Source: Lacticaseibacillus mingshuiensis (GTDB lineage: Bacteria > Bacillota > Bacilli > Lactobacillales > Lactobacillaceae). From it: a DNA stretch of 63,180 nt. The translations under genes were made by a program, and so were the position numbers. Below are positions 1 through 63,180 of the stretch, piece by piece (the first letter of the stretch is position 1; every line of letters starts with the position of its first letter). The stretch spans positions 1-63,180 of the forward strand of contig NZ_BOLS01000016.1 in NCBI RefSeq assembly GCF_016861785.1, read 5' to 3'. A model generated the notes under the pieces. The model ran no database searches. It was given only the letters and a program-made list of their open reading frames with translations, and was not told the DNA's origin.

Positions 1-140
1 TCGCAACGCTCCAAACGTTGCTTTCAGACCGGCCAGATGCGATTTCATGTCCCAAATACCGAGGTGAATAATCCAGGTGAATCGGTTGACTGACTATAAT
101 CGCGACTCTTCAAGTAAGCGAAACAGGTAAGCTATCAAAA
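1..140. other. Left window edge, no supported gene
   Basis: No convincing gene. On the minus strand a short open frame starts at 48 and runs off the window edge (MKSHLAGLKA...), but no ribosome site precedes it, so I do not call it. A TATAAT at 95-100 on the plus strand could be a -10 box for a transcript that runs into the hairpin-rich stretch downstream, but I see no matching -35. Confidence 0.3.
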
Positions 141-146
141 TTTGAG

Positions 147-390
147 TGCTGGATGTGAGGGGGTGCGGAGGGCAGAAATGGCTTGCTGCGCATGTCCGGG
201 CGTAAGGCGTGAACGCCTTACGCCTGAATCAAGCCCCCTCGTCGGTGTTAGCGGCAAAGCCGCTTACACCGAAGGCAAGCTTTAAGACCGCGCCTTTTGC
301 GGGCTTAAAGTTGCCTGTCCGCTCTACTTCGGTCGCCAGCCAATTTCTGACCGCAGCCCACCCGTGCGTTTATGCTTACCACGGGCACTC
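147..390. other. Multi-hairpin structured element upstream of the MATE gene
   Basis: Four successive inverted repeats are visible. An outer stem GAGGGGG (157-163) pairs with CCCCCTC (234-240) and encloses a hairpin GGCGTAAGGCGT/ACGCCTTACGCC (about 199-223). A second hairpin lies at 243-271 (CGGTGTTAGCGGC against GCCGCTTACACCG, one mismatch). A third lies at 274-315 (GGCAAGCTTTAAG against CTTAAAGTTGCC). A fourth is CCCGTG/CACGGG (361-385), followed about 9 nt later by a T run. It could be a structured non-coding RNA, a leader of the MATE gene or a mobile palindromic element. It is not clearly a member of the 120-bp repeat family found elsewhere here. Confidence 0.5.
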
Positions 391-491
391 AACTTTTTTC
401 ATGAGTTTCCCGAATCCTGTGCTACCATAAAGACAAACTGATCCGGCAAGCGACTCCTCGCGAGAGACCGATCGAGTGAGGAGTGATAGGA

Positions 492-1838
492 ATGAATGAT
501 CTTTTTGACAAGGCGCCTGTTCGCAAGGCGTATATGCAGTTAGCACTGCCAGTGGTGCTCGGGATGGTTGCCAGCATGGTCTACAACCTCGCGGACACCT
601 TTTTTGTGGCCAAAACAGGCAACGCGAATCTGGTGGCCGGCATCGCGATCGGCGCCCCGCTGTTTTCGTTTATGCTGGCGGTAGGGGACATCTTTGGGCT
701 CGGTGGGTCGGCTGTCATCTCGCGGTTGATGGGCCAGCAAAATCACCGCACCGCCGCGGAATTGTCCGCGTTTTGTTTTTACGCGGCGATTGCCTTCAGC
801 GTGGTCCTGACAGCGGTGATGCTTGTGTTTGAGCGGCCCCTTTTGCATCTGATGGGGGCGACCAGCGCCACGTATCCTTATGCGGCCGATTTTTACCGAA
901 TGCTGGCGCTTGGGGCGGTGTTCATCATCGTGTCGCTGGTGCCGGGGAATATCATTCGCACGGAGGGGCTGGCGAAACAGTCGATGATCGCGACGCTGGC
1001 GGGCACGGCGCTGACGATCGTGCTGGATCCGATCTTTCTGTTCGGCTTGCATTGGGGCGCGATGGGCGTCGGGTTCGCCAATGTGCTGGGCTATGTCGTC
1101 AACACGTCCCTGCTGGTGTGGTTCATGCACAGCAAGGCCCGCGTCCTGACGCTGAATGTGCGGCAGGTGCATGCCACTCGCAGCGCGCTGTGGGCCGTTG
1201 TCAGCATTGGCATCCCCGCGTCGCTGACCAATTTCATGCAGAGTTTTGGGATGATGCTGCTCAACAATTATCTCGCGCGGTTTGGCGCCGATGCGGTGGC
1301 CGCGATGGGCATTGCCCAGAAGATCTACATGGTGGTGATGCTGATCATGGTCGGCTTTGCCTTTGGCGCGCAGCCGCTGATCGGGTATTGTTATGGCGCG
1401 AAAAATTGGTCCCGGCTGCGGGCTGTGTTGCGCTTCGATTTTGAAGTGGAGGTCGGCTATGCGCTGGTAGCCGGCGCGGTCATCATGCTGTTGGCAAAGC
1501 CATTGGTCGCCGCCTTCATGAGCGCGCCAGAAATCGTGACGATGGGCACGTTGATGTTGCGTGCGCTACTTTTGACCACGCCATTGATCGGCGCGATCTT
1601 GGTGTTCACCACCGTGTTCCAGTCGACGGGCAAGCCGCTGCCGGCGCTGCTCATGGCGATCTCGCGGCAAGGCGTACTGTTTGCGGCAGCGCTGATCGCA
1701 CTGGCCGCCGCGTTTGGCTTCACGGGCGTTGTATGGGCGCAACCGGTCGCCGATGCGTTGACGTTTGCGCTGGGCCTGGTGCTGTACCGGCGCAGTTTTG
1801 ACTTGGCCGCGCTTGAAAAAGATGGGCGCGCGGCCTGA
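492..1838 (+). CDS. MATE family multidrug efflux transporter
   Basis: This is a 448-residue polytopic membrane protein with the twelve-helix pattern of multi-antimicrobial extrusion transporters. These use a Na+ or H+ gradient to expel cationic drugs from the cytoplasm. The N-terminal segment (NLADTFFVAKTGNANLVAGI) and the repeat of the same fold in the second half (NNYLARFGADAVAAMGIAQ) are typical MATE signatures. An upstream in-frame GTG at 483 exists, but ATG 492 is preferred because GAGGAG ends about 8 bases before it. A LysR regulator follows 36 bp downstream on the same strand and may control it. The substrate is unknown. Confidence 0.9.
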   Translation: MNDLFDKAPVRKAYMQLALPVVLGMVASMVYNLADTFFVAKTGNANLVAGIAIGAPLFSFMLAVGDIFGLGGSAVISRLMGQQNHRTAAELSAFCFYAAIAFSVVLTAVMLVFERPLLHLMGATSATYPYAADFYRMLALGAVFIIVSLVPGNIIRTEGLAKQSMIATLAGTALTIVLDPIFLFGLHWGAMGVGFANVLGYVVNTSLLVWFMHSKARVLTLNVRQVHATRSALWAVVSIGIPASLTNFMQSFGMMLLNNYLARFGADAVAAMGIAQKIYMVVMLIMVGFAFGAQPLIGYCYGAKNWSRLRAVLRFDFEVEVGYALVAGAVIMLLAKPLVAAFMSAPEIVTMGTLMLRALLLTTPLIGAILVFTTVFQSTGKPLPALLMAISRQGVLFAAALIALAAAFGFTGVVWAQPVADALTFALGLVLYRRSFDLAALEKDGRAA

Positions 1839-1874
1839 GTTGTGGGATGATGGGCACAAAAAGGAGGGGTCTGC

Positions 1875-2774
1875 ATGGAACTGCGCTTACTACGGTATTT
1901 TCTGACGATCGCCGAAGAGGGCACGATCTCCCAGGCGGCCTTGGTGCTACACATCACCCAACCGACGCTGAGTCGCCAGTTGCGGCTACTTGAGGAGGAG
2001 TTAGACGCCGCGTTATTTGAGCGTAGCGGCAACCACCTCGTTTTGACCGACGCCGGCCTATTTTTACAAGACCGGGCGCGGGAGATCTTGGCGCTAACGG
2101 ATGACACGGCGCATGATTTTGCCCAGCGGCGCCAGGAGTTGTTCGCTGGGAAGATCAATATCGGCTGCGTCGAGGCGGATAATTCGGACACCCTGGCGAT
2201 GCTGCTGGAGGAGATGATCGCGGATTATCCGGCGGTGTCGTTTGAGGTGTTCACGGGCACCAGCGATATCATTCAGGACCGGCTGGACAAGGGGCTGGAG
2301 GACCTGGCCATCCTGCTTGAGCCGGTCGCAACGGAGAAATACCACACGCTGCGCTTGCCGCGCCTGGAGCGATGGGGCCTCGCCACGGCGGCTGCGAGCT
2401 TTTTAGCGCAAAAAACGGCGATCACGGCCAGCGACTTGATCGGCATTCCGCTCATGATGCCGGGGCGCGCCAGTGTGCAAAAATTGCTGGGCGACTGGCT
2501 CGAGGGTGATGTCGGCACCCTCAATGTGATCGGCAATCACAATTTGATCTTCAACGCGCTGCCGCTGATTGAAAATCAAACGGCGTCGGCCCTGACGATC
2601 GAAGGGGCGCTGGGCCGCTATCAAAGCGATGCGATACGCTTTATCCCACTGACGCCGGCGCTGGCCACGCATTGTGTGCTGGTCTGGCGGCAGGGGCGCG
2701 TGCTGACCCCGGTCGCACAGGAATTGTTGCGCCGGTTCCAAGAGGCGTTCGGCGGTCATGCCTCAAAAGCATAA
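1875..2774 (+). CDS. LysR family transcriptional regulator
   Basis: A 299-residue protein of the usual LysR length. Residues 1-60 form the winged helix-turn-helix (ELRLLRYFLTIAEEGTISQA, then TQPTLSRQLRLLEEEL), and the remainder is the periplasmic-binding-protein-like effector domain starting near residue 90. It has an excellent ribosome site, AAAGGAGGGG, ahead of ATG 1875. It lies just downstream of the MATE gene and in the same direction. LysR genes are more often divergent from their targets, so the target is uncertain: it could be MATE, or the redox cluster starting at 3018. The effector is unknown. Confidence 0.92.
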   Translation: MELRLLRYFLTIAEEGTISQAALVLHITQPTLSRQLRLLEEELDAALFERSGNHLVLTDAGLFLQDRAREILALTDDTAHDFAQRRQELFAGKINIGCVEADNSDTLAMLLEEMIADYPAVSFEVFTGTSDIIQDRLDKGLEDLAILLEPVATEKYHTLRLPRLERWGLATAAASFLAQKTAITASDLIGIPLMMPGRASVQKLLGDWLEGDVGTLNVIGNHNLIFNALPLIENQTASALTIEGALGRYQSDAIRFIPLTPALATHCVLVWRQGRVLTPVAQELLRRFQEAFGGHASKA

Positions 2775-2913
2775 TGGGTGTTCAGAATAAGCATTGGTGT
2801 TCGAGTGAAGCGCTCGGTAACATGGTTCTCGTAAAGAGAGAACTAGGTTGCCGGGCGCTGTTTTGATTCAGACTGTGCCGTCTCAGCCCGGCTCGGCGGA
2901 ACCTGACTTGACC

Positions 2914-2983
2914 AGGGTGCGGAGCCCAACTAGGGTGTGGAGACCCGTGGGATGGCCTGGCCAACCTAATAGCGGGTCCTCTC
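2914..2983 (+). repeat. Two degenerate copies of the 120-bp palindromic repeat
   Basis: At 2914-2931 the 5' end of the repeat (AGGGTGCGGA) is joined directly to its 3' end (GCCCAACT), as if the middle had been deleted. From 2932 a second copy starts (AGGGTGTGGAGACCCGTGGG) and decays after about 50 bp. The remaining arm AGACCCG can still pair with CGGGTCCT at about 2972-2981. The stretch lies between the lysR gene and the flavodoxin-like gene. Confidence 0.6.
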
Positions 2984-3017
2984 CTATGTAACGGATCTGA
3001 TCTTCAGGAGGCAACCA

Positions 3018-3545
3018 ATGGCAGATATTATCGTCTTTTCACTGACCAGCCCGAATTGGCGCGATGGGGTGGTCCAAGAAACAACCGTGGGCAACACGGC
3101 GCTGGTCGCGGCCAAGCTTTCGGCGACGTTGGCCGCGCCTGTGCAGTGGCTCACGGCCGCTGACCCGTATCCGGCTGCCTATGAAGCGTTGGTGGCGCGG
3201 GCCAAGCAAGAGCTTGCCAGCGGAAACTGGCCCGCATTGGCCGAGCCGGTGCCGCAACTCACCGGCCGGCATGTTTTCCTCGGCTTTCCGATTTGGAACG
3301 GGGATGTCCCGCCGCTGGTGCAGCAATGGCTGAGCCAAACAGCGATGCAAGGTGTCACGGTCAGTCCATTTGTCACGCATGAAGGCAGCGGGCTCGGCAA
3401 CAGTATGGCGACGCTGCACCGTCTTTTGCCGGCCAATCAGGTGACGCGCGGCTTGGCCATTCGCGGCGGGCGCGCGGACAAATCAGACACGGCGCTGGCC
3501 AACTGGCTGGCGTGCACGAAATGTGAAATGGAGGAAACGAAATGA
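3018..3545 (+). CDS. Flavodoxin-like family protein
   Basis: A 175-residue protein resembling the flavodoxin-4 type domain that replaces or accompanies flavodoxins in redox clusters. The central segment HVFLGFPIWNGDVPPLVQQW has the pattern with which flavodoxin-like proteins form the FMN-binding loop after the third strand (compare the flavodoxin W-W/P-x-P region), and FVTHEGSGLGN is the following strand and loop. It likely carries electrons or reduces quinones in the cytoplasm. It is the first gene of a tight four-gene unit (3018-5039) and overlaps the next gene by 4 bp. Ribosome site CAGGAGGCAACC precedes ATG 3018. Confidence 0.8.
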   Translation: MADIIVFSLTSPNWRDGVVQETTVGNTALVAAKLSATLAAPVQWLTAADPYPAAYEALVARAKQELASGNWPALAEPVPQLTGRHVFLGFPIWNGDVPPLVQQWLSQTAMQGVTVSPFVTHEGSGLGNSMATLHRLLPANQVTRGLAIRGGRADKSDTALANWLACTKCEMEETK

Positions 3546-3970
3546 CAGAACAAAACAATGAAGCCGTGAAAAATGGTGTGATCTTCCCACGCGGGCCAGA
3601 AAATGCTGACTACGCCCAATTTTTCACTGGGACGAGTTACTTGCAGTCGCTGGTGGCGGATCCGGCGGTCAATGTCGGGGTCGGCGTGGTGACGTTTGCG
3701 CCGGGCACGCGGAACAATTGGCATATCCATCATGATGGGTATCAGATTCTGCTGGTGACTGGCGGCGAGGGTTGGTACCAGGAGGCCGGACAGCCGGCGC
3801 GCAAGCTGCATGCCGGCGATGTGGTGGTCACCCATGATGGCGTGAAGCACTGGCACGGCGCGACGAAGGACAGCTGGTTTGCGCACATTGCGATCACCGC
3901 GGGGACGCCGGAGTGGCTCGAGCCGGTGAGCGACGCGCAGTATGACGCGCTGGAAACGGAGGCAGACTAA
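3542..3970 (+). CDS. Cupin domain protein
   Basis: A single-domain cupin of 142 residues. The first metal-binding motif is at about 55-70 (GTRNNWHIHHDGYQ, with H61, H63 and Q68), and the second is at about 90-105 (HAGDVVVTHDGVKHWHG, with H103). Small cupins of this type are often found beside carboxymuconolactone decarboxylase-like proteins and SDR enzymes in quinone or aldehyde stress clusters, as here. The start overlaps the stop of the flavodoxin-like gene (ATGA), with GGAGG shortly before, so the two genes are translationally coupled. The enzymatic role is unknown. Confidence 0.88.
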   Translation: MTEQNNEAVKNGVIFPRGPENADYAQFFTGTSYLQSLVADPAVNVGVGVVTFAPGTRNNWHIHHDGYQILLVTGGEGWYQEAGQPARKLHAGDVVVTHDGVKHWHGATKDSWFAHIAITAGTPEWLEPVSDAQYDALETEAD

Positions 3971-4296
3971 TGGCAAAACAGACAGCCGGCCGCGATCAAT
4001 TGGGCGAACTGGCCCCGCAATTTGCGGCTTTGAATGATGATGTGTTGTTCGGCGAGGTCTGGGCGAAAACAGATGAACTCTCCGCCCGCGACCGGAGCTT
4101 GATCACCTGTGCGAGTTTGATGAGCCAGGGGCTGTTTCCACAGCTCGAGGCCCACCTGCGCATCGGTAAGACGAATGGTCTGACGGAAAAAGAAATGGTG
4201 GCGATGATCACCCACTTGGCGTTTTATGCTGGCTGGCCGAAAGCCTGGTCCGCATTTTCGCTGGTGAAAAACGTCTATGAGGAGGAAGCAAAATGA
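3970..4296 (+). CDS. Carboxymuconolactone decarboxylase (CMD/AhpD-like) family protein
   Basis: A 108-residue all-helical protein of the CMD family. The segment DRSLITCASLMSQGLFPQLEAH and the following EKEMVAMITHLAFYAGWPKA are family signatures. It has one cysteine in the first of these and lacks the CxxC pair of true AhpD, so it is unlikely to be a peroxidase-system disulfide protein of the AhpD kind. It starts at the stop of the cupin gene and overlaps the SDR gene by 4 bp. Homologues in lactobacilli sit in similar redox operons; the substrate is not known. Confidence 0.88.
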   Translation: MAKQTAGRDQLGELAPQFAALNDDVLFGEVWAKTDELSARDRSLITCASLMSQGLFPQLEAHLRIGKTNGLTEKEMVAMITHLAFYAGWPKAWSAFSLVKNVYEEEAK

Positions 4297-5039
4297 CGAT
4301 GAAAAATAAAGTGGTCGTGATCACCGGGGCGTCCAGTGGCATCGGCGAAGCGACGGCAAAACGCCTCGCCAAAGACGGCGCCAAGGTCGTGCTTGGCGCG
4401 CGGCGTGAAGACAAACTCGCACGCATCACCCGCGAGATCGAGGCGGCAGGCGGCCAGGCAGTGTATCAGGTGTGCGATGTGACGGTGCTGGCGGACAACC
4501 AGGCGTTGGTGGCACTGGCGCAAGCGCGTTTCGGCGGGCTGGATGTGCTATTTTTAAATGCCGGCTTGATGCCGAACTCGCCGCTGTCCGCACTCAAAAC
4601 AGATGAGTGGGCCGCGATGGTCGATGTGAATCTAAAAGGCGTGCTGAATGGCATCGCGGCGGCGTTGCCAATTTTCACCAGCCAGCGCCACGGCCAATTT
4701 ATCGTGACGTCCAGCGTGGCTGGGCTCAAGGCCTATCCAGGCGGGGCGGTGTATGGCGCGACCAAGTTTGCCGTGAAGGATCTGATGGAAGTGCTGCGGA
4801 TGGAATCGGCGCAGGAAGGCACCAACATCCGCACCGCGACGATCTATCCCGCGGCCGTGCGTAGCGAGCTCCTCACCACGATCACGGACAAGCAGGTGGC
4901 GGCGGGGATGGGCGAACTTTACGATCAGTACCAGATCGCCCCGGAGCGCGTGGCCAACGTCGTCGCGTTTGCCATCGACCAGCCGGCAGACACCAATGTC
5001 TCCGAATTCACGATCGGCCCAACCACCCAGCCGTGGTAA
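4293..5039 (+). CDS. Short-chain dehydrogenase/reductase (classical SDR)
   Basis: A classical 248-residue SDR. The nucleotide-binding TGASSGIG is at about residues 11-18. Arg36-Arg37 after the second strand favour NADP(H). The catalytic set is seen as N (NAG), the S in SSVAG, and YGATK with Tyr and Lys. It is the last gene of the 3018-5039 unit and overlaps the CMD gene by 4 bp, with GAGGAGG upstream. It probably reduces a carbonyl compound in the same detoxification route as the adjacent flavodoxin-like, cupin and alcohol dehydrogenase proteins. A second in-frame ATG at 4299 is an alternative start. Confidence 0.92.
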   Translation: MTMKNKVVVITGASSGIGEATAKRLAKDGAKVVLGARREDKLARITREIEAAGGQAVYQVCDVTVLADNQALVALAQARFGGLDVLFLNAGLMPNSPLSALKTDEWAAMVDVNLKGVLNGIAAALPIFTSQRHGQFIVTSSVAGLKAYPGGAVYGATKFAVKDLMEVLRMESAQEGTNIRTATIYPAAVRSELLTTITDKQVAAGMGELYDQYQIAPERVANVVAFAIDQPADTNVSEFTIGPTTQPW

Positions 5040-5055
5040 AGGCAATGGTATAATC

Positions 5056-5175
5056 AGGGTGTGGCGGACCGCGGGATGGTCGTGCATATAGGCTAGCCTA
5101 GTGCTTGGTGGCGGTCCTTGCCACCGAGTGCTTGAGTTACCTAGATGCTTCCACCATGCGAGCCGTAGCCTAACT
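5056..5175 (+). repeat. 120-bp palindromic repeat, copy B1
   Basis: A full copy of the window's intergenic repeat: 5' end AGGGTGTGGCGGACCGC, 3' end GCGAGCCGTAGCCTAACT. The inner arm GGCTAGCCTAGTGCTTGGTGGC faces GCCACCGAGTGCTTGAGTTACC around a short loop. It stands in tandem with copy B2, 2 bp apart, between the SDR and the Zn-alcohol dehydrogenase genes. Confidence 0.85.
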
Positions 5176-5177
5176 AT

Positions 5178-5297
5178 AGGGTGCGGAGCGGGGCGTATAG
5201 GTCTGAGCGGGTAGCTTGGCTCGGGTGCTTGAGGCGCACCTCGCCTCGAGTGCACGAGACAGCTAGACGTCTCAGGCCTGCCCCGCGTAGCCCGACT
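5178..5297 (+). repeat. 120-bp palindromic repeat, copy B2
   Basis: A full copy starting AGGGTGCGGAGCGGGGC and ending GCCCCGCGTAGCCCGACT. The outer arms GCGGGGC/GCCCCGC and AGGTCTGAG/CTCAGGCCT differ from those of copy B1 but remain complementary. The inner arm CTCGGGTGCTTGAGGC pairs with GCCTCGAGTGCACGAG. It ends 33 bp before the alcohol dehydrogenase start, so it would be in that mRNA leader if transcription starts upstream. Confidence 0.88.
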
Positions 5298-5330
5298 CTT
5301 ATCGAAATTAATATCGGAGGTCTTTTCCCC

Positions 5331-6371
5331 ATGAAAGTTGCCGTATTTAAACAACCGGGCCAAGTCGTGATCGAGGACCGCGACATGCCCGTGATCGAAA
5401 AATCGACGGATGCGATCATCAAGATCGTCCGCGCCAGTGTCTGCGGCTCGGACTTGTGGTGGTTCCGCGGCCTTGAGCAGCGCCCCGCCAATACCACCGT
5501 CGGCCACGAGGCAATCGGCATCGTCGAATCCGTCGGCAGCGATGTTCATCAGGTGGCGCCTGGCGATTTTGTCATCGCGCCATTCACCCACGGCTGCGGA
5601 CATTGTGCCGCCTGCCGTGCCGGTTTCGATGGTAATTGCATGAACCGCGAGCCAGGCGCCAATCCCGGCTATCAAGGCGAGTACCTGCGCTTCACCAATG
5701 CCAACTGGGCGCTGGTGAAAATTCCGGGGCAGCCGGCCGATTACTCGGAGGAAATGCTGCAGTCCTTCGTCACGTTGGCGGATGTGATGGCGACCGGCTA
5801 TCACGCGGCGGCCAGTGCTGAGGTCAAGCTCGGCGACACCGCAGTCGTGATGGGTGACGGAGCCGTTGGGTTGTGCGGGGTGATCGCCGCCAAGTTGCGC
5901 GGGGCAACGCGCATCATCGCGATGAGCCGCCACGAAGACCGCCAGAAGCTCGCCCGTGAATTTGGCGCAACGGATATCGTGGCCAGCCGAGGCGATGACG
6001 CTGTGGCCGAGGTGATGGCGTTGACCGATGGCGCCGGCGCGGATGCGGTGCTGGAATGTGTCGGCACCGAGCTCTCCGTCCAAACGGCGGTGCGCGTCGC
6101 CGGCGCCGGGGCCGTGGTGGGCCGCGTGGGCATTCCGCAAAAAGCGAAAATGAACACGAACGACCTGTTTTGGAAAAATGTCGGCCTGCGCGGTGGCATC
6201 GCCAATGTGACGACTTATGATCGCGAAGTATTGTTGCAGGCGGTCCTGGATCACAAGATCGAGCCGGGCAAGGTGTTCACCAAGCGGTTTGACCTGGATC
6301 AGATTCAGGAGGCCTATGAGGCGATGGACCAGCGCACCGCGATCAAGTCGTTGTTGGTCGTGGCAAAGTAG
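5331..6371 (+). CDS. Zinc-dependent alcohol dehydrogenase (MDR family)
   Basis: A 346-residue zinc-dependent medium-chain dehydrogenase. Catalytic zinc ligands are C38 (SVCGSD) and H59-E60 (GHEA). The structural zinc loop has C89, C92, C95 and C103 (HGCGHCAACRAGFDGNC). The NAD(P) site VVMGDGAVG lies near residue 170. ATG 5331 is chosen because CGGAGGT precedes it; a longer open frame from 5181 only reads through repeat copy B2. It is related to enzymes oxidising secondary alcohols or threonine. The neighbouring SDR and flavodoxin-like genes suggest a shared role in carbonyl detoxification. Confidence 0.93.
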   Translation: MKVAVFKQPGQVVIEDRDMPVIEKSTDAIIKIVRASVCGSDLWWFRGLEQRPANTTVGHEAIGIVESVGSDVHQVAPGDFVIAPFTHGCGHCAACRAGFDGNCMNREPGANPGYQGEYLRFTNANWALVKIPGQPADYSEEMLQSFVTLADVMATGYHAAASAEVKLGDTAVVMGDGAVGLCGVIAAKLRGATRIIAMSRHEDRQKLAREFGATDIVASRGDDAVAEVMALTDGAGADAVLECVGTELSVQTAVRVAGAGAVVGRVGIPQKAKMNTNDLFWKNVGLRGGIANVTTYDREVLLQAVLDHKIEPGKVFTKRFDLDQIQEAYEAMDQRTAIKSLLVVAK

Positions 6372-6547
6372 GCTGCGATCAACTGGTGCTTCTCACAATA
6401 GGCGTGCCAAATAGGCATCTGCAAAATCGGCAGTGGCGAAGGGTGACCGGTGTGCGCTGTACGTGGCGCGCGCCGGGCCCCTTTTTACCGAATGCTTTTT
6501 TGAAAAAAAGCTTACGCCGTCCGAATTTTTCTGGTATGGTGATCAAC

Positions 6548-6580
6548 ATGATGCCGGCGCCCAGTGCGCTGGCCGAATAG
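6548..6580 (+). CDS. Possible leader peptide MMPAPSALAE
   Basis: A ten-codon open frame begins at or next to the predicted transcription start, so it would be read as a leaderless message. It ends just before the hairpin at 6585. A Pro-Ala-Pro run could slow ribosomes. There is no ribosome site, and the existence of the peptide is speculative. Confidence 0.25.
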   Translation: MMPAPSALAE

Positions 6581-6622
6581 GATCGTCGCTGCGTATGGCT
6601 TTCGCGCAGCGACTCAACTCTG

Positions 6623-6648
6623 TAGCCCATTTTCGGGCTATTTTTTTT
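6623..6648 (+). terminator. Intrinsic terminator inside the exporter leader
   Basis: TAGCCC-attttc-GGGCTA is followed by eight T residues, 39 bp ahead of the exporter start codon. Because it lies inside the presumed leader, it may attenuate rather than end the upstream adh transcript. Confidence 0.75.
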
Positions 6649-6686
6649 GCGCAAAAACAGGCGCATGGAAGGATGGCATTATATTT

Positions 6687-8105
6687 ATGGAAATCACACA
6701 ATCTCAGGCACTCCCAAAGGCGCGGGTCATTGTCGCGCATCCGGCGCTGGCGATGGTCGGCTTGATGATCGGTAGCTTCGTGGGGATGTTCTCAGAGACC
6801 TCGCTGAACATCGCGCTGGCCACGATCACCAGCGCGCTTGGCGTGACGGCCGGGGCGGCGCAGTGGCTGATCACCGGGTACATGCTCGTGATTGGCATCT
6901 TCATGCCACTATCGAGTCTTTTGACCAAATGGGCGACCACGAAAAAGATCGTCCTGGTCGCGCTTGGCGCCTTCATCGTGGGCGCGGTGATCGCCGCGAC
7001 CAGCACCAGTTTTCCCGTGTTGCTGGTTGGCCGGATGATCCAGGGCATCGGCACAGGACTGGTCCTGCCACTGATGTTTTCCGTCGCGATGCAGATCGTC
7101 GCACCGCATAAATTGGGCACAGTGATGGGGCTGGCGGCGCTGGTCATCATGTTTGCCCCGGCGATCGCGCCGACCTTGACCGGGCTGTTGTTGGCCAAGG
7201 CCTCTTGGCACGCGATTTTCTGGGTGCTGGTGCCGTTTTTGGTCGTCGCGTTTGGCTTTGTCGCGCTGTATCTGGACAATGTGTACCAGCAGACGAAAAC
7301 ACCGATCGATTGGCTGTCCATTGCGGAAAGCACGGTCGGTTTTGCGGCGATCGTGCTCGGCGCCTCGATGGCCTCGGACAGCGGTTGGTTATCCGGCAAG
7401 GTTCTCGGCACGTTGGCGATCGGCCTGATCGTGTTGGCCGCGTATGCGCACCGCCAGCTTCATCTTGAGATGCCAATTCTCAATCTGCATGTTTTCAGCT
7501 CGGGGCGTTTCACCACTGGGACGGTGCTCGTGATGCTTGATTTCGGTCTGATCTTGAGCGCGATGTACCTGTTTCCGATGTATTTGCAGCGGGTGGTCGG
7601 CTTGCCGATCGCGATGACGGGGCTGGCGATGTTGCCAGGTGGCATCGTGAATGCGGTGGTCTCCGGCGTGGCCGGGCGGCTGTATGACAATTATGGGGCA
7701 AAATGGCCTGCACGCATTGGCTTTTTCATCGCGGCGCTCGGGGTGCTGGTGTTGCTGAGTAGCACCGGGTCGAGTCCGCTGTGGTACCTGATCTTGGGTC
7801 ATGTGGTCTTGATGATCGGCGCGCCGCTTGCGATGTCGCCGGCACAAACATACGGGCTGAACAGCCTGCCGGGCCGCCTCAGTGCAGATGGCAGTGCCAT
7901 TTTGAACACGCTCCAACAGATCATCGGCGCGCTGGCGACCGCGATCGCCACGAGCTTGTTGGCGAGCGGGATGGCCGGGCAGACTGGGTCGGCCGGGGTG
8001 AACGCCGGCATCCATGCTGGGTTCGTGTTTGTCCTGATCATCGCGGTGGCGGGCTTCCTGATGGCCTTTCGGGTCCAGGCGGCGCCGGCCGGTCAGCAGG
8101 AATAG
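6687..8105 (+). CDS. MFS drug exporter, DHA2 family (EmrB/QacA type)
   Basis: A 472-residue major facilitator of the DHA2 type with about 14 membrane segments. Motifs seen: SETSLNIALATI in TM1 (the QacA-type motif D1 region), GAAQWLITGYMLVIG in TM2, and GRMIQGIGTGLVLPLMF (motif B/C region). ATG 6687 follows GGAAGGA by 13 bases; an upstream in-frame ATG at 6564 would read through the leader hairpin and terminator and is rejected. It is related to lincomycin/multidrug exporters of Gram-positive bacteria. A hairpin-rich leader precedes it. Two further DHA2 paralogues lie at 19438 and 26511. Confidence 0.92.
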   Translation: MEITQSQALPKARVIVAHPALAMVGLMIGSFVGMFSETSLNIALATITSALGVTAGAAQWLITGYMLVIGIFMPLSSLLTKWATTKKIVLVALGAFIVGAVIAATSTSFPVLLVGRMIQGIGTGLVLPLMFSVAMQIVAPHKLGTVMGLAALVIMFAPAIAPTLTGLLLAKASWHAIFWVLVPFLVVAFGFVALYLDNVYQQTKTPIDWLSIAESTVGFAAIVLGASMASDSGWLSGKVLGTLAIGLIVLAAYAHRQLHLEMPILNLHVFSSGRFTTGTVLVMLDFGLILSAMYLFPMYLQRVVGLPIAMTGLAMLPGGIVNAVVSGVAGRLYDNYGAKWPARIGFFIAALGVLVLLSSTGSSPLWYLILGHVVLMIGAPLAMSPAQTYGLNSLPGRLSADGSAILNTLQQIIGALATAIATSLLASGMAGQTGSAGVNAGIHAGFVFVLIIAVAGFLMAFRVQAAPAGQQE

Positions 8106-8113
8106 TGGTGGGG

Positions 8114-8142
8114 AAAAACCAGCGGCGACGTTGGTTTTTTTT
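8114..8142 (+). terminator. Intrinsic terminator after the DHA2 exporter
   Basis: AAAAACCAgCG and CGtTGGTTTTT form a hairpin with a T tract, 9 bp after the stop codon. Confidence 0.75.
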
Positions 8143-8208
8143 ATACGGAAAAGCGGGTGGCGGCGCGCGCATCTGGTGATCGCTATCTGTGATTTTTAAA
8201 AATACAGG

Positions 8209-8267
8209 TTGACGTCCGTTTTGATGGTGTTACTATGTAAACAACAGGTTACGTTAAAAGTAACTTG
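8209..8267 (+). promoter_or_regulatory. Promoter and operator of the QorB-like gene
   Basis: The -35 is TTGACG (8209-8214) and the -10 TACTAT (8231-8236), 16 bp apart. Immediately downstream is an inverted repeat CAGGTTAC-N7-GTAACTTG (8245-8267), placed where a bound repressor would block the start of transcription. The Rrf2-type regulator encoded next (9205) is the obvious candidate ligand, by inference. Confidence 0.65.
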
Positions 8268-8296
8268 ATTGGGACATAAAAAGGAGATCATTGATC

Positions 8297-9151
8297 ATGA
8301 CAACATATGCGATCACAGGCGCGACGGGGCATTTTGGCCAGGCCGCGATCAAGCAACTCAAGGCTCTGGCACCAGCCGATGCGACGCTCATTGCGTTAGC
8401 CCGCAACACGGACAAGGCGGCGGCACTCGTGCCAGATGGCGTTGAAGTCCGTCAGGCGGATTACGAACAGCCAGTCACATTGACGGCGGCGCTCCAGGGT
8501 GTGGACAAATTACTGTTCGTTTCATCTCAGCCGGGTGGCCAGCTCGCCCGCGCCGCGCAACATCAAAACGTGGTGACTGCGGCGAAAGCGGCGGGCGTCG
8601 GCTACATTGCCTACACCAGTTTTCCGCATGCGGACACCTCGACCACGCCACTGGCCGCCGATCACCGTGCCACGGAAAAGATGATCGAAGACGCCGGCAT
8701 CGCCCACAGCTTCCTACGCGACAACTGGTATCTGGAGAATGAAGTGGCGACATTGGCTGCCGGGGCGAATGGCCAACCATTTGTTTACTCGGCCGGCGCT
8801 GGCCAGGCGGGCTGGGCACTCGAGCGCGAATACGCAGAAGGCGCGGTGCGGGTCCTCCTGACTGAGACGCCTCAAGCCATCTATGAATTTTCCGGCGCGC
8901 CGCGGACTTACGCAGACCTCGCCGCAGCCATCGATGGCAACGTGCAGGTCGTGGCTGTCGATGATGCGGCGTATCAAGACGGATTGGAAAAATCTGGGCT
9001 GGATGCCGGCACCGCAGCGCTCGTTACCTCGTTTCAGACGCTGATCCGCGACGGCCAACTCGCCGGCACCACCGATGACCTGGCCACGGAGCTGGGCCAT
9101 CCATTGACCCCGCTGGCCGACGCCATCAAGGCTGTTTTGGCTACGGCCTGA
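8297..9151 (+). CDS. NAD(P)H-binding oxidoreductase, QorB/YtfG-like (NmrA fold)
   Basis: A 284-residue atypical SDR. TTYAITGATGHFGQ carries the GxxGxxG dinucleotide motif at residues 8-14, and RNTDK after the second strand suggests NADPH. VDKLLFVSSQPG, YIAYTSFPHAD and FLRDNWYLEN match the quinone oxidoreductase 2 (QorB) group, which reduces quinones without flavin. ATG 8297 is preferred to TTG 8291 because AAGGAG sits 10 bases upstream. It probably forms a redox-stress unit with the Rrf2 regulator 53 bp downstream, controlled through the palindrome at 8245. Confidence 0.9.
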   Translation: MTTYAITGATGHFGQAAIKQLKALAPADATLIALARNTDKAAALVPDGVEVRQADYEQPVTLTAALQGVDKLLFVSSQPGGQLARAAQHQNVVTAAKAAGVGYIAYTSFPHADTSTTPLAADHRATEKMIEDAGIAHSFLRDNWYLENEVATLAAGANGQPFVYSAGAGQAGWALEREYAEGAVRVLLTETPQAIYEFSGAPRTYADLAAAIDGNVQVVAVDDAAYQDGLEKSGLDAGTAALVTSFQTLIRDGQLAGTTDDLATELGHPLTPLADAIKAVLATA

Positions 9152-9204
9152 CAGCGGCTTCGCAAAACGGTATACTGAACGCAACGGAAAGGGGCGCGAT
9201 TCGA

Positions 9205-9648
9205 ATGAAATATTCACATCGGCTGAGCGATGCGGTCCATCTGCTGGCCTATGTCGACATTTATCAAGATGGGGATCTGTCAAGCAACGCGATCGCCAGC
9301 AGTATCGAATCAAACCCAAGCCTCGTGCGGCGGCTTATGTCGCGGCTGGTCAAAGCCGGCCTGTTGACCAGCGCCCCGGGCAAGGTCGCCCCCAAACTCG
9401 CGCGGCCCGCAAGCGAGATCACGCTCCTCATGATCTATCGCGCCGCCGAGGACAATCAGCAATTGCTGCACATCGACGACAAGACGAACCCCCAATGCAT
9501 CGTCGGTGGCAACATCCAGCAGACCCTGGATGGCGTGTACGATCAGATTCAAAAGCAAGCCGAACAGACCATGGCCGGAATCAGCTTGCAGGGTATCATC
9601 GATGAGATCCTGACGCGGGAAGCTGCGCGCGAAGCTACTTCGCGATAA
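9205..9648 (+). CDS. Rrf2 family transcriptional regulator (YwnA-like)
   Basis: A 147-residue Rrf2-type winged-helix protein (MKYSHRLSDAVHLLAYV; LSSNAIASSIESNPSLVRRL as the helix-turn-helix; LTSAPGKVAPKLARPASEIT as the wing). It lacks the three-cysteine Fe-S cluster of IscR or NsrR and has one cysteine in NPQCIVGG, as in YwnA/YwgB types that sense electrophiles or redox state through a single thiol. It follows the QorB-like gene and probably represses it. Ribosome site is AAAGGGGCG. Confidence 0.88.
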   Translation: MKYSHRLSDAVHLLAYVDIYQDGDLSSNAIASSIESNPSLVRRLMSRLVKAGLLTSAPGKVAPKLARPASEITLLMIYRAAEDNQQLLHIDDKTNPQCIVGGNIQQTLDGVYDQIQKQAEQTMAGISLQGIIDEILTREAAREATSR

Positions 9649-9667
9649 GCGTCCGCCGAAGCCATAT

Positions 9668-9712
9668 GAAAAGCCGTCGAGTTTTCGCAGTGCGCGCTCG
9701 ACGGCTTTTTGA
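9668..9712. terminator. Bidirectional terminator between rrf2 and the ECF S gene
   Basis: AAAAGCCGTCGAG pairs with CTCGACGGCTTTTT; A and T tracts flank both arms, serving the two convergent genes. Confidence 0.85.
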
Positions 9713-9727
9713 TTCTTCTCAAATGAC

Positions 9728-10369
9728 TCAATTATGTGTGCCCAGCTGCGCGGGTTTCGCCAGCGCGGCGACGTGCCACGGAATCATGTGGGTCGCGGTG
9801 GTCAGGACCCGCACCAGAAGCGGGGTGAGGATGATCGCGCCGATCATTTCGGGGATGCCGTTGGAGATCACGATGCCGACCAGGACTTTGATCAAGTTGC
9901 CGCTGGAGACGTTGTAGAAGGTTGCGACCTGGCCGGAATAGATCAGGCCCATTGCCCCGAGCACCAGCACGGTATTGGTGGCGGTGCCGATGATCGCGGC
10001 GCCGATGCTGGCCACGAGCTGGCGATGCGTCAGCTTGAACAGCGCCCAGAAGGTCCATGCGGCAAACAGCCCGATCAAGATCCGAGGCACCACGGAGACC
10101 AGCGGATTCGTGAAGGCGAGCGTATCCAGTGGGCTCGACGGCGCGGTGTACGCGCGAATCAGACTGAACAGGCCCCAGGTGAAGCCGATCACCATGCCTT
10201 CCCCTGGTCCAAACATGATCGCGCCAACGATCACCGTGATGTGAATGATCGTGACGGAAAGAAACCCAAGCGGGATGTACCCGAGCCATGGCACCATCGT
10301 CTGAACGGCGATCAGCGCGACAAACAATGCCTGAATCGCAAGACGGAAAGCTTTCGAATGATTCTTCAT
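9728..10369 (-). CDS. ECF transporter S component (vitamin-type), paralogue 1
   Basis: A 213-residue membrane protein with six hydrophobic segments. The start region RLAIQALFVALIAVQTMVPW is the helix-1 pattern (Ala-rich AxxxA) that contacts the shared ECF T subunit. S components bind a vitamin or precursor and use a general ATPase module encoded elsewhere. It resembles the pantothenate-type (PanT-like) group, but the substrate is uncertain. ATG 10369 is chosen after CAGGTGA; an upstream TTG at 10390 is less likely. A close paralogue is at 52631-53248, and both share an upstream operator pair, so they probably respond to the same signal. Confidence 0.82.
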   Translation of the reverse strand: MKNHSKAFRLAIQALFVALIAVQTMVPWLGYIPLGFLSVTIIHITVIVGAIMFGPGEGMVIGFTWGLFSLIRAYTAPSSPLDTLAFTNPLVSVVPRILIGLFAAWTFWALFKLTHRQLVASIGAAIIGTATNTVLVLGAMGLIYSGQVATFYNVSSGNLIKVLVGIVISNGIPEMIGAIILTPLLVRVLTTATHMIPWHVAALAKPAQLGTHN

Positions 10370-10395
10370 CTGGTTCACCTGCTCTTTCAAATTAA

Positions 10396-10449
10396 TGACA
10401 CACGTGTCATTTCAAGCTGAAGTATACGCTTTAATGACACCGGTGTCGT
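10396..10449 (-). promoter_or_regulatory. Promoter with two TGACAC-N2-GTGTCA operators (ECF S paralogue 1)
   Basis: On the minus strand the -10 is TATACT (10421-10426). The -35 region (ACGACA, 10444-10449) is weak. Operator 1 TGACAC-AC-GTGTCA lies at 10396-10409, downstream of the start. Operator 2 TGACAC-CG-GTGTCG lies at 10435-10448, over the -35. Their centres are 39 bp apart. The same motif pair occurs at 53276-53335 before the paralogous gene, next to a TetR gene. Confidence 0.7.
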
Positions 10450-10612
10450 CATATTACTACAAAAAAATTTGATTATTTTGCTGAGGCGCGTTGTCGCTTT
10501 GCGCAAAAGAGCCAGGCCACTTTGAATTTTCGGGTGGAATGCGCGACGCGTACTTTTCGCACGTGCACAATGGCGTATACTGAGAGTAATCTGAAGAGCC
10601 GGAGGGAGAAAA

Positions 10613-13138
10613 ATGGCAAAACATTTATATGAAACGTTCCAACCCACGCATTATGACCTTTACATTAATGTGGACCGTGCCAACAAACTGATCACGGGCA
10701 AAACGACGATCGCAGGGACCGCGCAGGAAGCGACCATCGCCGTCAACCAAAAGTTTCTGACCATCGAGTCCGTTGCGGCAAATGATGCGGCGGTGCCATT
10801 CACCGTTGATGACGCCAACGAACGCCTCGAGATCACCTTGCCGCAAGCAGGGGACGTGACCCTGACGATCGCCTACACCGCGCCGTTGACCGACACCATG
10901 ATGGGAATCTACCCATCCTATTACACGCTCAATGGCGAAAAGCAGGAGCTGATCGGCACGCAGTTTGAATCCACGGCCGCGCGTCAGGCATTTCCTGGTG
11001 TGGACGAACCGGAAGCCAAGGCGACCTTTGACCTGGCCATCCAGTTCGACGAACAGCCGGGCGAGACGATCATCGCCAACATGCCGGAGACCAAGGTCGA
11101 AGATGGCGTGCATTATTTTGCCACGACGATGCGGATGTCGACCTACCTGATCGCGTTTGCGTTCGGCGACATGCAAAAGAAACTGACGCAGACCAAGTCC
11201 GGCGTCGAGATCGGCGTTTTTGCGACCAAGGCCCATCAACCAAAAGAGCTTGATTTTGCCCTGGACATCGCCAAGCACGCGATCGAATTTTACGAAGACT
11301 TCTACCAGACGCCTTATCCACTCCCGCATTCTTATCAGTTGGCCCTTCCAGACTTTTCGGCCGGCGCGATGGAAAATTGGGGGCTGGTGACCTATCGTGA
11401 GGCGTACCTGACGCTGGATCCGGATAACACCAGCTTGTCGATGAAGCAGCTGGTCGCAACGGTCATCACGCATGAGTTGGCCCATCAGTGGTTCGGCGAC
11501 CTTGTCACGATGAAGTGGTGGGATGACCTGTGGCTCAACGAGTCGTTTGCCAACATGATGGAATATCTGTCGGTGGACGCGCTTGAGCCGGATTGGCACA
11601 TCTGGGAATTGTTCCAGGAATCCGAGGCGTCCTCTGCGCTTCGCCGCGATGCGACTGATGGTGTTCAGTCGGTCCATGTTTCGGTCGAAGACCCGGCGGA
11701 CATCGATTCCGTTTTCGACGGCGCGATCGTCTACGCCAAGGGCTCGCGGATGTTGGTGATGGTCCGCGCACTGCTTGGCGACGACAACCTGCGCAAGGGG
11801 CTCAAAGCCTACTTTGATGCGCACAAGTTTGGCAACGCGACCGGCGCAGATCTTTGGGCCGCGCTGGGCGATGCCAGTGGCCTGGATGTCGGCGCGATCA
11901 TGAACTCCTGGCTCGAGCAGCCGGGGTACCCGCTGGTTTCCGCCAGTGTTGAAAATGGCGACTTGGTGATCAGCCAGCAGCAGTTCTTCATCGGCGAAGG
12001 CAAAGAGGTCGGCCGGCAGTGGCAGATTCCGCTGGAAAGCAACTATGCCGCCGCGCCGCAGCTCATGACGGAAAAGTCGCTGAATCTGGGCAACTACGAA
12101 GCTCTGCGCAACGAGGCCGGCCAAGCCTTCCGTCTGAATGTTGGCAACAACTCGCATTTCATCGTCAAATACGATGACACGCTGATGGCCGACATTTTGA
12201 AGGAAGCCGCCGACTTTGATCCGATCTCGCAGCTGCAATTGCTTCAGGACGCCCGCTTGCAGGCGGAAGCTGGGGTGATCTCCTATGCCGAGATCGTGCC
12301 GCTGCTCACACGTTTTGCCGGCAGTGCCCACAGCGTTGTCAACACGGCGCTCAACCAGGCGATCTCCGGCCTCGGCAAGTTCACCACGCCGGGCTCCGAT
12401 GAGGAAAACCAGCTCAAGGCGCTTTACGCCAAGATCTTCGGCCAGCAGTATGCGCGGTTGGGCCTCGTGCCACAAAGCACAGACACCAACGACGATCAGC
12501 TTAGCCGTGAGACCGTGGTGGGGTCCGTGGTCTTTGCAGACGACGCGAAGGTGATCGAGGATGCCCATGCGCTGTATCTCGCCCATGCTGCCAACCTCGA
12601 CGCGATGCCGGCGGATCCACGGCCGTATGTGCTGATCTCTGAGGCCAAGCACTTCGGCGATCAGGCGCTGTTGGACAGCTTCTTCGCCGCCTACCGCAAG
12701 ACATCCGATCCAAGTGTGAAGAAATCCCTGATGGCCGCGGTGCCACGCTTGACCGATCCTGAATTGCTCAAGCAAGTCGTTGCGCATTTTGAAGACGCCG
12801 ACACGATCAAGCCGCAAGATCTGCGCGCGTGGTTCCGCGGAGTCCTGAACAACCCGGCCGGCGAGCAGTTGGCTTGGGACTGGATCAGAAGCGAATGGGG
12901 CTGGCTGGAAAAAACAGTCGGTGGGGACATGGAATTCACCACCTACATCACGGTGATCTCCGGTATTTTCCGCACCCAAGAGCGGCTGGATGAATTCAGC
13001 GCCTTCTTTGACCCGAAGAAGGACGTGCCAGGACTTGGCCGCGAGATCACGATGGACACCAAGGTCATTGCGACCCGCGTGGCCCTCATCGCCAAGGAAC
13101 AGGCTGCGGTCAACGCCGCGATCAAGGCTGCCTTGTAA
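10613..13138 (+). CDS. pepN: Aminopeptidase N, M1 metallopeptidase
   Basis: An 841-residue cytoplasmic M1 aminopeptidase of the length typical for lactobacillar PepN (about 844). The substrate-anchoring GAMEN motif lies near residue 251. The zinc motif HELAH is H287-H291, with the third ligand E310 in NESFA. PepN removes N-terminal residues from casein-derived and other peptides in the proteolytic system. RBS GGAGGGAG precedes ATG 10613. It is a single-gene unit with its own terminator, divergent from the ECF S gene, and intact over its full length. Confidence 0.97.
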   Translation: MAKHLYETFQPTHYDLYINVDRANKLITGKTTIAGTAQEATIAVNQKFLTIESVAANDAAVPFTVDDANERLEITLPQAGDVTLTIAYTAPLTDTMMGIYPSYYTLNGEKQELIGTQFESTAARQAFPGVDEPEAKATFDLAIQFDEQPGETIIANMPETKVEDGVHYFATTMRMSTYLIAFAFGDMQKKLTQTKSGVEIGVFATKAHQPKELDFALDIAKHAIEFYEDFYQTPYPLPHSYQLALPDFSAGAMENWGLVTYREAYLTLDPDNTSLSMKQLVATVITHELAHQWFGDLVTMKWWDDLWLNESFANMMEYLSVDALEPDWHIWELFQESEASSALRRDATDGVQSVHVSVEDPADIDSVFDGAIVYAKGSRMLVMVRALLGDDNLRKGLKAYFDAHKFGNATGADLWAALGDASGLDVGAIMNSWLEQPGYPLVSASVENGDLVISQQQFFIGEGKEVGRQWQIPLESNYAAAPQLMTEKSLNLGNYEALRNEAGQAFRLNVGNNSHFIVKYDDTLMADILKEAADFDPISQLQLLQDARLQAEAGVISYAEIVPLLTRFAGSAHSVVNTALNQAISGLGKFTTPGSDEENQLKALYAKIFGQQYARLGLVPQSTDTNDDQLSRETVVGSVVFADDAKVIEDAHALYLAHAANLDAMPADPRPYVLISEAKHFGDQALLDSFFAAYRKTSDPSVKKSLMAAVPRLTDPELLKQVVAHFEDADTIKPQDLRAWFRGVLNNPAGEQLAWDWIRSEWGWLEKTVGGDMEFTTYITVISGIFRTQERLDEFSAFFDPKKDVPGLGREITMDTKVIATRVALIAKEQAAVNAAIKAAL

Positions 13139-13151
13139 ACTTAATATTTTT

Positions 13152-13186
13152 CAAGAGCCGGGAGCGATGTCCTGGCTCTTTTTTTG
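13152..13186 (+). terminator. pepN terminator
   Basis: AAGAGCCGGGA and TCCTGGCTCTT form a hairpin followed by seven T residues. Confidence 0.85.
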
Positions 13187-13420
13187 TCCAATGAATCGGC
13201 AAAAAAAGGCGGCTATTTTGTTCGCAGCGTGCGGGTTGCAAAGACCCAGGAATATTTTTGGTTTCACCCCATAAACAGGACACAGGCTATTTTGGTCTTT
13301 AGCGCCGGAAAAACTGGTCGCACAATTTTTTTCCATAACGACGAACAAACGGGACAGGCGGCCGGCAGGTGGTTAAATGACTAAAACCGGGGAACGGGTG
13401 GCGTGGGCCGTGCGCCGCCG
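13187..13420. other. Intergenic stretch without recognised features
   Basis: About 230 bp between the pepN terminator and the metal/haem operon promoter. Overlapping short open frames on both strands (for example 13184-13384) have no ribosome site and no recognisable product. I see no repeat copy here. Confidence 0.4.
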
Positions 13421-13422
13421 GG

Positions 13423-13485
13423 TTGACAGGTCGACACACCCCCGGTAAGATTGGGCTGGTCATTAATCGTAACTGTTACGATTAA
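13423..13485 (+). promoter_or_regulatory. Promoter and Zur/Fur-like operator of the uptake operon
   Basis: The -35 is TTGACA (13423-13428) and the -10 TAAGAT (13446-13451) with a 17-bp spacer, so RNA would start near 13458. A perfect 23-bp palindrome at 13463-13485 (arms TTAATCGTAAC and GTTACGATTAA around one T) covers about +6 to +28. Its core TCGTAA-N3-TTACGA is closest to the known Bacillus Zur box (TCGTAAT-N-ATTACGA) among Fur-family sites. A metal-responsive repressor is therefore likely, by inference. Confidence 0.75.
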
Positions 13486-13510
13486 ATTAATAATGATGGA
13501 GGGACAAAAG

Positions 13511-14455
13511 ATGAATCAGGCAACAAATAAAGGCAACGGCGGGCAAGGGTGTGCACGCAGGCGTGGGGCATGGGTGCTGGCCCTTGGCGTGATGATCGGG
13601 TTGGCGGGCTGCGGCCATGCACCGGCGAAGCAGACATCTTCGTCGAGCAGTCAGGCCAAAAGCGAAAAAGTGCAGCGAGTGATCGCCGGCACGCGCACCG
13701 TCGCTCAGTATGCGGCGGCACTGGACTTACCGCTGGTGGGCATCGACACGCAGGACGGGCAACCGGCGCGTTACGCCAAGACCCCGCGCATCGGCCAGCC
13801 GCGCAAGCCGGACATGGAAAAGATCGCCAGCCTCAAGCCGGATCTGTACATCACCGACAGCGGCATGATGGGGCTGCTGGACCAGGGCCTCAAGCAACAA
13901 GGCGTGCGCGGGTTGTATCTGAACAATGCAAGTTACCAGAACGTCACGGACAGCGTGATGCAGTTGGGCAAGTTGTTCAACAAGGAGACCCAGGCGCAGG
14001 CCGTGGTCAAAAAGGTGCAAAGTGAGACCGACACCGCGCTGAAAGGCGCTGGGGCGTTGAAAGGAAAGAAGGTCGCCGTTCTGTTTGGCGCCGGGCGCGG
14101 CTTCATGCTTGCAACGAATTATTCCTATTTGGGCGATCTCCTGACGCGGCTGGGGTTGACCAATGTCGCCGGCACGCTCAGCCAGGTGCCAAGCCCGTAT
14201 GTGCCATTCAGCTTGGAAAAACTTGTGGCCGAAGATCCCGATTACATATTGACGCTTGCCCATGGCCGGGTCGATCAGGCCAAGGCGGCGTTCAAGGACG
14301 AACTGGCCAAGCCGCAGTGGCAACAGACCACCGCCGTCAAACGCGGCCATGTTTATCCGCTTGATGACAAAACATATCCAGTGACCGGCAATCTGCAGGT
14401 CGCAACCACCGTTCAAGCGCTGAAACACTTATTGTTGAAAGGCGCCAGCAAATGA
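13511..14455 (+). CDS. ABC transporter substrate-binding lipoprotein, IsdE/FhuD-like
   Basis: A 314-residue lipoprotein. The lipobox LAGC puts the lipidated cysteine at residue 34 after a charged, hydrophobic signal peptide, followed by a Ser-rich tether. The mature part is a helical-backbone metal-receptor fold (class III) with TRTVAQYAAALDLPLVGID, KIASLKPDLYI and GRVDQAKAAF. It resembles haem (IsdE) and siderophore (FhuD) binding proteins. ATG 13511 follows GGAGGGAC; a longer frame starting at 13451 would overlap the operator. It is the first gene of a five-gene operon under a Zur/Fur-like operator. The exact ligand (haem, siderophore or another metal complex) is not resolved. Confidence 0.87.
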   Translation: MNQATNKGNGGQGCARRRGAWVLALGVMIGLAGCGHAPAKQTSSSSSQAKSEKVQRVIAGTRTVAQYAAALDLPLVGIDTQDGQPARYAKTPRIGQPRKPDMEKIASLKPDLYITDSGMMGLLDQGLKQQGVRGLYLNNASYQNVTDSVMQLGKLFNKETQAQAVVKKVQSETDTALKGAGALKGKKVAVLFGAGRGFMLATNYSYLGDLLTRLGLTNVAGTLSQVPSPYVPFSLEKLVAEDPDYILTLAHGRVDQAKAAFKDELAKPQWQQTTAVKRGHVYPLDDKTYPVTGNLQVATTVQALKHLLLKGASK

Positions 14456-15450
14456 CGCCTCACCGCTCTTTTACACTGGTGCTTCTGATCGCCGTCGGAC
14501 TGCTTCTGGCGGCGCTTCTTTGTGGGGCGATGCTCGGCAGTGTGACCATCGCCCCGCAGGCAGTTTGCCAGGCGATGATGGGGCGATACACACCGGATGC
14601 CCCGATTCTGTGGACGATCAGGTTTCCCCGGGTCGTCTTTTCGGCCTTGGCCGGCGTGGCGCTGGCGGTGTCTGGGTTATTGCTCCAATCTGTCTTGAAA
14701 AATCCGTTGGCGGATCCGGGCATCATGGGCATCAGTAGTGGGGCGGCGCTGGGCGCGGTCATCGTGCTGCTGGTGGTGCCGGTGGCCAGCGGGGTGCTGC
14801 CGCTGATCGCGTTTGGCGCAGGCATGGCGGCGTTTGGGGCGATCGTCGTGTTGTCCTGGGACCGCCAGTTGTCGCCGGTGCGCCTGATCTTGGCCGGGGT
14901 CGCGGTGAACGCGATGTTCGGCGGGGTCCAGGCGATCTTGATGACGCTGTACAGCGATCGGTTGCACGGGGTGATCGGCTGGCTGAATGGCGACCTGAGT
15001 GGCAAGTCCTGGGGCCAGGTCGGGTTGGTGGCCGCCTACACATTGCCCGTTTTGGCTGTGGTGTGGTGGCTGCGCCCACTTTTGACCTTATTAGTGCTGG
15101 ATGATGAGGCGCTGGGCGATCTCGGGATTCCGGTGCGTCGGGTGCGGCTGGGCGTTGCGAGTTTGGCCGTGCTCTTGGCGGCCTCGGTGGTCGCACAGGC
15201 CGGGCTGATCAGTTTCGTTGGGCTGATCGTCCCGCATTTTTCCCGGCTACTGGTCGGCAGCAATTACCGCCGGCTGTTGCCGCTGACCATGGTAGCCGGT
15301 GCGCTGGTGGTCACCGCGGCGGATACCGTTGCGCGGCTAGTGGCGGCGCCCATCGAGATTCCGATCGGGACGGTGATGGCCATCGTCGGCGGCCCCGTTT
15401 TCCTGGGGATGCTGGGCCGGCGGAAGGGCGCGGTGCATGACAGTGTTTGA
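14452..15450 (+). CDS. FecCD-type ABC transporter permease
   Basis: A 332-residue permease of the iron-siderophore/haem/cobalamin importer family with about ten membrane helices. SGLLLQSVLKNPLADPGIMG matches the conserved G-Q-x-x-x-N-P-L-A-x-P coupling region, and AGLISFVGLIVPHFSRLLVG the second cytoplasmic loop motif. It overlaps the binding-protein gene by 4 bp (ATGA) and the ATPase gene by 14 bp, so these three form one importer. Family members move iron chelates, haem or vitamin B12. Confidence 0.93.
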   Translation: MTPHRSFTLVLLIAVGLLLAALLCGAMLGSVTIAPQAVCQAMMGRYTPDAPILWTIRFPRVVFSALAGVALAVSGLLLQSVLKNPLADPGIMGISSGAALGAVIVLLVVPVASGVLPLIAFGAGMAAFGAIVVLSWDRQLSPVRLILAGVAVNAMFGGVQAILMTLYSDRLHGVIGWLNGDLSGKSWGQVGLVAAYTLPVLAVVWWLRPLLTLLVLDDEALGDLGIPVRRVRLGVASLAVLLAASVVAQAGLISFVGLIVPHFSRLLVGSNYRRLLPLTMVAGALVVTAADTVARLVAAPIEIPIGTVMAIVGGPVFLGMLGRRKGAVHDSV

Positions 15451-16210
15451 CTTGGCAAATGTTGCGTATCGGTATCCCGGGGCGGCGGACTTGGCGCTGC
15501 GGCCGGTTGACTTATCTATCAAGGCCGGCCAGTTTTGGGCGCTGTGCGGGCCGAATGGGTCGGGAAAAAGCACCCTGCTGCGCTGTTTGACGGCGCAACT
15601 CACACCAGTTAGTGGCACCGTCTCTTTTGCGGGAAAACCGCTGGTCAGCTGGTCCGCGCAGGCGCGCGCCCAACAGCTTGCGGTGGTGCGGCAAAATAAT
15701 CAGGCAAAGCCGGCTTTGACAGTGCGCGAAGTAGTCGCCCTGGGCCGCACGCCGTATCGCCACTTTTGGCAGGCAATCACTTTGGCAGATCGGGAAGCGG
15801 TGGATGCGGCGCTTCGCCAGTGTGATCTGGTGGCGCTGGCAGACCGGCCCTTTTTGGCGCTTTCCGGTGGCCAGCAACAACGTGTCTGGCTCGCCTTGGC
15901 GCTGGCGCAGACCCCATCTGTCATTATTTTGGATGAGCCGACCACGTTTTTGGATATTCATTATCAGCTCGACTTATTGAAACGGCTGAAGGCGTTGACG
16001 CAACGCGGGGTGACGGTGATCGCGGTGTTGCATGATCTGAATCAGGTCTTGCAGTTTGCCGATACCGTGGCGCTCCTGGCAGCGGGCACACTGATGGCGA
16101 CTGGGACGCCTGAGGAAGTGCTAAATGCCAAGCGCGTCGGGCAACTCTTTCAAGTCGAGGCCAACCGGGTCCAAGATCCTGCGGGGCAGTCGGCGTTGAT
16201 CTTTCATTAA
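15437..16210 (+). CDS. FecE/FepC-type ABC transporter ATPase
   Basis: A 257-residue ATPase of the same importer. Walker A is GPNGSGKS (about 37-44), the Q-loop is VRQNNQ, the signature is LSGGQQQR, Walker B is VIILDEP and the H-loop is LHDLNQ. It is cytoplasmic and pairs with the FecCD permease. It overlaps that gene by 14 bp and is followed 10 bp later by the first exporter-fold gene, with AAAGGAG in the gap. The downstream switch region is complete. Confidence 0.94.
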   Translation: MTVFDLANVAYRYPGAADLALRPVDLSIKAGQFWALCGPNGSGKSTLLRCLTAQLTPVSGTVSFAGKPLVSWSAQARAQQLAVVRQNNQAKPALTVREVVALGRTPYRHFWQAITLADREAVDAALRQCDLVALADRPFLALSGGQQQRVWLALALAQTPSVIILDEPTTFLDIHYQLDLLKRLKALTQRGVTVIAVLHDLNQVLQFADTVALLAAGTLMATGTPEEVLNAKRVGQLFQVEANRVQDPAGQSALIFH

Positions 16211-16220
16211 AGGAGATAGG

Positions 16221-17786
16221 ATGAGTCAGTTATTTCACTATGGAAAAGAACAGGTCGGCCGCGCGCTCGTCGAGAGTGGGTGGGGCTGGCTGCCGACTGT
16301 GGGCTGGGCGCTGCTGGCGGCTGGATTGATCGGGCAACCGCGTGAGCTGGTCTGGGCAGGCAGCGGGGTGGTCGCTTGCGCTGCGCTAGGCAGTTGGTTG
16401 GTGGCACGGCGCCGTTTTCACGCCTGGGGCCTGGCCGCAACGACGCAATTGCATGGCGCGTATCTGGCGTCCTTGGCGCGGCGCGCCGAGGGCCGGACAC
16501 CCGATGCAGGCACGACGCTACAACGCGATCTGACGGCGATCGATAAAGTCGCAGGGTTTTACAATGTACTCGTGCCTGCTGTTTTGGGTGTGGGGGCGAG
16601 CTGGGTTTTGTTGATGGGGCTTTCGCTGTGGCAACATAGTCTGGTCGCCACTTTGCCGATTGGCTGTTTGGTGGTGGTCGCCCTTGTGTTGCGCCTTTTG
16701 ACCAGCCGGGTGAGCCGGCGCGACCGGGCGTGTCTGCATCGATTTGTGGCGCTGGGCCAACTGTTTTTGGAGACGCTGGGTGGCTTGACGACGCTGGTCA
16801 GCTATGAGGCAGGGACGCTGTTTGGCCAGCGCTTCGCGTCCCAAAGTGAGCGGTTTCGCCGCGCGACGATGCGAGTCTTGCAAACGCAGCTCGCTTCGCT
16901 GATTGCGATCAATGGGCTGGTCTATCTGACGCTTCTGCTGGCGCCGCTGGCCTTGCGGGGACCACTGGGCGGCCGGGCTGCGGCCTTTGTGACGTTGGCG
17001 ACATTGATGCTCAATGGGCGACAGCTCGGCTATTTTTCCCATGGCATTAAAAGTCAGCGGCCGGCGTTGCGCGAGGTGTTTGGCCTGCTTGAGGCGGCGC
17101 CGCGGGTGACGGCGGACTTGCCGGCGCATCCCCAACAGCTCGTGATGCGTGACTGTGCCGCCGCTTTTGACGACCAGTCGTTGTTTAAAAATGTGTCGCT
17201 CACACTTGCCCCGGGTGGCTTGACTGTTTTGTGCGGCGCGAACGGCAGTGGCAAGACAACGCTGCTGAATCTGATCAATGGGTCGCGGGAGCCAGCACGC
17301 GGGGCGATTCTGCTGGATGGCCAAGACCTGGCCCAATTTTCGGCACAAAAGCGGGCGTCTGTCATCGGGACGCTGGGGCCGGCCCCGCAATTGTTCAGTG
17401 GCACGATCGCCAGCAATCTGAAGCTGGCCTGTCCGGATGACGCGCGGCGCCGGGCCTTTCTTGCAAGGTGGCAACTGCTTGCCTTCATCCGCGACCTGCC
17501 GGCTGGCTGGAACACGGTGATCGGTGAAAATGGGCGGCTGCTGTCGCCGGGTCAGCGACAGGAATTGGCGCTGGCGATGCTTCTGCTGACCGACAAGCCG
17601 GTGTATCTGCTTGATGAGATCACGACCAGCGTCGATCGGCGGACGACCAAGCATTTGCTGGACGTGGTGGGCGCGCTGAGCCGCTCGCATCTGATTCTGT
17701 GGGTCAGCCACGATCCGCTGGTCCAGGCCCATGCGTCCAAGGTCTATCAACTGGCCGGTCAGTTGGCGTTGAAGGGAGGCCGCTAA
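16221..17786 (+). CDS. ABC half-transporter, exporter fold (CydD-like), degenerate signature
   Basis: A 521-residue fusion of a type-IV membrane domain (about 1-300) and an ATPase domain. Walker A is GANGSGKT, and the H-loop is WVSHD. The signature is degenerate (LLSPGQRQELALAM instead of LSGGQ) and Walker B ends VYLLDEI. It would form a heterodimer with the next gene, which starts in its stop codon. It resembles CydDC/thiol exporters, but its position directly behind a haem/iron importer recalls exporter-fold siderophore importers (IrtAB, YbtPQ) or haem transport. The substrate and direction are unknown. Confidence 0.85.
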   Translation: MSQLFHYGKEQVGRALVESGWGWLPTVGWALLAAGLIGQPRELVWAGSGVVACAALGSWLVARRRFHAWGLAATTQLHGAYLASLARRAEGRTPDAGTTLQRDLTAIDKVAGFYNVLVPAVLGVGASWVLLMGLSLWQHSLVATLPIGCLVVVALVLRLLTSRVSRRDRACLHRFVALGQLFLETLGGLTTLVSYEAGTLFGQRFASQSERFRRATMRVLQTQLASLIAINGLVYLTLLLAPLALRGPLGGRAAAFVTLATLMLNGRQLGYFSHGIKSQRPALREVFGLLEAAPRVTADLPAHPQQLVMRDCAAAFDDQSLFKNVSLTLAPGGLTVLCGANGSGKTTLLNLINGSREPARGAILLDGQDLAQFSAQKRASVIGTLGPAPQLFSGTIASNLKLACPDDARRRAFLARWQLLAFIRDLPAGWNTVIGENGRLLSPGQRQELALAMLLLTDKPVYLLDEITTSVDRRTTKHLLDVVGALSRSHLILWVSHDPLVQAHASKVYQLAGQLALKGGR

Positions 17787-19378
17787 TGGGGACATTTTTA
17801 CTTGAATTAGTGAAGCCGCTCAGGTGGCGCTGGGTGCTGAGCGCCGGCTGCGGGCTGGTCGGAGCCTTGGCCAAAACAGCGGTGATCGTGGTGGCGGCGC
17901 AAGGTGTGATCGGCGGGCTCAGCGCGCGCGGGTGGCTGATCAGCGGCCTCGCCGTTCTAGTTGCGGCGGTGGCCAGTTACGGCGAGCAGTATTTTGGCCA
18001 TGATGTCGCGTTTCGCATTTTGAAAAATTTGCGCGTTCGCGTCTTCGCTCATCTGGTCACACTTGCGCCGGCTGGCCTTGATCAGCAAGAAAGCGGGCGC
18101 TGGCTCCAGTTGATTGGCGGTGATATTGAGGCGTTGGAAGTCTTTTTCGCCCACACGCTGGGGCCGCTGGCAATCGCGGTCGGCTATACCTTGTGCCTGT
18201 GTGCCGGGTTCTTGATCGTCAGTCCCGTCGCGGCCCTGGCCGTGTTGCTGGTCGCGCTCTTGGTGGGCGCTGCGATTCCGCTGTGGCATGCAGCGCGGGT
18301 GGCGGCGCTGACGGCTGAGGCGGCCGAGGCACAGCGGGCCACGCGCCAATATGTGTTTGAGTCCAGCGAAAATCGTCAGCTGAGCGACCAACTTGGCATC
18401 ACGGAAGCCCGGGCGGCGGAAACACAGACGCAACTGGCCGAGGCCGGACGGTTGCGCCAGGCGGCCGAACGTCTTCAAAATACGGACCGGTTGGCGGTGC
18501 TATTAGTGCTGACAAGCGGTTGGGCGCTGGTCGTCTGGCTACTGCCACCTGATGCAGGGGCATTGGCGCTGAGTTTTCCGTTGCTGTTTGCCCCGCAACA
18601 GGCCCTTGCCCGGCTGCCTGGGGCGCTGAGTCGCGGGCTGGATGCCGGCCGCAGCATACGCGCGCTGTTGGCTCAGACGCCGGTGCCGCATCACGAGCCG
18701 CTTGGCCAAGAGGCGCCGACCACCGCCTCAGCGGATTGGGCGATCCGCTTGGCGCATGTGTCGTTCACCTATCCAGGCGCCGAGCGTGCGGTGTTGCGCG
18801 ATGTCTCCGTCACGCTCAAGGCCGGCGAGGTGGTCGGCTTTGTCGGGGCCAGTGGGTCGGGCAAAAGCACGGCGGCCAAACTCCTGATGGGCTGGTTTGC
18901 GCCAGACCTCGGTCAGCTGGTGGTCACGGAAAAAGAAGGCGCGTCCGCCTCTTTGCGGCGCATCAATTACATGCCGCAATGCCCCGTGTTTTTCCACGAA
19001 ACGCTGCGCGACAATCTGACACTGAGCAGGGCGCAACCGGATGCAGTGATCGGCCAGCAGTTGGCGGCGCTGGGCCTAGCGCCATGGCTGGCGACGCTAC
19101 CGGCGGGGTTGGACACCGTGATCGACCCGCACCACTTGCCATTTTCCACCGGGCAGGCGCAGCGGCTTGAACTGGCGCGGGCGCTGCTTCGGCCCAGCCA
19201 GCTCCTGATTCTTGACGAGCCGACGTCCACCCAGGATCCGGACGCGATGAGTCGCCTGCTGGCTGTGGTGCGGCGCGAGTTTCAGGGTGCGGTGCTGATC
19301 ATCACGCACCGGCCGGAAACAGCGGCGCAGTGTGATCGCTTGTATCGATTCGGTGACCAGCAAGTTGCCTCAGTTTGA
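17786..19378 (+). CDS. ABC half-transporter, exporter fold (CydC-like)
   Basis: A 530-residue partner of the preceding half-transporter. The membrane domain is about 1-310, with Walker A GASGSGKS in the ATPase domain, a signature again off consensus (FSTGQAQRLELARALL), Walker B LLILDEP and the H-loop ITHRPE. ATG 17786 overlaps the upstream stop (TAATG), with GGGAGG before it. As last gene of the five-gene operon, it likely shares the Zur/Fur-type control. Degenerate signatures in both partners are unusual and worth noting. Confidence 0.86.
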   Translation: MGTFLLELVKPLRWRWVLSAGCGLVGALAKTAVIVVAAQGVIGGLSARGWLISGLAVLVAAVASYGEQYFGHDVAFRILKNLRVRVFAHLVTLAPAGLDQQESGRWLQLIGGDIEALEVFFAHTLGPLAIAVGYTLCLCAGFLIVSPVAALAVLLVALLVGAAIPLWHAARVAALTAEAAEAQRATRQYVFESSENRQLSDQLGITEARAAETQTQLAEAGRLRQAAERLQNTDRLAVLLVLTSGWALVVWLLPPDAGALALSFPLLFAPQQALARLPGALSRGLDAGRSIRALLAQTPVPHHEPLGQEAPTTASADWAIRLAHVSFTYPGAERAVLRDVSVTLKAGEVVGFVGASGSGKSTAAKLLMGWFAPDLGQLVVTEKEGASASLRRINYMPQCPVFFHETLRDNLTLSRAQPDAVIGQQLAALGLAPWLATLPAGLDTVIDPHHLPFSTGQAQRLELARALLRPSQLLILDEPTSTQDPDAMSRLLAVVRREFQGAVLIITHRPETAAQCDRLYRFGDQQVASV

Positions 19379-19390
19379 TGATGAGACATG

Positions 19391-19429
19391 AAAAGACCCG
19401 GATCGCAATGGCTGCGCTTCGGGTCTTTT
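19391..19429. terminator. Bidirectional terminator between convergent genes
   Basis: AAAAGACCCG and CGGGTCTTTT form the base of a hairpin, with GATCGCA/TGCGCTT extending it. It serves the uptake operon and the minus-strand DHA2 gene. Confidence 0.8.
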
Positions 19430-19437
19430 CGTCTTCT

Positions 19438-20823
19438 TTAGTAATCCGTTTTGGCATGCAGCAGCTTGAAAAACAGCCACCAGATCACGAGCCCTGATGC
19501 GGTCAACAGGCCAAACGCCAAGGCGCTGCCGGCGCTGATGATCTGGGCTTGATGCCAGCCGGGCCGGGAGATGCTGGTCATCAGAAGCGCCAGCACGGTG
19601 GTTCCCATGGCGCCGGAGACTTGCTGGCCCGTGTTATAAAGCGCGTTGGCGTCACTTTGGAGCGTCTTGGGCATTTGTTTCAAGCCATACGCCACGCTAT
19701 TGGAAAACGCCATCGACCGGCCGATCGCAAAGACTAGGTAGGCCAGCGTCATGCCGACCACGCCAAGCCGCGGGCCCCAGCCGGCCATTGCACCAAGCGC
19801 GAGGGTGAACAAGGCGGCGCCGGTATACAGCGGCACCTTGCCTCCAAAGCGGTCCAGCAACCAGCCATACAGCGGCTGGCCGAGGCCGTTGAAAATACTG
19901 CCCGGCAAGAGCACCAAGCCACCGACAAACGACGACGCGGCGAACACGCCTTGCACATAATTCGGCAGGAGAAAATTAATGCCGACATTGGCGAATTGCA
20001 GCAGGATGTACGGCAAAAAGCTGAAGAGAAATGCCGGTTGGTGAAAGACGGTCAGGGAAAATAACGCGCGCGTGCTTGTTTTCGACAGCTTCGCAAAGCC
20101 GATCGCACTGGCCACCAACACCACCATCAACCCGCCAAACAGGAGCCAATTGCCGTCTCCCACTGCGGTCAGCCCGATGATCAGACTGGTGAGCGCCGCG
20201 GCCAGCAGGGCAAATCGGGCCCAATCAAACGCATACCGGCTCGTGGCCGTGTATTGCTTGATCAAGAATTGGCCACAGATCAGCAGAATCACAGCCAGGG
20301 GCAGCGTTAGCCAAAAAATCATGCGCCAGCTGGCAAATGCGGTGATGGCCCCGCCGAATGTCGGACCCAGCGCCGGGGCGATCAAAATGAGCACATTGGC
20401 CAGTCCGAGGTAGGTGCCGAGCTTGCTGCGCGGCACGACGTCCATGATGATGTTCACCATCAGCGGCGTGCAAAACCCGACGCAGCCTGCCTGTACGAGC
20501 CGACCCACCAGCAGTTGCGGAAAGATCGTCGCCGTCGCACACAGAAGATCGCCCACAATGAACAAGGCGGCGGCCCAGGTGAACAGTGTCCGATTGGTAA
20601 AACGCCGCTTCATGAATGCCGACGTCAACATCACCAGCGCCGCACATAACAGATAGCCCGAGGTCACCCATTGCACCGCAGTGAGGGAAACGTGAAAATC
20701 TTTCATCAGCGTGGGGAACGTCGTATTCATCGATGTTTCCGTGAGTACGCCAAGAAAGGACATGAGCGCCACCACGGTCACGACCACCATCGGCTTCGTC
20801 TGGGTCTTACTTGTTGCCACCAC
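19438..20823 (-). CDS. MFS drug exporter, DHA2 family
   Basis: A 461-residue DHA2 exporter (about 14 membrane segments). ETSMNTTFPTLMKDFHVSL is the TM1 motif, AVQWVTSGYLLCAALVM is TM2, and GRLVQAGCVGFCTPLMVNI is the motif-B region. It closely resembles the paralogue at 26511 in its TM1 sequence (ETAMNITFPTLMKEF). Ribosome site is AGGAGG before ATG 20823. A promoter lies at 20876-20904. The substrate is unknown. Confidence 0.9.
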   Translation of the reverse strand: MVATSKTQTKPMVVVTVVALMSFLGVLTETSMNTTFPTLMKDFHVSLTAVQWVTSGYLLCAALVMLTSAFMKRRFTNRTLFTWAAALFIVGDLLCATATIFPQLLVGRLVQAGCVGFCTPLMVNIIMDVVPRSKLGTYLGLANVLILIAPALGPTFGGAITAFASWRMIFWLTLPLAVILLICGQFLIKQYTATSRYAFDWARFALLAAALTSLIIGLTAVGDGNWLLFGGLMVVLVASAIGFAKLSKTSTRALFSLTVFHQPAFLFSFLPYILLQFANVGINFLLPNYVQGVFAASSFVGGLVLLPGSIFNGLGQPLYGWLLDRFGGKVPLYTGAALFTLALGAMAGWGPRLGVVGMTLAYLVFAIGRSMAFSNSVAYGLKQMPKTLQSDANALYNTGQQVSGAMGTTVLALLMTSISRPGWHQAQIISAGSALAFGLLTASGLVIWWLFFKLLHAKTDY

Positions 20824-20875
20824 AGGTTCCTCCTTCGCGCGCTAAGCCGTGAAAAATGACTGCGCACAAAAGGCT

Positions 20876-20904
20876 ACATTAGACTTGTTTTCAGAAAATA
20901 TCAA
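20876..20904 (-). promoter_or_regulatory. Promoter of the minus-strand DHA2 gene
   Basis: On the minus strand TTGATA (20899-20904), a 17-bp spacer and TAATGT (20876-20881) form a plausible vegetative promoter. Confidence 0.6.
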
Positions 20905-20915
20905 GTGAGGCGCGT

Positions 20916-20944
20916 TTGTGTTTCACGTCGAAGCACTCTACAAT
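20916..20944 (+). promoter_or_regulatory. Promoter of the small ribbon-helix-helix gene
   Basis: TTGTGT (20916-20921), a 17-bp spacer and TACAAT (20939-20944) would start RNA near 20951. This leaves room for the GGAGG ribosome site at 20961-20965 but makes a start at ATG 20956 nearly leaderless. Confidence 0.6.
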
Positions 20945-20955
20945 GAGCGTATTCA

Positions 20956-21144
20956 ATGACGGAGGTGCAAAATGGCAGAAAAATAACAGTGACACTCACA
21001 CCAGAAATGGCCGCTGAACTCAAAGCGGCCTGCGCGCGCGGGGATGAATCGACCGATGTCGTGATCAGTCGCGCGCTGACGGCTTACTTTATCGAAGAAC
21101 AACGCGCACGTGATTTTGCGCTGGAGGACGACTGCAACGACTGA
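20956..21144 (+). CDS. Small ribbon-helix-helix protein, probable frameshift at the start
   Basis: The reading frame gives 62 residues. KITVTLTPEMAAELKAAC followed by DVVISRALTAYFIEEQ is the strand-helix-helix pattern of CopG/ParD-type DNA-binding proteins. The open frame from ATG 20956 has no ribosome site. The well-placed GGAGG instead serves ATG 20972, which reads MAEK and stops. Adding one A to the A5 run at 20979-20983 would turn this into MAEKITVTLTPEM, the expected start of such a protein. So either a one-base deletion (mutation or sequencing error) has broken the gene, or slippage on the A run restores it. No toxin gene follows. Confidence 0.6.
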   Translation: MTEVQNGRKITVTLTPEMAAELKAACARGDESTDVVISRALTAYFIEEQRARDFALEDDCND

Positions 21145-21201
21145 CTGGGGCGCGATGAGGCCCGCTGCACCCGCACGCCTATATGCGGGCAGCTATACCG
21201 T

Positions 21202-21321
21202 AGTTGGGTTTCGGTGCGTATGGCCGCGACGGCTAACTGGTCTGTGCACGTCTGGCGAGGTGCGCCAAACGCACCCAGGCCAAGTTAGCCGCACGTCCAT
21301 AAGCGCGCACCGACACACCCT
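21202..21321 (-). repeat. 120-bp palindromic repeat, copy C (minus orientation)
   Basis: A full copy read on the minus strand, AGGGTGTGTCGGTGCGC to GCACCGAAACCCAACT. The outer arms GGTGCG/CGCACC and inner arms TGGCGCACCTCGCCA remain paired. It lies between the ribbon-helix-helix gene and ppk2, in reverse orientation to both. Confidence 0.85.
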
Positions 21322-21390
21322 GAGACCTTATTTTCGCGTTGAGGGTCGCTCGTCTTATATAATGAAAACAACTTAATGGAGGTGCTGATA

Positions 21391-22272
21391 ATGGATGTGA
21401 ATGACTTTATTTACGCTGGTAAAGGTGACTTCAAGCTCAAGGACTGGGCGACCGATGTGCCAAAGGCCTACCGCGACCTCAGCCAGGCCGACATCAAGGC
21501 GTCGATCGCCAAGGATATCGCCGAGCTGGTTCAAGACCAGGCGATGCTTTATGCGCAAAATGAATACAGTTTGCTGCTGATTTTCCAAGGCATGGACGCA
21601 GCCGGCAAAGATGGCATGATCCGGCATGTGATGACCGGCATCAATCCGCAGGGCACCGAAGTTATCTCGTTCAAGCAGCCGAGCCTGGACGAGCTGGACC
21701 ATGATTATCTGTGGCGCACCCGCGTGGCGTTTCCGCGCGCCGGCAACATTACCGTGTTCAACCGCTCTCATTACGAAGAGGTGCTGGTCGATCGCGTGCA
21801 TCCGGAGAATTTGCTCAAGGAGCACATTCCGGGTATCCGGAGGGTCGAGGATGTGACGCAGGATCTATGGAACCGGCGCTACAAGGATTTTCGCCAGATG
21901 GAAAATTATGCGACGCGCAATGGCATCGTCGTGATGAAGTTTTTCCTGCATCTGTCCAAGGGTGAGCAGAAGAAGCGGTTCCTGGATCGCATCAATCAGC
22001 CGGATAAAAATTGGAAGTTCTCAGCGGCCGACATCAAGGAGCGCCGCTACTGGGACGACTATCAGCATGCCTACGAAGACGCGATCGCCAACACGTCGAC
22101 GGCCAACGCCCCGTGGCACATCATTCCGGCGGACAACAAGTGGTTCGCGCGGTTGTTGGTGTCCAAGATGATCGACAAGCGGCTGGATGATCTGCCGCTG
22201 GCGTTCCCAACGGTCACCGCCGAGCAAAAGGCTGGCTTGCAGGCCGCATTGGAAGAATTGACGGACAAATAA
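21391..22272 (+). CDS. Polyphosphate kinase 2 family protein
   Basis: A 293-residue PPK2-type kinase, which transfers phosphate between polyphosphate and nucleotides. The P-loop GMDAAGKDG is near residue 65 and RSHYEEVLV near 125. RQMENYATRNG and FLHLSKGEQKKRF are further PPK2 family segments. ATG 21391 is chosen because GGAGGT lies 7 bases before it; an in-frame ATG at 21376 would overlap that site. A TATAAT at 21358-21363 is the likely -10. The direction of catalysis cannot be told from sequence. Confidence 0.93.
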   Translation: MDVNDFIYAGKGDFKLKDWATDVPKAYRDLSQADIKASIAKDIAELVQDQAMLYAQNEYSLLLIFQGMDAAGKDGMIRHVMTGINPQGTEVISFKQPSLDELDHDYLWRTRVAFPRAGNITVFNRSHYEEVLVDRVHPENLLKEHIPGIRRVEDVTQDLWNRRYKDFRQMENYATRNGIVVMKFFLHLSKGEQKKRFLDRINQPDKNWKFSAADIKERRYWDDYQHAYEDAIANTSTANAPWHIIPADNKWFARLLVSKMIDKRLDDLPLAFPTVTAEQKAGLQAALEELTDK

Positions 22273-22290
22273 GTCGCTGACTGACTAGAC

Positions 22291-22332
22291 AAAAATAGGG
22301 CGCAAAGGATTTTTCCTCTTGCGCCCTGTTTT
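22291..22332. terminator. Terminator between ppk2 and the PspC-like gene
   Basis: AGGGCGCAA (22297-22305) and TTGCGCCCT (22319-22327) with A and T tracts; it can serve both convergent genes. Confidence 0.8.
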
Positions 22333-22339
22333 ATCAGCA

Positions 22340-22513
22340 TTACTCATTATCAAGCGGCGTCAGGGCCCACAGTGCGAGGTAGACCCAGAAGAACGCGCCA
22401 CTGCCAAAAACAAAGACCAGCCGCACCCATAGCGGATCGATGCCTAGTCGTTGCCCGATCGCCCCACAGACGCCGGCGATCACATGATCACTTGAAGAAC
22501 GACGAAATTTCAT
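22340..22513 (-). CDS. PspC domain small membrane protein
   Basis: A 57-residue protein made of one PspC domain: SSSDHVIAGVCGAIGQRLG then WVRLVFVFGSGAFFWVYLALW as a membrane helix. Such stand-alone PspC proteins in Firmicutes belong to cell-envelope stress responses (LiaFSR/LiaH-type regulons). ATG 22513 has AAAGGAG 8 bases upstream; an in-frame GTG three codons earlier is less likely. It is monocistronic. Confidence 0.9.
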   Translation of the reverse strand: MKFRRSSSDHVIAGVCGAIGQRLGIDPLWVRLVFVFGSGAFFWVYLALWALTPLDNE

Positions 22514-22705
22514 ATTTACCACTCCTTTTGGTTTTAGTATAGCGAAAGGGGTGGGCAGGACGTTCCGTCTGCGGACTGAAGTTGCGTGACGATTTTGTCA
22601 GCCCAAAGCAGGGGGTGGTTCTCGGTAGACGCTTATCTTTCGATAGTAACGATTGCGTAAACGTGTTATTGTAAAGGCGACGTAAACGAAGAGGAGTGAC
22701 GAAGG

Positions 22706-23344
22706 ATGAAGATCGCAGTGATCGGCGCGACTGGCCATGCCGGCAGTGCCATTGTTCAGGAAGCGCAAAGCCGCGGCCATCAGGTGACGGCTTTGGTACG
22801 TAATGCCGCCAAAGCGCAGGAGATGTTTGACGAGCGGGTGACGATCGTAGAAAAAGATGCGTTGGCGTTGACCGCAGCTGATTTGACTGACTACGATGCG
22901 GTGGTCGATGCGTTTGCCACGCGCGCGGCCGCGTATCAGCACGTCGATCTGGCGACGCGGCTGGTGGCAGCGCTGCGCGGCAACACCACGACGACGCTGT
23001 ATTTCATTCTCGGCGCCAGCTCGTTGAAGCAGGCGGATGGCAGTTATGTGATCGATGAGGTGCTGGCGAAAAATGCGGGCGCGGATTGGGTCGAAACGCC
23101 TCATCAGCAATTCCACGAGTACCAGTTTTTACAGTGGATCGACAACGTGAAGTGGACCGCAGTCTCACCGCAATTTTCCTTCGTGCCGGGGCCAAAGACG
23201 AAATATCGTATCGGCACGGATGAGTTAATGCTGGACGCGGACGGCAAATCAGTCGTGTCCACCGGCAACCTGGCAAGCGCGTTGCTCGATGAAATGGAAG
23301 ACCCAGAGTTTCTGCACAAACGATTTACAGTCGTGAATGCGTAA
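22706..23344 (+). CDS. NAD(P)-binding Rossmann protein, YwnB/YhfK-like
   Basis: A 212-residue atypical SDR. MKIAVIGATGHAGSAIVQEA gives the GxxGxxG motif, and LVRNAAKA suggests NADP preference. TLYFILGASSLKQADGSYVIDE and VKWTAVSPQFSFVPGPKT are typical of the BLVRB/YwnB group of NAD(P)H-dependent reductases. There is no catalytic YxxxK, so it may be a flavin or quinone reductase or a redox sensor. RBS is AGAGGAG. The upstream stretch has two CGTAAACG direct repeats (22656 and 22681 area) that could be regulator sites. Confidence 0.87.
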   Translation: MKIAVIGATGHAGSAIVQEAQSRGHQVTALVRNAAKAQEMFDERVTIVEKDALALTAADLTDYDAVVDAFATRAAAYQHVDLATRLVAALRGNTTTTLYFILGASSLKQADGSYVIDEVLAKNAGADWVETPHQQFHEYQFLQWIDNVKWTAVSPQFSFVPGPKTKYRIGTDELMLDADGKSVVSTGNLASALLDEMEDPEFLHKRFTVVNA

Positions 23345-23349
23345 GGAAA

Positions 23350-23470
23350 AGGGTGCGGAGGTCCGCGTTTATGGTGGGGCAGCTAGGTCGGCTCATGCCT
23401 TGATGACGCATTTGGCCATCGAGTGCAGGAGACGCCTAGATGTCCCCACCATGCGAGCTGGAGCCCGACT
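23350..23470 (+). repeat. 120-bp palindromic repeat, copy D1
   Basis: Starts 6 bp after the upstream stop codon. The arms TGGTGGGGCA/TGTCCCCACCA and CTAGG/CCTAG, with an inner TTGATG...CATCGA, form the hairpin. It is followed in tandem by D2 and the fragment D3. Confidence 0.88.
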
Positions 23471-23475
23471 ATGAC

Positions 23476-23594
23476 AGGGTGCGGAGCGGGGCGCTCAGGT
23501 CTGAGCAGCTAGTGCGGCCTGGGCGCGTATGCGCATTTAGCCATGCGTGACCAGGTCGACTAGATGCCTCAGACCTGCCCCGCGCAGCCCGACT
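23476..23594 (+). repeat. 120-bp palindromic repeat, copy D2
   Basis: Outer arms GCGGGGCG/GCCCCGC and CAGGTCTGAG/CTCAGACCTG, different from D1 but fully complementary, with CAGCTAG/CTAGATG further in. Begins 5 bp after D1. Confidence 0.88.
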
Positions 23595-23597
23595 AGC

Positions 23598-23621
23598 AGG
23601 GTGCGGAGGTCCGCGGGCTGC
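23598..23621 (+). repeat. Truncated repeat copy D3 (5' end only)
   Basis: AGGGTGCGGAGGTCCGCGGG is the 5' arm; the rest is missing. The next bases (CTGCGAACTG) resemble the loop and arm of the terminator that follows, suggesting a rearrangement here. Confidence 0.6.
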
Positions 23622-23644
23622 GAACTGAGCGTCACAATAAGCAA

Positions 23645-23706
23645 AAAGACTGTGCAGTTGCCCACCCGCCGATCCGCGGGCTCGCAACTGCACAGTCTTT
23701 TTTTGC
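23645..23706. terminator. Strong bidirectional terminator
   Basis: A perfect 17-bp inverted repeat: AAAGACTGTGCAGTTGC (23645-23661) and its complement at 23684-23700, a 22-base loop, A and T tracts on both sides. It ends the minus-strand permease gene. The loop contains CCGCGGG, like the adjacent repeat fragment. Confidence 0.9.
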
Positions 23707-23715
23707 GCGCAATTT

Positions 23716-25170
23716 TTACAATAGCGCCATAAACACGAAATCCAGAATAAACAGGCCGGTGACGACCCACAGCGCCGGGTGAACTTCCTTGCGTTTGCCT
23801 GTGACCAGCTTGATCAGGCAATAGAAGATGAAGCCTGCCGCGATGCCGTATGAGATATTGTAGACCAGCGCCATCACGATGGACGCCATGAAGGCCGGGA
23901 CCGCGTCGGCGAGGTCGCTCCAGTTGATCTCCTTGAAGCTGCTCATCATCATGATGCCGACGAGAATCAGCGCGGGGGCCACAGCCTGGGTCGGCACGAT
24001 CGCGATCAATGGGGATAATAGCGCTGAAAGCAGGAAGCAGATCGCCGTGACCACCGCTGTCAGGCCGGTGCGCCCGCCTGCGCCGATGCCAGCCGCGCTT
24101 TCGACGAAGACGGTGATGTTCGAGGTGCCGAAGACAGAGCCAACGCCGGTCGCGATCGCATCGGCAAACAGCGCGCGGTCCATTTTCGACGAGAACCCAC
24201 GACCTGTTTTCATCTGGGTCAGGTCCTCATTGGAAAAGATGCCAGTGCGGCGGCCTGTGCCGATGAACGTGCCCAGCGTGTCAAAAATATCAGAGAAGGA
24301 AAAAGCAAAAATGGTCATCACGGATAACATGATGTGATGGGCGTCGGTGAACAGACTGCCGAACCCCTTGCTGGAAAATGCGGCGCCGAATGTGGTGCCG
24401 AGCTGGCTGAAGGCTTCACCCAGCGAATTGCCGGCCGAAGCGGATAGTTGCGTGACGCCAAAGGGGATGCCGATCAACGTGGTGGCGACGATGCCGATCA
24501 AGATCGCTCCTGGGACTTTTTTTACCACGAGCACCGCCATCAGCATCAGCCCCAGCAAGGCGACGATCGCGCCGGCCTGAGTGAAGTTGACCAGTGCCGG
24601 GGTGATGCCGCCGCCGGAGATGATGGACTCGAGGCCATTTTTCACGCCATCGCCAGGTTTGAATGCCTGGCCGTTGACGGACAAGATGCTCGAGGCATCC
24701 GTCGTGAATTGCAGGAAGCCGGAATTTTTCAAGCCAATGTAGGCGACGAACACGCCGATGCCGCCGCCGATCGCGTGCTGCATCACTTCCGGAATGGCAA
24801 CGATGATCAGCTTGCGGACTTTGGTCACGGTGACCAAGATGTTGATCACGCCGCACAGAAAGACCAGCGCAAGCGCCTCTTGCCAGGTGAAGCCGAGCGC
24901 CTCGACCACGGTGAAGGTGAAAAATGCGTTGAGGCCGAGGCCAGGAGCCAGCGCGTAAGGGACGTTTGCTAAGAGGCCCATGATCAACGTGCCGGTCGCG
25001 CTGGCGATGATCGTCGCCAAAAAGACAGCCTGACTCGGCATGCCGGTCAGCGCCAAGGTCGACGGGGCGACAAATAATATGTAAGACATTGCAAAAAAGG
25101 TAGTCAGCCCGGCGATCAGCTCGGTGCGTTTGGTCGTGCCATTTTCTTTCAGCTTAAAGAAGGTTTCCAT
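23716..25170 (-). CDS. NCS2 purine permease (guanine/hypoxanthine, AzgA/PbuG-like)
   Basis: A 484-residue membrane protein of the AzgA branch of nucleobase permeases. TTFFAMSYILFVAPSTL, ALAPGLGLNAFFTFTVV and IPEVMQHAIGGGIGVFVAYIG are the conserved segments of the N-terminal half, and ATGVGSVFGTSNITVFVES that of the substrate-binding TM8-TM10 part. It takes up hypoxanthine, guanine or adenine with protons. No purine riboswitch is seen upstream, but a PurBox is. RBS GAAAGGATC precedes ATG 25170. Confidence 0.93.
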   Translation of the reverse strand: METFFKLKENGTTKRTELIAGLTTFFAMSYILFVAPSTLALTGMPSQAVFLATIIASATGTLIMGLLANVPYALAPGLGLNAFFTFTVVEALGFTWQEALALVFLCGVINILVTVTKVRKLIIVAIPEVMQHAIGGGIGVFVAYIGLKNSGFLQFTTDASSILSVNGQAFKPGDGVKNGLESIISGGGITPALVNFTQAGAIVALLGLMLMAVLVVKKVPGAILIGIVATTLIGIPFGVTQLSASAGNSLGEAFSQLGTTFGAAFSSKGFGSLFTDAHHIMLSVMTIFAFSFSDIFDTLGTFIGTGRRTGIFSNEDLTQMKTGRGFSSKMDRALFADAIATGVGSVFGTSNITVFVESAAGIGAGGRTGLTAVVTAICFLLSALLSPLIAIVPTQAVAPALILVGIMMMSSFKEINWSDLADAVPAFMASIVMALVYNISYGIAAGFIFYCLIKLVTGKRKEVHPALWVVTGLFILDFVFMALL

Positions 25171-25267
25171 GATCGATCCTTTCTGAAAAACGATTTGCTA
25201 TTCAGCTTATGCGTTTGGCGCGTCAATTACAAGATGAAAAACGGTTATTTCTGAAGTTGTCATATTT

Positions 25268-25277
25268 AATGTTCGGG
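25268..25277 (-). promoter_or_regulatory. PurBox-like site upstream of the purine permease
   Basis: The minus strand reads AATCCCGAACATTAAA, whose core CCGAACATT matches the PurR box of lactococci and bacilli (AWWWCCGAACWWT). It lies about 100 bp before the start codon, suitable for a purine-responsive PurR. Only one clear box is seen. Confidence 0.55.
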
Positions 25278-25383
25278 ATTAATCCGTTTTCGTGGTAAAA
25301 ATCTGACGACTCTGGTTGGCAGCAGCCCGTTCATTCGCGTTTTGGCTCTAGTATACTGGAACCAACGGAAAAGGGGAGAGAAA

Positions 25384-25989
25384 ATGGAAATCTCATTGGT
25401 GCGCCATAGCATCAGTTTATCCAATGGCGCCGGGCTGATCTCAGGTGCAGGCGCGGATGTCGCGCTGTCGGACGCGGGCATCACGTATGCGGAGTTGGTG
25501 CGCGATGCCTATGATTGGCAACAGTTCGATCGCATTTATGTCAGTCCAATGAAGCGCGCCAAGCAAACGGCGGCGTTGTTGACGATGGCCCGCCAGCCGA
25601 TGATCGAGGACGCCCGCCTTCAGGAAATGGATTTCGGCGATTGGGAAGGTCAACAAGCTGCTGAGCTGAAGCACGATTTTCCGGCCGCGTTTGATTACCA
25701 GGATATGTTTTCCGAAGCGATGCCGGACTTGTCGCCAAACGCCGAGACCTATGCGCATCTGCTGGCCCGCACCGCCGCGTTTCTGGCCGACGCCGAGGCC
25801 GCCACGCCAGCGGGCAAGGTCCTGGTGGTTTGCCACGGCTTTACCATTCGCGCGCTGCTTGCGAATTTGTTGCACACGGATTTTTACCACTTCGCGCCGG
25901 TCGGAAACGTTTCTCTGACACGGCTTCACCTCGATGAGCATGATGATTTTCGCGCGCGCCTCGAGCAGTTCAACAGCTTGTTAGCCTAG
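25384..25989 (+). CDS. Histidine phosphatase family protein (phosphoglycerate mutase-like)
   Basis: A 201-residue histidine phosphatase. MEISLVRHSISLSN carries the catalytic R-H (RHS rather than the usual RHG), DRIYVSPMKRAKQTAALL the second Arg motif, EMDFGDWEG the conserved acidic segment, and VVCHGFTIRALL the second catalytic His. The substrate is not predictable; related proteins hydrolyse small phosphate esters. ATG 25384 follows AAGGGGAG. A -10 TATACT stands at 25352-25357. Confidence 0.9.
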   Translation: MEISLVRHSISLSNGAGLISGAGADVALSDAGITYAELVRDAYDWQQFDRIYVSPMKRAKQTAALLTMARQPMIEDARLQEMDFGDWEGQQAAELKHDFPAAFDYQDMFSEAMPDLSPNAETYAHLLARTAAFLADAEAATPAGKVLVVCHGFTIRALLANLLHTDFYHFAPVGNVSLTRLHLDEHDDFRARLEQFNSLLA

Positions 25990-26022
25990 CACCGTCTGCC
26001 GTTCAGTTCGCTGGACGGTTTG
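25990..26022 (+). terminator. Possible terminator after the phosphatase gene
   Basis: ACCGTC and GACGGT form a modest stem followed by TTTGTTT. The loop is long, so confidence is low. Confidence 0.4.
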
Positions 26023-26026
26023 TTTC

Positions 26027-26077
26027 TTGCATTCGGAAAAATGCGTGGTAAGGTTGTTTTTGTTAGCCAACTAGCAA
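26027..26077 (+). promoter_or_regulatory. Promoter and MarR-type operator
   Basis: TTGCAT (26027-26032), 16 bp, TAAGGT (26049-26054). Overlapping the start region is an 18-bp near-palindrome TTGTTAG-CCAA-CTAGCAA (26060-26077), directly before the marR ribosome site. Autoregulation of the marR-exporter operon is the natural reading. Confidence 0.65.
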
Positions 26078-26092
26078 AAAGGAGTGACCACG

Positions 26093-26518
26093 TTGACACA
26101 GGATTTTGGGAAAGCAATCAAACACGCATCGATCTGCATGACCACGGCCATGGACAATTACGCGAAACAATTCGGCCTGACCGGCAATCAGATGTCGATC
26201 ATCGATTTTATCGGGACGCGAGAGGTGTTGCAGCGGGAGATCGAGGCGGAATTTGGCATTCAACGCTCGACGACCACGGTGACGCTTCAGCGCATGGAAA
26301 AAGCGGGGCTGATCACGCGGACTGCAGTCGCTGGCGACACCCGGCAAAAGGTGGTGCGGCTGACAAGCAAGGCCAGCCGACTGTGCGAGGCAGTCGCCGC
26401 GTATATCGGCGGCCAGCAGCAAGCCATGACCAGTGCATTTTCCGAGGCGGAGCAGGCGACTTTTTTCAAAATGCTCACGGCGTTTACCCAATTGAATCAA
26501 GGCGACGCGCATGCGTGA
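26093..26518 (+). CDS. MarR family transcriptional regulator
   Basis: A 141-residue winged-helix regulator: LTGNQMSIIDFIG, then LQREIEAEFGIQRSTTTVTL as the recognition part, EKAGLITRTAVAGDTRQKVV as the wing with the typical D-x-R, and a C-terminal dimerisation helix. TTG 26093 is chosen because AAAAAGGAG ends 8 bases before it; the GTG at 26084 overlaps the ribosome site itself. It overlaps the exporter gene by 8 bp, so the two form one operon, presumably self-repressed through the operator at 26060-26077 and relieved by a drug. Confidence 0.9.
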   Translation: MTQDFGKAIKHASICMTTAMDNYAKQFGLTGNQMSIIDFIGTREVLQREIEAEFGIQRSTTTVTLQRMEKAGLITRTAVAGDTRQKVVRLTSKASRLCEAVAAYIGGQQQAMTSAFSEAEQATFFKMLTAFTQLNQGDAHA

Positions 26519-27896
26519 GGATAAATTGTCGCCGCGTGTGCTTGGCGCGATCATTGCCACGGGGCTCATGTCGTTTTGCGGGGTGATCATCGAAACGGCG
26601 ATGAACATCACCTTTCCAACCTTGATGAAAGAATTTTCGGTCGGCACGGCCACGGTCCAATGGATGACCACGCTGTATTTACTGGTGGTCGCCTCGATCG
26701 TCCCGCTGTCGGCGACGCTCAAACGCCGCTTCAAGACGCGTGATCTGTTTCTTGTCGCGATCAGCTGCTTTATCCTAGGCGTTGTGCTGGATGCGGTGGC
26801 GCCAACATTTTCCGTGCTGTTGATCGGCCGGGGGATTCAAGGCGTGGGGACCGGCATCGCGTTGCCGCTGATGTTCAACATAATTTTGGATCAAGTGCCG
26901 GCGCCCATGATCGGCATGATGATGGGGGTCGGCACCTTGATCACTGGCGTTGCCCCGGCGATCGGCCCAACATTTGGCGGTCTGGTGGTCACGGTGATGA
27001 GCTGGCGCTATGTCTTCGTGTTTCTCTTGCCGCTGTTGGTGCTGGCGCTGGTGCTCGGCATGCGCTGCATTCAGCAAAAATCGCCTCTGTCCGCCGCAAC
27101 GGTGGATGCGCCGAGCGTGGCCTTGATCGTGCTGGCATTTTGCGGCTTGATCTGGGGCATTGCGGAGCTCGCCAGTCGCTTCAGTTGGTTGGCTTTGGTG
27201 ATCGGCGGGGTGGCCCTGGCAGTATTTTGCCTGCGGGCGCTTCGCCTCAAGCAGCCGGTCATCGACGTGCGCCTGCTGGCCAATCAGCGATTTGCGGCAC
27301 ACGTTGCCGTGTTCTTGCTGTATCAGATCGAAGCGTTGGGCTTGTCGTTTCTCCTGCCGAATTATCTGCAGCTGGTCAATGGCAGAACGGCACTTGAAGC
27401 GGGCCTGATCGTGCTGCCCGGGGCGGCGCTGGGCGCGGTGCTCGCCCCGCTGTCCGGGCGACTCTATGATCACGTCGGGGCAAAAATGCCACTGCTTTTA
27501 GGCAGCGTGTTGGACTTATTGTCACTCGCGGGATTTGCGACTCTTGGCAAGGCACTGACCGCTGCAGGGGTCGCGGGGCTCTATCTACTTTTCATGGCGG
27601 GCATTGGCCTGTCGATGGGCAATGTCATGACGGATGGCCTTCATCAATTGGCGCCGGCCCAGCAGCCGGATGGCAATGCGATCTTCAACACCCTCCAGCA
27701 ATTCGGCGCGGCACTGGGGACGAGCCTGGCCGCCGCGCTGGTGGCAGCGGGGCAGGCCGGGACCACGAGTCGGGTGGTCGGCACCGCAGTTGGCTCGCAG
27801 CACGCATTTTTCCTACTGGCTTGTGGCAGCGTCTTCGCCCTTGTGATCTTGATGGCCCTTTTTCGCGGAACCAAGGCCGAGGCGGCATCGAGATAA
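26511..27896 (+). CDS. MFS drug exporter, DHA2 family
   Basis: A 461-residue DHA2 exporter with about 14 membrane segments. ETAMNITFPTLMKEFSVG is TM1, TVQWMTTLYLLVVASIVP is TM2, and GRGIQGVGTGIALPLMFNI is the motif-B/C region. It overlaps the upstream marR gene, a standard arrangement for an inducible multidrug pump. It is a paralogue of the genes at 6687 and 19438. Confidence 0.92.
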   Translation: MREDKLSPRVLGAIIATGLMSFCGVIIETAMNITFPTLMKEFSVGTATVQWMTTLYLLVVASIVPLSATLKRRFKTRDLFLVAISCFILGVVLDAVAPTFSVLLIGRGIQGVGTGIALPLMFNIILDQVPAPMIGMMMGVGTLITGVAPAIGPTFGGLVVTVMSWRYVFVFLLPLLVLALVLGMRCIQQKSPLSAATVDAPSVALIVLAFCGLIWGIAELASRFSWLALVIGGVALAVFCLRALRLKQPVIDVRLLANQRFAAHVAVFLLYQIEALGLSFLLPNYLQLVNGRTALEAGLIVLPGAALGAVLAPLSGRLYDHVGAKMPLLLGSVLDLLSLAGFATLGKALTAAGVAGLYLLFMAGIGLSMGNVMTDGLHQLAPAQQPDGNAIFNTLQQFGAALGTSLAAALVAAGQAGTTSRVVGTAVGSQHAFFLLACGSVFALVILMALFRGTKAEAASR

Positions 27897-27985
27897 AAAG
27901 TTTGTCCGCCGGCTTGAAAAACTGGTATCCTGTTCTCATTAACTGGCGCGAACAAAGTCTGTCGCGCACGGCAGGAGGCATTTTG

Positions 27986-28519
27986 ATGTTATTCAAGCAA
28001 ATGGTCGACTCGCCACTTGGTGAGATCACCTTGCTCAGCGATGAAAATGATCTGCGCGGGCTGTGGTTTACGGATCAACAAAATTTTGGCGCGCAGTATG
28101 ACCTGCAGGCGGCTGAGACCGCGAGCAGCGAGCCAATTTTGGCGGCGGAGACCTGGCTGACGGGTTATTTTGCTGGCGAGCGGCCGGATCCAACGCTGGT
28201 GCCGCTTGCCCCTGAAGTTACCCCGTACCGGTTATTGGTGCTGCATGAATTGCGGCGCATTCCATATGGGACCGTGGTAACGTATCAGACATTGGCCCAG
28301 CGCGTGGCCGCCGCGACGCATCGCCTGAATGTTTCTCCACGCGCGATCGGCGGGGCGGTCGGCCATAACCCGATCAGTCTGCTGATTCCGTGCCACCGGG
28401 TCGTCGGTGCGACCGGCGATCTCACCGGTTACGCAGGCGGGCTGGCGCGCAAACAGGCGCTGCTTGAACTGGAAGGCGTCACCCTGTCGGCGAGTCGGCA
28501 GAAAGTGGCGTTTGCGTAA
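27986..28519 (+). CDS. ogt: Methylated-DNA--[protein]-cysteine S-methyltransferase
   Basis: A 177-residue suicide DNA-repair protein that removes O6-alkyl groups from guanine. The acceptor cysteine is C136 in LLIPCHRVV. The helix-turn-helix with the arginine finger is SPRAIGGAVGHNP (R119), and the family motif PYGTVVTYQTLA lies at about 93-104. ATG 27986 follows AGGAGG; a longer frame to 27821 overlaps the preceding gene. A promoter TTGTCC-18-TATCCT (27902-27931) is plausible. Complete; no Ada-type regulatory domain. Confidence 0.95.
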   Translation: MLFKQMVDSPLGEITLLSDENDLRGLWFTDQQNFGAQYDLQAAETASSEPILAAETWLTGYFAGERPDPTLVPLAPEVTPYRLLVLHELRRIPYGTVVTYQTLAQRVAAATHRLNVSPRAIGGAVGHNPISLLIPCHRVVGATGDLTGYAGGLARKQALLELEGVTLSASRQKVAFA

Positions 28520-28543
28520 ACCAGCAATAAAAGACATTTGATG

Positions 28544-28590
28544 AGACATATCGAGAACCGGTTTTGGCCGGTGCTGGATATGTCTTTTTT
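28544..28590 (+). terminator. Terminator after ogt
   Basis: AGACATATC pairs with GATATGTCT, extended by an inner ACCGG/CCGGT stem, followed by six T residues. Confidence 0.85.
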
Positions 28591-28684
28591 GTCGCCTCAC
28601 GATGAAAATGGCCAACAGAAGATTTTTGCAGTCGCCGATGATCGTCTCTGTTTCTGTTAGTGAAGGTGGTGTATCACACCTCGA

Positions 28685-28750
28685 ATGAGATTCTTTTGTT
28701 GTGTCATATATATTCTGGCTAGCTCTGTGATGGCGCTTTATCCCTTGTGA
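28685..28750 (+). CDS. Possible short hydrophobic peptide near the Rgg/ABC pair
   Basis: A 21-codon frame, MRFFCCVIYILASSVMALYPL, lies 115 bp before the ABC exporter gene. Its length and hydrophobic, Cys/aromatic composition are like the SHP pheromones associated with Rgg regulators. However, the nearest GGTGG is about 17 bases upstream, too far for a normal ribosome site, so its translation is doubtful. Confidence 0.25.
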   Translation: MRFFCCVIYILASSVMALYPL

Positions 28751-28864
28751 TAACGCGGCTCGAGCACCGAGGCAACACAACAAAAAATCGGCACCGATTC
28801 AAAATGACACGAATCAGCTCCGAAGTAACCGGCCAGATATAGTGATACCAAGAGGTGAGCTCAT

Positions 28865-30541
28865 ATGAAAAAATATATCCTTCAATTCTGGAAGCAAAAC
28901 TTGTTCTTGATCTTGTTGATCGTCGTTTCGACATTAAGCCAGACCATCAACGTGGTTTTGGCGGCGAACGCGCTGACCGCTTTGGTGAAGTTCGATCTGC
29001 GCGGGTTTGTTCAGTGGTATCTGGTATCGATCGCGCTGTGGGGCCTTTATCTTGTCCTAACGTATCTTCAGATTGTTTATCAGGAACGGCTGATTCAAAC
29101 CACCGCAACGGCAATTCGAAGTGACCTCGGCGAGGCCATATCCAAGCTGAATTACGCTGGGTTCCATCAGAACAACAATCAGAACTATGCGGCATGGATG
29201 ACCAACGACATTGGGCTCATCGAGAATACTGGTCTCTACAATTTATACAGCCTCGTTCAAGTCTTCTTCGCCGCGCTGTTTTCAGCGATTGCCCTGATCA
29301 GTTACCATTACACCCTTGTATTGACCGCATTTGTGTTCGCCGCAATCATCATCTACGTGCCAAATCTCTTGACGAAAGCCGTCGCGGAAAAAACGGCCAA
29401 CGTTTCCAACCAGAATTCGGCATTACTGACAACGATTACTGATGTCGTCAACGCATTCGACACGTTATTCTCAGCTAATCGACTGCCTTTGATTCACAGT
29501 CGCATCACCACGGCATCCCGAGTTTATGGGGATAGCAAGGTCGCAGTGGCCAAAGCGCAGGGACGTGTTGCTGTTTTGGCCGGTGCTGTGAACGTAATCG
29601 CACAACTTGGCATCGCAATAGAAACCGGGGTATTGATCGCCATGAAGTGGTTGCCGATCGGCGCAATCAGCGCAACGGGTGGTCTGGCCAGCACGATTTT
29701 CAATAGTCTGGGTACCTTCAGTAATAGCTGGGTCACGGTTCGTTCGATTCAACCGATCTTTGACAAGTTTCAAACACTCATCGATCTCGCGGACGATCAG
29801 GCTCAGGAAGATGGTGTTAAGAATCAGCAACCGACTCCTGGCACGCTGAAATTGGCGCACATCAACTATTGGTACGGTGAACGTGAAGTGTTGCGTGATC
29901 TGTCTGTCAATTTCAATCTGAATGGCAAGTACGCCTTGGTCGGACCGAGTGGCAGCGGGAAGTCGACACTACTTGAGATTCTGGATGGTCGCCTAACCCC
30001 GGCCAAAGGGGAGTACACGATTGGTGAATCGAGGGTGTCTGCCTTGTCCTCAAAGGCGCTTCACGACATGTTGATCTACATTGACCAGACGCCGCATCTT
30101 TTCAACGATACATTGCGGTTTAACCTCACTTTGGGACGTTCTGTTGAGCAGGCTGAGCTGGACCGCGTGCTTTCGCAAGTGGGGCTGGATGAACTGTTGA
30201 AGAAGTTACCAGACGGATTAGAGACTGTCCTTGATACTGATGGTACCGACCTGTCAGGTGGTGAGCGTCAACGTATCGCTCTGGCCAGAGGTACCTTCGC
30301 CAAGGTACAAATCATGTTGCTTGATGAGAGCACCTCAGCCCTGGATAAGCAGTCCAACGCCGCCATCGAAAAAGTACTGCTTGAGTTGCCAAATACCACG
30401 GTGATTCTTGTGACGCATCATCTGACCGATGAGCTTGCAGGCCACCTCGATCAGGTCTTTGACATCGAGCACCTCAACGGACCACTTCCCGAGCTCGATG
30501 TACCCCTTCATTTCTCGGTAATGCCCGCGCCGAGCATCTGA
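28865..30541 (+). CDS. ABC transporter, fused permease and ATPase (exporter fold)
   Basis: A 558-residue single-polypeptide half-transporter. The membrane domain is about 1-310, the ATPase domain has Walker A GPSGSGKST, the signature LSGGERQR, Walker B MLLDES (Ser replaces the usual Ala/Pro after DE) and the H-loop VTHHLTDE. Its codon use is clearly less GC-rich than that of neighbours, and it is convergent with an rgg gene 6 bp away, suggesting joint acquisition. Likely a peptide or bacteriocin-type exporter controlled by that Rgg; substrate unknown. RBS AAGAGGTGAGC; a TATAGT at 28838 without a good -35 would fit an activated promoter. Confidence 0.88.
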   Translation: MKKYILQFWKQNLFLILLIVVSTLSQTINVVLAANALTALVKFDLRGFVQWYLVSIALWGLYLVLTYLQIVYQERLIQTTATAIRSDLGEAISKLNYAGFHQNNNQNYAAWMTNDIGLIENTGLYNLYSLVQVFFAALFSAIALISYHYTLVLTAFVFAAIIIYVPNLLTKAVAEKTANVSNQNSALLTTITDVVNAFDTLFSANRLPLIHSRITTASRVYGDSKVAVAKAQGRVAVLAGAVNVIAQLGIAIETGVLIAMKWLPIGAISATGGLASTIFNSLGTFSNSWVTVRSIQPIFDKFQTLIDLADDQAQEDGVKNQQPTPGTLKLAHINYWYGEREVLRDLSVNFNLNGKYALVGPSGSGKSTLLEILDGRLTPAKGEYTIGESRVSALSSKALHDMLIYIDQTPHLFNDTLRFNLTLGRSVEQAELDRVLSQVGLDELLKKLPDGLETVLDTDGTDLSGGERQRIALARGTFAKVQIMLLDESTSALDKQSNAAIEKVLLELPNTTVILVTHHLTDELAGHLDQVFDIEHLNGPLPELDVPLHFSVMPAPSI

Positions 30542-30547
30542 AACACA

Positions 30548-31420
30548 CTAGATTTCTGTGGATTTTGTCAGATTTCGCCAGATTCCGATCATTTGGGTAG
30601 ACTGATCCCCGAGTTGAAGCCACTCGAGGACATGCAGATATTCTTTGAAATCGGCAATGCCGCCTGCCTGATCACCGCTGAGATAGCGATGGATAGCAGA
30701 GAGATACCGATAGGCTAGGTTTGCGTGGGTATAGCCGCTCATGAGCGGACTATTGGACAATTCGATCAGCATCGCGTCGGCGGCGTCCAAATAATGCGCC
30801 TGTAATAATCTTATCATGACATTTTCAGCAATCTCGCTGACTAGTTGCTCATTTAAATTTGCCCGAAGAAAATGTTCAACGCTCTTGAAGATAGTTTTGG
30901 CATATCGAGTAAGTAACTCTAAGGGAAGGATACCGACCGACAGGCTCAAGAGGTTTAAATCGTAGTAGAGCCAATCATCGATACCAAATAAGTAATCGCT
31001 GACCCGCTGGACTTCCTCTGGTGTGACAGGTTCCTTCGTCACATAGAAACGAGCGGCTTTGATTGCTATCAAGTCGAGCTGATCGTACGGGTCAGCTGAA
31101 GTTTTGACAACTTCCTGCTGCTTTTCCACCATTCGTTGAAGCTGATAACTGTCTCGTGAGTTGATATAGTCGACCAAATGTGAGAACAATACGTCGTCTT
31201 TTCCCCACGACATGTTGTTCGCTTGTAGCAGATACTCTGTCGCCGAGACGTTGATTCGTTCTAGGAGCGGCAACAGGTTTTCAATGGAGATTGAGGTATC
31301 ACCACGTTCAAACTTCGACAAAAATGACTTTGTCACAATATTCGCCGATGCAGCTTCTAGGCTGAGATTGCGACTCGTCCGCAGTTCATGAAAAGCAGGA
31401 CCATACCCAATAAACGACAT
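30548..31420 (-). CDS. Rgg/GadR/MutR family transcriptional regulator
   Basis: A 290-residue protein with an N-terminal HTH (FHELRTSRNLSLEAASANIV, then SKFERGDTSISIENL) and a C-terminal TPR-like helical repeat domain that in this family binds short peptides. ATG 31420 follows AAAGGAG at a good distance. It is tail-to-tail with the ABC exporter gene. Base composition is lower in GC than the surroundings. It likely activates the ABC gene in response to a peptide, perhaps the candidate at 28685, but this is inference. Confidence 0.9.
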   Translation of the reverse strand: MSFIGYGPAFHELRTSRNLSLEAASANIVTKSFLSKFERGDTSISIENLLPLLERINVSATEYLLQANNMSWGKDDVLFSHLVDYINSRDSYQLQRMVEKQQEVVKTSADPYDQLDLIAIKAARFYVTKEPVTPEEVQRVSDYLFGIDDWLYYDLNLLSLSVGILPLELLTRYAKTIFKSVEHFLRANLNEQLVSEIAENVMIRLLQAHYLDAADAMLIELSNSPLMSGYTHANLAYRYLSAIHRYLSGDQAGGIADFKEYLHVLEWLQLGDQSTQMIGIWRNLTKSTEI

Positions 31421-31580
31421 CTTTACCAACTCCTTTATTAATATCGGAAAAATTTTCTGAGAGGTGATCAGTGGTATCAGCTATACGGACCCCTCGGTCG
31501 AAAGTAATCTGATTTGCACGCGTCAACAGGGGGCAATCCGCATTGCGAGGGTGATAACATTTTTCATTGAAACCCGACAT
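31386..31580 (-). CDS. Small ORF upstream of and overlapping rgg
   Basis: A 64-codon frame beginning MSGFNEKCYHPRNADC with an AGGAG site 5 bases upstream. It ends 35 bp inside the rgg gene in another frame, so its translation could couple to rgg. I recognise no domain. It has two cysteines near the N-terminus and an aromatic C-terminus (YWVWSCFS). It may be a regulatory upstream ORF or chance. Confidence 0.35.
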   Translation of the reverse strand: MSGFNEKCYHPRNADCPLLTRANQITFDRGVRIADTTDHLSENFSDINKGVGKDVVYWVWSCFS

Positions 31581-31595
31581 GATAACTCCTACACT
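31567..31595 (+). promoter_or_regulatory. Promoter of the GNAT gene
   Basis: TTGAAA (31567-31572), 17 bp, TACACT (31590-31595); the gene starts 30 bp later behind GAGGAGG. Confidence 0.65.
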
Positions 31596-31624
31596 CAAGT
31601 TAATCATGCCTGAGGAGGTCACCC

Positions 31625-32125
31625 ATGTCCATCACATTCACCCTTGCGACCCACGCCGATCTTGCGCGCGTCGTTGAGATCTATAACGAGATCATCCCCA
31701 GTCGCCTCGCGACAGCCGACCTAACGCCAGTCACTGTGGCGTCCCGTGAGGCTTGGTTTGCCGCCTTTGACCCGGCAACGCGGCCGCTGTGGCTAATGAA
31801 GGATGGCGGGACTACAGCTGGTTGGGTGGGGCTTGAATCCTTTTATGGCCGGCCAGCCTATCAACGCACCTGCGAGATCAGCATCTATATCGATGCGGCG
31901 TATCGACATCAAGGCCTTGGCCAGCAGGCACTCGATCATGTTGCAAGTCAGCTACCAGTGCTGAATGTCGACACGTTGCTCGCGTATATTTTCAGCCACA
32001 ACGCGCCGAGCCTAGGCTTATTCACGAAAAATGGGTTTGCGCGCTGGGCCCATCTGCCTGAGATTGCTGATCTGGATGGCCGCGCCGCCAGTTTGGATAT
32101 CATGGGCCGCCATTATCGTAACTAA
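31625..32125 (+). CDS. GNAT family N-acetyltransferase (phosphinothricin acetyltransferase-like)
   Basis: A 166-residue acetyltransferase using acetyl-CoA. HADLARVVEIYNEIIPSRLAT is the N-terminal segment of the PAT-like group, EISIYIDAAYRHQGLGQQAL contains the CoA pyrophosphate loop (R-H-Q-G-L-G), and HNAPSLGLFTKNGFARWA the C-terminal motif. The acceptor is probably an amino acid analogue or related amine, but PAT-like sequences act on several. RBS GAGGAGG precedes ATG 31625. It ends the lower-GC stretch; its own composition is again GC-rich. Confidence 0.9.
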   Translation: MSITFTLATHADLARVVEIYNEIIPSRLATADLTPVTVASREAWFAAFDPATRPLWLMKDGGTTAGWVGLESFYGRPAYQRTCEISIYIDAAYRHQGLGQQALDHVASQLPVLNVDTLLAYIFSHNAPSLGLFTKNGFARWAHLPEIADLDGRAASLDIMGRHYRN

Positions 32126-32166
32126 AAATATCGCCAGTCCTCGCAAAAGGCTGGCGATATTTTCTT
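32124..32166 (+). terminator. Terminator after the GNAT gene
   Basis: AAAATATCGCCAG and CTGGCGATATTTT make a 13-bp perfect stem with A and T tracts. Confidence 0.88.
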
Positions 32167-32170
32167 TGTC

Positions 32171-32291
32171 AGGGCGCGGAGATCCGCGTTTGTGATTGGG
32201 CAGCTGGGTTGGCGCATGCGCTTATGGCGTATTGTGCCATCGAATGCATGAGACACCTAAAAGTCCCAATCATGCGGACCGAAGCCTAACT
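32171..32291 (+). repeat. 120-bp palindromic repeat, copy E
   Basis: Single copy, 5' AGGGCGCGGAGATCCGC, 3' GAAGCCTAACT. The arms TGATTGGGCA/AGTCCCAATCA and TTATGGC/GCCATCGA are paired. It lies between the convergent GNAT and asnA genes, ending 14 bp past the asnA stop. Confidence 0.85.
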
Positions 32292-32305
32292 ATCTAGACT
32301 AGCAC

Positions 32306-33313
32306 CTACAGCAGGTGAATTCCCGCGGCTGCGCATTCGTCGCGCATCGCTTGCGGCCAGACACTGGCCTGGACTTCGCCGACATGGGCCTTGCCCAGCA
32401 GCAACATGCACAGCCGCGATTGACCGATGCCGCCGCCAATGGTGTAGGGCAGTTCGCCGGCCAACAGGGAGCGGTGATACGGCAGGGTGAGGCGGTCCTC
32501 GGCGTCGGCTTCTTTCAGCTGGCGGCGCAGGGCGGCTTCATCTACGCGCACGCCCATGCTGGAGATCTCGAGACTGCAGTTGAGTGGTTCATACCAAAAC
32601 AGGATGTCACCATTCAATGTCCAGTCGTCGTAATCGGGGGCGCGGCCATCGTGGCGTTTACCGGACTTCATCAAGCCACCGATCTGCTCGAGAAAGACGC
32701 ATCCGAATTCCTGGCAGATCGCATCTTCGCGCTGTTTCGGTGTTTTTTCAGGCCAGCGGTCTTCCAGCTCCTGGGTGGTGACGAAGTGGATGTCGTGCGG
32801 CAAATGGTGCACAGCGGTCGGGTACTTGTACCAGACTTCATCTTCCATGTGCTTGATCACCTTGAAAATCGTGCGCACGGTGTTTTCCAGCGTTTCGCGG
32901 GTTCGCTCGGACTTGGCGATCACCTTTTCCCAGTCCCACTGGTCGACGTAGATCGAATGGAAGTTGTCGAGGTCTTCGTCCTTGCGAATGGCGTTCATGT
33001 TCGTGTACAGGCCTTCGTGCAGGCCAAAGCCGTAGCGACTCAGCGCCACGCGTTTCCACTTAGCCAGCGAATGGACGATCTCGATGGTCTGGTCGGGCAG
33101 GTCGGCCATCTGAAAAGACACCGGGGTCTCCACACCATTCAAGTTGTCGTTGAGGCCGGTCGCTCGTTCCACGAACATCGGCGCGGACAGGCGAGACAGA
33201 TTCATTTCTTTGCCAAATTCATCCTGGAACGTTTCGCGGATGTAGCGAATCGCTTCCTGTGTTTCGCGGACGGTCAAATGTGGGTCATAGGCAGTGGGTT
33301 TGATCAAATGCAT
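32306..33313 (-). CDS. asnA: Aspartate--ammonia ligase (asparagine synthetase A)
   Basis: A 335-residue AsnA, which makes asparagine from aspartate, ammonia and ATP. It has the class II aminoacyl-tRNA synthetase-like fold: [20 protein letters not shown] at the N-terminus, [31 protein letters not shown], and [21 protein letters not shown] as the ATP-binding motif 3. ATG 33313 is chosen since TCAAGGAG precedes it; the frame upstream reads into the T-box leader. Expression is controlled by that leader in response to uncharged tRNA-Asn. Confidence 0.97.
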
Positions 33314-33613
33314 GTTTTTTCTCCTTGATGAGACAAAAAAAGTCTTTCGCCCCAAATTATTACGGGACGAAAGACTTTTTTCGCGGTACCACCCATCTTG
33401 CCTGCACCTGCAGACCACCTCAACACACGTGTTCATGTGCTTGCAGCGTAACGGGCCGCATGCGGCTGTGCCTACTTTGACTGAGTCATTTGGGGCAGCG
33501 CCTGGCAAAAGGGTTATTCACCAAGGCTGCGTCTCGCGTTTCCACTGATCGCGAGTCACTGAGTCGCAGGGGACTTGGTTACTGGTCTTTCTTCTGGCTT
33601 TGTTTTTTAACTT
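33314..33613 (-). promoter_or_regulatory. T-box leader of asnA (tRNA-Asn)
   Basis: On the minus strand the T-box sequence GGTGGTACCGCG lies at 33382-33393 and is followed by the terminator (33334-33381; AAGTCTTTCG/CGAAAGACTT then T run). Upstream, the stem I region contains GGTGAATAACCC with an AAC codon at 33513-33515, the likely specifier for asparagine. A promoter TTCCAT-16-TAGACT (-10 at 33620-33625) precedes it. Uncharged tRNA would stabilise the antiterminator and allow asnA expression. Confidence 0.92.
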
Positions 33614-33657
33614 GCCGCTAGTCTAGCACGCCTGGGGAAAAATGGAAAGTGAAAGAT

Positions 33658-33996
33658 TCAGTCATGCGTTTTCTGCGGACTGGCAGGATGCGGCGCCCCT
33701 GTGATCTCGTGTTCGACGTGGCCCAGCATGGCATCCATGATCTCGATGATATGCGGGTCGGATAGCGTGTAGTAGACATGCAGGCCGACCTTGCGCCGCG
33801 CAACCAGCTGATAATCAAACAGCAGGGCTAGTTGGTGGGAAACGACCGGTTGATCCAGGTGCAAGGTGGCCACCAATGTCGAGACATCACACGCTGTTTG
33901 TTCCAAGGCATACAGCAGGCGGATGCGGCCGGGATTGCTTAGCACGTGAAAAATGCGGGCCGCTTCCCCGATCAAGGCTTCGTTCACTTCTGACAT
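33658..33996 (-). CDS. ArsR family metal-sensing repressor (CzrA/SmtB-type)
   Basis: A 112-residue winged-helix repressor. It has the complete alpha-5 metal site seen in CzrA: D80, H82, H93 and H96 (spacing D-x-H-x10-H-x2-H in DPHIIEIMDAMLGHVEH). There is no N-terminal or alpha-3 cysteine site of the CadC type. It should therefore sense Zn(II) or Co(II), possibly Cd. It lies 15 bp downstream of the cadD-like gene on the same strand, so the pair is co-transcribed and probably self-repressed via the palindrome at 34602-34623. Confidence 0.9.
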   Translation of the reverse strand: MSEVNEALIGEAARIFHVLSNPGRIRLLYALEQTACDVSTLVATLHLDQPVVSHQLALLFDYQLVARRKVGLHVYYTLSDPHIIEIMDAMLGHVEHEITGAPHPASPQKTHD

Positions 33997-34011
33997 AGCC
34001 GTCTCCTTTCG

Positions 34012-34572
34012 CTAAAGCAGCGCGAGCAGGTGCGTGATCAACCCACTGTCCCAAAACACCCACAGGCCAACTGCGACATAGCAGAGGCGCATCAGTCGCT
34101 CGCCGTGCGCGGACATGACGCGCGTCACTGCGGGAATCTGGCCGATCGCACGGACCAGCAAGGTGACCAGCAGCGTCAGACTCCCGAGAAAGAGCAACGC
34201 GATAAGAAAATGAGGCCAGCTTTGCCCCGCCAAGACGGGTAGGAAGATGGCGAGATTGCACCCGGCACAGACGGACAGATAGGTGGTCATCACGGTCCAT
34301 AGCCCGCCGGCGGTTGCGGTGGGGGCGTCATCATCGTCTTTTCGAAAGGCCAGCCAAAGCGGTAACACACCGAGGACGCCAAGCGCCCATTCCGGAAGAA
34401 TTGCGGCCAGCGCCTTGCCGATGCCAAAACTCAGCGTCAAGAGCAGCCACACGCCAAGCAGGTAGCCGAGTAGCACCTGACGCAGGGAATAGCGCTTCAG
34501 CAAAAACAGCAAGATGAAAAAGAAATCCAAGTTGACCGATAGAAACGTCAACGCTAGTAACCCGAAGTTCAT
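34012..34572 (-). CDS. CadD-like cadmium/heavy-metal resistance transporter
   Basis: A 186-residue membrane protein with about five hydrophobic segments. SVNLDFFFILLFLLKRYS and YLSVCAGCNLAIFLPVLA are the two characteristic CadD family segments. CadD proteins confer resistance to Cd (and partly Zn or other cations), by export or sequestration. ATG 34572 is selected behind AAAGAGGG; the open frame upstream includes the operator. The gene forms an operon with the ArsR regulator. Confidence 0.88.
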   Translation of the reverse strand: MNFGLLALTFLSVNLDFFFILLFLLKRYSLRQVLLGYLLGVWLLLTLSFGIGKALAAILPEWALGVLGVLPLWLAFRKDDDDAPTATAGGLWTVMTTYLSVCAGCNLAIFLPVLAGQSWPHFLIALLFLGSLTLLVTLLVRAIGQIPAVTRVMSAHGERLMRLCYVAVGLWVFWDSGLITHLLALL

Positions 34573-34599
34573 CGAAAGCCCTCTTTCTCTGTCGGGGCT

Positions 34600-34628
34600 A
34601 GTATATGCGCTTTTAGACATATATACAA
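34600..34628 (-). promoter_or_regulatory. Promoter and ArsR-type operator of cadD-arsR
   Basis: On the minus strand TTGTAT (34623-34628), 17 bp, TATACT (34600-34605). Between and over them lies a dyad TATATG-N10-CATATA (34602-34623), like SmtB/ArsR operators, which lie over the promoter. Confidence 0.65.
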
Positions 34629-34687
34629 GAAGAGGGCCACGGCGCCGCTTTGCGGAAGGTGTCATGGCCCGTTCTTGGCGGGGCGTG

Positions 34688-35707
34688 TTAGAGTTTGCCA
34701 GCCTTTTGCAAGGAGTCCACCGCGGCTAAGATGGCTGCCTGATTGCTGCGTGGCTGCCAGTTCAGCACGGTTTTGGCATGCTGGTTGGCGATCTTGGGCT
34801 GGATGCGGAGAAACAGCGCGCCTTCCTTGGCCTGCTGGTTGAAGTGGCCGGCCGCCCGAATCAGCCAGGCGGGCAGGACCCATTTCGAGAGACGCTTGGC
34901 CAGTGCCGGCCGGCTCTCGCGAATGACCGCCGCCATTTGTGGCATCGTGATCGCCTCGTCCGTCACCGCGATAAACCGCGAGCCGATCGCCGCGTCATTT
35001 TGCAGCGCTTTGACATGCAGGTCGGCGACGTCGCGGACGTCCACCAGGTGCATCGGCACGTTTGGAATCAGCGGCGTGTCGAAGAGGTTGGCGACGATGC
35101 CGAAGCTGTCCGACACGTGATCATCGAGACTTGGGCCCAGCATGGCGCCGGGATTGATAGTGGTCAGGTGCAGGCGGCCGCCGCTTGTTTTGGCAAAATT
35201 CCACGCGGCTTGCTCGGCGATCAGCTTCGACCGCTCATACGCCGACAGCCCGATCTGTTCAGGGGCGGTCCAATCGGCTTCGGTGGTTGGGCGGCTGCGG
35301 TCGAATTGCGAAAAGGCCACGGCGCCAAGATTGGCGGTCATGATCACCCGGTAGATGCCTGCGCGATCGGCCGCCTTCAAAAGTCGCAATGTGCCGTCCG
35401 TTGCGGCGGTAGTCATCGTCGTGGTGGCTGTTTCGCCATTTACGAAGACCGGCGCTGCCACACTCATCACCGCATCGATGCCGCGCATGGCGTCCTCCCA
35501 GCCGGCGTCTTGGGTGAGGTCTATAGCGACGAAGCTCAGGCGGTCCAAATGGGGGATGTGGTTGGCGGCCAGCGTTGCCTGAACCGCTGCGGCCTTGCCG
35601 AGGTCGCGCACGGTGCCGCGAACCGCATACTCATTTTTCAAAAGGGCCGCGATCACGTGCTTGGCCAAAAAGCCGGTCGCGCCGGTCACTAATATCGTCT
35701 CTGTCAT
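34688..35707 (-). CDS. NAD(P)-dependent epimerase/reductase, extended SDR (GRE2/DFR-like)
   Basis: A 339-residue extended SDR. ETILVTGATGFLAKHVIAAL has the GxxGxxA motif. MTANLGAVAF and YERSKLIAE (Tyr-x3-Lys) supply the catalytic set, and INPGAMLGPSL the conserved segment after it. The group reduces aldehydes or ketones with NADPH. ATG 35707 follows AAGGAG. It is driven by a MerR-type promoter with a 19-bp spacer, divergent from merR, so it is the likely target of that regulator. Confidence 0.92.
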   Translation of the reverse strand: MTETILVTGATGFLAKHVIAALLKNEYAVRGTVRDLGKAAAVQATLAANHIPHLDRLSFVAIDLTQDAGWEDAMRGIDAVMSVAAPVFVNGETATTTMTTAATDGTLRLLKAADRAGIYRVIMTANLGAVAFSQFDRSRPTTEADWTAPEQIGLSAYERSKLIAEQAAWNFAKTSGGRLHLTTINPGAMLGPSLDDHVSDSFGIVANLFDTPLIPNVPMHLVDVRDVADLHVKALQNDAAIGSRFIAVTDEAITMPQMAAVIRESRPALAKRLSKWVLPAWLIRAAGHFNQQAKEGALFLRIQPKIANQHAKTVLNWQPRSNQAAILAAVDSLQKAGKL

Positions 35708-35738
35708 TGAATTGTGCTCCTTGTCTGTTATGATGGTC

Positions 35739-35769
35739 AGCATAGACCTTAGAGCATACTCTAAGGCAA
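35739..35769 (-). promoter_or_regulatory. MerR-type promoter with 19-bp spacer and operator
   Basis: On the minus strand the -35 is TTGCCT (35764-35769) and the -10 TATGCT (35739-35744), exactly 19 bp apart as in promoters activated by MerR proteins. The spacer holds the perfect dyad CCTTAGAG-N4-CTCTAAGG (35747-35766). The merR gene is divergent, 20 bp away. Confidence 0.85.
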
Positions 35770-35788
35770 CCCTAAGGAGGAAAAAAGT

Positions 35789-36232
35789 TTGCCTTATTCG
35801 ATCAAAGCGGCCGCCGCGCGCTGTGGCCTCAGTGAATATACGCTTCGCTATTATGATAAGGCGGGGCTGTTGCCGTTTGTCGCGCGCGACGCCAGTGGGT
35901 ACCGCGCCTTCACGGACGGGGACATGGCCTTGCTGCACACGATCATCTGTCTGAAAAACACCGGGATGCGCATTGACGACATCCGCACCTATATCCAATA
36001 TGTGATGGCGGGCTCCAGTACGGTCGCCGAGCGCCGGGCGTTGCTTCAAAAGCATCGGGAGGCGGTGGCCGCCAAGCAACGCGCCATCGCGGAAAACCTC
36101 AAAGAGATCGACTACAAGCTCGCCTTGTACGAAGATCCGCAGGCCGCGCAGTTGGTGGCCCGTGAGCTTGCGGCCGCTTCGCAGGATAAACAGGCGGCCA
36201 ATTTGCCGGATGCCTTTGCCGGGATTCACTGA
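35789..36232 (+). CDS. MerR family transcriptional regulator
   Basis: A 147-residue MerR protein: PYSIKAAAARCGLSEYTLRYYDKAGLLPF is the winged HTH with RYYD, SGYRAFTDGD the second wing, followed by an antiparallel coiled coil (about 80-118) and a short tail. No metal-binding cysteines are present in the tail, so an organic or electrophilic inducer is more likely. TTG 35789 is the start, 8 bases after AAGGAGG. It most likely distorts the 19-bp promoter at 35739-35769 to activate the epimerase gene. Confidence 0.92.
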   Translation: MPYSIKAAAARCGLSEYTLRYYDKAGLLPFVARDASGYRAFTDGDMALLHTIICLKNTGMRIDDIRTYIQYVMAGSSTVAERRALLQKHREAVAAKQRAIAENLKEIDYKLALYEDPQAAQLVARELAAASQDKQAANLPDAFAGIH

Positions 36233-36275
36233 GCGTTGTAGCCAGATTCGTGCGCTGGGATTCGTTGGGCTTTAC

Positions 36276-36321
36276 AACTAGATGTGGTGGTCGAGATTTA
36301 CATACCACAATATCAAGTGGA
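36276..36321 (+). promoter_or_regulatory. Candidate tandem NrdR boxes
   Basis: Core CAATATCAAGTG (36308-36319) matches the NrdR consensus CwATATaTwGTG at 10 of 12 positions, and CTAGATGTGGTG (36278-36289) at 9 of 12. Their centres are 30 bp apart, about three helical turns, near the 31-32 bp usual for NrdR box pairs. They precede a nucleoside transporter/kinase operon. Confidence 0.4.
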
Positions 36322-36448
36322 TACAAGTCTTTATTTTCAATTTTGCTTGTTGCATACTAGCTTCTAGTCGCTGCCTCGGCAGCAAATTAGTTAGGAGCGG
36401 TTAGGATGCAATCTTCACAAAATTTTTTTTTCCTGGTTAGCCAATCAA

Positions 36449-37141
36449 TTGAAGGGCTGGCCGCAACAGAACTACTATCTCTTTTGGTTTGCGTTTGGCT
36501 GTCAGCTGATGACGCTGGTGGCCGCGCCGCTCACCCCAGTTTCGGTGATCACGTTCATCGGCACAACGCTGGGCGTTTTATGTGTGCTCGCGATCAATGC
36601 CACCAAGGCCGTGAATGGCTGGCTTGGATTGGTCTCGGCCGCCTGCTTTGTTTTCGTCGGTTTCACTGCCCGCAATTATCTGTCGATTTTTGAACAGCTC
36701 GCGTACGTCATCACGCTGGATCTGCCCGTTTTGATCTCGGTTCGCAGCTGGAACGATGACACGCACAATCATCTGCGCACCTTTGCGGCCAAGCAGTGGG
36801 TGCTGTCGATCGGCTTTACGTTGATCGTCTGGGCCCTGTCCGCCTTTTTGATCGGCACCTTGACCAGCGACCCTCGTCCGGTTTACGATGGGATGGCTTT
36901 TGCGATCTCGCTGACTGGCGGCATCGTTTGCTTCTTGCGCTACAACAACCAATATTTCTGGTGGCTCGCGTCCGGCATCGCCCAGCTGATTCTTTGGGGC
37001 ATCACCTATGCACAAGGCGACGCAAGCCTTGGCATGGCGATCAATTCCAGTATTTATGTCATCAACGACATTCTGGCATTCACCGTCAGCCCGTGGTTCA
37101 ATGCTGGCCGCAAGCGCATGGGGCTGAAATCTATTCACTGA
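36449..37141 (+). CDS. PnuC family transporter, deoxynucleoside type (PnuN-like), 5' frameshift
   Basis: The frame gives 230 residues with seven to eight membrane segments; WPQQNYYLFWFAFGCQLMTL and RYNNQYFWWLASGIAQLILW are PnuC family segments (the W-Q-x-x-N-x-x... substrate area). The frame's first codon, TTG 36449, has no ribosome site. ATG 36406 has one (TAGGAG) and encodes MQSSQNFFF in another frame. The frames join at a T9 tract (36423-36431); with one T less the protein would read ...NFFSWLANQLKGWPQQNYY, a natural PnuC start. Co-occurrence with a deoxynucleoside kinase suggests uptake of deoxynucleosides (PnuN) rather than nicotinamide riboside. Confidence 0.85.
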   Translation: MKGWPQQNYYLFWFAFGCQLMTLVAAPLTPVSVITFIGTTLGVLCVLAINATKAVNGWLGLVSAACFVFVGFTARNYLSIFEQLAYVITLDLPVLISVRSWNDDTHNHLRTFAAKQWVLSIGFTLIVWALSAFLIGTLTSDPRPVYDGMAFAISLTGGIVCFLRYNNQYFWWLASGIAQLILWGITYAQGDASLGMAINSSIYVINDILAFTVSPWFNAGRKRMGLKSIH

Positions 37142-37157
37142 GCGAAGAGGGAAAACA

Positions 37158-37871
37158 ATGATCTATATTTTAGGCAGTATCGGCGCCGGCAAAACGTCGC
37201 TGACCAAAGTCCTGTCAGAAGACCTGCAGGCACCGGCGTATTATGAAGACGTTGAAGGCAACGGCATGATCGCCAACATGCTCCAAAAGTTTTATGCCGC
37301 GGGCCAGGAAAGTCGCAAGACCACCGGTACGATTTTGCAGATCGCGTTTTTGACATTCCGCTACCAGCAGCTGAAAAAGGCGTTGGTGCAGGAAAATGCG
37401 GTCATGGACTCCTCTCTGGAATCGGATTACGTCATGGCGTCACAGCTTCACCAAAATGGCGAGATCGATGACATCGACTTCAATATCTACATCACGTTGT
37501 CACAGGAAATGCAGTCCAACGTCAACGGCAGTCCCTGGAATGGCCTGCCTGACCTGGCCATTTACCTGAAGATCGACCCAGAGCATGAGATCGACGAGAT
37601 TCAAAGCCGCGGTCGCGAAATGGAAGACATTCGGGAAAAGCCAGAGCTGGTCGATTATTACCATCGCGTGAATAAAGCGTACCGCGACTGGGCGAAGGGG
37701 TACACGCGCTCCAGCATCATCACCATCGATCGTGACCGCTTTGACTTCATGAACAATACCGCCGACCGCAATGCGGTGCTAGACCAGATCGAAAAGAAAC
37801 TGGTCGACTTGGGCAAACTGTCCCCGCAGCGGTTTGCGGGCTTGCAGGCAAGTCGCGCGAAGCTGAAGTAG
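37158..37871 (+). CDS. Deoxynucleoside kinase
   Basis: A 237-residue dNK family kinase, slightly longer than the usual 210-225. The P-loop is GSIGAGKTSL (6-15), the E-x-x-R-like substrate segment is DSSLESDYVMAS (the DRS-type motif as DSS), and RGREMEDI contains the lid arginines. It phosphorylates deoxynucleosides to trap them after uptake. It follows the PnuC-type gene by 16 bp with GAAGAGGG as ribosome site. The DSS in place of the common DRS at the start of that motif is a small deviation. Confidence 0.9.
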   Translation: MIYILGSIGAGKTSLTKVLSEDLQAPAYYEDVEGNGMIANMLQKFYAAGQESRKTTGTILQIAFLTFRYQQLKKALVQENAVMDSSLESDYVMASQLHQNGEIDDIDFNIYITLSQEMQSNVNGSPWNGLPDLAIYLKIDPEHEIDEIQSRGREMEDIREKPELVDYYHRVNKAYRDWAKGYTRSSIITIDRDRFDFMNNTADRNAVLDQIEKKLVDLGKLSPQRFAGLQASRAKLK

Positions 37872-37898
37872 GGTCTGGACAAGAACAGATTGGATTCA

Positions 37899-37936
37899 AA
37901 AACGACGTGCTGAGTTTTGCTGGCACGTCGTTTTTT
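37899..37936 (+). terminator. Terminator after the kinase gene
   Basis: AAACGACGTGC and GCACGTCGTTT pair; six T residues follow. Confidence 0.85.
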
Positions 37937-37942
37937 GTTGGG

Positions 37943-37965
37943 CGGGAACGCTCGGCTTCACACCC
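37943..37965 (-). repeat. Repeat fragment F0 (5' end, minus orientation)
   Basis: On the minus strand GGGTGTGAAGCCGAGCGTTCC matches the 5' arm of subtype G (GGATGCGGAGCCGAGCG) at 43438. Confidence 0.55.
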
Positions 37966-37967
37966 GT

Positions 37968-38086
37968 AGTTGGGTTCCGGTGCGCATGGCGGGGACATCT
38001 AACTGTCTCGTGCACTCGAGGCGAAGTGCGCCTCAAGCACCCGAGCCAAGTTAGCTGCCCCACCATCCCGCGCACCTCCGCACCCT
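37968..38086 (-). repeat. 120-bp palindromic repeat, copy F1
   Basis: Full minus-strand copy. Outer arms GGTGCGC/GCGCACC, middle TGGTGGGGCA facing TGTCCCCGCCA, inner TTGAGGC/GCCTCGA. In tandem with F2, 5 bp apart. Confidence 0.88.
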
Positions 38087-38091
38087 TCTCC

Positions 38092-38208
38092 AGTTGGGTT
38101 CCGGTGCGCATGGTCGCGACATCTAGGTGCGCCCAGCACTCGGGGCAAAAGCACCCCAAGCGCCGGGCGAGCCTAGCTGCACGACCATCCCGCGCACCTC
38201 CACACCCT
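38092..38208 (-). repeat. 120-bp palindromic repeat, copy F2
   Basis: Full minus-strand copy with arms GGTGCGC/GCGCACC, TGGTCGTGCA/TGTCGCGACCA and TTGGGGTG/CCCCGAG. Its first two bases overlap the stop codon of the downstream-encoded MFS gene, so the repeat abuts the 3' end of that gene directly. Confidence 0.88.
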
Positions 38209-39439
38209 ATTTTCTTAGTTGTGGTGCGGCGAACCAGATGAAGATGAAGTTAAGCAGCAGGAGCATCGCAGTCGAGATGAACACGACGTTGTAGTCGAAG
38301 AGGCCGGCCAAGGTCCCGCCGAGTAAGGAGCCGAACATGTTGCCGAGGGCCTGGAAGCTCTGGTTCCATGAGAAGATCGCACTGGTGGCACTTGCCGGCG
38401 AATTTTTTGTCAGCAAGGTCTGAATGGTTGGAAACAGCGCCCCATCGGAGATCCCGACGAACAGGCGCAGCACACCGAGCGCAACGACGCTTGTGACAAA
38501 TCCCTGGGGCAGATAAACGAGGACGGCAAAGAGATAGCCTGCGACGAGAATTTTGCCTGAACCATGTTTGTCACCATACGCGCCGAGCCGCGGGGCCGTG
38601 AGAATGTTGGAGATTCCTGGCAAGGCCGCGATGATGCCGGCGATCAGGGCGACTGGCCCGGCATTATGCATCAACTCTTTGACATACAGACTGATGATCG
38701 GCGAGATGGAGGTGTTCCCGAGCTGGACGATCATGGTCGAGATCAATAAGATGATGATCAACTTCGGATTGGCGAATTGACCGAGCAGCCGCTGTAGCGC
38801 GTTGCCACCTGTGTCTTTTGGCCGCGGTGGGACTGGGACGAATTGTTCCTTGACCAGCGTGGCTGACAGAATGCCGGCAATGAAAAGCAGCGCGGCGGTG
38901 ATGAAAAAGGTGTCCCGAATCGAGAAAAATTGTGCGAGGATGCCGCCCAGAATCGGGCCCATCAACATGCCTGACGTCGAGCCGGTGACCAGGGTGCCAA
39001 GGGCTTTGCCGGCATGTTCGCGCGGTGTTTGCGACGCGATCAGCGCTTGAGCGTTCGAGATGAAGCCGGAGAAAACGCCTTGCAGGGCGCGCAGGGCGAT
39101 CAACTGCCAGATGTTGGTGACCAGGCCCATCAAAAACATGGCGGCGGCCATCCCCATCGACGCGCGGATCAACATGATCTTGCGGCCCTTACGATCGGCC
39201 AACGCGCCCCACATCGGCGAGACGATCGCGGTGACGAAGAAGGTGGCCGCATAGACGATGCCCGAGTAGAAGCTGACCTCGGCTTTGGTGAAGTCGCCGA
39301 GTTGCCCAACATATAGGGACATGAACGGGGTGATCTCTGAAAACGCGATGCCCGCCACGAAGGTGCACCCCCACAATATCGTTAAGTTGCGCCGCCACGG
39401 GCTGTTTTGTCGTTGTTCCTCGTCCATCCTCGTCATCAT
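38207..39439 (-). CDS. MFS drug exporter, DHA1 family (PmrA/NorA-like)
   Basis: A 410-residue, 12-segment exporter. GALADRKGRKIMLIRASMGMA is the motif A loop, RALQGVFSGFISNAQALIAS the motif B/C region, and GAYGDKHGSGKILVAGY the matching loop in the second half. It resembles fluoroquinolone/multidrug exporters of streptococci and listeria (PmrA, Lde). The start is ATG 39439 or 39436 with only a weak ribosome site. Its stop codon overlaps repeat copy F2, and the short tail (APQLRK) may reflect that junction. Confidence 0.88.
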   Translation of the reverse strand: MMTRMDEEQRQNSPWRRNLTILWGCTFVAGIAFSEITPFMSLYVGQLGDFTKAEVSFYSGIVYAATFFVTAIVSPMWGALADRKGRKIMLIRASMGMAAAMFLMGLVTNIWQLIALRALQGVFSGFISNAQALIASQTPREHAGKALGTLVTGSTSGMLMGPILGGILAQFFSIRDTFFITAALLFIAGILSATLVKEQFVPVPPRPKDTGGNALQRLLGQFANPKLIIILLISTMIVQLGNTSISPIISLYVKELMHNAGPVALIAGIIAALPGISNILTAPRLGAYGDKHGSGKILVAGYLFAVLVYLPQGFVTSVVALGVLRLFVGISDGALFPTIQTLLTKNSPASATSAIFSWNQSFQALGNMFGSLLGGTLAGLFDYNVVFISTAMLLLLNFIFIWFAAPQLRK

Positions 39440-39480
39440 TCCATGTTGTAAATAACCAATAATCTAGAATGCGCTCTAAT

Positions 39481-39503
39481 TGTGAACTTTCTGTGAACTT
39501 TTC
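39481..39503. repeat. Short direct repeat in a divergent intergenic region
   Basis: TGTGAACTTTC is followed at once by TGTGAACTTTTC. It lies between the divergent MFS and phosphatase genes and could be a regulator site. Confidence 0.5.
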
Positions 39504-39580
39504 AGAAAGCGGCCACTGGCGGAGTTGCGGCGTCTAGGCTACAATGGAATCAGCATTCTATAGAAATGATGGTGATCTTT

Positions 39581-40369
39581 TTGACAGTCAACCTTTTGAA
39601 TATCCATCACGGCTACAATTTCCGTGACCTCGGCGGCTATCACACGCAAGACGGCAAGACTCTGCGCGCGCATAAGCTGGTGCGGGCGGGCAAGTTGTCG
39701 GACCTGTCCGACCGCGACCTGAGTTATTTGGCGGATTACGGCGTCCGTGATGACGTCGATTTCCGTTCGCCAGATGAAAAAAAGATGGCGCCGGATCGTG
39801 TGCCAGAGGGGACCGTCTATCATTTTGACCCCGTTTTTCCGCATGATGAGACCAAGGTCAGCAAGTCCTGGGCGGAGGAGCAGCAGGCGTTTTCGCTGGA
39901 CGCGCTGGGCGGGCATCACAACATGATCCGCACGTATGGCGACATGATCGTCAATCCGACCTCGCAAAAAGCCTACCGCGCATTTTTCGACGTGCTGCTG
40001 GCCAATGAAAATAGTGGGCAGTCGGTGCTGTTTCATTGCTCTGCCGGCAAGGATCGAACGGGGATGGCGGCGGTATTTTTGCTGTCGGCCCTGGGCGTGG
40101 ATGAGGCGACCATTCGCACGGATTATCTGACCACCAATGATTACGTGGGCGGCGCGCTGCAGGCGGTGCTCGATAAGGCCAAAGCGGGCGGGGCCAACGC
40201 CAACATGCTGCAAGGGCTGACGGATCTGTGGGTGGCCAAGCCCGAGTATTTGGATACTGCGCTGGCGACGATCGATAAGAATTACGGCTCGATGGCGCAA
40301 TACCTGCATCAGGCGTTGCAGTTGACCGGTGGCGAGTTGAAGGATCTGCGACAATTTTATCTGATCTAG
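39581..40369 (+). CDS. Tyrosine-protein phosphatase (LptpA-like, PF13350 type)
   Basis: A 262-residue atypical tyrosine/dual-specificity phosphatase. HCSAGKDRTG is the CX5R signature with C153 and R159. HHGYNFRDLGGY near the N-terminus is the strongly conserved N-F-R-D-L-G-G motif. Lactobacillar and listerial relatives act on phosphotyrosine and some phosphoinositides. TTG 39581 is preferred because GGTGATC, complementary to the 16S 3' end, is correctly placed; ATG 39566 has no ribosome site. A -10 TACAAT is at 39540-39545. Confidence 0.9.
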   Translation: MTVNLLNIHHGYNFRDLGGYHTQDGKTLRAHKLVRAGKLSDLSDRDLSYLADYGVRDDVDFRSPDEKKMAPDRVPEGTVYHFDPVFPHDETKVSKSWAEEQQAFSLDALGGHHNMIRTYGDMIVNPTSQKAYRAFFDVLLANENSGQSVLFHCSAGKDRTGMAAVFLLSALGVDEATIRTDYLTTNDYVGGALQAVLDKAKAGGANANMLQGLTDLWVAKPEYLDTALATIDKNYGSMAQYLHQALQLTGGELKDLRQFYLI

Positions 40370-40384
40370 TTTTGACCGGCGCAC

Positions 40385-40437
40385 GAAAAAAGGTCCTGGC
40401 CGACCCTCGCAATGAGGGCGGTTCAGGACCTATTTTC
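40385..40437. terminator. Bidirectional terminator between convergent genes
   Basis: AGGTCCTG/CAGGACCT base stem with an inner CCCTC/GAGGG stem, flanked by A and T tracts. Confidence 0.82.
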
Positions 40438-40459
40438 GTTGGCAAATCGATGGGAGCGA

Positions 40460-41191
40460 TCAGCGCACGCGCAGCCGCCGGTAAATGAGACCCGCCCCAG
40501 CCGCGAGCAGCGCGTCCAAAACGAGTAGTGTCAGGACGGCCAGCCAAGGTGAACCGGTCGTGCCGCCATTCATTAAGCGGCGGACGAACAAGGCGAGCGC
40601 GTTGTCATTATTTGCCCAAAAGGCGGTGGTGCGGTTGATGAGCACAGCAATGGCAATGACCAAGGCAACCACCACGCCGACGCTGGCCGCCAGATTCGCG
40701 CGGGTGCCAAGCGCGATCAGCTGGCCGAGCTGGAAAAAGACGCCCAGCAAAAGCATTTCAAAGAGAATGGTGGCCAAAACGGCAGGTGCGCCTAAAGTGC
40801 CTTTGTAGCCGAGCTCGATCAGCATCATCGACTGCCACCAGCCATGCCCGAACGCCGAGCCAGCTTGTAAGCTCATGACAAGGTTCCACAAGGTTTGGCC
40901 AGCCACGAGCAGGGCGGTCTGCAGCACCCAGGTCATCAGGGTGGCGAGCCACATGTTGCGGCGACTGAGGCCATTTTGAAAGCCAAAATCAGCCCAGCCG
41001 TTCACATGGCGACAGATGATCAGCAAATAGACGGCGTTCAGGCTGATCAACGTGCCGCCGGAAACGGCACCGCCCACTTTGGTCAGGAGGAGGTTGAGCC
41101 CGGCTGTGAGGACCAGGATGACGCCCCAGTAGATCAGCGCGCCAGGCAAAATGGTCTGGAGCTGTATACGTGTCAGCGTTTTTAGCTTCAT
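40460..41191 (-). CDS. ABC-2 type membrane protein of the YtrA-linked operon (second permease)
   Basis: A 243-residue protein with about six hydrophobic segments, no recognisable catalytic motif. FGFQNGLSRRNMWLATLMTW is mirrored in the next gene (FAFQNSMIRPQLRKAALVTL), so the two are paralogous permease subunits. It overlaps that gene by 4 bp and is last in the minus-strand operon gntR-ATPase-permease-permease. In such YtrA-type operons the transporters respond to cell-wall-active agents; the substrate is unknown. Confidence 0.78.
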   Translation of the reverse strand: MKLKTLTRIQLQTILPGALIYWGVILVLTAGLNLLLTKVGGAVSGGTLISLNAVYLLIICRHVNGWADFGFQNGLSRRNMWLATLMTWVLQTALLVAGQTLWNLVMSLQAGSAFGHGWWQSMMLIELGYKGTLGAPAVLATILFEMLLLGVFFQLGQLIALGTRANLAASVGVVVALVIAIAVLINRTTAFWANNDNALALFVRRLMNGGTTGSPWLAVLTLLVLDALLAAGAGLIYRRLRVR

Positions 41192-41922
41192 GCTGCGAGT
41201 CCCTTCTTTCCATTAAATGGGGCGGTCTGAACGCGGCGCACAATGGCCGCCAACCAGCCGATCATCACGAGACAACTCAGCGCGGCCAGAATCAATTTGC
41301 CCAGATCCGTCGCGGCAAAATTGCCGATTGCGTTCAAAAATGGCGAGAGCTTCGGGAGTTGGCGAAGCAGGATGACCGCCAGCACGATCAGCGCCCAACC
41401 GCCAGTCCAGATGAGGAAAATCAGGAGGGCCGTCCGTCGTTTATTTTGGCCCAGCGACAGCAGGCCGCAGATGTAGCCAAAGGTCCCAAGCGCCAGATCG
41501 AGGAGCCAGTTCATGAGCACCTGGCTTGCCAGTGGCATGCCTGCTGCGAGCCGGAAGACCGAGGACCCCTGAGTGGCAACGTGGCTTGTGGCCGTTCCCG
41601 TGAGCAGCCAACTTTGAAGCGGCGCGATGGCTAATTGCGTGAGCGTCCCGCAAGTCGCGATCACCACCAAAGTGACGAGCGCGGCTTTGCGCAGTTGCGG
41701 CCTGATCATGCTATTTTGAAACGCGAAGTCGGGATTGGCCATGCCCAGCACAAAGGGATAGGCGAAGATCAGGCCCCAGACAAAATAGGTCAGCGTCTCG
41801 CTACTATTGAAATGCATGATGTGGGCGGTGAGCCAGCCGAACGCCAGGATGACTAGCAGGAGGGCCAGGGTGGTCGGTAATAGGGTATGTAAGTTGTATT
41901 TGACGAGCACCTTAACGCGCAT
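41188..41922 (-). CDS. ABC-2 type membrane protein of the YtrA-linked operon (first permease)
   Basis: A 244-residue polytopic protein, about six membrane segments, paralogous to the downstream-encoded one. ATG 41922 is chosen since AAAGGAGG lies 9 bases before it; an ATG at 41931 abuts that site. It overlaps the 3' end of the ATPase gene by 11 bp and is translationally coupled to it. Confidence 0.78.
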   Translation of the reverse strand: MRVKVLVKYNLHTLLPTTLALLLVILAFGWLTAHIMHFNSSETLTYFVWGLIFAYPFVLGMANPDFAFQNSMIRPQLRKAALVTLVVIATCGTLTQLAIAPLQSWLLTGTATSHVATQGSSVFRLAAGMPLASQVLMNWLLDLALGTFGYICGLLSLGQNKRRTALLIFLIWTGGWALIVLAVILLRQLPKLSPFLNAIGNFAATDLGKLILAALSCLVMIGWLAAIVRRVQTAPFNGKKGLAA

Positions 41923-42784
41923 GGGCGCCATCCTCCTTTCGCGTCAATTCAATGAACAGCTGCTGGAGATTCATTGCCTCCATCGTGACGCCAGCCGGCA
42001 GCGGTTTTTCAAGCGGGGCGTCCAGTGTGTAAGCCGCCAGCACGCCGCCTAACGCGTTGGTGCGCAACACTTTCACATCTGCGAGCCAATCCCGGACCGT
42101 GGCGGCGGGGCCGGTGACCATTTTGCCGCGCTGGCGCAGTTCGTCGGCGTCTTGGTCAAGCGTCACCACGCCGCGTTCGATCACCACGACCCGGTTGACC
42201 AGTTGGCTGATCTCTTCAATTAAATGGGTGGCAATGATGAAGGTGCGCGGCCGGTCGGTGAACGTGGCCATCAATTCCTGGTAAAACAGTTGGCGGTTCG
42301 GGGCGTCCAGGCCGAGCACCGGCTCATCCAACAAGACGAAATCACATGGCACGCAAAGCGCGACAATCAATTTCACCAGTGTCTTGTAGCCGGTCGACAG
42401 GCGGGATAGCCGGCTGGTCGTGTCGACATGGAAAACTGAGACGAGGTGCGCGGCCAGGGCATCGTCAAAGTCGCCATAGAGTTGCTTGGTAATTTTGAAG
42501 ACCCAGCTGACTTTTTGCTCGGCCGGATAAAGCATCTCGGCGCTCATGAGGAAAATGCGATTCTGCGCCGCTTCATTATCAACGACGGAGGCGCCGTCCA
42601 GGGTGATCTGACCGCGGTCGGCCAGCAGGCGGTTATTGAGCAGGCGAAGCAGAGTGCTTTTCCCGACGCCGTTGCGCCCGAGCAACCCGTAGATCTGACC
42701 ATCCGTGAAGGTCACATTGATGCCGCTCAACACATTTTTGCGGCCAAAATGCTTGGCCACGTTTGTCACTTTCAACTCAGTCAT
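41912..42784 (-). CDS. ABC transporter ATPase, YtrB-like
   Basis: A 290-residue stand-alone ATPase. Walker A GRNGVGKST, the signature LSTGYKTLVK (LSTGY as in YtrB/bacitracin-type ATPases), Walker B FVLLDEPVLGLD, and the H-loop IIATHLIEE. The C-terminal 80 residues form an accessory domain. It overlaps gntR by 4 bp. With the two permeases it makes an exporter or cell-wall stress transporter. Confidence 0.92.
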   Translation of the reverse strand: MTELKVTNVAKHFGRKNVLSGINVTFTDGQIYGLLGRNGVGKSTLLRLLNNRLLADRGQITLDGASVVDNEAAQNRIFLMSAEMLYPAEQKVSWVFKITKQLYGDFDDALAAHLVSVFHVDTTSRLSRLSTGYKTLVKLIVALCVPCDFVLLDEPVLGLDAPNRQLFYQELMATFTDRPRTFIIATHLIEEISQLVNRVVVIERGVVTLDQDADELRQRGKMVTGPAATVRDWLADVKVLRTNALGGVLAAYTLDAPLEKPLPAGVTMEAMNLQQLFIELTRKEDGAHAR

Positions 42785-43161
42785 TTCGCATACCCCTTTT
42801 CGATCGCCGTTAATAATTCTGTCTTGCTGATGTGTAGCGCGCGGGCCTGGGTCACCAGCGCTGTCACTTGTTCGCTGTAAAAAAGGTCTTTGCTCTGTCG
42901 CGCGAGTTGCGCCTGGGCGCCAGGGGTGACGAACATCCCGAGGCCGCGCCGTTTTTCGATCAAGCCATTGTCGACCAAGATATTCATCCCCTTTAACACC
43001 GTTGCCGGATTCAGTTGATATTCCCGCGCGACCTGGGTCGTGGAGGGAATCTGTGTCTCTTCCGCAAATGCGCCGCTCAAGATCCCGTCTGCAAAAGCAT
43101 CGGCGATCTGTTGATAAAGCGGCGTGAGACTCTCTGCATCAAAGTGCACGCGCGCCACCAT
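42781..43161 (-). CDS. GntR family regulator, YtrA subfamily
   Basis: A short GntR protein (126 residues from ATG 43161). TPLYQQIADAFADGILSGAF and TQVAREYQLNPATVLKGMNIL form the winged HTH; ENGL-type wing is NGLIEKRRGLGMFV. The short C-terminal dimerisation tail defines the YtrA group. The start is uncertain: ATG 43161 directly abuts GAAAGG, while GTG 43149 has better spacing and gives VHFDAESLTPLY. It is first gene of the ABC operon and likely represses it through the dyad at 43185-43208. Confidence 0.9.
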   Translation of the reverse strand: MVARVHFDAESLTPLYQQIADAFADGILSGAFAEETQIPSTTQVAREYQLNPATVLKGMNILVDNGLIEKRRGLGMFVTPGAQAQLARQSKDLFYSEQVTALVTQARALHISKTELLTAIEKGYAK

Positions 43162-43184
43162 CCTTTCGTGTGAGTTAGTTATTC

Positions 43185-43246
43185 GGTTAGTTGCATGAGT
43201 AACTAACCAACAACGCAACTATACGGCCGTGGGGAGGGGGTGTCAA
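43185..43246 (-). promoter_or_regulatory. Promoter and operator of the YtrA-type operon
   Basis: On the minus strand a consensus -35 TTGACA (43241-43246), 17 bp, and -10 TATAGT (43218-43223). Just downstream is the perfect dyad GGTTAGTT-N8-AACTAACC (43185-43208), spanning about +3 to +26, fit for a YtrA repressor. Confidence 0.8.
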
Positions 43247-43285
43247 CAAGAATATTTGCAAAGCGGGTCGCAAGCCAGGTGCGCC

Positions 43286-43311
43286 ATCCTAAACGCTCGG
43301 CTTCGCATCCT
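43286..43311 (-). repeat. Repeat fragment G0 (5' arm, minus orientation)
   Basis: GGATGCGAAGCCGAGCG on the minus strand repeats the 5' arm of the adjacent copy G, without the rest. Confidence 0.55.
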
Positions 43312-43316
43312 TTTCT

Positions 43317-43438
43317 AGTTGAGCTCCGCCGAGCAGGGGTGGGACATGTAGTCGTCCCGGCCGCTCGATGGCCAAGTGCGCCATCAATCGTCCAGGCCGA
43401 ACTACCTGCCCACCCCTAAGCGCTCGGCTCCGCATCCT
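43317..43438 (-). repeat. 120-bp palindromic repeat, copy G (variant subtype)
   Basis: Minus-strand copy with distinct ends (AGGATGCGGAGCCGAGCG... and ...CTCGGCGGAGCTCAACT). The arms GCCGAGC/GCTCGGC and AGGGGTGGG/CCCACCCCT are complementary, inner ATGGC/GCCAT. It lies between divergent promoters of gntR and the LmrCD-like genes. Confidence 0.85.
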
Positions 43439-43512
43439 TATTCAAAACACTTGCTCATATTAATTGTTTCATATAACATGGAAGGACTGAATCGATTTGA
43501 AGGAGGCACGTG

Positions 43513-45234
43513 ATGAAGGTCTTGGTCCCGTATCTAAAGCGCTACCGCAAGGACGGTGTGCTTGCGACGCTCAGCGTATTGGTGCTGGTGTTTGCGACGC
43601 TTTGGCAGCCGCGCTTACTGCAGGTGGTCATGGAAGCGATCTTGAAGAATGACAAGCATGCGGTGCTGGTCAACGGCATTTGGCTATTGGTCCTTGCCGC
43701 TGTGGGCATCGTGGCTGGCATTTTGAATACCGTTTATTCGGCGCGGGTCGCGCTGGGTGTGGCCACGGATCTGCGCGCGGATCTTTACGCCAAAGTCCAA
43801 ACGCTGGCGTATGCGGACATTGAAAAATTCTCTGCCTCCAACCTTGTCGTTCGGATGACCAATGACATCAACCAGGTCCAGCAGATCGTCATGGCCTTTT
43901 TCCAGCAGGTGACGCGCATTCCGCTGCTTTTTCTTGGCGCTTTTGCGCTAGCGCTGGCCACAATGCCGGAACAGTGGTGGGTGATCATTGCGATGATGGT
44001 GATCATTATCGGCGTGTCCCTGGTCGCGTTTCGGCGAATGGGGAAGTATTTTGCCCAGACCCAAACGGACATTGAAAAGGTCAACACGCTGGCCCGAGAA
44101 AACTTGATGGGCATTCGCGTGGTGAAATCGTTTGTCCAGGAGCCAACCGAGATCAAGAAGTTCGCGGCGGCCTCTGACCGGTTGACTGATGTGACCGCAC
44201 GTATCGGCTATCTGTTTGCCGTGTTGATGCCAGCCTTTTTCATGACCGCAAATCTCGCGATCGGCGTCTCGGTCTTTTTGGTCGGCCAAAGTATTACCGT
44301 CCACCCGACGTATTTGGCGGCGATCACCAGTTTTATCTCCTATCTCAATCAGATCTTGTTTGCCGTGATCAATGGGGGCTTCATGCTGACGTTTGCGTCC
44401 CGCGCGCTGGTTTCTTTGGGCCGGTTGCGCGAGGTGTTTGACACCAAGCCGAGCATGGCGTATCCGACGACGGGCGAGGTGGCCGATCTGCCGGGTGACA
44501 TCACTTTCGACCATGTCACCTTCACGTATCCAGGCGACGCCGCCCCGACACTCAAGGATGTCAGTTTCACCGTGAAGGCCGGGCAAATGGTCGGCATCGT
44601 TGGCGCGACGGGTTCGGGCAAGACCACGCTGGCGCAGCTGATCGCGCGGCTGTATGATCCGGATACAGGGACGGTCCGCATCGGTGGGGTGGATGTGCGC
44701 GACCTGCCGGAAAAAACGATCCGGAACACTGTCGCGTATGTGCTTCAACGCTCGACCCTGTTTTCGGGCACCATTGCTGGGAACCTGAAACAGGTCCAGC
44801 CGAGTGCGACCTTGCCGCGCATGCAATGGGCGGCAGGCATTGCCCAGGCGGCTGAGTTCATCGATCTTCTGCCGGACGCTTATGACGCGCCGGTGGAAGA
44901 GCGCTCTGCGAATTTTTCCGGTGGGCAGAAGCAGCGGCTGTCGATCACGCGCGGGGTCATTGCGGATCCCGAGATTCTGATTCTCGACGATGCGACCTCG
45001 GCACTGGATGCGCGGTCTGAAAAATTGGTGCAGGAAGCGCTGGACCGTGAGCTCACCTCGACCACTGTGGTGTGCATCGCCGAAAAGATCAGCTCGATTC
45101 TGCGCGCCGATGAGATCTTGGTGCTGGACGATGGCGTGCTGGTCGGCGTCGGCACGCATCATGACCTCGTCCGCAGCAATCCCGTCTACCAAGAGATCTA
45201 TGCCACCCAAAAGGCACGAGAGGAGGGCATCTGA
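43513..45234 (+). CDS. Heterodimeric ABC multidrug exporter subunit, LmrC/BmrC-like
   Basis: A 573-residue half-transporter (membrane domain about 1-310). Walker A GATGSGKT, signature FSGGQKQR, but Walker B ends ILILDDAT, with Asp in place of the catalytic Glu. This is the degenerate-site subunit typical of LmrC/BmrC/EfrA. RBS AGGAGG 6 bases before ATG 43513; GTG 43510 is too close. It pairs with the next gene, which starts in its stop codon. Exports hydrophobic drugs and bile-type compounds in relatives. Confidence 0.93.
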   Translation: MKVLVPYLKRYRKDGVLATLSVLVLVFATLWQPRLLQVVMEAILKNDKHAVLVNGIWLLVLAAVGIVAGILNTVYSARVALGVATDLRADLYAKVQTLAYADIEKFSASNLVVRMTNDINQVQQIVMAFFQQVTRIPLLFLGAFALALATMPEQWWVIIAMMVIIIGVSLVAFRRMGKYFAQTQTDIEKVNTLARENLMGIRVVKSFVQEPTEIKKFAAASDRLTDVTARIGYLFAVLMPAFFMTANLAIGVSVFLVGQSITVHPTYLAAITSFISYLNQILFAVINGGFMLTFASRALVSLGRLREVFDTKPSMAYPTTGEVADLPGDITFDHVTFTYPGDAAPTLKDVSFTVKAGQMVGIVGATGSGKTTLAQLIARLYDPDTGTVRIGGVDVRDLPEKTIRNTVAYVLQRSTLFSGTIAGNLKQVQPSATLPRMQWAAGIAQAAEFIDLLPDAYDAPVEERSANFSGGQKQRLSITRGVIADPEILILDDATSALDARSEKLVQEALDRELTSTTVVCIAEKISSILRADEILVLDDGVLVGVGTHHDLVRSNPVYQEIYATQKAREEGI

Positions 45235-47015
45235 TGAAGGACTTGAAAAACGCTGGGCGCTATTATGCCCATTACTTCAAGAAATATCGGCTGGGCTTTC
45301 TCGTGGCTTCCTTGATGATCGCCTTTTCCACCTGGTGCATTGTCGTCGCCCCGACTTATCTTGGCGAGGCGGTCAAGGAATTGACCAGTTACCTGCAGTT
45401 GTGGGGGAATCCCGCAACACGCGCCACGGCCAATTTTGACGCATTTCACCGGACCTTGATCATTTACATTTTGCTGTATGTTGGGGATGCGAGCACGATC
45501 TTCATTGCCAGTCTCATCTTCGCTCGAATCTCCGCGTTTGCGACAGGCACGATGCGGATCGGGTTGTTCCGCAAGATGCAGCGGATGCGCGTGCAGTATT
45601 TTGACCGTCACTCAGATGGGGACATTTTGGCGCGGTATACCTCTGACCTGGACAATATTTTCAACGCGATGAATCAGGCGCTGCTGGAAGTCTTTTTGGC
45701 CGTGGCCCAATTCGTCGGCATCTTGATCATGATGTTTCGTGAAAATACGACGCTGGCCTGGGTCACAATGGCGTCGACGCCGATCGCGTTGATCGTGGCT
45801 GCCGTCGTGATGAAAAAAGCCGGCACGGCCGTTGATCGTCAGCAGGATGATATCGGGCGGTTGAACGGGTATATCAACGAGCAGATCACAGGCCAAAAGG
45901 TGATCATCACAAACGGCCTGCAACAGGATTCAGTTCGCGGGTTCCAGGGGTACAACGAAACGGTGCGCAAGTCCGCCTTGAGCGGTCAGATCTGGTCTGG
46001 TATCTTGAACCCGTTGATGCAGGGGATGTCGCTGCTCAATTTGGCGATCGTCATCTTCGTCGGCTCGTGGCTTGCGCTGAGCGGCACGATGTCTCAGGGC
46101 GCGGCGCTGGCGCTGGTCGTTGTGTTCGTCAATTACGCCTCGCAGTATTACCAGCCGATCATTTCGCTGACCAGTTTGTATGGCATGATTCAGTTGGCGA
46201 TCACCGGGGCGCGGCGCATTGATGAGGTGCGCAGCCAACCCGATGAGACGCGGCCAATCAATGGCAAGGCGCTGACTGGCATCGATCATGATTTGGTGCT
46301 CGACGATGTCCATTTCAGCTATTTGCCGGGCAAGGAGATCTTGCATGGCGTGTCGCTGCAGGTGGCAAAAGGTGAAATGGTGGCCTTGGTCGGGCCGACG
46401 GGGTCAGGAAAAACTACGGTGATGAATCTGCTCAATCGATTCTATGATGTCGATTCGGGCGCGATCTTGTTTGATGGCACGGATGTTCGTGAGTTTGATC
46501 TGACAGCGCTGCGGGCACATGTGGGCATCGTGTTGCAGGATCCCCAGCTCTTCACCGGGACGATCGCCGACAACATTCGCTATGGCGACCCGGAGGCTTC
46601 CATGGCGCGCGTGATCGACGCGGCCAAGCAAGCCAACATCCATGACTTCATTGAGAGTCTGCCGGAAGGGTACGAGACCCCCGTGTCGGATGAGCAAAGC
46701 GTCTTTTCCGCCGGGCAAAAACAGTTGATGTCGATCGCCCGCACGATCTTGACGGACCCGAAGCTCCTCATTCTCGATGAGGCCACCTCAAATGTCGACA
46801 CGGTGACCGAAGCCAAGATTCAGGCGGCGATGGATAATGTGATCGCCGGCCGCACGAGTTTTGTCATCGCGCACCGGCTCAAAACGATCTTGAACGCCGA
46901 CAAGATCATTGTCTTGAAGGACGGGACGATCATCGAAGAGGGCAGTCACGACGCGTTGCTCAAGGAAAATGGATTTTATGCCGAGCTGTATCACAACCAG
47001 ATGGTGTTTGAATAG
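45234..47015 (+). CDS. Heterodimeric ABC multidrug exporter subunit, LmrD/BmrD-like
   Basis: A 593-residue half-transporter, the catalytically complete partner: Walker A GPTGSGKT, Walker B LLILDEAT with Glu, H-loop IAHRL. Its own signature is SAGQKQLMSIAR, so the consensus ATP site is formed by this Walker B and the partner's FSGGQ. It starts in the stop codon of the upstream gene (TGATG), preceded by GAGGAGG. Together they form a Lactococcus LmrCD-type exporter. Confidence 0.94.
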   Translation: MKDLKNAGRYYAHYFKKYRLGFLVASLMIAFSTWCIVVAPTYLGEAVKELTSYLQLWGNPATRATANFDAFHRTLIIYILLYVGDASTIFIASLIFARISAFATGTMRIGLFRKMQRMRVQYFDRHSDGDILARYTSDLDNIFNAMNQALLEVFLAVAQFVGILIMMFRENTTLAWVTMASTPIALIVAAVVMKKAGTAVDRQQDDIGRLNGYINEQITGQKVIITNGLQQDSVRGFQGYNETVRKSALSGQIWSGILNPLMQGMSLLNLAIVIFVGSWLALSGTMSQGAALALVVVFVNYASQYYQPIISLTSLYGMIQLAITGARRIDEVRSQPDETRPINGKALTGIDHDLVLDDVHFSYLPGKEILHGVSLQVAKGEMVALVGPTGSGKTTVMNLLNRFYDVDSGAILFDGTDVREFDLTALRAHVGIVLQDPQLFTGTIADNIRYGDPEASMARVIDAAKQANIHDFIESLPEGYETPVSDEQSVFSAGQKQLMSIARTILTDPKLLILDEATSNVDTVTEAKIQAAMDNVIAGRTSFVIAHRLKTILNADKIIVLKDGTIIEEGSHDALLKENGFYAELYHNQMVFE

Positions 47016-47023
47016 GAACTGAC

Positions 47024-47055
47024 GAAAAACCGGCCGCGCTTGCGCCGGTTTTTTT
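47024..47055 (+). terminator. Terminator after the LmrCD-like operon
   Basis: AAAAACCGGC and GCCGGTTTTTTT with a short loop. Confidence 0.88.
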
Positions 47056-47206
47056 GTCCAGGACGCGGGTTGCCGGGGGCGCAGGCCACACCTGGACCAA
47101 TTTGCCAGGCGCAAAGATGAAAAGCTGGTGATAAAACGTGTGAGCGCTTGCCACGAAGCTTACTTTTTATTAGAATATACCTATTAACTGGAAAGGAGGA
47201 TGGTCG

Positions 47207-48019
47207 ATGCGTGCACTAAAGATCGGTATTTTGAACGTGATGCATGACAAGCGGGCGACAAATCAGCGACTGCGCAATGCCCTGACGGCAGGTGAGCAGC
47301 CTGTTGACCTGCACTTTTTTTACCCGCCGCAACATTATCAAGGCCGGCCCGTACCCGAGGCAGTGAGCGAGATCTTGCAGCCTTTGGATCTGGCGCTTGC
47401 CGCCGACATGGATGGTTTCATCATCACCGGTGCGCCCATTGAGACCATCGCCTTCGATGATGTGACTTACATCGAGGAGCTCCGGGCGTTGCTGGCGACG
47501 TTGGACCAGCACCATGTGACCCAGCTCTACTTGTGTTGGGGCGCCATGGCAGCCCTTGACTATTTTTATAAAATTCGCAAAGATATTTTGCCTCACAAAT
47601 TATTCGGCGTGTATCCCCAACAGATCCGTGAGCAAACGCCGCTGCTGACGGGCCTGCGAGACGGTTTCACGGCGCCGCATGCGCGCTATGCGGAAATGAA
47701 CCAAGCGCAGATCGCACGTGACCCGGATCTGACCATTGCCGCCACCACGGTGAACGATGAGTTGTTCCTGGTCGAAAACGCGGCGCGGCGTCAGACATTT
47801 TTGTTTGCGCATCTGGAATACGGGCGGCTAGGGTTGATGCAGGAATACGAGCGCGAAGTCGCGGCGCATCCCGAGCGGACCTACCGCAAGCCGGAAAATT
47901 ATTTTGCTGACCCTGCTGCGATGTGCGGCCCAGAGTTTTCATGGGCGGACACCCAGCGTCTGTTTTTCGCCAATTGGCTGACAAAGGTCCAAGAACCTGT
48001 CGCCATGACGGAACACTGA
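47207..48019 (+). CDS. MetA-like O-acyltransferase, probable serine/homoserine O-acetyltransferase
   Basis: A 270-residue enzyme of the homoserine O-succinyl/acetyltransferase (MetA) fold. Catalytic Cys in [13 protein letters not shown], the His in FAHLEYG and the Glu following it form the triad. [15 protein letters not shown] is the family segment before it. The gene is adjacent to cysK, 14 bp apart. In L. casei a MetA-annotated protein next to cysK was shown to be a serine acetyltransferase, so here O-acetylserine production for cysteine synthesis is more likely than methionine synthesis. RBS AAAGGAGG. Confidence 0.9.
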
Positions 48020-48033
48020 AAGGAGTTTTTATC

Positions 48034-48951
48034 ATGATCGCAAATTCAATCACTGAACTGATCGGCAACACCCCATTATTGAAATTGAACCGCGTTGTGC
48101 CAGAAGGAGCCGCGGATGTTTTGGTCAAGCTCGAGTTCTTCAACCCGGGTGGCTCGGTCAAGGACCGTATCGGCTTGGCGATGATCGAAGCCGCTGAGCA
48201 AAGCGGTCAGCTGCAGCCAGGCGGCACGATCATTGAGCCGACGTCTGGCAACACGGGCATCGGGCTGTCGTTGGTCGCCGCCGCCAAAGGGTATCATTTG
48301 ATCATCACGATGCCGGAGACGATGAGTGTCGAGCGCCGCGCGATCATTCAGGGCTATGGCACCGAGTTGATCTTGACGCCTGGCGCTGAGGGGATGCCTG
48401 GCGCGATCAAGAAGGCGGAAACGCTGGCCAAGGAGAATGGCTATTTTCTGCCGATGCAGTTTGCCAACCCGGCGAACCCCGATGTGCATGAGCGCACGAC
48501 CGGACAAGAGATTCTCAAGGCGTTGGGCGGCAAGGCGCCTGATGCGTTTGTCGCTGGCGTTGGCACTGGTGGCACCCTGACCGGTGTCGGCCGCGCGCTT
48601 CGCAAGGCGGACAAGGACGTTCAGATCTACGCGCTTGAGGCCGCTGAGTCCCCGATGCTCAAGGAAGGCCACGGCGGGAAGCACAAGATTCAAGGTATTT
48701 CCGCAGGCTTCATTCCGGAAGTCTTGGACACGAAGCTGTATAACGGCATCGTTGAGGTCACCTCTGATCAGGCGATTCAGATGGTGCAACAGGTCAGCCG
48801 CGAAGAAGGGTTCCTGCCGGGTATTTCCGCCGGCGCCAATATCTTCGGGGCCATCGAGCTCGCCAAGAAACTCGGCGCGGGGCACACAGTTGTGACCGTT
48901 GCGCCGGATAACGGGGAACGCTACCTGTCCACAGATCTGTTTAAGTTCTGA
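48034..48951 (+). CDS. cysK: Cysteine synthase (O-acetylserine sulfhydrylase)
   Basis: A 305-residue PLP enzyme making cysteine from O-acetylserine and sulfide. PLP lysine is in [11 protein letters not shown]; the substrate loop is PTSGNTGIG, and the phosphate-binding loop [13 protein letters not shown] 48034 follows AAAGGAG; upstream in-frame codons lie inside the previous gene. The operon with the MetA-like acyltransferase gives a two-step serine to cysteine route. Confidence 0.96.
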
Positions 48952-49017
48952 TCAGTGATTGCTGAGCCGGTGCCCGAACGTTAGGGTGCTGGCGACCATC
49001 GGCATAAAATTGAGACT

Positions 49018-49070
49018 AAAAAAGAGCTTGACCAAAGTTCGCGTCCTGCGATCCTGGTCAAGCTCTTTTG
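49018..49070. terminator. Bidirectional terminator between cysK and the HTH gene
   Basis: AAAGAGCTTGACCA (49021-49034) pairs perfectly with TGGTCAAGCTCTTT; A and T tracts flank it. Confidence 0.9.
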
Positions 49071-49071
49071 T

Positions 49072-49287
49072 TTACTTCCGTTCTTGGTCTGGGACGTAGC
49101 GCAAGATGTCCCCGGGCTGGCAGTCTAGGGCCTGGCAAAGCGCCGCCAGCGTATTGAAGCGGACGCCTTTTGCCTTTCCCGTTTTTAAGATCGACAGGTT
49201 GGCCGGGGTGATATCGATGGCGGCGGCCAGATCTGTGCCTAGCATGCCGCGTGCCAGCATGAGTTTATCGAGATCGATTTCGATCAT
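49072..49287 (-). CDS. Cro/CI-type HTH regulator, YozG-like
   Basis: A 71-residue single-domain HTH protein. KLMLARGMLGTDLAAAIDITPANLSILKTG is the HTH, and LAALCQALDCQPGDILRYVP the conserved tail. Such YozG-like regulators are nearly always encoded behind a DUF2975 membrane protein, as here (12 bp). RBS TAAGGAGG. It probably regulates its own operon via the dyad at 49898. Confidence 0.9.
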   Translation of the reverse strand: MIEIDLDKLMLARGMLGTDLAAAIDITPANLSILKTGKAKGVRFNTLAALCQALDCQPGDILRYVPDQERK

Positions 49288-49299
49288 TGGCCTACCTCC

Positions 49300-49881
49300 T
49301 TAGATCATCGCATCGGCGTCTTGTTGCAAGGCGACACCGTATTTCATCAAAATATAGATCACAAACGTCACCGCCAATTGGATCAGTGGCTCGAGATCAA
49401 GTGAGAGATCGTAGTGCTGCGTGACTCCCGCTGCCAGCAAACTGAAGACCCAGCCACCCACCAGGTCAAACCCTTCGATCCACACGAGCCGCCGCAGCTG
49501 GTGCACATTGTCGGCCACAAAAAACTGTCCGGCTTTGACGTTCTTGATCAGCTTGATGAAGGCTTGCAGGCCAATCAGTATCAAGATCAACGCATAGACG
49601 GCCGCGATCACGACCAAGACTAACAACGCCGATGCCATGTCGCTATCTGCGCCATTCAGTCCATTGCCGGTTTCGATTCCGGCCATGCCTACATTTTGCA
49701 CGAGTTGGTCGATGCTTTTTCCATACAGCGTCATGTGTTCCCACAACACATGGCCTTGTGTGGCCGTCACGACGATCAAGATGCCAGCGATGACACTTGC
49801 GAGCTGACCGATGCGGCACATGACATGCAAAAAGCTCAACGCGAACCGGGTGACACCATGAATCATTGCCTTTGCTTCCAT
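49300..49881 (-). CDS. DUF2975 family membrane protein
   Basis: A 193-residue protein with four hydrophobic segments (about 15-45, 85-110, 135-160, 165-185). The segment FIKLIKNVKAGQFFVADNVHQLRRLVWIEG is the family's cytoplasmic loop. Function unknown; always linked to a small HTH regulator in Firmicutes. ATG 49881 has GGAGGT upstream; the longer open frame toward 50097 overlaps the divergent gene. Confidence 0.88.
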   Translation of the reverse strand: MEAKAMIHGVTRFALSFLHVMCRIGQLASVIAGILIVVTATQGHVLWEHMTLYGKSIDQLVQNVGMAGIETGNGLNGADSDMASALLVLVVIAAVYALILILIGLQAFIKLIKNVKAGQFFVADNVHQLRRLVWIEGFDLVGGWVFSLLAAGVTQHYDLSLDLEPLIQLAVTFVIYILMKYGVALQQDADAMI

Positions 49882-49897
49882 TTTTCTTACCTCCGAG

Positions 49898-49916
49898 ATT
49901 ATCGTCAAACGATAAT
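49898..49916 (-). promoter_or_regulatory. Palindromic operator upstream of the DUF2975-HTH operon
   Basis: ATTATCGT-CAA-ACGATAAT, an 8-3-8 perfect dyad, 17 bp before the gene start; likely target of the YozG-like regulator. Confidence 0.6.
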
Positions 49917-50029
49917 TCGCGAACCGGCCACTCCTGAAATTGGGCGTTGGTTCGCAGCTGAAAATGGTATTTGCGCGGGAAAGGCGGTATGATGGACTTA
50001 CCAAAAGTAGGTAATGAGGAGGCAGACGC

Positions 50030-50650
50030 ATGAAGATCTTTGTGGTTGGCGCAAACGGCCAAGTGGGACGGTTGCTGGTGGAAACGCTGCTCGACAATGA
50101 TTATCAAGTCACCGGTGGCTACCGCGATCCGGCGCAGCAGGCCCCGGAGGCTGGAAGCCAAGCATTCGCTGCGGTCCATTTTGATTTAACGGCGCCAGTC
50201 GCTGAATTGGCTGCCGCCTTGGCTGGCCATGATGCGGTGATCTTTGCGGCGGGCTCACAGGGCAAGGCACTGCTGTCTGTGGACCTCGACGGCGCGGTGA
50301 AGACGCAGCTGGCCGCCGAACAAGCCGGCGTGACGCGGTTCATTCAACTCAGCAGCTTGAATGCTGAGTCGCGCGCGAACTGGCCGGCCAGTCTTCATGA
50401 CTACTACATCGCCAAATTTTACGCGGATGAGTGGCTGAAAACACGGACCCAGCTGGATTACGTGATCGTCCAGCCCGCCGCGTTGACCAACGACGAGGCG
50501 ACCGGCATGATCACGATCGAGCCGGCCGGGACTGCCACCATCACGCGTCAGGATGTTGCCTCGGTGCTGGCGCGAGCGGTCGAATCCGATTGCCATCGCG
50601 AGACGATCAAGCTCGCGAATGGCGCCGTGCCGATCGCGCAGGTCTTGTAG
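50030..50650 (+). CDS. NAD(P)-binding Rossmann protein (YhfK-like atypical SDR)
   Basis: A 206-residue atypical SDR. MKIFVVGANGQVGRLLVETL carries the GxxGxxG motif; FIQLSSLNAESR and YYIAKFYADEWLK provide Ser and Tyr-x3-Lys-like residues, and LDYVIVQPAALT the strand after. NAD(P)H-dependent reductase or epimerase of unknown substrate. RBS ATGAGGAGGC. Divergent from the DUF2975 gene. Confidence 0.9.
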   Translation: MKIFVVGANGQVGRLLVETLLDNDYQVTGGYRDPAQQAPEAGSQAFAAVHFDLTAPVAELAAALAGHDAVIFAAGSQGKALLSVDLDGAVKTQLAAEQAGVTRFIQLSSLNAESRANWPASLHDYYIAKFYADEWLKTRTQLDYVIVQPAALTNDEATGMITIEPAGTATITRQDVASVLARAVESDCHRETIKLANGAVPIAQVL

Positions 50651-50747
50651 TCGGGTTCCAGCCCGCCCCCCTTGTCGTCTAGGTCTTGTCGGCGGCGATA
50701 AAAGCTGATATAGTCAAAGCAACATCAACGAAACGGAGTGGAAGCCA

Positions 50748-50756
50748 TTGAAGTAA
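50748..50756 (+). CDS. Minimal upstream ORF (Met-Lys-stop) in the ABC-F leader
   Basis: TTG AAG TAA lies 9 bases after GGAG, inside the 5' arm of a long-range stem. Possibly a start-stop-type regulatory ORF; not demonstrated. Confidence 0.35.
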   Translation: MK

Positions 50757-50767
50757 GCCCATTGCAG

Positions 50768-50814
50768 AAAAGTCACAGAGTCGCGCAAAGAATTGGCGCA
50801 ATCTCGACTTTTTT
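50768..50814 (+). terminator. First leader terminator
   Basis: AAAAGTC/GACTTTT plus inner AGA/TCT and GCGC/GCGC pairs, ending in six T residues. Confidence 0.65.
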
Positions 50815-50844
50815 CCAATGGCGACGTCAATGGCTTCCGCAACT

Positions 50845-50869
50845 GGTGCGGGCAGCCGCGCCTTTTTTT
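50845..50869 (+). terminator. Second leader terminator
   Basis: GGTGCGG-GCAG-CCGCGCC followed by seven T residues, 215 bp before the ABC-F start codon. Confidence 0.8.
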
Positions 50870-50871
50870 GT

Positions 50872-50989
50872 AGGGTGCGGCGGCCTGTGGGCTGGTGGAA
50901 CGACTAACTGAGCTCGGCGCGTCTGGCGCGCATCGCCATCCGTGCAAGAGACAGTTAGGCGTTTCCACCATGCGGGCCGGAGCCCAACA
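50872..50989 (+). repeat. 120-bp palindromic repeat, copy H
   Basis: Full copy that begins directly after the T run of the leader terminator. Arms GGCCTG/GGGCC, CTGGTGGAACG/GTTTCCACCA, CTAACTG/CAGTTAG and GGCGCG. It is inside the transcribed leader of the ABC-F gene. Confidence 0.85.
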
Positions 50990-51083
50990 GTGGCAAAAAA
51001 CGGACCAGTCCGGCTGGCGTTTTCCGCACACTGCCTTTGGAAAAAAATCGCGTGCACCTTCTTTGCAGGAAAGGATGATGCAG

Positions 51084-52586
51084 ATGACGACGATCTCACT
51101 TTCGCATTTGACCTTTGGCTATGACGGCCAGGGGGACCTGCTGTTTGACGATGCGAGCTTTGACCTGGATACCTCTTGGCGGTTGGGGCTGGTGGGCCGC
51201 AATGGGCGGGGGAAGACCACGCTTTTGAAATTGCTGCAGGGCAAGCTGCCATATCAGGGCCGGCTGACGGTGCCCGTGCCGCTGAATTATTTTCCCCAAC
51301 CGATCGAGGATGAAGATCAGCTGACGCTGTATGCGATGCAGGCGATCAGTGAGGCCGAGCAGTGGCAACTGGAACGGGAGCTCAATTTGCTGGCGGTCGA
51401 CCCCGATGTGTTGTGGCGGCCGTACGCCTCGCTGTCCGGAGGGGAGCAGACGAAGGTGCGTCTGGCGCTACTTTTTACCGACACGACGCATTTTGCCTTG
51501 ATCGATGAGCCGACCAACCACCTAGACGCGGCGAGCCGAGCCAAGGTGGCGGCCTACCTGAAGTTGAAGCAGGGCTTCATCGTGGTCAGCCACGACCGCC
51601 ATTTTCTCGATGCGGTGTGCGATCACACGCTGGCTATCGACAAGCGCAAGATCTCGCTGACGCAGGGCAATTATAGCGTTTACGAGGCGGCTAAGAAGCA
51701 GCAGGACGCCGCCGAGTTAGCTGAAAACGCGAAGCTGAAAAAAGACATCGGACGCCTCCGCGAAACAGCGGCGGAAAAAGGGCGCTGGGCGGCGACTCGC
51801 GAAAAAGATAAATACGGTGATCCGCATAAACGCGGCAGTGGGGCGATCGGAGACACTGGCTTCATCGGGGCGCGGGCGGCGCGGGTGATGCAAAAACGTA
51901 AGAACCTGGAACACCGCATGGATAAGGCAATCGATGATAAGTCGCACTTGCTACAAAACATCGAAGAAGTCGCGCCGCTGACGATTGCGACACAGCCGGA
52001 TCACCACGAGGTCTATCTGTCTGTTTCCGAGCTCACGTTGGCCTATGATGGGAAGCCCCTTTTTGAACCGCTGAGCTTTGATCTGCATCGCGGGGAGCGC
52101 TTGGCGATCGTCGGGCCAAATGGCAGTGGCAAGTCCTCCCTGATGGCCGCGCTTTTGGGGCAGTTTACCGGCGAGGTGCAGGGAACGGTCGTGCTCAAAT
52201 CGTCGGTGACCATTAGCCAGGTGCGTCAGCTTTATCCCGATAACCGTGGCCTACTGAAGGATTTTGCGGCCAACCGCCAACTCGATCTTGAGGCGTTTTT
52301 GAACAACCTGCGCAAGCTTGGCCTTGAGCGCAATGCATTTGCCACACCGATCGAGCAGCTGTCGATGGGGCAGCAGAAAAAAGTGGAGTTGGCCAAGTCA
52401 CTGGCAACCCCGGCCAATTTGCTGATCTGGGATGAACCGGTGAATTACTTGGATCTATTCAATCAGGATCAACTGACCGCCAGCATTCTCGCGTATCAGC
52501 CCACGATGCTGTTTGTCGAGCATGACCAGGATTTCATCGCCAAAACAGCGACGCGGGTCGTGCCGCTGAAGCCACTTAATAGGTAA
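51084..52586 (+). CDS. ABC-F ribosomal protection protein, Lsa-like
   Basis: A 500-residue duplicated ATPase without membrane domains. First domain: Walker A GRNGRGKT, LSGGEQTK, Walker B FALIDEPTNHLD. Between them is the linker (about 190-290) with a charged helical hairpin. Second domain: GPNGSGKS, the atypical LSMGQQKK and LLIWDEPVNYLD. The length and these motifs match Lsa-type proteins giving lincosamide, streptogramin A and pleuromutilin resistance by acting on the ribosome. ATG 51084 fits the site AGGAAAGG; ATGs at 51075/51078 are too close, and the frame extending to 50895 reads through repeat H. Confidence 0.9.
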   Translation: MTTISLSHLTFGYDGQGDLLFDDASFDLDTSWRLGLVGRNGRGKTTLLKLLQGKLPYQGRLTVPVPLNYFPQPIEDEDQLTLYAMQAISEAEQWQLERELNLLAVDPDVLWRPYASLSGGEQTKVRLALLFTDTTHFALIDEPTNHLDAASRAKVAAYLKLKQGFIVVSHDRHFLDAVCDHTLAIDKRKISLTQGNYSVYEAAKKQQDAAELAENAKLKKDIGRLRETAAEKGRWAATREKDKYGDPHKRGSGAIGDTGFIGARAARVMQKRKNLEHRMDKAIDDKSHLLQNIEEVAPLTIATQPDHHEVYLSVSELTLAYDGKPLFEPLSFDLHRGERLAIVGPNGSGKSSLMAALLGQFTGEVQGTVVLKSSVTISQVRQLYPDNRGLLKDFAANRQLDLEAFLNNLRKLGLERNAFATPIEQLSMGQQKKVELAKSLATPANLLIWDEPVNYLDLFNQDQLTASILAYQPTMLFVEHDQDFIAKTATRVVPLKPLNR

Positions 52587-52627
52587 AAAAACCCCGCAAG
52601 CACAAATTTCTGCTTGCGGTTTTTTTG
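52584..52627. terminator. Terminator after the ABC-F gene
   Basis: CCGCAAGCA and TGCTTGCGG with A and T tracts; serves the convergent ECF S gene too. Confidence 0.88.
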
Positions 52628-52630
52628 TGC

Positions 52631-53248
52631 TCAGGCGATCGTTGTTGCGGTGCGCCAAGGCTTGATATGTGTGGCTGCGCTTAGGGCCGCGACGATCAGC
52701 GGGGTGATGATCACGGCGCCGATCACTTCGGGGATGCCATTCGTCAGCACCAGCCCACCCAAGACCTTCAAGAGGCCACTTGATGGGACCTTATACGCAG
52801 AGGCGACTTGGTCGGTGTACAGGATGCCCATAAAAAATAGCACGCCGATGGTATTGGTCAGAGTGGCAAAAAAGGCGGCGACGATGCTGGCCACGGACAC
52901 GCGGTGCACCAGCTTGTAGACGCCCCAGAAAACCAGAGCCGCCACGAGCCCAACCAGTACGCGCGGAACGACGGAGACCAACGGATTGGTGAAGACTAAC
53001 GTATCCAGTGGCGTCGTCGGGGCGGTGTAGGCCCGGACAATCGTCATGATGCCCCAGACGAGGCCGACGAAAATGCCGTCCCATGGCCCAAGCATGATCG
53101 CCGCAACGATCACGGTGATGTGGATGATGGTCAGTGACATGAATCCAAGCGGAATGAAGCCGAACATCGGCACCGTCGCCTGCAGGGCAATAATGGCAAT
53201 AAACAAAGCGCGAATCACGATTTTAAACGTATGTTGACGATCGCTCAT
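52631..53248 (-). CDS. ECF transporter S component (vitamin-type), paralogue 2
   Basis: A 205-residue membrane protein, six hydrophobic segments, clearly paralogous to 9728-10369 (shared IPLGF-S-TIIHITVIV-AIM, RAYTAP-TPLDTL-FTNPLVSVVPR, and NGIPE-IGA-I-TPL). ATG 53248 lies 6 bases after GGAG; an earlier in-frame start would overlap an operator. PanT-like by resemblance; substrate uncertain. Two operators identical in type to those of paralogue 1 control it, and a TetR gene is divergent. Confidence 0.83.
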   Translation of the reverse strand: MSDRQHTFKIVIRALFIAIIALQATVPMFGFIPLGFMSLTIIHITVIVAAIMLGPWDGIFVGLVWGIMTIVRAYTAPTTPLDTLVFTNPLVSVVPRVLVGLVAALVFWGVYKLVHRVSVASIVAAFFATLTNTIGVLFFMGILYTDQVASAYKVPSSGLLKVLGGLVLTNGIPEVIGAVIITPLIVAALSAATHIKPWRTATTIA

Positions 53249-53275
53249 AGCTTGCTCCAACGAAAATAAATTTAA

Positions 53276-53336
53276 TGACACGTGTGTCACCAGTTTTCAT
53301 AAGGCCGATTATAGAATATAATGACGGTAATGTCAC
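53276..53336 (-). promoter_or_regulatory. Promoter with two TGACAC-N2-GTGTCA-type operators (ECF S paralogue 2)
   Basis: On the minus strand -35 GTGACA (53331-53336), 17 bp, -10 TATAAT (53308-53313). Operator 3 TGACAC-GT-GTGTCA is at 53276-53289, in the early transcribed region. The weaker operator 4 (TGAC-N6-GTCA) is at 53322-53335, over the -35. This is the same arrangement as at 10396-10449. Confidence 0.75.
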
Positions 53337-53346
53337 TAATTATTTT

Positions 53347-53465
53347 AGGGTGCGGAAGCTCGCGGGATGGCCGGGCGACTAGCTTGACTCGGGCGCTTGA
53401 GGCGTCCTTGGCCTCGAGTGCCCGAGTCAGCTAGACGTCCCGACCATGCGAGCTGAAGCCCGACT
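53347..53465 (+). repeat. 120-bp palindromic repeat, copy I1
   Basis: The clearest hairpin of the family: AGCTCGC/GCGAGCT outside, CTAG/CTAG and GACTCGGGC/GCCCGAGTC in the middle, TTGAGGC/GCCTCGA inside around a 7-base loop. First of three tandem copies upstream of tetR. Confidence 0.9.
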
Positions 53466-53469
53466 GCAT

Positions 53470-53590
53470 AGGGTGCGGAAGCTCGCGGGATGGCGGAACA
53501 GCTAGGTCGGCTCAAGCGCTTGATGGCGTTCTTAGCCATCGAGTGCTTGAGACGCCTAGATGCTTCCGTCATGCGAGCTGAAGCCCAACT
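53470..53590 (+). repeat. 120-bp palindromic repeat, copy I2
   Basis: Same outer arms as I1 (AGCTCGC/GCGAGCT), but different inner arms: GGCGGAACA/TGCTTCCGTC, GGCTCAAGC/GTGCTTGAG, TTGATGGC/GCCATCGA. Confidence 0.9.
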
Positions 53591-53592
53591 TT

Positions 53593-53666
53593 AGGGTGCG
53601 GAAGCTCGCGGGATGGTGGGGCAGGTAGTTTCCTGGGCGTTTGATGGCCCCCCGCGAAGCCCAACT
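53593..53666 (+). repeat. Internally deleted repeat copy I3
   Basis: Keeps the 5' part (AGGGTGCGGAAGCTCGCGGG) and the 3' end (GCGAAGCCCAACT) with about 45 bp lost from the middle. It ends 2 bp before the tetR ribosome site. Confidence 0.75.
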
Positions 53667-53683
53667 TGAAAGGAGTCTCACAC

Positions 53684-54289
53684 ATGCCAGTGCGAACTAA
53701 CGAACAGCGAAAAGCCGAAAAGCGCGCCCAAATTCTGAGCGCCGCCAAAACAGTCTTTCAGGAGAAGGGCTTTTCCGATGTGACGATGAAGGATGTGATC
53801 GATGAGGCTGGCATCAGCCGCGGCGGCATCTATCTGTATTTTTCATCGATCGATGCGCTGTTTACCGAAGTGCTCAGTGAGCGCAACAGTCACAGCCTGC
53901 AGGATATGCAAGATGCGATCGCAGCCGGGACGGCCTTTGAGCAGCTCTGGCAGATCTATCTGGCCGGGCAAAAAGAGCGGCTGCTACACCGGGTGGACAG
54001 CGGCCTGCTTCAGGCGGTGTACGAATATTATTTCACGCATAAAACGGCGGCGGATCATGCCTTCCAGCGCGCTCAGCTTGCATTGATCAAAGAGACCATC
54101 ATGGTGATGCTTCAGCAAGGGGTTGCGCAGGGGGTGCTGGCGGAGCAGCCGCTTGCCGCGATCGCGGAGCATATCATGATCGTGATCGAAGGCTTGTCGG
54201 TGATGGCCTTGACCGGCGGCATCGATGAGGCCCGCATCGACGCCCAATTTTCCCAGCTGAATCAACTGCTGCCCCGCACCGCCGGCTGA
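53684..54289 (+). CDS. TetR family transcriptional regulator
   Basis: A 201-residue TetR protein. RTNEQRKAEKRAQILSAAKTVF, DVTMKDVIDEAGISRGGIYLYF form the DNA-binding domain (about 5-55); the rest is a helical ligand domain. ATG 53684 follows AAAGGAG by 8 bases. It lies divergent from ECF S paralogue 2 with three repeat copies between. It is a candidate to bind the TGACAC-N2-GTGTCA sites, but could also control the exporter gene downstream. Confidence 0.92.
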   Translation: MPVRTNEQRKAEKRAQILSAAKTVFQEKGFSDVTMKDVIDEAGISRGGIYLYFSSIDALFTEVLSERNSHSLQDMQDAIAAGTAFEQLWQIYLAGQKERLLHRVDSGLLQAVYEYYFTHKTAADHAFQRAQLALIKETIMVMLQQGVAQGVLAEQPLAAIAEHIMIVIEGLSVMALTGGIDEARIDAQFSQLNQLLPRTAG

Positions 54290-54342
54290 AAAGTGGTATC
54301 GTAAGATTATCCACATTTTCAGAAACAACAGGAGGAAGCGCC

Positions 54343-55686
54343 ATGACTGCCGCGGAAAAGCCCGCATCCACACCCAAGATCTCTCCGAATCACCACATGG
54401 CGATTCCCTGGCACAGTTTTGAACACGACCAAGACACGCCGATCAGGGAGACCAGTCTCACCGCGCGCGCCGCATTGGTCGGCCGCGTCGGCATTGTGAT
54501 GCTCAGCTGTGGCACCGGCGCTTGGCGTGTGCGCGAGGCGATGGACACGGTGTCGCGTGCGCTTGGATTGACGTGCGCCGCGGATGTTGGGCTGATCACC
54601 TTGTCTTTTTCCTGTTTTGAAAAAGGGCATCATTACTCCCAGACATTGTCGTTGCCAGCAAGCGGAGTGAATACCGCAAAGCTTGCGGCGATGGAGCAGT
54701 TCGTAGACCACTTCGATGCCTGTTTGGGGCTGACGCCAAACGAGATTCATAGTCGCCTCGACAAGATACAGCACCAGCCCGGCCAATTTTCGCCGCTTCA
54801 ATTAGGGCTTGCCTCTGCACTCGCTTGTGCGGCGTTCGTCTTTTTGCTGGGCGGCGGGCCGATCGAGATGTTGTGCTGTTTTGTCGGCGCAGGTGTGGGT
54901 AATTATCTGCGTAGCGTCATGGGGAGATACCACATCACGGTCATGGCCAGCACCGCGTTGTCGGTTGCGGCTGCCTGTCTGTCGTACACGTTGCTGTTTT
55001 TGCTGCTTCGCGCAGGGTTTCATATTGCCTCGGGGCATGAGGCCGGGTACATTGGGGCGATGCTTTTTGTCATTCCGGGGTTCCCGTTTATCACCAGCGG
55101 CCTCGATATTTTCAAGCAGGACATGCGCTCGGGGCTCGAACGCGGGATGTTTGCGATCATGGTGATCACGGTGGCCACAGTGACTGGGTGGCTTGTTGCC
55201 TTACTGGTCCACTTGTCGCCGGCCAATTTTTTGCCGCTCGGATTGTCGGCGGGGGTGCTCCTACTTTTTCGCTTGGTGGCCAGCTTCTGCGGGGTCTTTG
55301 GGTTCTCGATCATGTTCAATAGCCCCGTGACCATGTCCGCGGTCGCAGGCGTCATCGGCGCTTGTGCCAATACGCTGCGGCTGGAATTGGTCGATCTAAC
55401 GATGCCACCGGCCGCAGCCGCTTTTCTCGGTGCACTGCTTGCGGGGCTGTTGGCCTCACTTGCCAATCGGAAGGCGGGGTATCCGCGAATCTCGCTGACG
55501 GTGCCCGCGATCGTGATCATGGTGCCTGGCCTGTACATGTATCGTGGCATGTTCAACTTGGGCGGCGGGAGTTTTGATGTCGGTGCCTCCTGGGTGGTGC
55601 GCGCGGTTTTGATCGTGATCGCACTGCCGCTGGGGCTCGCGGTGGCCCGCGTGCTGACGGATCCGAAATGGCGCCATATTAGTTGA
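54343..55686 (+). CDS. Threonine/serine exporter (ThrE) family protein
   Basis: A 447-residue protein fusing the two ThrE domains: a cytoplasmic-plus-membrane N-terminal part (PF06738; residues 40-270, with GTGAWRVREAMDTVSRALGL) and a C-terminal membrane part (PF12821; 300-430, with PRISLTVPAIVIMVPGLYMYRG). Exports threonine and serine in relatives. RBS CAGGAGG. It follows the tetR gene by 53 bp and may be under its control. Confidence 0.9.
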   Translation: MTAAEKPASTPKISPNHHMAIPWHSFEHDQDTPIRETSLTARAALVGRVGIVMLSCGTGAWRVREAMDTVSRALGLTCAADVGLITLSFSCFEKGHHYSQTLSLPASGVNTAKLAAMEQFVDHFDACLGLTPNEIHSRLDKIQHQPGQFSPLQLGLASALACAAFVFLLGGGPIEMLCCFVGAGVGNYLRSVMGRYHITVMASTALSVAAACLSYTLLFLLLRAGFHIASGHEAGYIGAMLFVIPGFPFITSGLDIFKQDMRSGLERGMFAIMVITVATVTGWLVALLVHLSPANFLPLGLSAGVLLLFRLVASFCGVFGFSIMFNSPVTMSAVAGVIGACANTLRLELVDLTMPPAAAAFLGALLAGLLASLANRKAGYPRISLTVPAIVIMVPGLYMYRGMFNLGGGSFDVGASWVVRAVLIVIALPLGLAVARVLTDPKWRHIS

Positions 55687-55688
55687 AG

Positions 55689-55732
55689 CAAAAAATCGGT
55701 TCGCCAGCGATGTGCCTGACGGACCGATTTTG
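55689..55732. terminator. Terminator between convergent genes
   Basis: AAAATCGGT and ACCGATTTT with A and T tracts. Confidence 0.82.
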
Positions 55733-55746
55733 AGTTTACAGATGGA

Positions 55747-56586
55747 TTAGCCAATGACTTCGACCGTCGCGTACAATACGCCAGCGGAAGGAATCGAACT
55801 GCTTGGCATTGCGACGTCTAACTGCCGAGGATTGCTGGCGGCAAAGGTGCCGGTGTCATTGACCGTCCGAATCCAGGTGGTGCCATCGCTCAGCGTGATC
55901 TTGAGCTTGGTCCCGCGTGGAAAAACGGATAGGTTTGCGGCCACCCCGCTGTAGCCCAGCGAGGAGCCGAGCACGGCCGGATCATAGAAAGTCAGCTTGT
56001 AAGTGCCGGCACTGGTCGTTGCGGATGTCGAAGCGGTCGAAGTTTTCGCAGTGGTCGCGGTGCCTGTTGTTGTCGTCGTGGTAGCGGTGGACGAGGTTTG
56101 GGTCGTTGCGTTGGCGCTAGCCGTTGTCTGAGCGCTGGCCTGCGTCCCCGTGGTTTTCGCCGGGGCGGTCAATTGCAGTTTCTCCCCGACATAGATGAGA
56201 TTGGGGTTCGAGATGTGATTGAGGCTGATCAGTGTGGCTTGCGTGACCCCGGTCGAGGTTGCGATGGCGGACAGGGTGTCACCACTTTTGACTGTGTAGG
56301 TGTTGGGCGTGGCCGTCGTTTTGGCTACCGCTGTCGCCTTGCTGCTGGTCAACTGGAGCGTTTGGCCGACCACGATCAAGTTTTGATCTTTCAGCGCATT
56401 GGCGGCTGTGAGTTGGTGGACGGTTGTGGGCTGTGTGGCGGCGATCGCGGATAAGGTGTCGCCGGCTTTAACAACATAACTGCCGGCTTGAGTGCTGGCG
56501 CTGACTTGTTGACGCGTGCCGAAAAGGGCGGTGGCGCCGAGCGTGACGGCAGTGGCGAACAGGAAGGTCATGGGTTTGTTTTTCAT
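55747..56586 (-). CDS. Secreted LysM protein with C-terminal 3D domain
   Basis: A 279-residue secreted cell-wall protein. The signal peptide is about 1-31 (cleavage after VSA). Two LysM modules ([14 protein letters not shown] about 36-79; [14 protein letters not shown] about 97-139) bind peptidoglycan. A low-complexity Thr/Ser/Ala linker (about 143-195) follows, then a 3D (double-psi barrel) domain with TFYDP, VNDTGTF and LDVAMP containing the three aspartates. 3D domains occur in resuscitation-promoting and lytic-transglycosylase-like proteins. RBS AGGAGTG. Confidence 0.93.
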
Positions 56587-56739
56587 ATTGGGTCACTCCT
56601 ATCGTTTTTGACAAGGCTCAGCATACAAGACGCAGGTCTCAGTCAAAAAACAACGGGATGACAATTGCACCGCGAACTGCAACATTGTCACAAGGCTGTT
56701 GCATTCTTGCACCCATGACAAAAATGACAATCGTGTGAC

Positions 56740-56768
56740 TTGCCTTGGCGGGAAAATGGCGGTACAGT
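56740..56768 (+). promoter_or_regulatory. Promoter of the DUF1275 gene
   Basis: TTGCCT (56740-56745), 17 bp, TACAGT (56763-56768), followed by AAAGGAGG before ATG 56793. Confidence 0.65.
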
Positions 56769-56792
56769 CTGCGTATTTAAAGGAGGGGGAAC

Positions 56793-57482
56793 ATGCGAAA
56801 ACAACCAGATTACACAAGATTACTGGTCGCGATGGGGCTGGCGGCGGTCGCCGGCAGTCTCGATGGCTACACGTATCTGACGCAAGGCCAAGTCTTCGCC
56901 GGCCTGCAAACAGGGAACTTGATCTTGCTGGGGATTCACCTTGGGGCCGGACAGTGGCAGGCAGCCTGGCATTATGTCACGCCACTGGTGATGTTTGGGT
57001 TAGGGACGCTGATCGCACGGCTGATTCAGCATCGGTACCCCAAAACGGCGCGGTGGACGCGCAGCTCGGTCATGTTGGCGTATGAGCTAGGCCTGATTCT
57101 GCTCGCCGGTGCGCTTGCGACGCTGACGCACCTGCCTTGGGTGACAGGGTTACTCTCGATGGTGGCCGGCACGCAACTGCAGGAATTTCGCGAGTTGCGC
57201 GGCAAACCCTTCACGCCATTGATGATGACGGGAAACCTCCGGACATTTGTCGAGGCGCTGTATGATCTTTGGATTCGAAAGGACCACTTGGCTAAATTGC
57301 GGGTGATCAACATGGGCGGGGTCCTGCTCGGTTTTTTAGCTGGCGTTGCGTTGGCAGGGGCGCTGCAGCCATTGTTGCAGCAAGCCACGATCTTTTTGAC
57401 GGCTGGGCTGGTGGTGTTGGTACTTGTTGCCGGCCATTTGCCCCGGATGCGGCAACCGCGTCAGGCAGATCGCGTTCATTAG
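56793..57482 (+). CDS. DUF1275 (YoaK) family membrane protein
   Basis: A 229-residue protein with about six membrane segments. AGSLDGYTYLTQGQVFAGLQTGNLILLGIHL is the strongly conserved N-terminal signature (T-G-N), and PLMMTGNLRTFVEALYDLW a second one. The function is unknown. RBS AAAGGAGG; single gene with its own terminator. Confidence 0.93.
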   Translation: MRKQPDYTRLLVAMGLAAVAGSLDGYTYLTQGQVFAGLQTGNLILLGIHLGAGQWQAAWHYVTPLVMFGLGTLIARLIQHRYPKTARWTRSSVMLAYELGLILLAGALATLTHLPWVTGLLSMVAGTQLQEFRELRGKPFTPLMMTGNLRTFVEALYDLWIRKDHLAKLRVINMGGVLLGFLAGVALAGALQPLLQQATIFLTAGLVVLVLVAGHLPRMRQPRQADRVH

Positions 57483-57503
57483 TTCATTAATAGGAAGAAA
57501 CGC

Positions 57504-57543
57504 GAAAGGCGCAGGACGAAAATTGGTCCTACGCCTCTTTTTG
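57504..57543 (+). terminator. Terminator after the DUF1275 gene
   Basis: AGGCGCAGGAC pairs with GTCCTACGCCT (one mismatch), followed by CTTTTT. Confidence 0.82.
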
Positions 57544-57702
57544 TGCGCACGTGCTTTGTTAGAGAAAAAGAACAAATGTTTGTTGAATGAGAGGTTACAC
57601 AGAATTAAGACACATGGTGCCGCTTACATTGGCCCTCGATTCTGATGCCCAGCGTTCCGCGACGAAACAGCAGCATTCACGGCAGAGTAACACCCGATAT
57701 TT

Positions 57703-57753
57703 TTGGGATTTTGTCCCAATTAGTTCACACTATTATCACATTTTCGCTCTAAT
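57703..57753 (+). promoter_or_regulatory. Promoter and palindrome upstream of the ssu-like operon
   Basis: A perfect dyad TTGGGA-TTTTG-TCCCAA (57703-57719) lies just upstream of TTCACA (57724-57729) and TCTAAT (57748-57753), 18 bp apart. The position suits an activator or repressor site. The rest of 57546-57702 holds only short open frames without ribosome sites. Confidence 0.45.
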
Positions 57754-57782
57754 GTTGTTCTCATACGTCAGGAGATGAAGAG

Positions 57783-58595
57783 ATGGAAAATGTGACAGGA
57801 ATGACGAAAACAAAGAAAACTCATAGACCGCTTTCTTGGCAGCGGGTGTTACCATGGGTGATTCCCGTGTTGATCATCCTTGCATGGCAAGCGGCCGTGT
57901 CGGCAGGCTGGCTCAATAGCAATCTGCTGCCATCACCGCTGGCTGTTTTGCAAGATGGGGTGAAGCTAGCCGCGTCCGGTGAGCTGATGAAAAATGTCAG
58001 CATCAGTCTGTTTCGCGCGTTGACCGGATTTGCGATCGGTGGGTCGATCGGGTTCATCCTCGGCATGGCAAATGGTCTGTCGAAAGTCAGCCGCGCGCTT
58101 TTTGACTCCACGATTCAGATGCTCCGCAACATCCCGCACTTATCCCTTATTCCATTGGTGATCATTTTGTTGGGCATCGGCGAAGGCGCGAAAATCTCGT
58201 TGGTCGCGGTCGGCGTGATGTTCCCAGTCTATATCAATACTTATCACGGCATCACGCGGGTGGATCCGGAGCTCATCGAAATGGGCAAGGCCTATGGGTT
58301 GAGCAAACGCCAACTGCTCGCGAAGGTGATCTTTCCCGGGGCGCTTCCGACGATCTTGGTCGGGATCCGCTATGCGCTTGGGGTGATGTGGACCACGCTG
58401 ATCGTGGCCGAAACGATCTCAAGCTCCAGCGGCATCGGCTATATGGCGACCAACGCGCAGGAATTCATGAACATGGATACCGTCCTGCTTTGCATTTTGA
58501 TGTATGCGCTGCTGGGCAAGGCCTCTGATCTGATCGCCAAGGCGCTTGAAGATATTTGCCTCGGCTGGCAGCAAACGGGAAGGAGCGAAGGCTGA
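57783..58595 (+). CDS. SsuC/TauC-type ABC transporter permease
   Basis: A 270-residue permease of the sulfonate/nitrate/taurine group. LIPLVIILLGIGEGAKISLVAV precedes the EAA-type loop (EMGKAYGLSKRQLLAKVIFPGALP), which contacts the ATPase. About six membrane helices. First gene of a five-gene overlapping operon; it ends in the start codon of the ATPase gene. RBS CAGGAGATG. Confidence 0.92.
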   Translation: MENVTGMTKTKKTHRPLSWQRVLPWVIPVLIILAWQAAVSAGWLNSNLLPSPLAVLQDGVKLAASGELMKNVSISLFRALTGFAIGGSIGFILGMANGLSKVSRALFDSTIQMLRNIPHLSLIPLVIILLGIGEGAKISLVAVGVMFPVYINTYHGITRVDPELIEMGKAYGLSKRQLLAKVIFPGALPTILVGIRYALGVMWTTLIVAETISSSSGIGYMATNAQEFMNMDTVLLCILMYALLGKASDLIAKALEDICLGWQQTGRSEG

Positions 58596-59329
58596 TGGAA
58601 ACACCTTTGATCACCCTTGATCGAATTGGCAAAACATATGGCGACAAGACGGCGCTCCATGATGTGAATTTTACGATCTATCCCGGCGAGTTCGTGGCCT
58701 TGGTCGGCATGAGCGGCGGTGGGAAATCCACAATCTTGCGCCTGATCGCCGAACTTGAAAAACCGACAGCGGGGACGATCACCCGTGCGCAGGCGGATCT
58801 CGTTGTGCGTGTCATGTTTCAAAATGACCGGCTCCTGCCTTGGATGACCACGCTGGATAATTTGTCCTTCAACAGTAGCGACAAGGCCCAGCAAGACAAA
58901 GCGAAAAAAACGCTGGCAAGTGTCGGCCTCAAGGATTTTGCCGATCAGTATCCCAACCAGCTCTCCGGGGGGCAAAAACAGCGGGTCGCCTTGGCTCGCG
59001 CGTTGATGGCGGATCCACAGCTGCTCCTTCTTGATGAACCATTGGGCGCGCTGGATGCCCTGACCCGGCGGAATATGCAACAATTCATTGGCCAAGTCTG
59101 TGACCAGGGACACCTGACGACCCTGTTGATCACGCATGATGTCGATGAAGCGGCGCGCATGGCGGATCGAATCATTGTGATCAAAAACGGGACCAATGTC
59201 TATGAGGCCGCCGGGGCAAAAGGCCAAAACGCTGAAACCGTGGCCAAGGTCGCCGAAGAAGTACTTCAGGTGATCTTGCGGCCAGACGACGACCCAACCC
59301 AAGTAGAGGCGGTGGCCGCTCGTGACTGA
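58595..59329 (+). CDS. SsuB/TauB-type ABC transporter ATPase
   Basis: A 244-residue ATPase. Walker A GMSGGGKS (about 38-45), Q-loop [10 protein letters not shown] typical of the sulfonate/nitrate group, signature LSGGQKQR, Walker [14 protein letters not shown]-loop ITHDVDEA. Pairs with the upstream permease. ATG 58595 overlaps the permease stop (TGATG) and follows AAGGAG; it overlaps the acyltransferase gene by 8 bp. Confidence 0.94.
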
Positions 59330-60596
59330 TAGTACCAAGCTGACGGCGAGCGCCACAACCCAGACCGGCGATGCGCCGGCAGCGGCCACGCCGAAAAAAA
59401 AGAAACCTTACCTTTACGAAGTCGACATGATGCGGATCTTCTTCATCTTTGGGGTCTTGCTGAATCACTCGACCACCGCTTTTTCCCAGCAAATGGTCAA
59501 CGCCACTGGCTGGCAACATATGGCGCTATTATCGACACACTTATTGATTCATTTTACTCGGATGGGCTTCATGTTCATGACCGGGCTGGTGTTGACGCTG
59601 AATTATTATCACCGCGATGACTGGCCAACGTTTTTCAAAAAACGGTTCGCCGGCTCGGGTTGGCCGTATCTTCTGTGGAATTTTGGCCTGCTTGTTCTGG
59701 CAGTGGTGTTGTCGTTGCCGGGTTACACCTGGGCGAATTTTCCAGCGACATTCTGGTCCGCGCTGATTCACGGCGATCAATTCTATCTGTACTACATCTT
59801 GGTCACCCTGCAGCTATATCTGCTGTTTCCGCTAATGGTGGCGTTGTTCAAACATTTCGAGCACGCACATGGCCGCATCGTGATCATCAGTTTTCTCATT
59901 CAGTTGAGCCTGATGTTCTTCATCAAATACGCACTGCCAAGCATCGATCGCAGCAATTGGCTCTGGTGGTTCCGTGCATATGGCGTCAACGTCTTCACCT
60001 ATCAGTTCTATTTCATCTTCGGCACTTATGTCTCACTGCATTACCAGGCCGTCAGCGCGTTTATTCGCAAACATATCAAGCCGATCGCCACGGCGACTGG
60101 GCTGCTGGCAATCGGGACGGTGCCTTATTACTTCTGGAACCGCCTTGTGCTCGACCGCACGCATGCCGCCGCGGTGTCGCCGCATCAACCATACATGCTG
60201 ATCTATGACACAATGATGATCATCTTCGTCTTTTGGCTGGGCCAGCGCTATGCGGATTGGCGCAAAAATGGTATTCCGCGCTGGTTTGAAACGTTTGTCA
60301 AAAACGGGGCAAAGATCTCGTTTGGCATCTATCTGGATCAAACGATCGGCCTGACCATCTTGCGAGCGATTTTGGCCCAAGTCACGCTGTCGGACACGGC
60401 ACTGCTGGTCCTGATTCCGTTTGGCTATCTGCTGGTGCTCGGCATCTCGTTTGGCATTGCGTGGTTCTGCTTCAAGGTGCCACCATTTGGCATCCTGATC
60501 GGCCGGCCGCAGTGGCATATTTTAAAACACAATCGAAAAGGAGTCGGTGCGCATGACCGCGTTGACAGAACTGCTGTTGCAGCAGCTAGAAAATAA
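59322..60596 (+). CDS. Membrane acyltransferase, acyltransferase-3 family (OafA-like)
   Basis: A 424-residue protein with about ten membrane segments. YLYEVDMMRIFFIFGVLLNHSTTAF holds the family's R and catalytic-site H (NH). The long Thr/Ala/Lys N-terminal tail (1-29) precedes it. Acyltransferase-3 proteins move acetyl or larger acyl groups across the membrane onto polysaccharides, lipids or peptidoglycan. GTG 59322 is the start, inside the ATPase gene. It overlaps the CoA-ligase gene by 44 bp. Its presence inside an ABC importer operon is unusual. Confidence 0.88.
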   Translation: MTDSTKLTASATTQTGDAPAAATPKKKKPYLYEVDMMRIFFIFGVLLNHSTTAFSQQMVNATGWQHMALLSTHLLIHFTRMGFMFMTGLVLTLNYYHRDDWPTFFKKRFAGSGWPYLLWNFGLLVLAVVLSLPGYTWANFPATFWSALIHGDQFYLYYILVTLQLYLLFPLMVALFKHFEHAHGRIVIISFLIQLSLMFFIKYALPSIDRSNWLWWFRAYGVNVFTYQFYFIFGTYVSLHYQAVSAFIRKHIKPIATATGLLAIGTVPYYFWNRLVLDRTHAAAVSPHQPYMLIYDTMMIIFVFWLGQRYADWRKNGIPRWFETFVKNGAKISFGIYLDQTIGLTILRAILAQVTLSDTALLVLIPFGYLLVLGISFGIAWFCFKVPPFGILIGRPQWHILKHNRKGVGAHDRVDRTAVAAARK

Positions 60597-62088
60597 TCAA
60601 ACTCGTCGCATTATCAAAGACGAAGGCATGGGCCGGTGGTTCACCGGCCAGGAAATGCAGCAAGATGTTGCCGCGTTGAAAAAAGTGTTCCGCGCCGCCA
60701 ATTTGCGCCGCAAAGATGTGGTGTTGGTGTGCCTGCCAAACTCAGCCGTTTTTCCGCTGATCAACCAGGCCGCCTGGGACCTTGGCATCATCATTCATCC
60801 GATCTCACCGACCACCCCGATCGCAGAGCTTCAGGCGGATTGGCAAGAGCATCGGTACCCGTTGATGCTGGTGACACCGGAATTAGCCGAGGCATGGTCG
60901 CTGCCGGCCTTTGACCGCTTGGCGGCGCCACTGCTCTCGAATCCGACCCTGCAAGTGCTGACCTCGCGTGCGCTTCTTGGTGCCCGCCAGCCGGCTTTGC
61001 CCCAGACCCCAGATGACGATGATCTGGCGTTGATCCTGAACACTTCCGGCACCACCGGCAAGCCAAAAGGGGTCGGCCTCACGCACCGAATGATCTTGAA
61101 TGCGGCGCAGCATAATGCGAAGTCGAACCACATGACGGAAAATGATGTCGCCATGATCAACATGCCGATGTTTCATATCAATGCCCAGGTGATGTCCACA
61201 CTTTCGAGTCGCGTGGTCAACGCCCGCATCGTGGTCACCCCGAAATTTTCCGCCTCCCGGTTTTGGGACCAGTGTGCCGAAGACCATGTGACCTGGGTCT
61301 CAGTCGTGCCGACGATCATTTCGTTTCTGCTTTTGAATGACAAGGCTAATGCTGCCTACGACCGGCTCAAGGACCAGGTCCATCTGCGTTATGTGCGCTC
61401 AAGCTCGTTTGCGCTGCCACAAGAGCGGCTCCGTGATTTTCAGGCCCGGTTCCATACCCAAGTGGTTGAAGGCTATGGCATGACCGAAGCGGCGAGCCAG
61501 TGCACGATCAATCCGTTTGACGCCCCGAAGATCGGCTCGGCCGGTATTCCGTATGCCACTGATGTTGAGATCTTCACCGCGTCGGGCGCGCACACCAAAG
61601 CGGCAAACGTCCTTGGCGAGATCGGGATTCGCGGCGATCACGTGATCACGCATTACATGGATCCAAACCTGGAGTCTTTTAAAAATGGCTGGCTGTTGAC
61701 CGGCGATCTCGGCTACTTTGACGAAGATGGCTATTTGTACGTCAAAGGGCGTAAAAAGGAGATCATCTCCCGTGGCGGTGAAAAAGTGGCCCCAGCGGCA
61801 GTTGAAAATACGCTCAATGAATTGCCGTTCATTGAACAGCTGGCGGTCATCGGCATGCCAGATGAACTCTATGGCGAAGAAGTGACCGCGGTGGTGGTCT
61901 CCACGACGCCTGGTAAAAACGAGGCGGATGAGCGGCAAGCCATTTTCGACTATGCCAAGGATCATCTCGCCAAGTTTGAAAGTCCCACGCGTGTTGAATT
62001 TGTCAACGACATGCCGCGCAACCCGACAGGCAAAGTTTTGCGGCCACAATTGCGCGACCAACTCATGATGGTAGGAGCAAATAAATAA
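60553..62088 (+). CDS. AMP-dependent acyl-CoA synthetase/ligase
   Basis: A 511-residue ANL-superfamily enzyme. AMP-binding motif NTSGTTGKPKG, YGMTEAA (A5), TGDLGYFDEDGYLYVKGRKKE (A7-A8) and the C-terminal NPTGKVLR with the adenylation lysine. It activates a carboxylic acid as acyl-AMP and then acyl-CoA; related to oxalyl-CoA, malonyl/benzoate and medium-chain ligases. ATG 60553 is 9 bases after AAAGGAG; GTG 60547 is too close. Lying between acyltransferase and binding-protein genes, it suggests activation of the imported compound or supply of the acyl donor. Confidence 0.92.
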   Translation: MTALTELLLQQLENNQTRRIIKDEGMGRWFTGQEMQQDVAALKKVFRAANLRRKDVVLVCLPNSAVFPLINQAAWDLGIIIHPISPTTPIAELQADWQEHRYPLMLVTPELAEAWSLPAFDRLAAPLLSNPTLQVLTSRALLGARQPALPQTPDDDDLALILNTSGTTGKPKGVGLTHRMILNAAQHNAKSNHMTENDVAMINMPMFHINAQVMSTLSSRVVNARIVVTPKFSASRFWDQCAEDHVTWVSVVPTIISFLLLNDKANAAYDRLKDQVHLRYVRSSSFALPQERLRDFQARFHTQVVEGYGMTEAASQCTINPFDAPKIGSAGIPYATDVEIFTASGAHTKAANVLGEIGIRGDHVITHYMDPNLESFKNGWLLTGDLGYFDEDGYLYVKGRKKEIISRGGEKVAPAAVENTLNELPFIEQLAVIGMPDELYGEEVTAVVVSTTPGKNEADERQAIFDYAKDHLAKFESPTRVEFVNDMPRNPTGKVLRPQLRDQLMMVGANK

Positions 62089-63071
62089 TGAAGCAGAAAA
62101 AATCACGTCTCTTGATCTTACTCGTTGTTGTCCTTGCCTTGATCGGGGTTGCCTGTTATGGCTACTGGACCTCAAATGGCGGCGCCAGTGCCAGCACCAC
62201 GAAAAAACTGAAGACGGTCACGATTGGTTATCAAAAGGCGGATCCCGTCGACATTTCACGCCAGCGCGGTGAGCTTGCCAAGGAAATGAAGGCGAAGGGC
62301 TACAAGGTCGTCTTCAAGGAATTCCAGGACGGAACGGCGCTGACGACGGCGCTGCGGTCCGGCAGCATCGACTATGCCCGCCTTGGCGACACGCCGCCGG
62401 TCACTGACCAGGCACAGGGCCTTGGCTTCGTGTATGTCGCGGCCGGCTCCGATAAGGTCAAAGGCTCCGGTATTTTGGTCAAAAAGGATGGCGACATCAA
62501 AGAACTGGCCGATCTAAAGGGCAAGACGATCGCCTACACCAAGGGCACCTCCGCGCAGTTCATGTTGCTGCAGGCGCTGAAGAAGGCCGGCCTGACCACG
62601 GATGACGTGAAATTGGTGAACATGGATCAAAGCGCGTCGAGTGTCGCGTTTGCCAAGGGTACCGTGGACGCCTGGGCAACCTGGGATCCATACACCGCCA
62701 CGGCTGAAGTCCAGCAAAATGCGACGATGCTGGTGGATGACACGGGGCTGGCTAAGAACCGCGATTTCCTGTTGACGACGGCAAGCTACGAGAAGAACAA
62801 CAAGGACGTGTCCAAACTTCTGATCAAGTATTTGGCCGCTGACATGACCTGGGCGAACAACAACAAGTCCGACCTGATCACGATGTTGGCCAAGACGCTC
62901 AAGTTGTCCAAGACCATTGTGACAAAAATGGTCGATCGCCGCGATTACTCAATGGGGAAGGTGACCGATGCCATTGTCGAAGAGCAACAGACCATTGCCG
63001 ACGTCTTTTATGACAACGGCGTGATCGATAAAAAGATCGACGTCAAAGACGCGGTCGCAGATCTCAATTGA
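62088..63071 (+). CDS. SsuA-type substrate-binding protein
   Basis: A 327-residue binding protein with an N-terminal anchor or signal (LLILLVVVLALIGVACYGYW). The lipobox is imperfect (IGVAC), so anchoring by lipid or by helix is unsure. The mature domain matches the sulfonate/nitrate/thiamine-precursor (NMT1/SsuA) group: VTIGYQKADPVD, ALRSGSIDYARLGDTPPV, AYTKGTSAQFMLL and VDAWATWDPYTA. Last gene of the operon; start overlaps the ligase stop (TAATG) after TAGGAG. The ligand is not determined. Confidence 0.93.
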   Translation: MKQKKSRLLILLVVVLALIGVACYGYWTSNGGASASTTKKLKTVTIGYQKADPVDISRQRGELAKEMKAKGYKVVFKEFQDGTALTTALRSGSIDYARLGDTPPVTDQAQGLGFVYVAAGSDKVKGSGILVKKDGDIKELADLKGKTIAYTKGTSAQFMLLQALKKAGLTTDDVKLVNMDQSASSVAFAKGTVDAWATWDPYTATAEVQQNATMLVDDTGLAKNRDFLLTTASYEKNNKDVSKLLIKYLAADMTWANNNKSDLITMLAKTLKLSKTIVTKMVDRRDYSMGKVTDAIVEEQQTIADVFYDNGVIDKKIDVKDAVADLN

Positions 63072-63180
63072 TCGATCGATGAGACGTAAAAAGCCGGCGT
63101 AATTGCGGTCGGCCCTGTCAAGTTGACAGATGAAATAATATAAAATTTTGTCTGTTTCTAAATGGCTTCATTCCAGTATT
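63072..63180. other. Right window edge, no supported gene
   Basis: About 110 bp past the binding-protein gene. GTCAAGTTGACAG is a short dyad, but no terminator with a T run or further gene is seen. Confidence 0.3.

Follow-up and report, generated by a model that had tools for sequence, protein, structure and literature searches.

The genome of Lacticaseibacillus mingshuiensis, a relative of L. yichunensis, carries a family of hairpin repeats that are gained, lost and swapped as wholes at fixed sites, with fast-changing sequence and a retained fold. With moderate confidence, we interpret the family as interspersed, non-coding repeats found in Lactobacillaceae, whose whole hairpins turn over through gene conversion or template switching while selection acts on the fold. 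It is best read as comparable with ERIC or BOX while belonging to neither, and at most of its sites it is most probably selfish or close to neutral. We found no name for the family, which is also present on plasmids of the food species L. paracasei and L. rhamnosus. The repeat copies, a sister genome sharing their sites and plasmids differing by single hairpins together form a natural experiment on pair change, which could show whether covariation reflects selection after single mutations or block exchange of hairpins. How covariation arises matters for all methods that deduce RNA structure from it.

Copies in the window and across the genus

The DNA analysed (the window, 63,180 nt) contains twelve full copies at the starts named by the sequence-only reading, each of them a full-length match to a covariance model (Table 1); the model was built from these same twelve copies, so their matches confirm the anatomy of the unit and not its significance. 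The unit is about 120 nt long, lies between genes and folds into a single long hairpin whose bulges are conserved. The ends described as common to the copies hold only in approximate form: AGGGTGCGGA is exact in only six of the twelve aligned copies and GCCCAACT in one. With at most one mismatch, AGGGTGCGGA occurs 20 times in the window (shuffles: mean 5.2, largest 11), some of these matches falling outside repeat copies.

Table 1. Repeat units and partial copies in the window. Percentages are identities to units at the same site in the sister species (G021).
Feature	Position	Strand	Model match or basis	Same site in G021
Three successive remnants	2844..2989	+	weak model matches: E 0.85 (2844-2908), 0.16 (2914-2931), 0.53 (2932-2989)	
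Full unit, first of pair	5056..5175	+	87.8 bits	single unit, matching 5178..5297
Full unit, second of pair	5178..5297	+	123.9 bits	92%
Full unit, single	21202..21321	-	109.9 bits	97%
Full unit, first of pair	23350..23470	+	116.5 bits	94% to first unit
Full unit, second of pair	23476..23594	+	117 bits	best in array 70%
Truncated 5'-arm copy, array end	23598..23622 (end approximate)	+	by eye	
Full unit, single	32171..32291	+	107.9 bits	83%
Truncated 5'-arm copy, array end	37948..37967 (ends approximate)	-	by eye	
Full unit, second of pair	37968..38086	-	130.2 bits	93% to single unit
Full unit, first of pair	38092..38208	-	104 bits	only 79% to single unit, hence without ortholog
Truncated 5'-arm copy, array end	43288..43311 (ends approximate)	-	by eye	
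Full unit, single	43317..43438	-	111.8 bits	69%
Full unit, single, right after T run	50872..50989	+	94 bits	5' half only
Full unit, first of pair	53347..53465	+	125.4 bits	best in three-unit array 79%
Full unit, second of pair	53470..53590	+	119.2 bits	best in array 74%
Collapsed copy, hairpin partly deleted, array end	53593..53666	+	21.1 bits, E 0.004	

The covariance-model search of the genome and its relatives, which the sequence-only reading had proposed, extended the family well beyond the window. All 150 candidates scored in the L. mingshuiensis genome, from a total of 1667, matched the model, 139 of them outside the window, and at least 191 copies are present in the 15% of the genome examined. 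Matches were obtained in 26 of 30 Lacticaseibacillus genomes. At most 150, 120 or 18 candidates were scored per genome, and the copy counts are therefore lower bounds. Two contigs of the L. mingshuiensis assembly, C12 and C17, start in or at a unit, and the repeat may disturb assembly.

The family had not been recognised from the sequence, and searches returned no counterpart. The window gave no Rfam match at the gathering score; the 12 weak matches in 53000-54000 all fall below it, eight of them to miRNA models. Among 20 loci of other genomes no family matched the repeat itself at the gathering score, the sole match being a TPP riboswitch (L199, 1784-1892) adjoined by a unit at 1501-1618. A literature search, including the accessible text of PMC2267715, PMC1590033 and PMC2965389, yielded no description of the repeat, and the only Lactobacillus mentioned in that of the first two is L. 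johnsonii.

Arrays and their turnover

The 189 full units among the copies counted lie in 105 arrays, with direction uniform within every array. Spacers between units measure 0-6 nt, plus one of 16 nt, the commonest being none, G, GT, AC and AA. Pairs of spacers within an array are identical in 43 of 105 cases in L. mingshuiensis (2.7 expected) and in 44 of 75 in the sister species G021 (2.6 expected). On sequence comparison, neighbouring units are mostly unrelated yet often share an identical spacer: only 33 of the 141 units from multi-unit arrays have an array neighbour as their nearest match, and simple tandem duplication is accordingly rejected as the sole source of units. Units from different arrays are on average 72% identical, a value low for ordinary homologous recombination and a point against our preferred reading. 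Another such point is that consecutive spacers beside unrelated units differ in 38 of 60 cases, so that in some instances a spacer may arrive with its unit, as it would with an excised circle.

A copy of the 5' arm stands at the right of 81 of the 105 arrays (score of at least 12) and a 3' remnant at the left of only two; random places gave 0/105 on either side. These right-hand partial copies might suggest rolling-circle or reverse-transcribed insertion. However, plain decay may give the same truncated shape, since two sites occupied by a full unit in L. mingshuiensis (L136:1670 and window 50872) carry a 5' remnant in the sister species.

Comparison with the sister species shows that sites are common to both genomes while the number and kind of units differ. 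Full units are present in both species at 34 of the 37 sites compared, their number differs at 23 of the 37, and no unit is shared at 86% identity or above in 8 of the 34. At 43317 the sister species has a different unit, yet the flanks are 91 and 95% identical. Two species were compared without an outgroup, and we infer the direction of each change (gain, loss or replacement). Close plasmids also differ in place by single hairpins; in one pair the unit is 78% identical and the flanks are 98.1 and 98.4%. A shortened site occurs in four L. plantarum plasmids (two examined) and six L. paracasei plasmids (two examined). One window unit had no match among plasmid records, and one unit of genome G042 had none among phage records.

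These arrays could also be read as a miniature inverted-repeat element (MITE), a non-autonomous transposon moved by a presumed DNA transposase of the genome, whose spacers would be 2-6 bp target duplications and whose arrays would grow by repeated insertion beside an older unit. In keeping with this, the left end of arrays is sharp, the adjoining sequence is A/T-rich, and one spacer sequence is repeated next to unrelated units in 22 of 60 cases. Further, the end of the left flank agrees with the spacer at 133 of 294 bases, where shuffles gave 102 on average and at most 125, a likeness beyond chance in both species among arrays with spacers of at least 2 nt (74 of 105 and 42 of 52). The repeated spacers and this likeness also support our preferred reading. 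However, spacer length is not fixed but varies from 0 to 6 nt among arrays, pairing at the extreme ends of the unit extends over only about 4 bp, and the right side of the 81 arrays noted above is a truncated unit and not host sequence. A clean empty site was seen in none of the 37 comparisons, so a first insertion was not observed, which counts against our preferred reading as well. We regard a MITE as possible, if unlikely.

Fold, covariation and the folded strand

The unit folds stably as a single strand, with z-scores of -2.5 to -7.5 for DNA and -3.8 to -9.6 for RNA in five copies. The terminal loop, described earlier as seven bases, measures 5 or 7 nt in these folds. That the two arms change together was borne out: double changes affect 23 of 42 predicted pairs among the twelve window copies and 31 of 39 among the best 150 of the 191 genome copies, a level reached in 0 of 500 shuffles, and slid-alignment controls gave far lower covariation than the true register. 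Across other species both sides change in all 39 pairs, in an alignment of 84 matches from 36 loci (68 distinct rows) in which a copy may recur because loci overlap and some matches are weak and lie on the opposite strand. Column 12 shares 0.93 bits with its partner, column 118, and 0.01 bits with column 38; stems thus assort independently of distant stems while the two arms of each stem remain matched.

Covariation of this kind had been taken to indicate either selection or a copying mechanism that keeps the fold, and there is evidence for each. Selection is indicated by 32 same-site unit pairs from the two species, in which paired sites differ at about 94 of 2894 positions (3.2%) and unpaired sites at 85 of 952 (8.9%), and by the retention of wobbles and loop bases. 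Copying is indicated by units replaced at fixed sites whose spacers and flanks stay, and by the independent assortment of stems. Pair-keeping in place is only moderate, with 46 changed pairs broken and 44 kept in the same 32 unit pairs, a further point against the preferred reading. At paired positions G·T is found 266 times and A·C 66 times, which identifies the + strand as the folded one. The same bias appears in syntenic unit pairs (41 against 16), where unpaired transitions are balanced (23 against 24). Departures from Watson-Crick pairs led to G·T 47 times and to A·C 27 times (p 0.027, both directions counted), a result that we count among the points against the preferred reading.

A second reading is that of a functional RNA, a transcribed hairpin acting on its own mRNA and selectively kept, for which roles in 3' end stability, as an RNase III site or in attenuation may be proposed. 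The 2.7 times slower change of paired than of unpaired sites in place, the strand asymmetry and loop motifs common to several species are consistent with this. When array and upstream gene point the same way, the median gap between the gene and the start of the array is 3 nt, and at one plasmid locus the unit lies in line between PTS IID and DUF956 genes. Against it, the 98 of 105 arrays that could be placed between predicted genes (taken as longest reading frames, not annotation) have no orientation bias: the upstream gene is in line with 49 and opposed to 49, and 33 of the 98 oppose both neighbours. Three of the 105 arrays lie inside a predicted reading frame. Array orientation thus gives no sign of regular + strand transcription, which disfavours a regularly oriented mRNA element and is also a point against our preferred reading. 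At a second plasmid locus, in three plasmids, the unit is antisense between PTS IIC and IIB genes, and units change fast in both number and kind. A functional RNA is judged unlikely.

It is quite improbable, in our view, that the folded hairpin is itself the unit of inheritance, with structure-reading machinery copying or swapping hairpins or their tips among hundreds of sites. If true, shape would be inherited with sequence nearly free, and the repeats would represent a class of mobile element whose defining trait is its shape, with members in several Lactobacillaceae genera and on their plasmids.

Purely mutational upkeep, in which quasi-palindrome template switching from arm to arm preserves the match without selection, appears very improbable. 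The arms do change jointly in blocks, even between otherwise 98% identical plasmids. However, correction of one arm by the other would erase wobbles and bulges, whereas the outer-stem T·G is retained in 117 of 148 copies, loop bases G8, A10, G120 and A122 in 141-149 of 150, and the bulges recur in other species. These conserved imperfections argue against pure mutation as the sole cause.

Proposed mechanism and relation to known systems

As the + strand, each unit folds into a single rod in which internal loops and wobble pairs are conserved. We propose that arrays gain and lose units when a unit recombines with the truncated 5'-arm copy on the right, which would offer a ready direct repeat. 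New kinds of unit may enter through ectopic gene conversion or template switching within the hairpin, the exchanged tract probably being the whole hairpin or its inner tip. Selection on the folded strand, whether RNA or single-stranded DNA, would then purge mismatched products.

The accessible text on ERIC (IRU) describes a 127 bp, mostly intergenic repeat with stem-loop transcripts, present in 30 to 711 copies per genome (PMC2229807, PMC10969869). It ends in TA, has a terminal inverted repeat of 7 bp and duplicates its target (PMC2229807). The present repeat is similarly a single imperfect hairpin of near 127 bp between genes, but its ends are AGGG...ACT, TA ends and TA target duplication are lacking, its units form tandem arrays with array-specific spacers, and its stems differ by covariation among copies of one genome. 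BOX of streptococci, in the text available, is small and interspersed, is predicted to have a folded RNA form and varies between strains in its number of modules; the mechanisms named are unequal crossover and excision as a circle followed by reinsertion (PMC3049150). Small size, interspersion, a folded form and variable module number are shared; however, BOX consists of boxA and boxC ends around boxB copies, whereas here such end modules are lacking, each module is a hairpin complete in itself and the sole end feature is the right-hand truncated copy.

Integron attC arrays retain structure while sequence is free, carry hairpins in arrays and have the core sequence RYYYAAC. A reading as attC-like sites, folded single strands used by a tyrosine recombinase, is extremely improbable and already largely refuted by the integrase search and the spacer pattern: the repeats are likewise arrays of covarying hairpins with conserved unpaired bases and an end, GCCCAAC, resembling that core, but cassette genes between units are lacking, spacers follow the array more than the unit, and 0 of 13 integrase-model matches in L. 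mingshuiensis exceed the cut-off.

REP and REPIN elements are accompanied by a Y1 (RAYT) transposase. REP sequences measure 20-40 bp in the accessible part of PMC3733652. They resemble the present repeat in their many palindromic intergenic copies and differ from it in length. The enzyme families searched were Y1, reverse transcriptase and integron integrase, and none is supported as the spreader. Retro-copying is disfavoured by the lack of any PF00078 match in L. mingshuiensis, the same search being positive in three of 14 control genomes. RAYT-type mobility is also disfavoured, since Y1 is lacking in three of the five copy-rich species (G006, G011 and G014, with 119, 114 and 105 repeat-model matches); L. 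mingshuiensis has three Y1 matches and the sister species two. The complete Y1 gene of L. mingshuiensis adjoins a frame read as a putative TnpB.

Fold, covariation and distribution of the hairpin family

All 12 full copies located in the window by the sequence-only reading are confirmed as matches to the covariance model built from them. These units are 117-122 nt long, and four of the 12 lie on the minus strand. Each is predicted to fold into one long rod, with a 4-bp stem at its outer end followed by a purine-rich internal loop; inwards of this loop a 7-bp stem leads through a bulge of 3-4 nt to a long interrupted stem, capped by a terminal loop. The latter, previously described as seven bases, is either 7 nt or 5 nt in the predicted folds, while the common ends first reported stand as a consensus and not as exact sequence, being exact in 6/12 and 1/12 copies. 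Four positions unpaired in the model (G8, A10, G120 and A122) are nearly invariant, in 148, 141, 147 and 149 of 150 copies, respectively, and could form G·A pairs within the internal loop. The modelled pairs include 266 G·T against 66 A·C, indicating that the strand given here is the one whose folding is maintained.

The proposed covariation of the paired arms is borne out by 150 copies (148 distinct) from the genome of the window, G000, in which 31 of 39 pairs have changed on both sides. Pairing cells amount to 96.3%. The covariation score of 0.502 compares with 0.182 for shuffles and no more than 0.087 for slid controls, although this alignment was fitted to the covariance model and leans towards it. 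Among 68 distinct rows from other genomes of the genus, both sides vary in all 39 pairs, with 89.1% of cells pairing and a score of 0.686 against 0.184; one helix has three pairs that do not form in most of these sequences.

The model matched all 150 candidates scored in the 2.76-Mb G000, 11 of them inside the window, which is a complete contig of that genome. The window and 76 stretches around matches (423,518 bases) hold at least 191 matches at E <= 1e-10 and, by profile search, at least 189 full units, both lower bounds for G000. Counting G000, the model finds matches (E <= 0.01) in 26 of 30 genomes of the genus; G000, G006, G011, G014 and the sister-species genome G021 each give at least 105-120 matches among 120 candidates scored. 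With stricter filtering and 18 candidates scored in each genome, matches occur in at least 15 of 201 genomes, and in at least 5 of 40 genera, of the bacterial family. A 24-base pattern matched 11 named stretches, all from Lacticaseibacillus yichunensis 33-1, a set from which the window's genome may be left out.

Rfam, with which comparison had been suggested, gives no match in the window. Going by excerpts of published descriptions (PMC3049150, PMC2229807, PMC10969869), ERIC and BOX are the nearest known kinds, but the ~120-nt units have the defining ends of neither. No description of the family was found in the literature searched, which takes in few subscription journals, so the family may be new to print.

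Array architecture and stem mosaics

The 189 units form 105 arrays in G000 (48 single, 39 double, 9 triple and 9 quadruple), with uniform direction within every one. Spacers are 0-6 nt long, plus one of 16, and belong to the array: of 105 within-array spacer pairs, 43 are identical where 2.7 are expected (44 of 75 against 2.6 in G021). Array neighbours are mostly unrelated in sequence. Among 120 within-array unit pairs, 98 fall below 0.85 identity, 1 at 0.85-0.9 and 21 at 0.9 or above; mean identity between arrays is 0.72, and of the 141 units belonging to multi-unit arrays, 33 have a neighbour as their closest relative. Consecutive spacers are identical in 22/60 cases beside unrelated neighbours and 7/13 beside related ones.

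The left array end is sharp and preceded by A/T-rich sequence. The first spacer is similar to the end of the left flank, with 133 of 294 bases alike (2000 shuffles: mean 102, largest 125), as in G021 (78 of 197; shuffles 55, largest 75). A 5'-arm copy, mostly 20-30 nt (79 measured), follows 81 of the 105 arrays on their right side, while a 3' remnant stands on the left of 2/105; random places scored as high in 0/105 cases on either side. Unlike these arrays, locus L067 has two oppositely oriented units, separated by 38 nt. Units in L065, L068, L073 and L079 share little stem sequence with those of the window, though their ends and loops are similar, and in L065 and L068 several unit kinds adjoin one another.

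Of the arrays, 98 could be placed: 49 run in the same direction as the upstream gene and 49 against it. In the former, the distance from the gene to the array start has a median of 3 nt. Both neighbours are opposed in 33/98, and surroundings are convergent in 28/98, against 40/257 array-free gene pairs. This context fits insertion wherever tolerated and does not argue in general for an mRNA element.

Partners up to 106 columns apart carry 0.24-1.35 bits of excess mutual information (19 variable pairs). Within arms, the outer stem (columns 12-15) and the next stem (columns 24-28) give 0.02-0.67 bits, and the outer stem is hardly linked to columns 38-48 (0.00-0.14 bits). The units are mosaics of nested stems. 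Such mosaics may arise by exchange of whole hairpins and inner tips, with mismatched products then lost. Many independent compensatory changes would equally yield them, but a few outer-stem haplotypes are common, six of 17 covering 132/150 copies, which favours block exchange.

Turnover between species and plasmids

At 37 sites with both flanks matched in G021 pieces, full units are present in both species at 34, and their number differs at 23. At least one unit is common (>=86% identity) at 26 of the 34 and none at 8, where flanks are still 84.3-99.7% identical; unit order can also differ (L136:7796, L106:1741). At the three G021 sites where a full unit is absent, remnants persist, clear in two cases and doubtful in the third (L136:2499), so none of the 37 sites was seen to be cleanly empty.

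Constraint on pairing is real, not strict. In 32 same-site unit pairs (>=88% identity, mean 95%), differences affect 85/952 unpaired and about 94/2894 paired sites, with 46 changed pairs broken and 44 kept. One-sided changes comprise 41 giving or removing G·T, 16 A·C and 29 others; double changes were kept in 3 cases and broken in 1, and unpaired transitions have no strand bias (23 and 24). For 51 reciprocal best pairs the differences are 175/1554 unpaired and about 152/4584 paired.

Plasmid relatives (14 records; L. paracasei, L. rhamnosus, Pediococcus acidilactici and P. inopinatus) are 75-80% identical to a unit of another genome, G042. At one site between PTS genes, the units of L. paracasei pMGB0245-2 and pMGB0734-3 are 78% identical, with flanks 98.1% and 98.4% identical; 4 both-side and 2 one-side changes keep pairing and 4 break it. 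The P. inopinatus plasmid unit is the same as that of pMGB0734-3, and in the two L. plantarum plasmids read the unit at this site is reduced to its 3' end. A second plasmid site has three states: two units plus remnant, one unit, or remnant alone. Units lie antisense between PTS IIC and IIB genes in three plasmids, two of L. paracasei and one of P. inopinatus.

In G000 no reverse transcriptase was found and no integron integrase exceeded the cut-off. Y1 transposase matches number three in G000 and two in G021, with none in the copy-rich G006, G011 and G014; the complete one in G000 adjoins a frame that we take to be TnpB. On the results for these three enzyme families we prefer recombination-driven turnover of an old repeat, which we hold to be somewhat probable. 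The main rival, that the units are MITEs, seems unlikely.

Other repeats nearby

A second, larger structured repeat of about 235 nt (predicted fold, -113.6 kcal/mol) lies near the start of the window. Its predicted closing stem encloses several inner hairpins and holds GGGTGCGGAG and GCAGCCC, as in the 120-nt unit. At least 17 other G021 places match parts of it, and one inner hairpin is missing from the L168 and L155 copies. The first bases of the window have 98-100% identity to G021 contig ends C38:1-77 and C19:40493-40569 and to C11:44757-44840, so the contig starts in another multi-copy sequence. Shortly downstream of a truncated copy stands a terminator-like inverted repeat whose 30-nt arms are 87% complementary; its first base is A and its last T.

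Table. Coordinates of individual units and of neighbouring features
Sequence	Position	Direction	Feature
Window	1-84		multi-copy sequence
Window	136-371		235-nt repeat
Window	23643-23702		inverted repeat
L067	1501-1623	+	unit
L067	1662-1785	-	unit
L213	1501-1617	antisense	plasmid unit, PTS IIC/IIB
L214	1501-1616	antisense	plasmid unit, PTS IIC/IIB
L215	1501-1616	antisense	plasmid unit, PTS IIC/IIB
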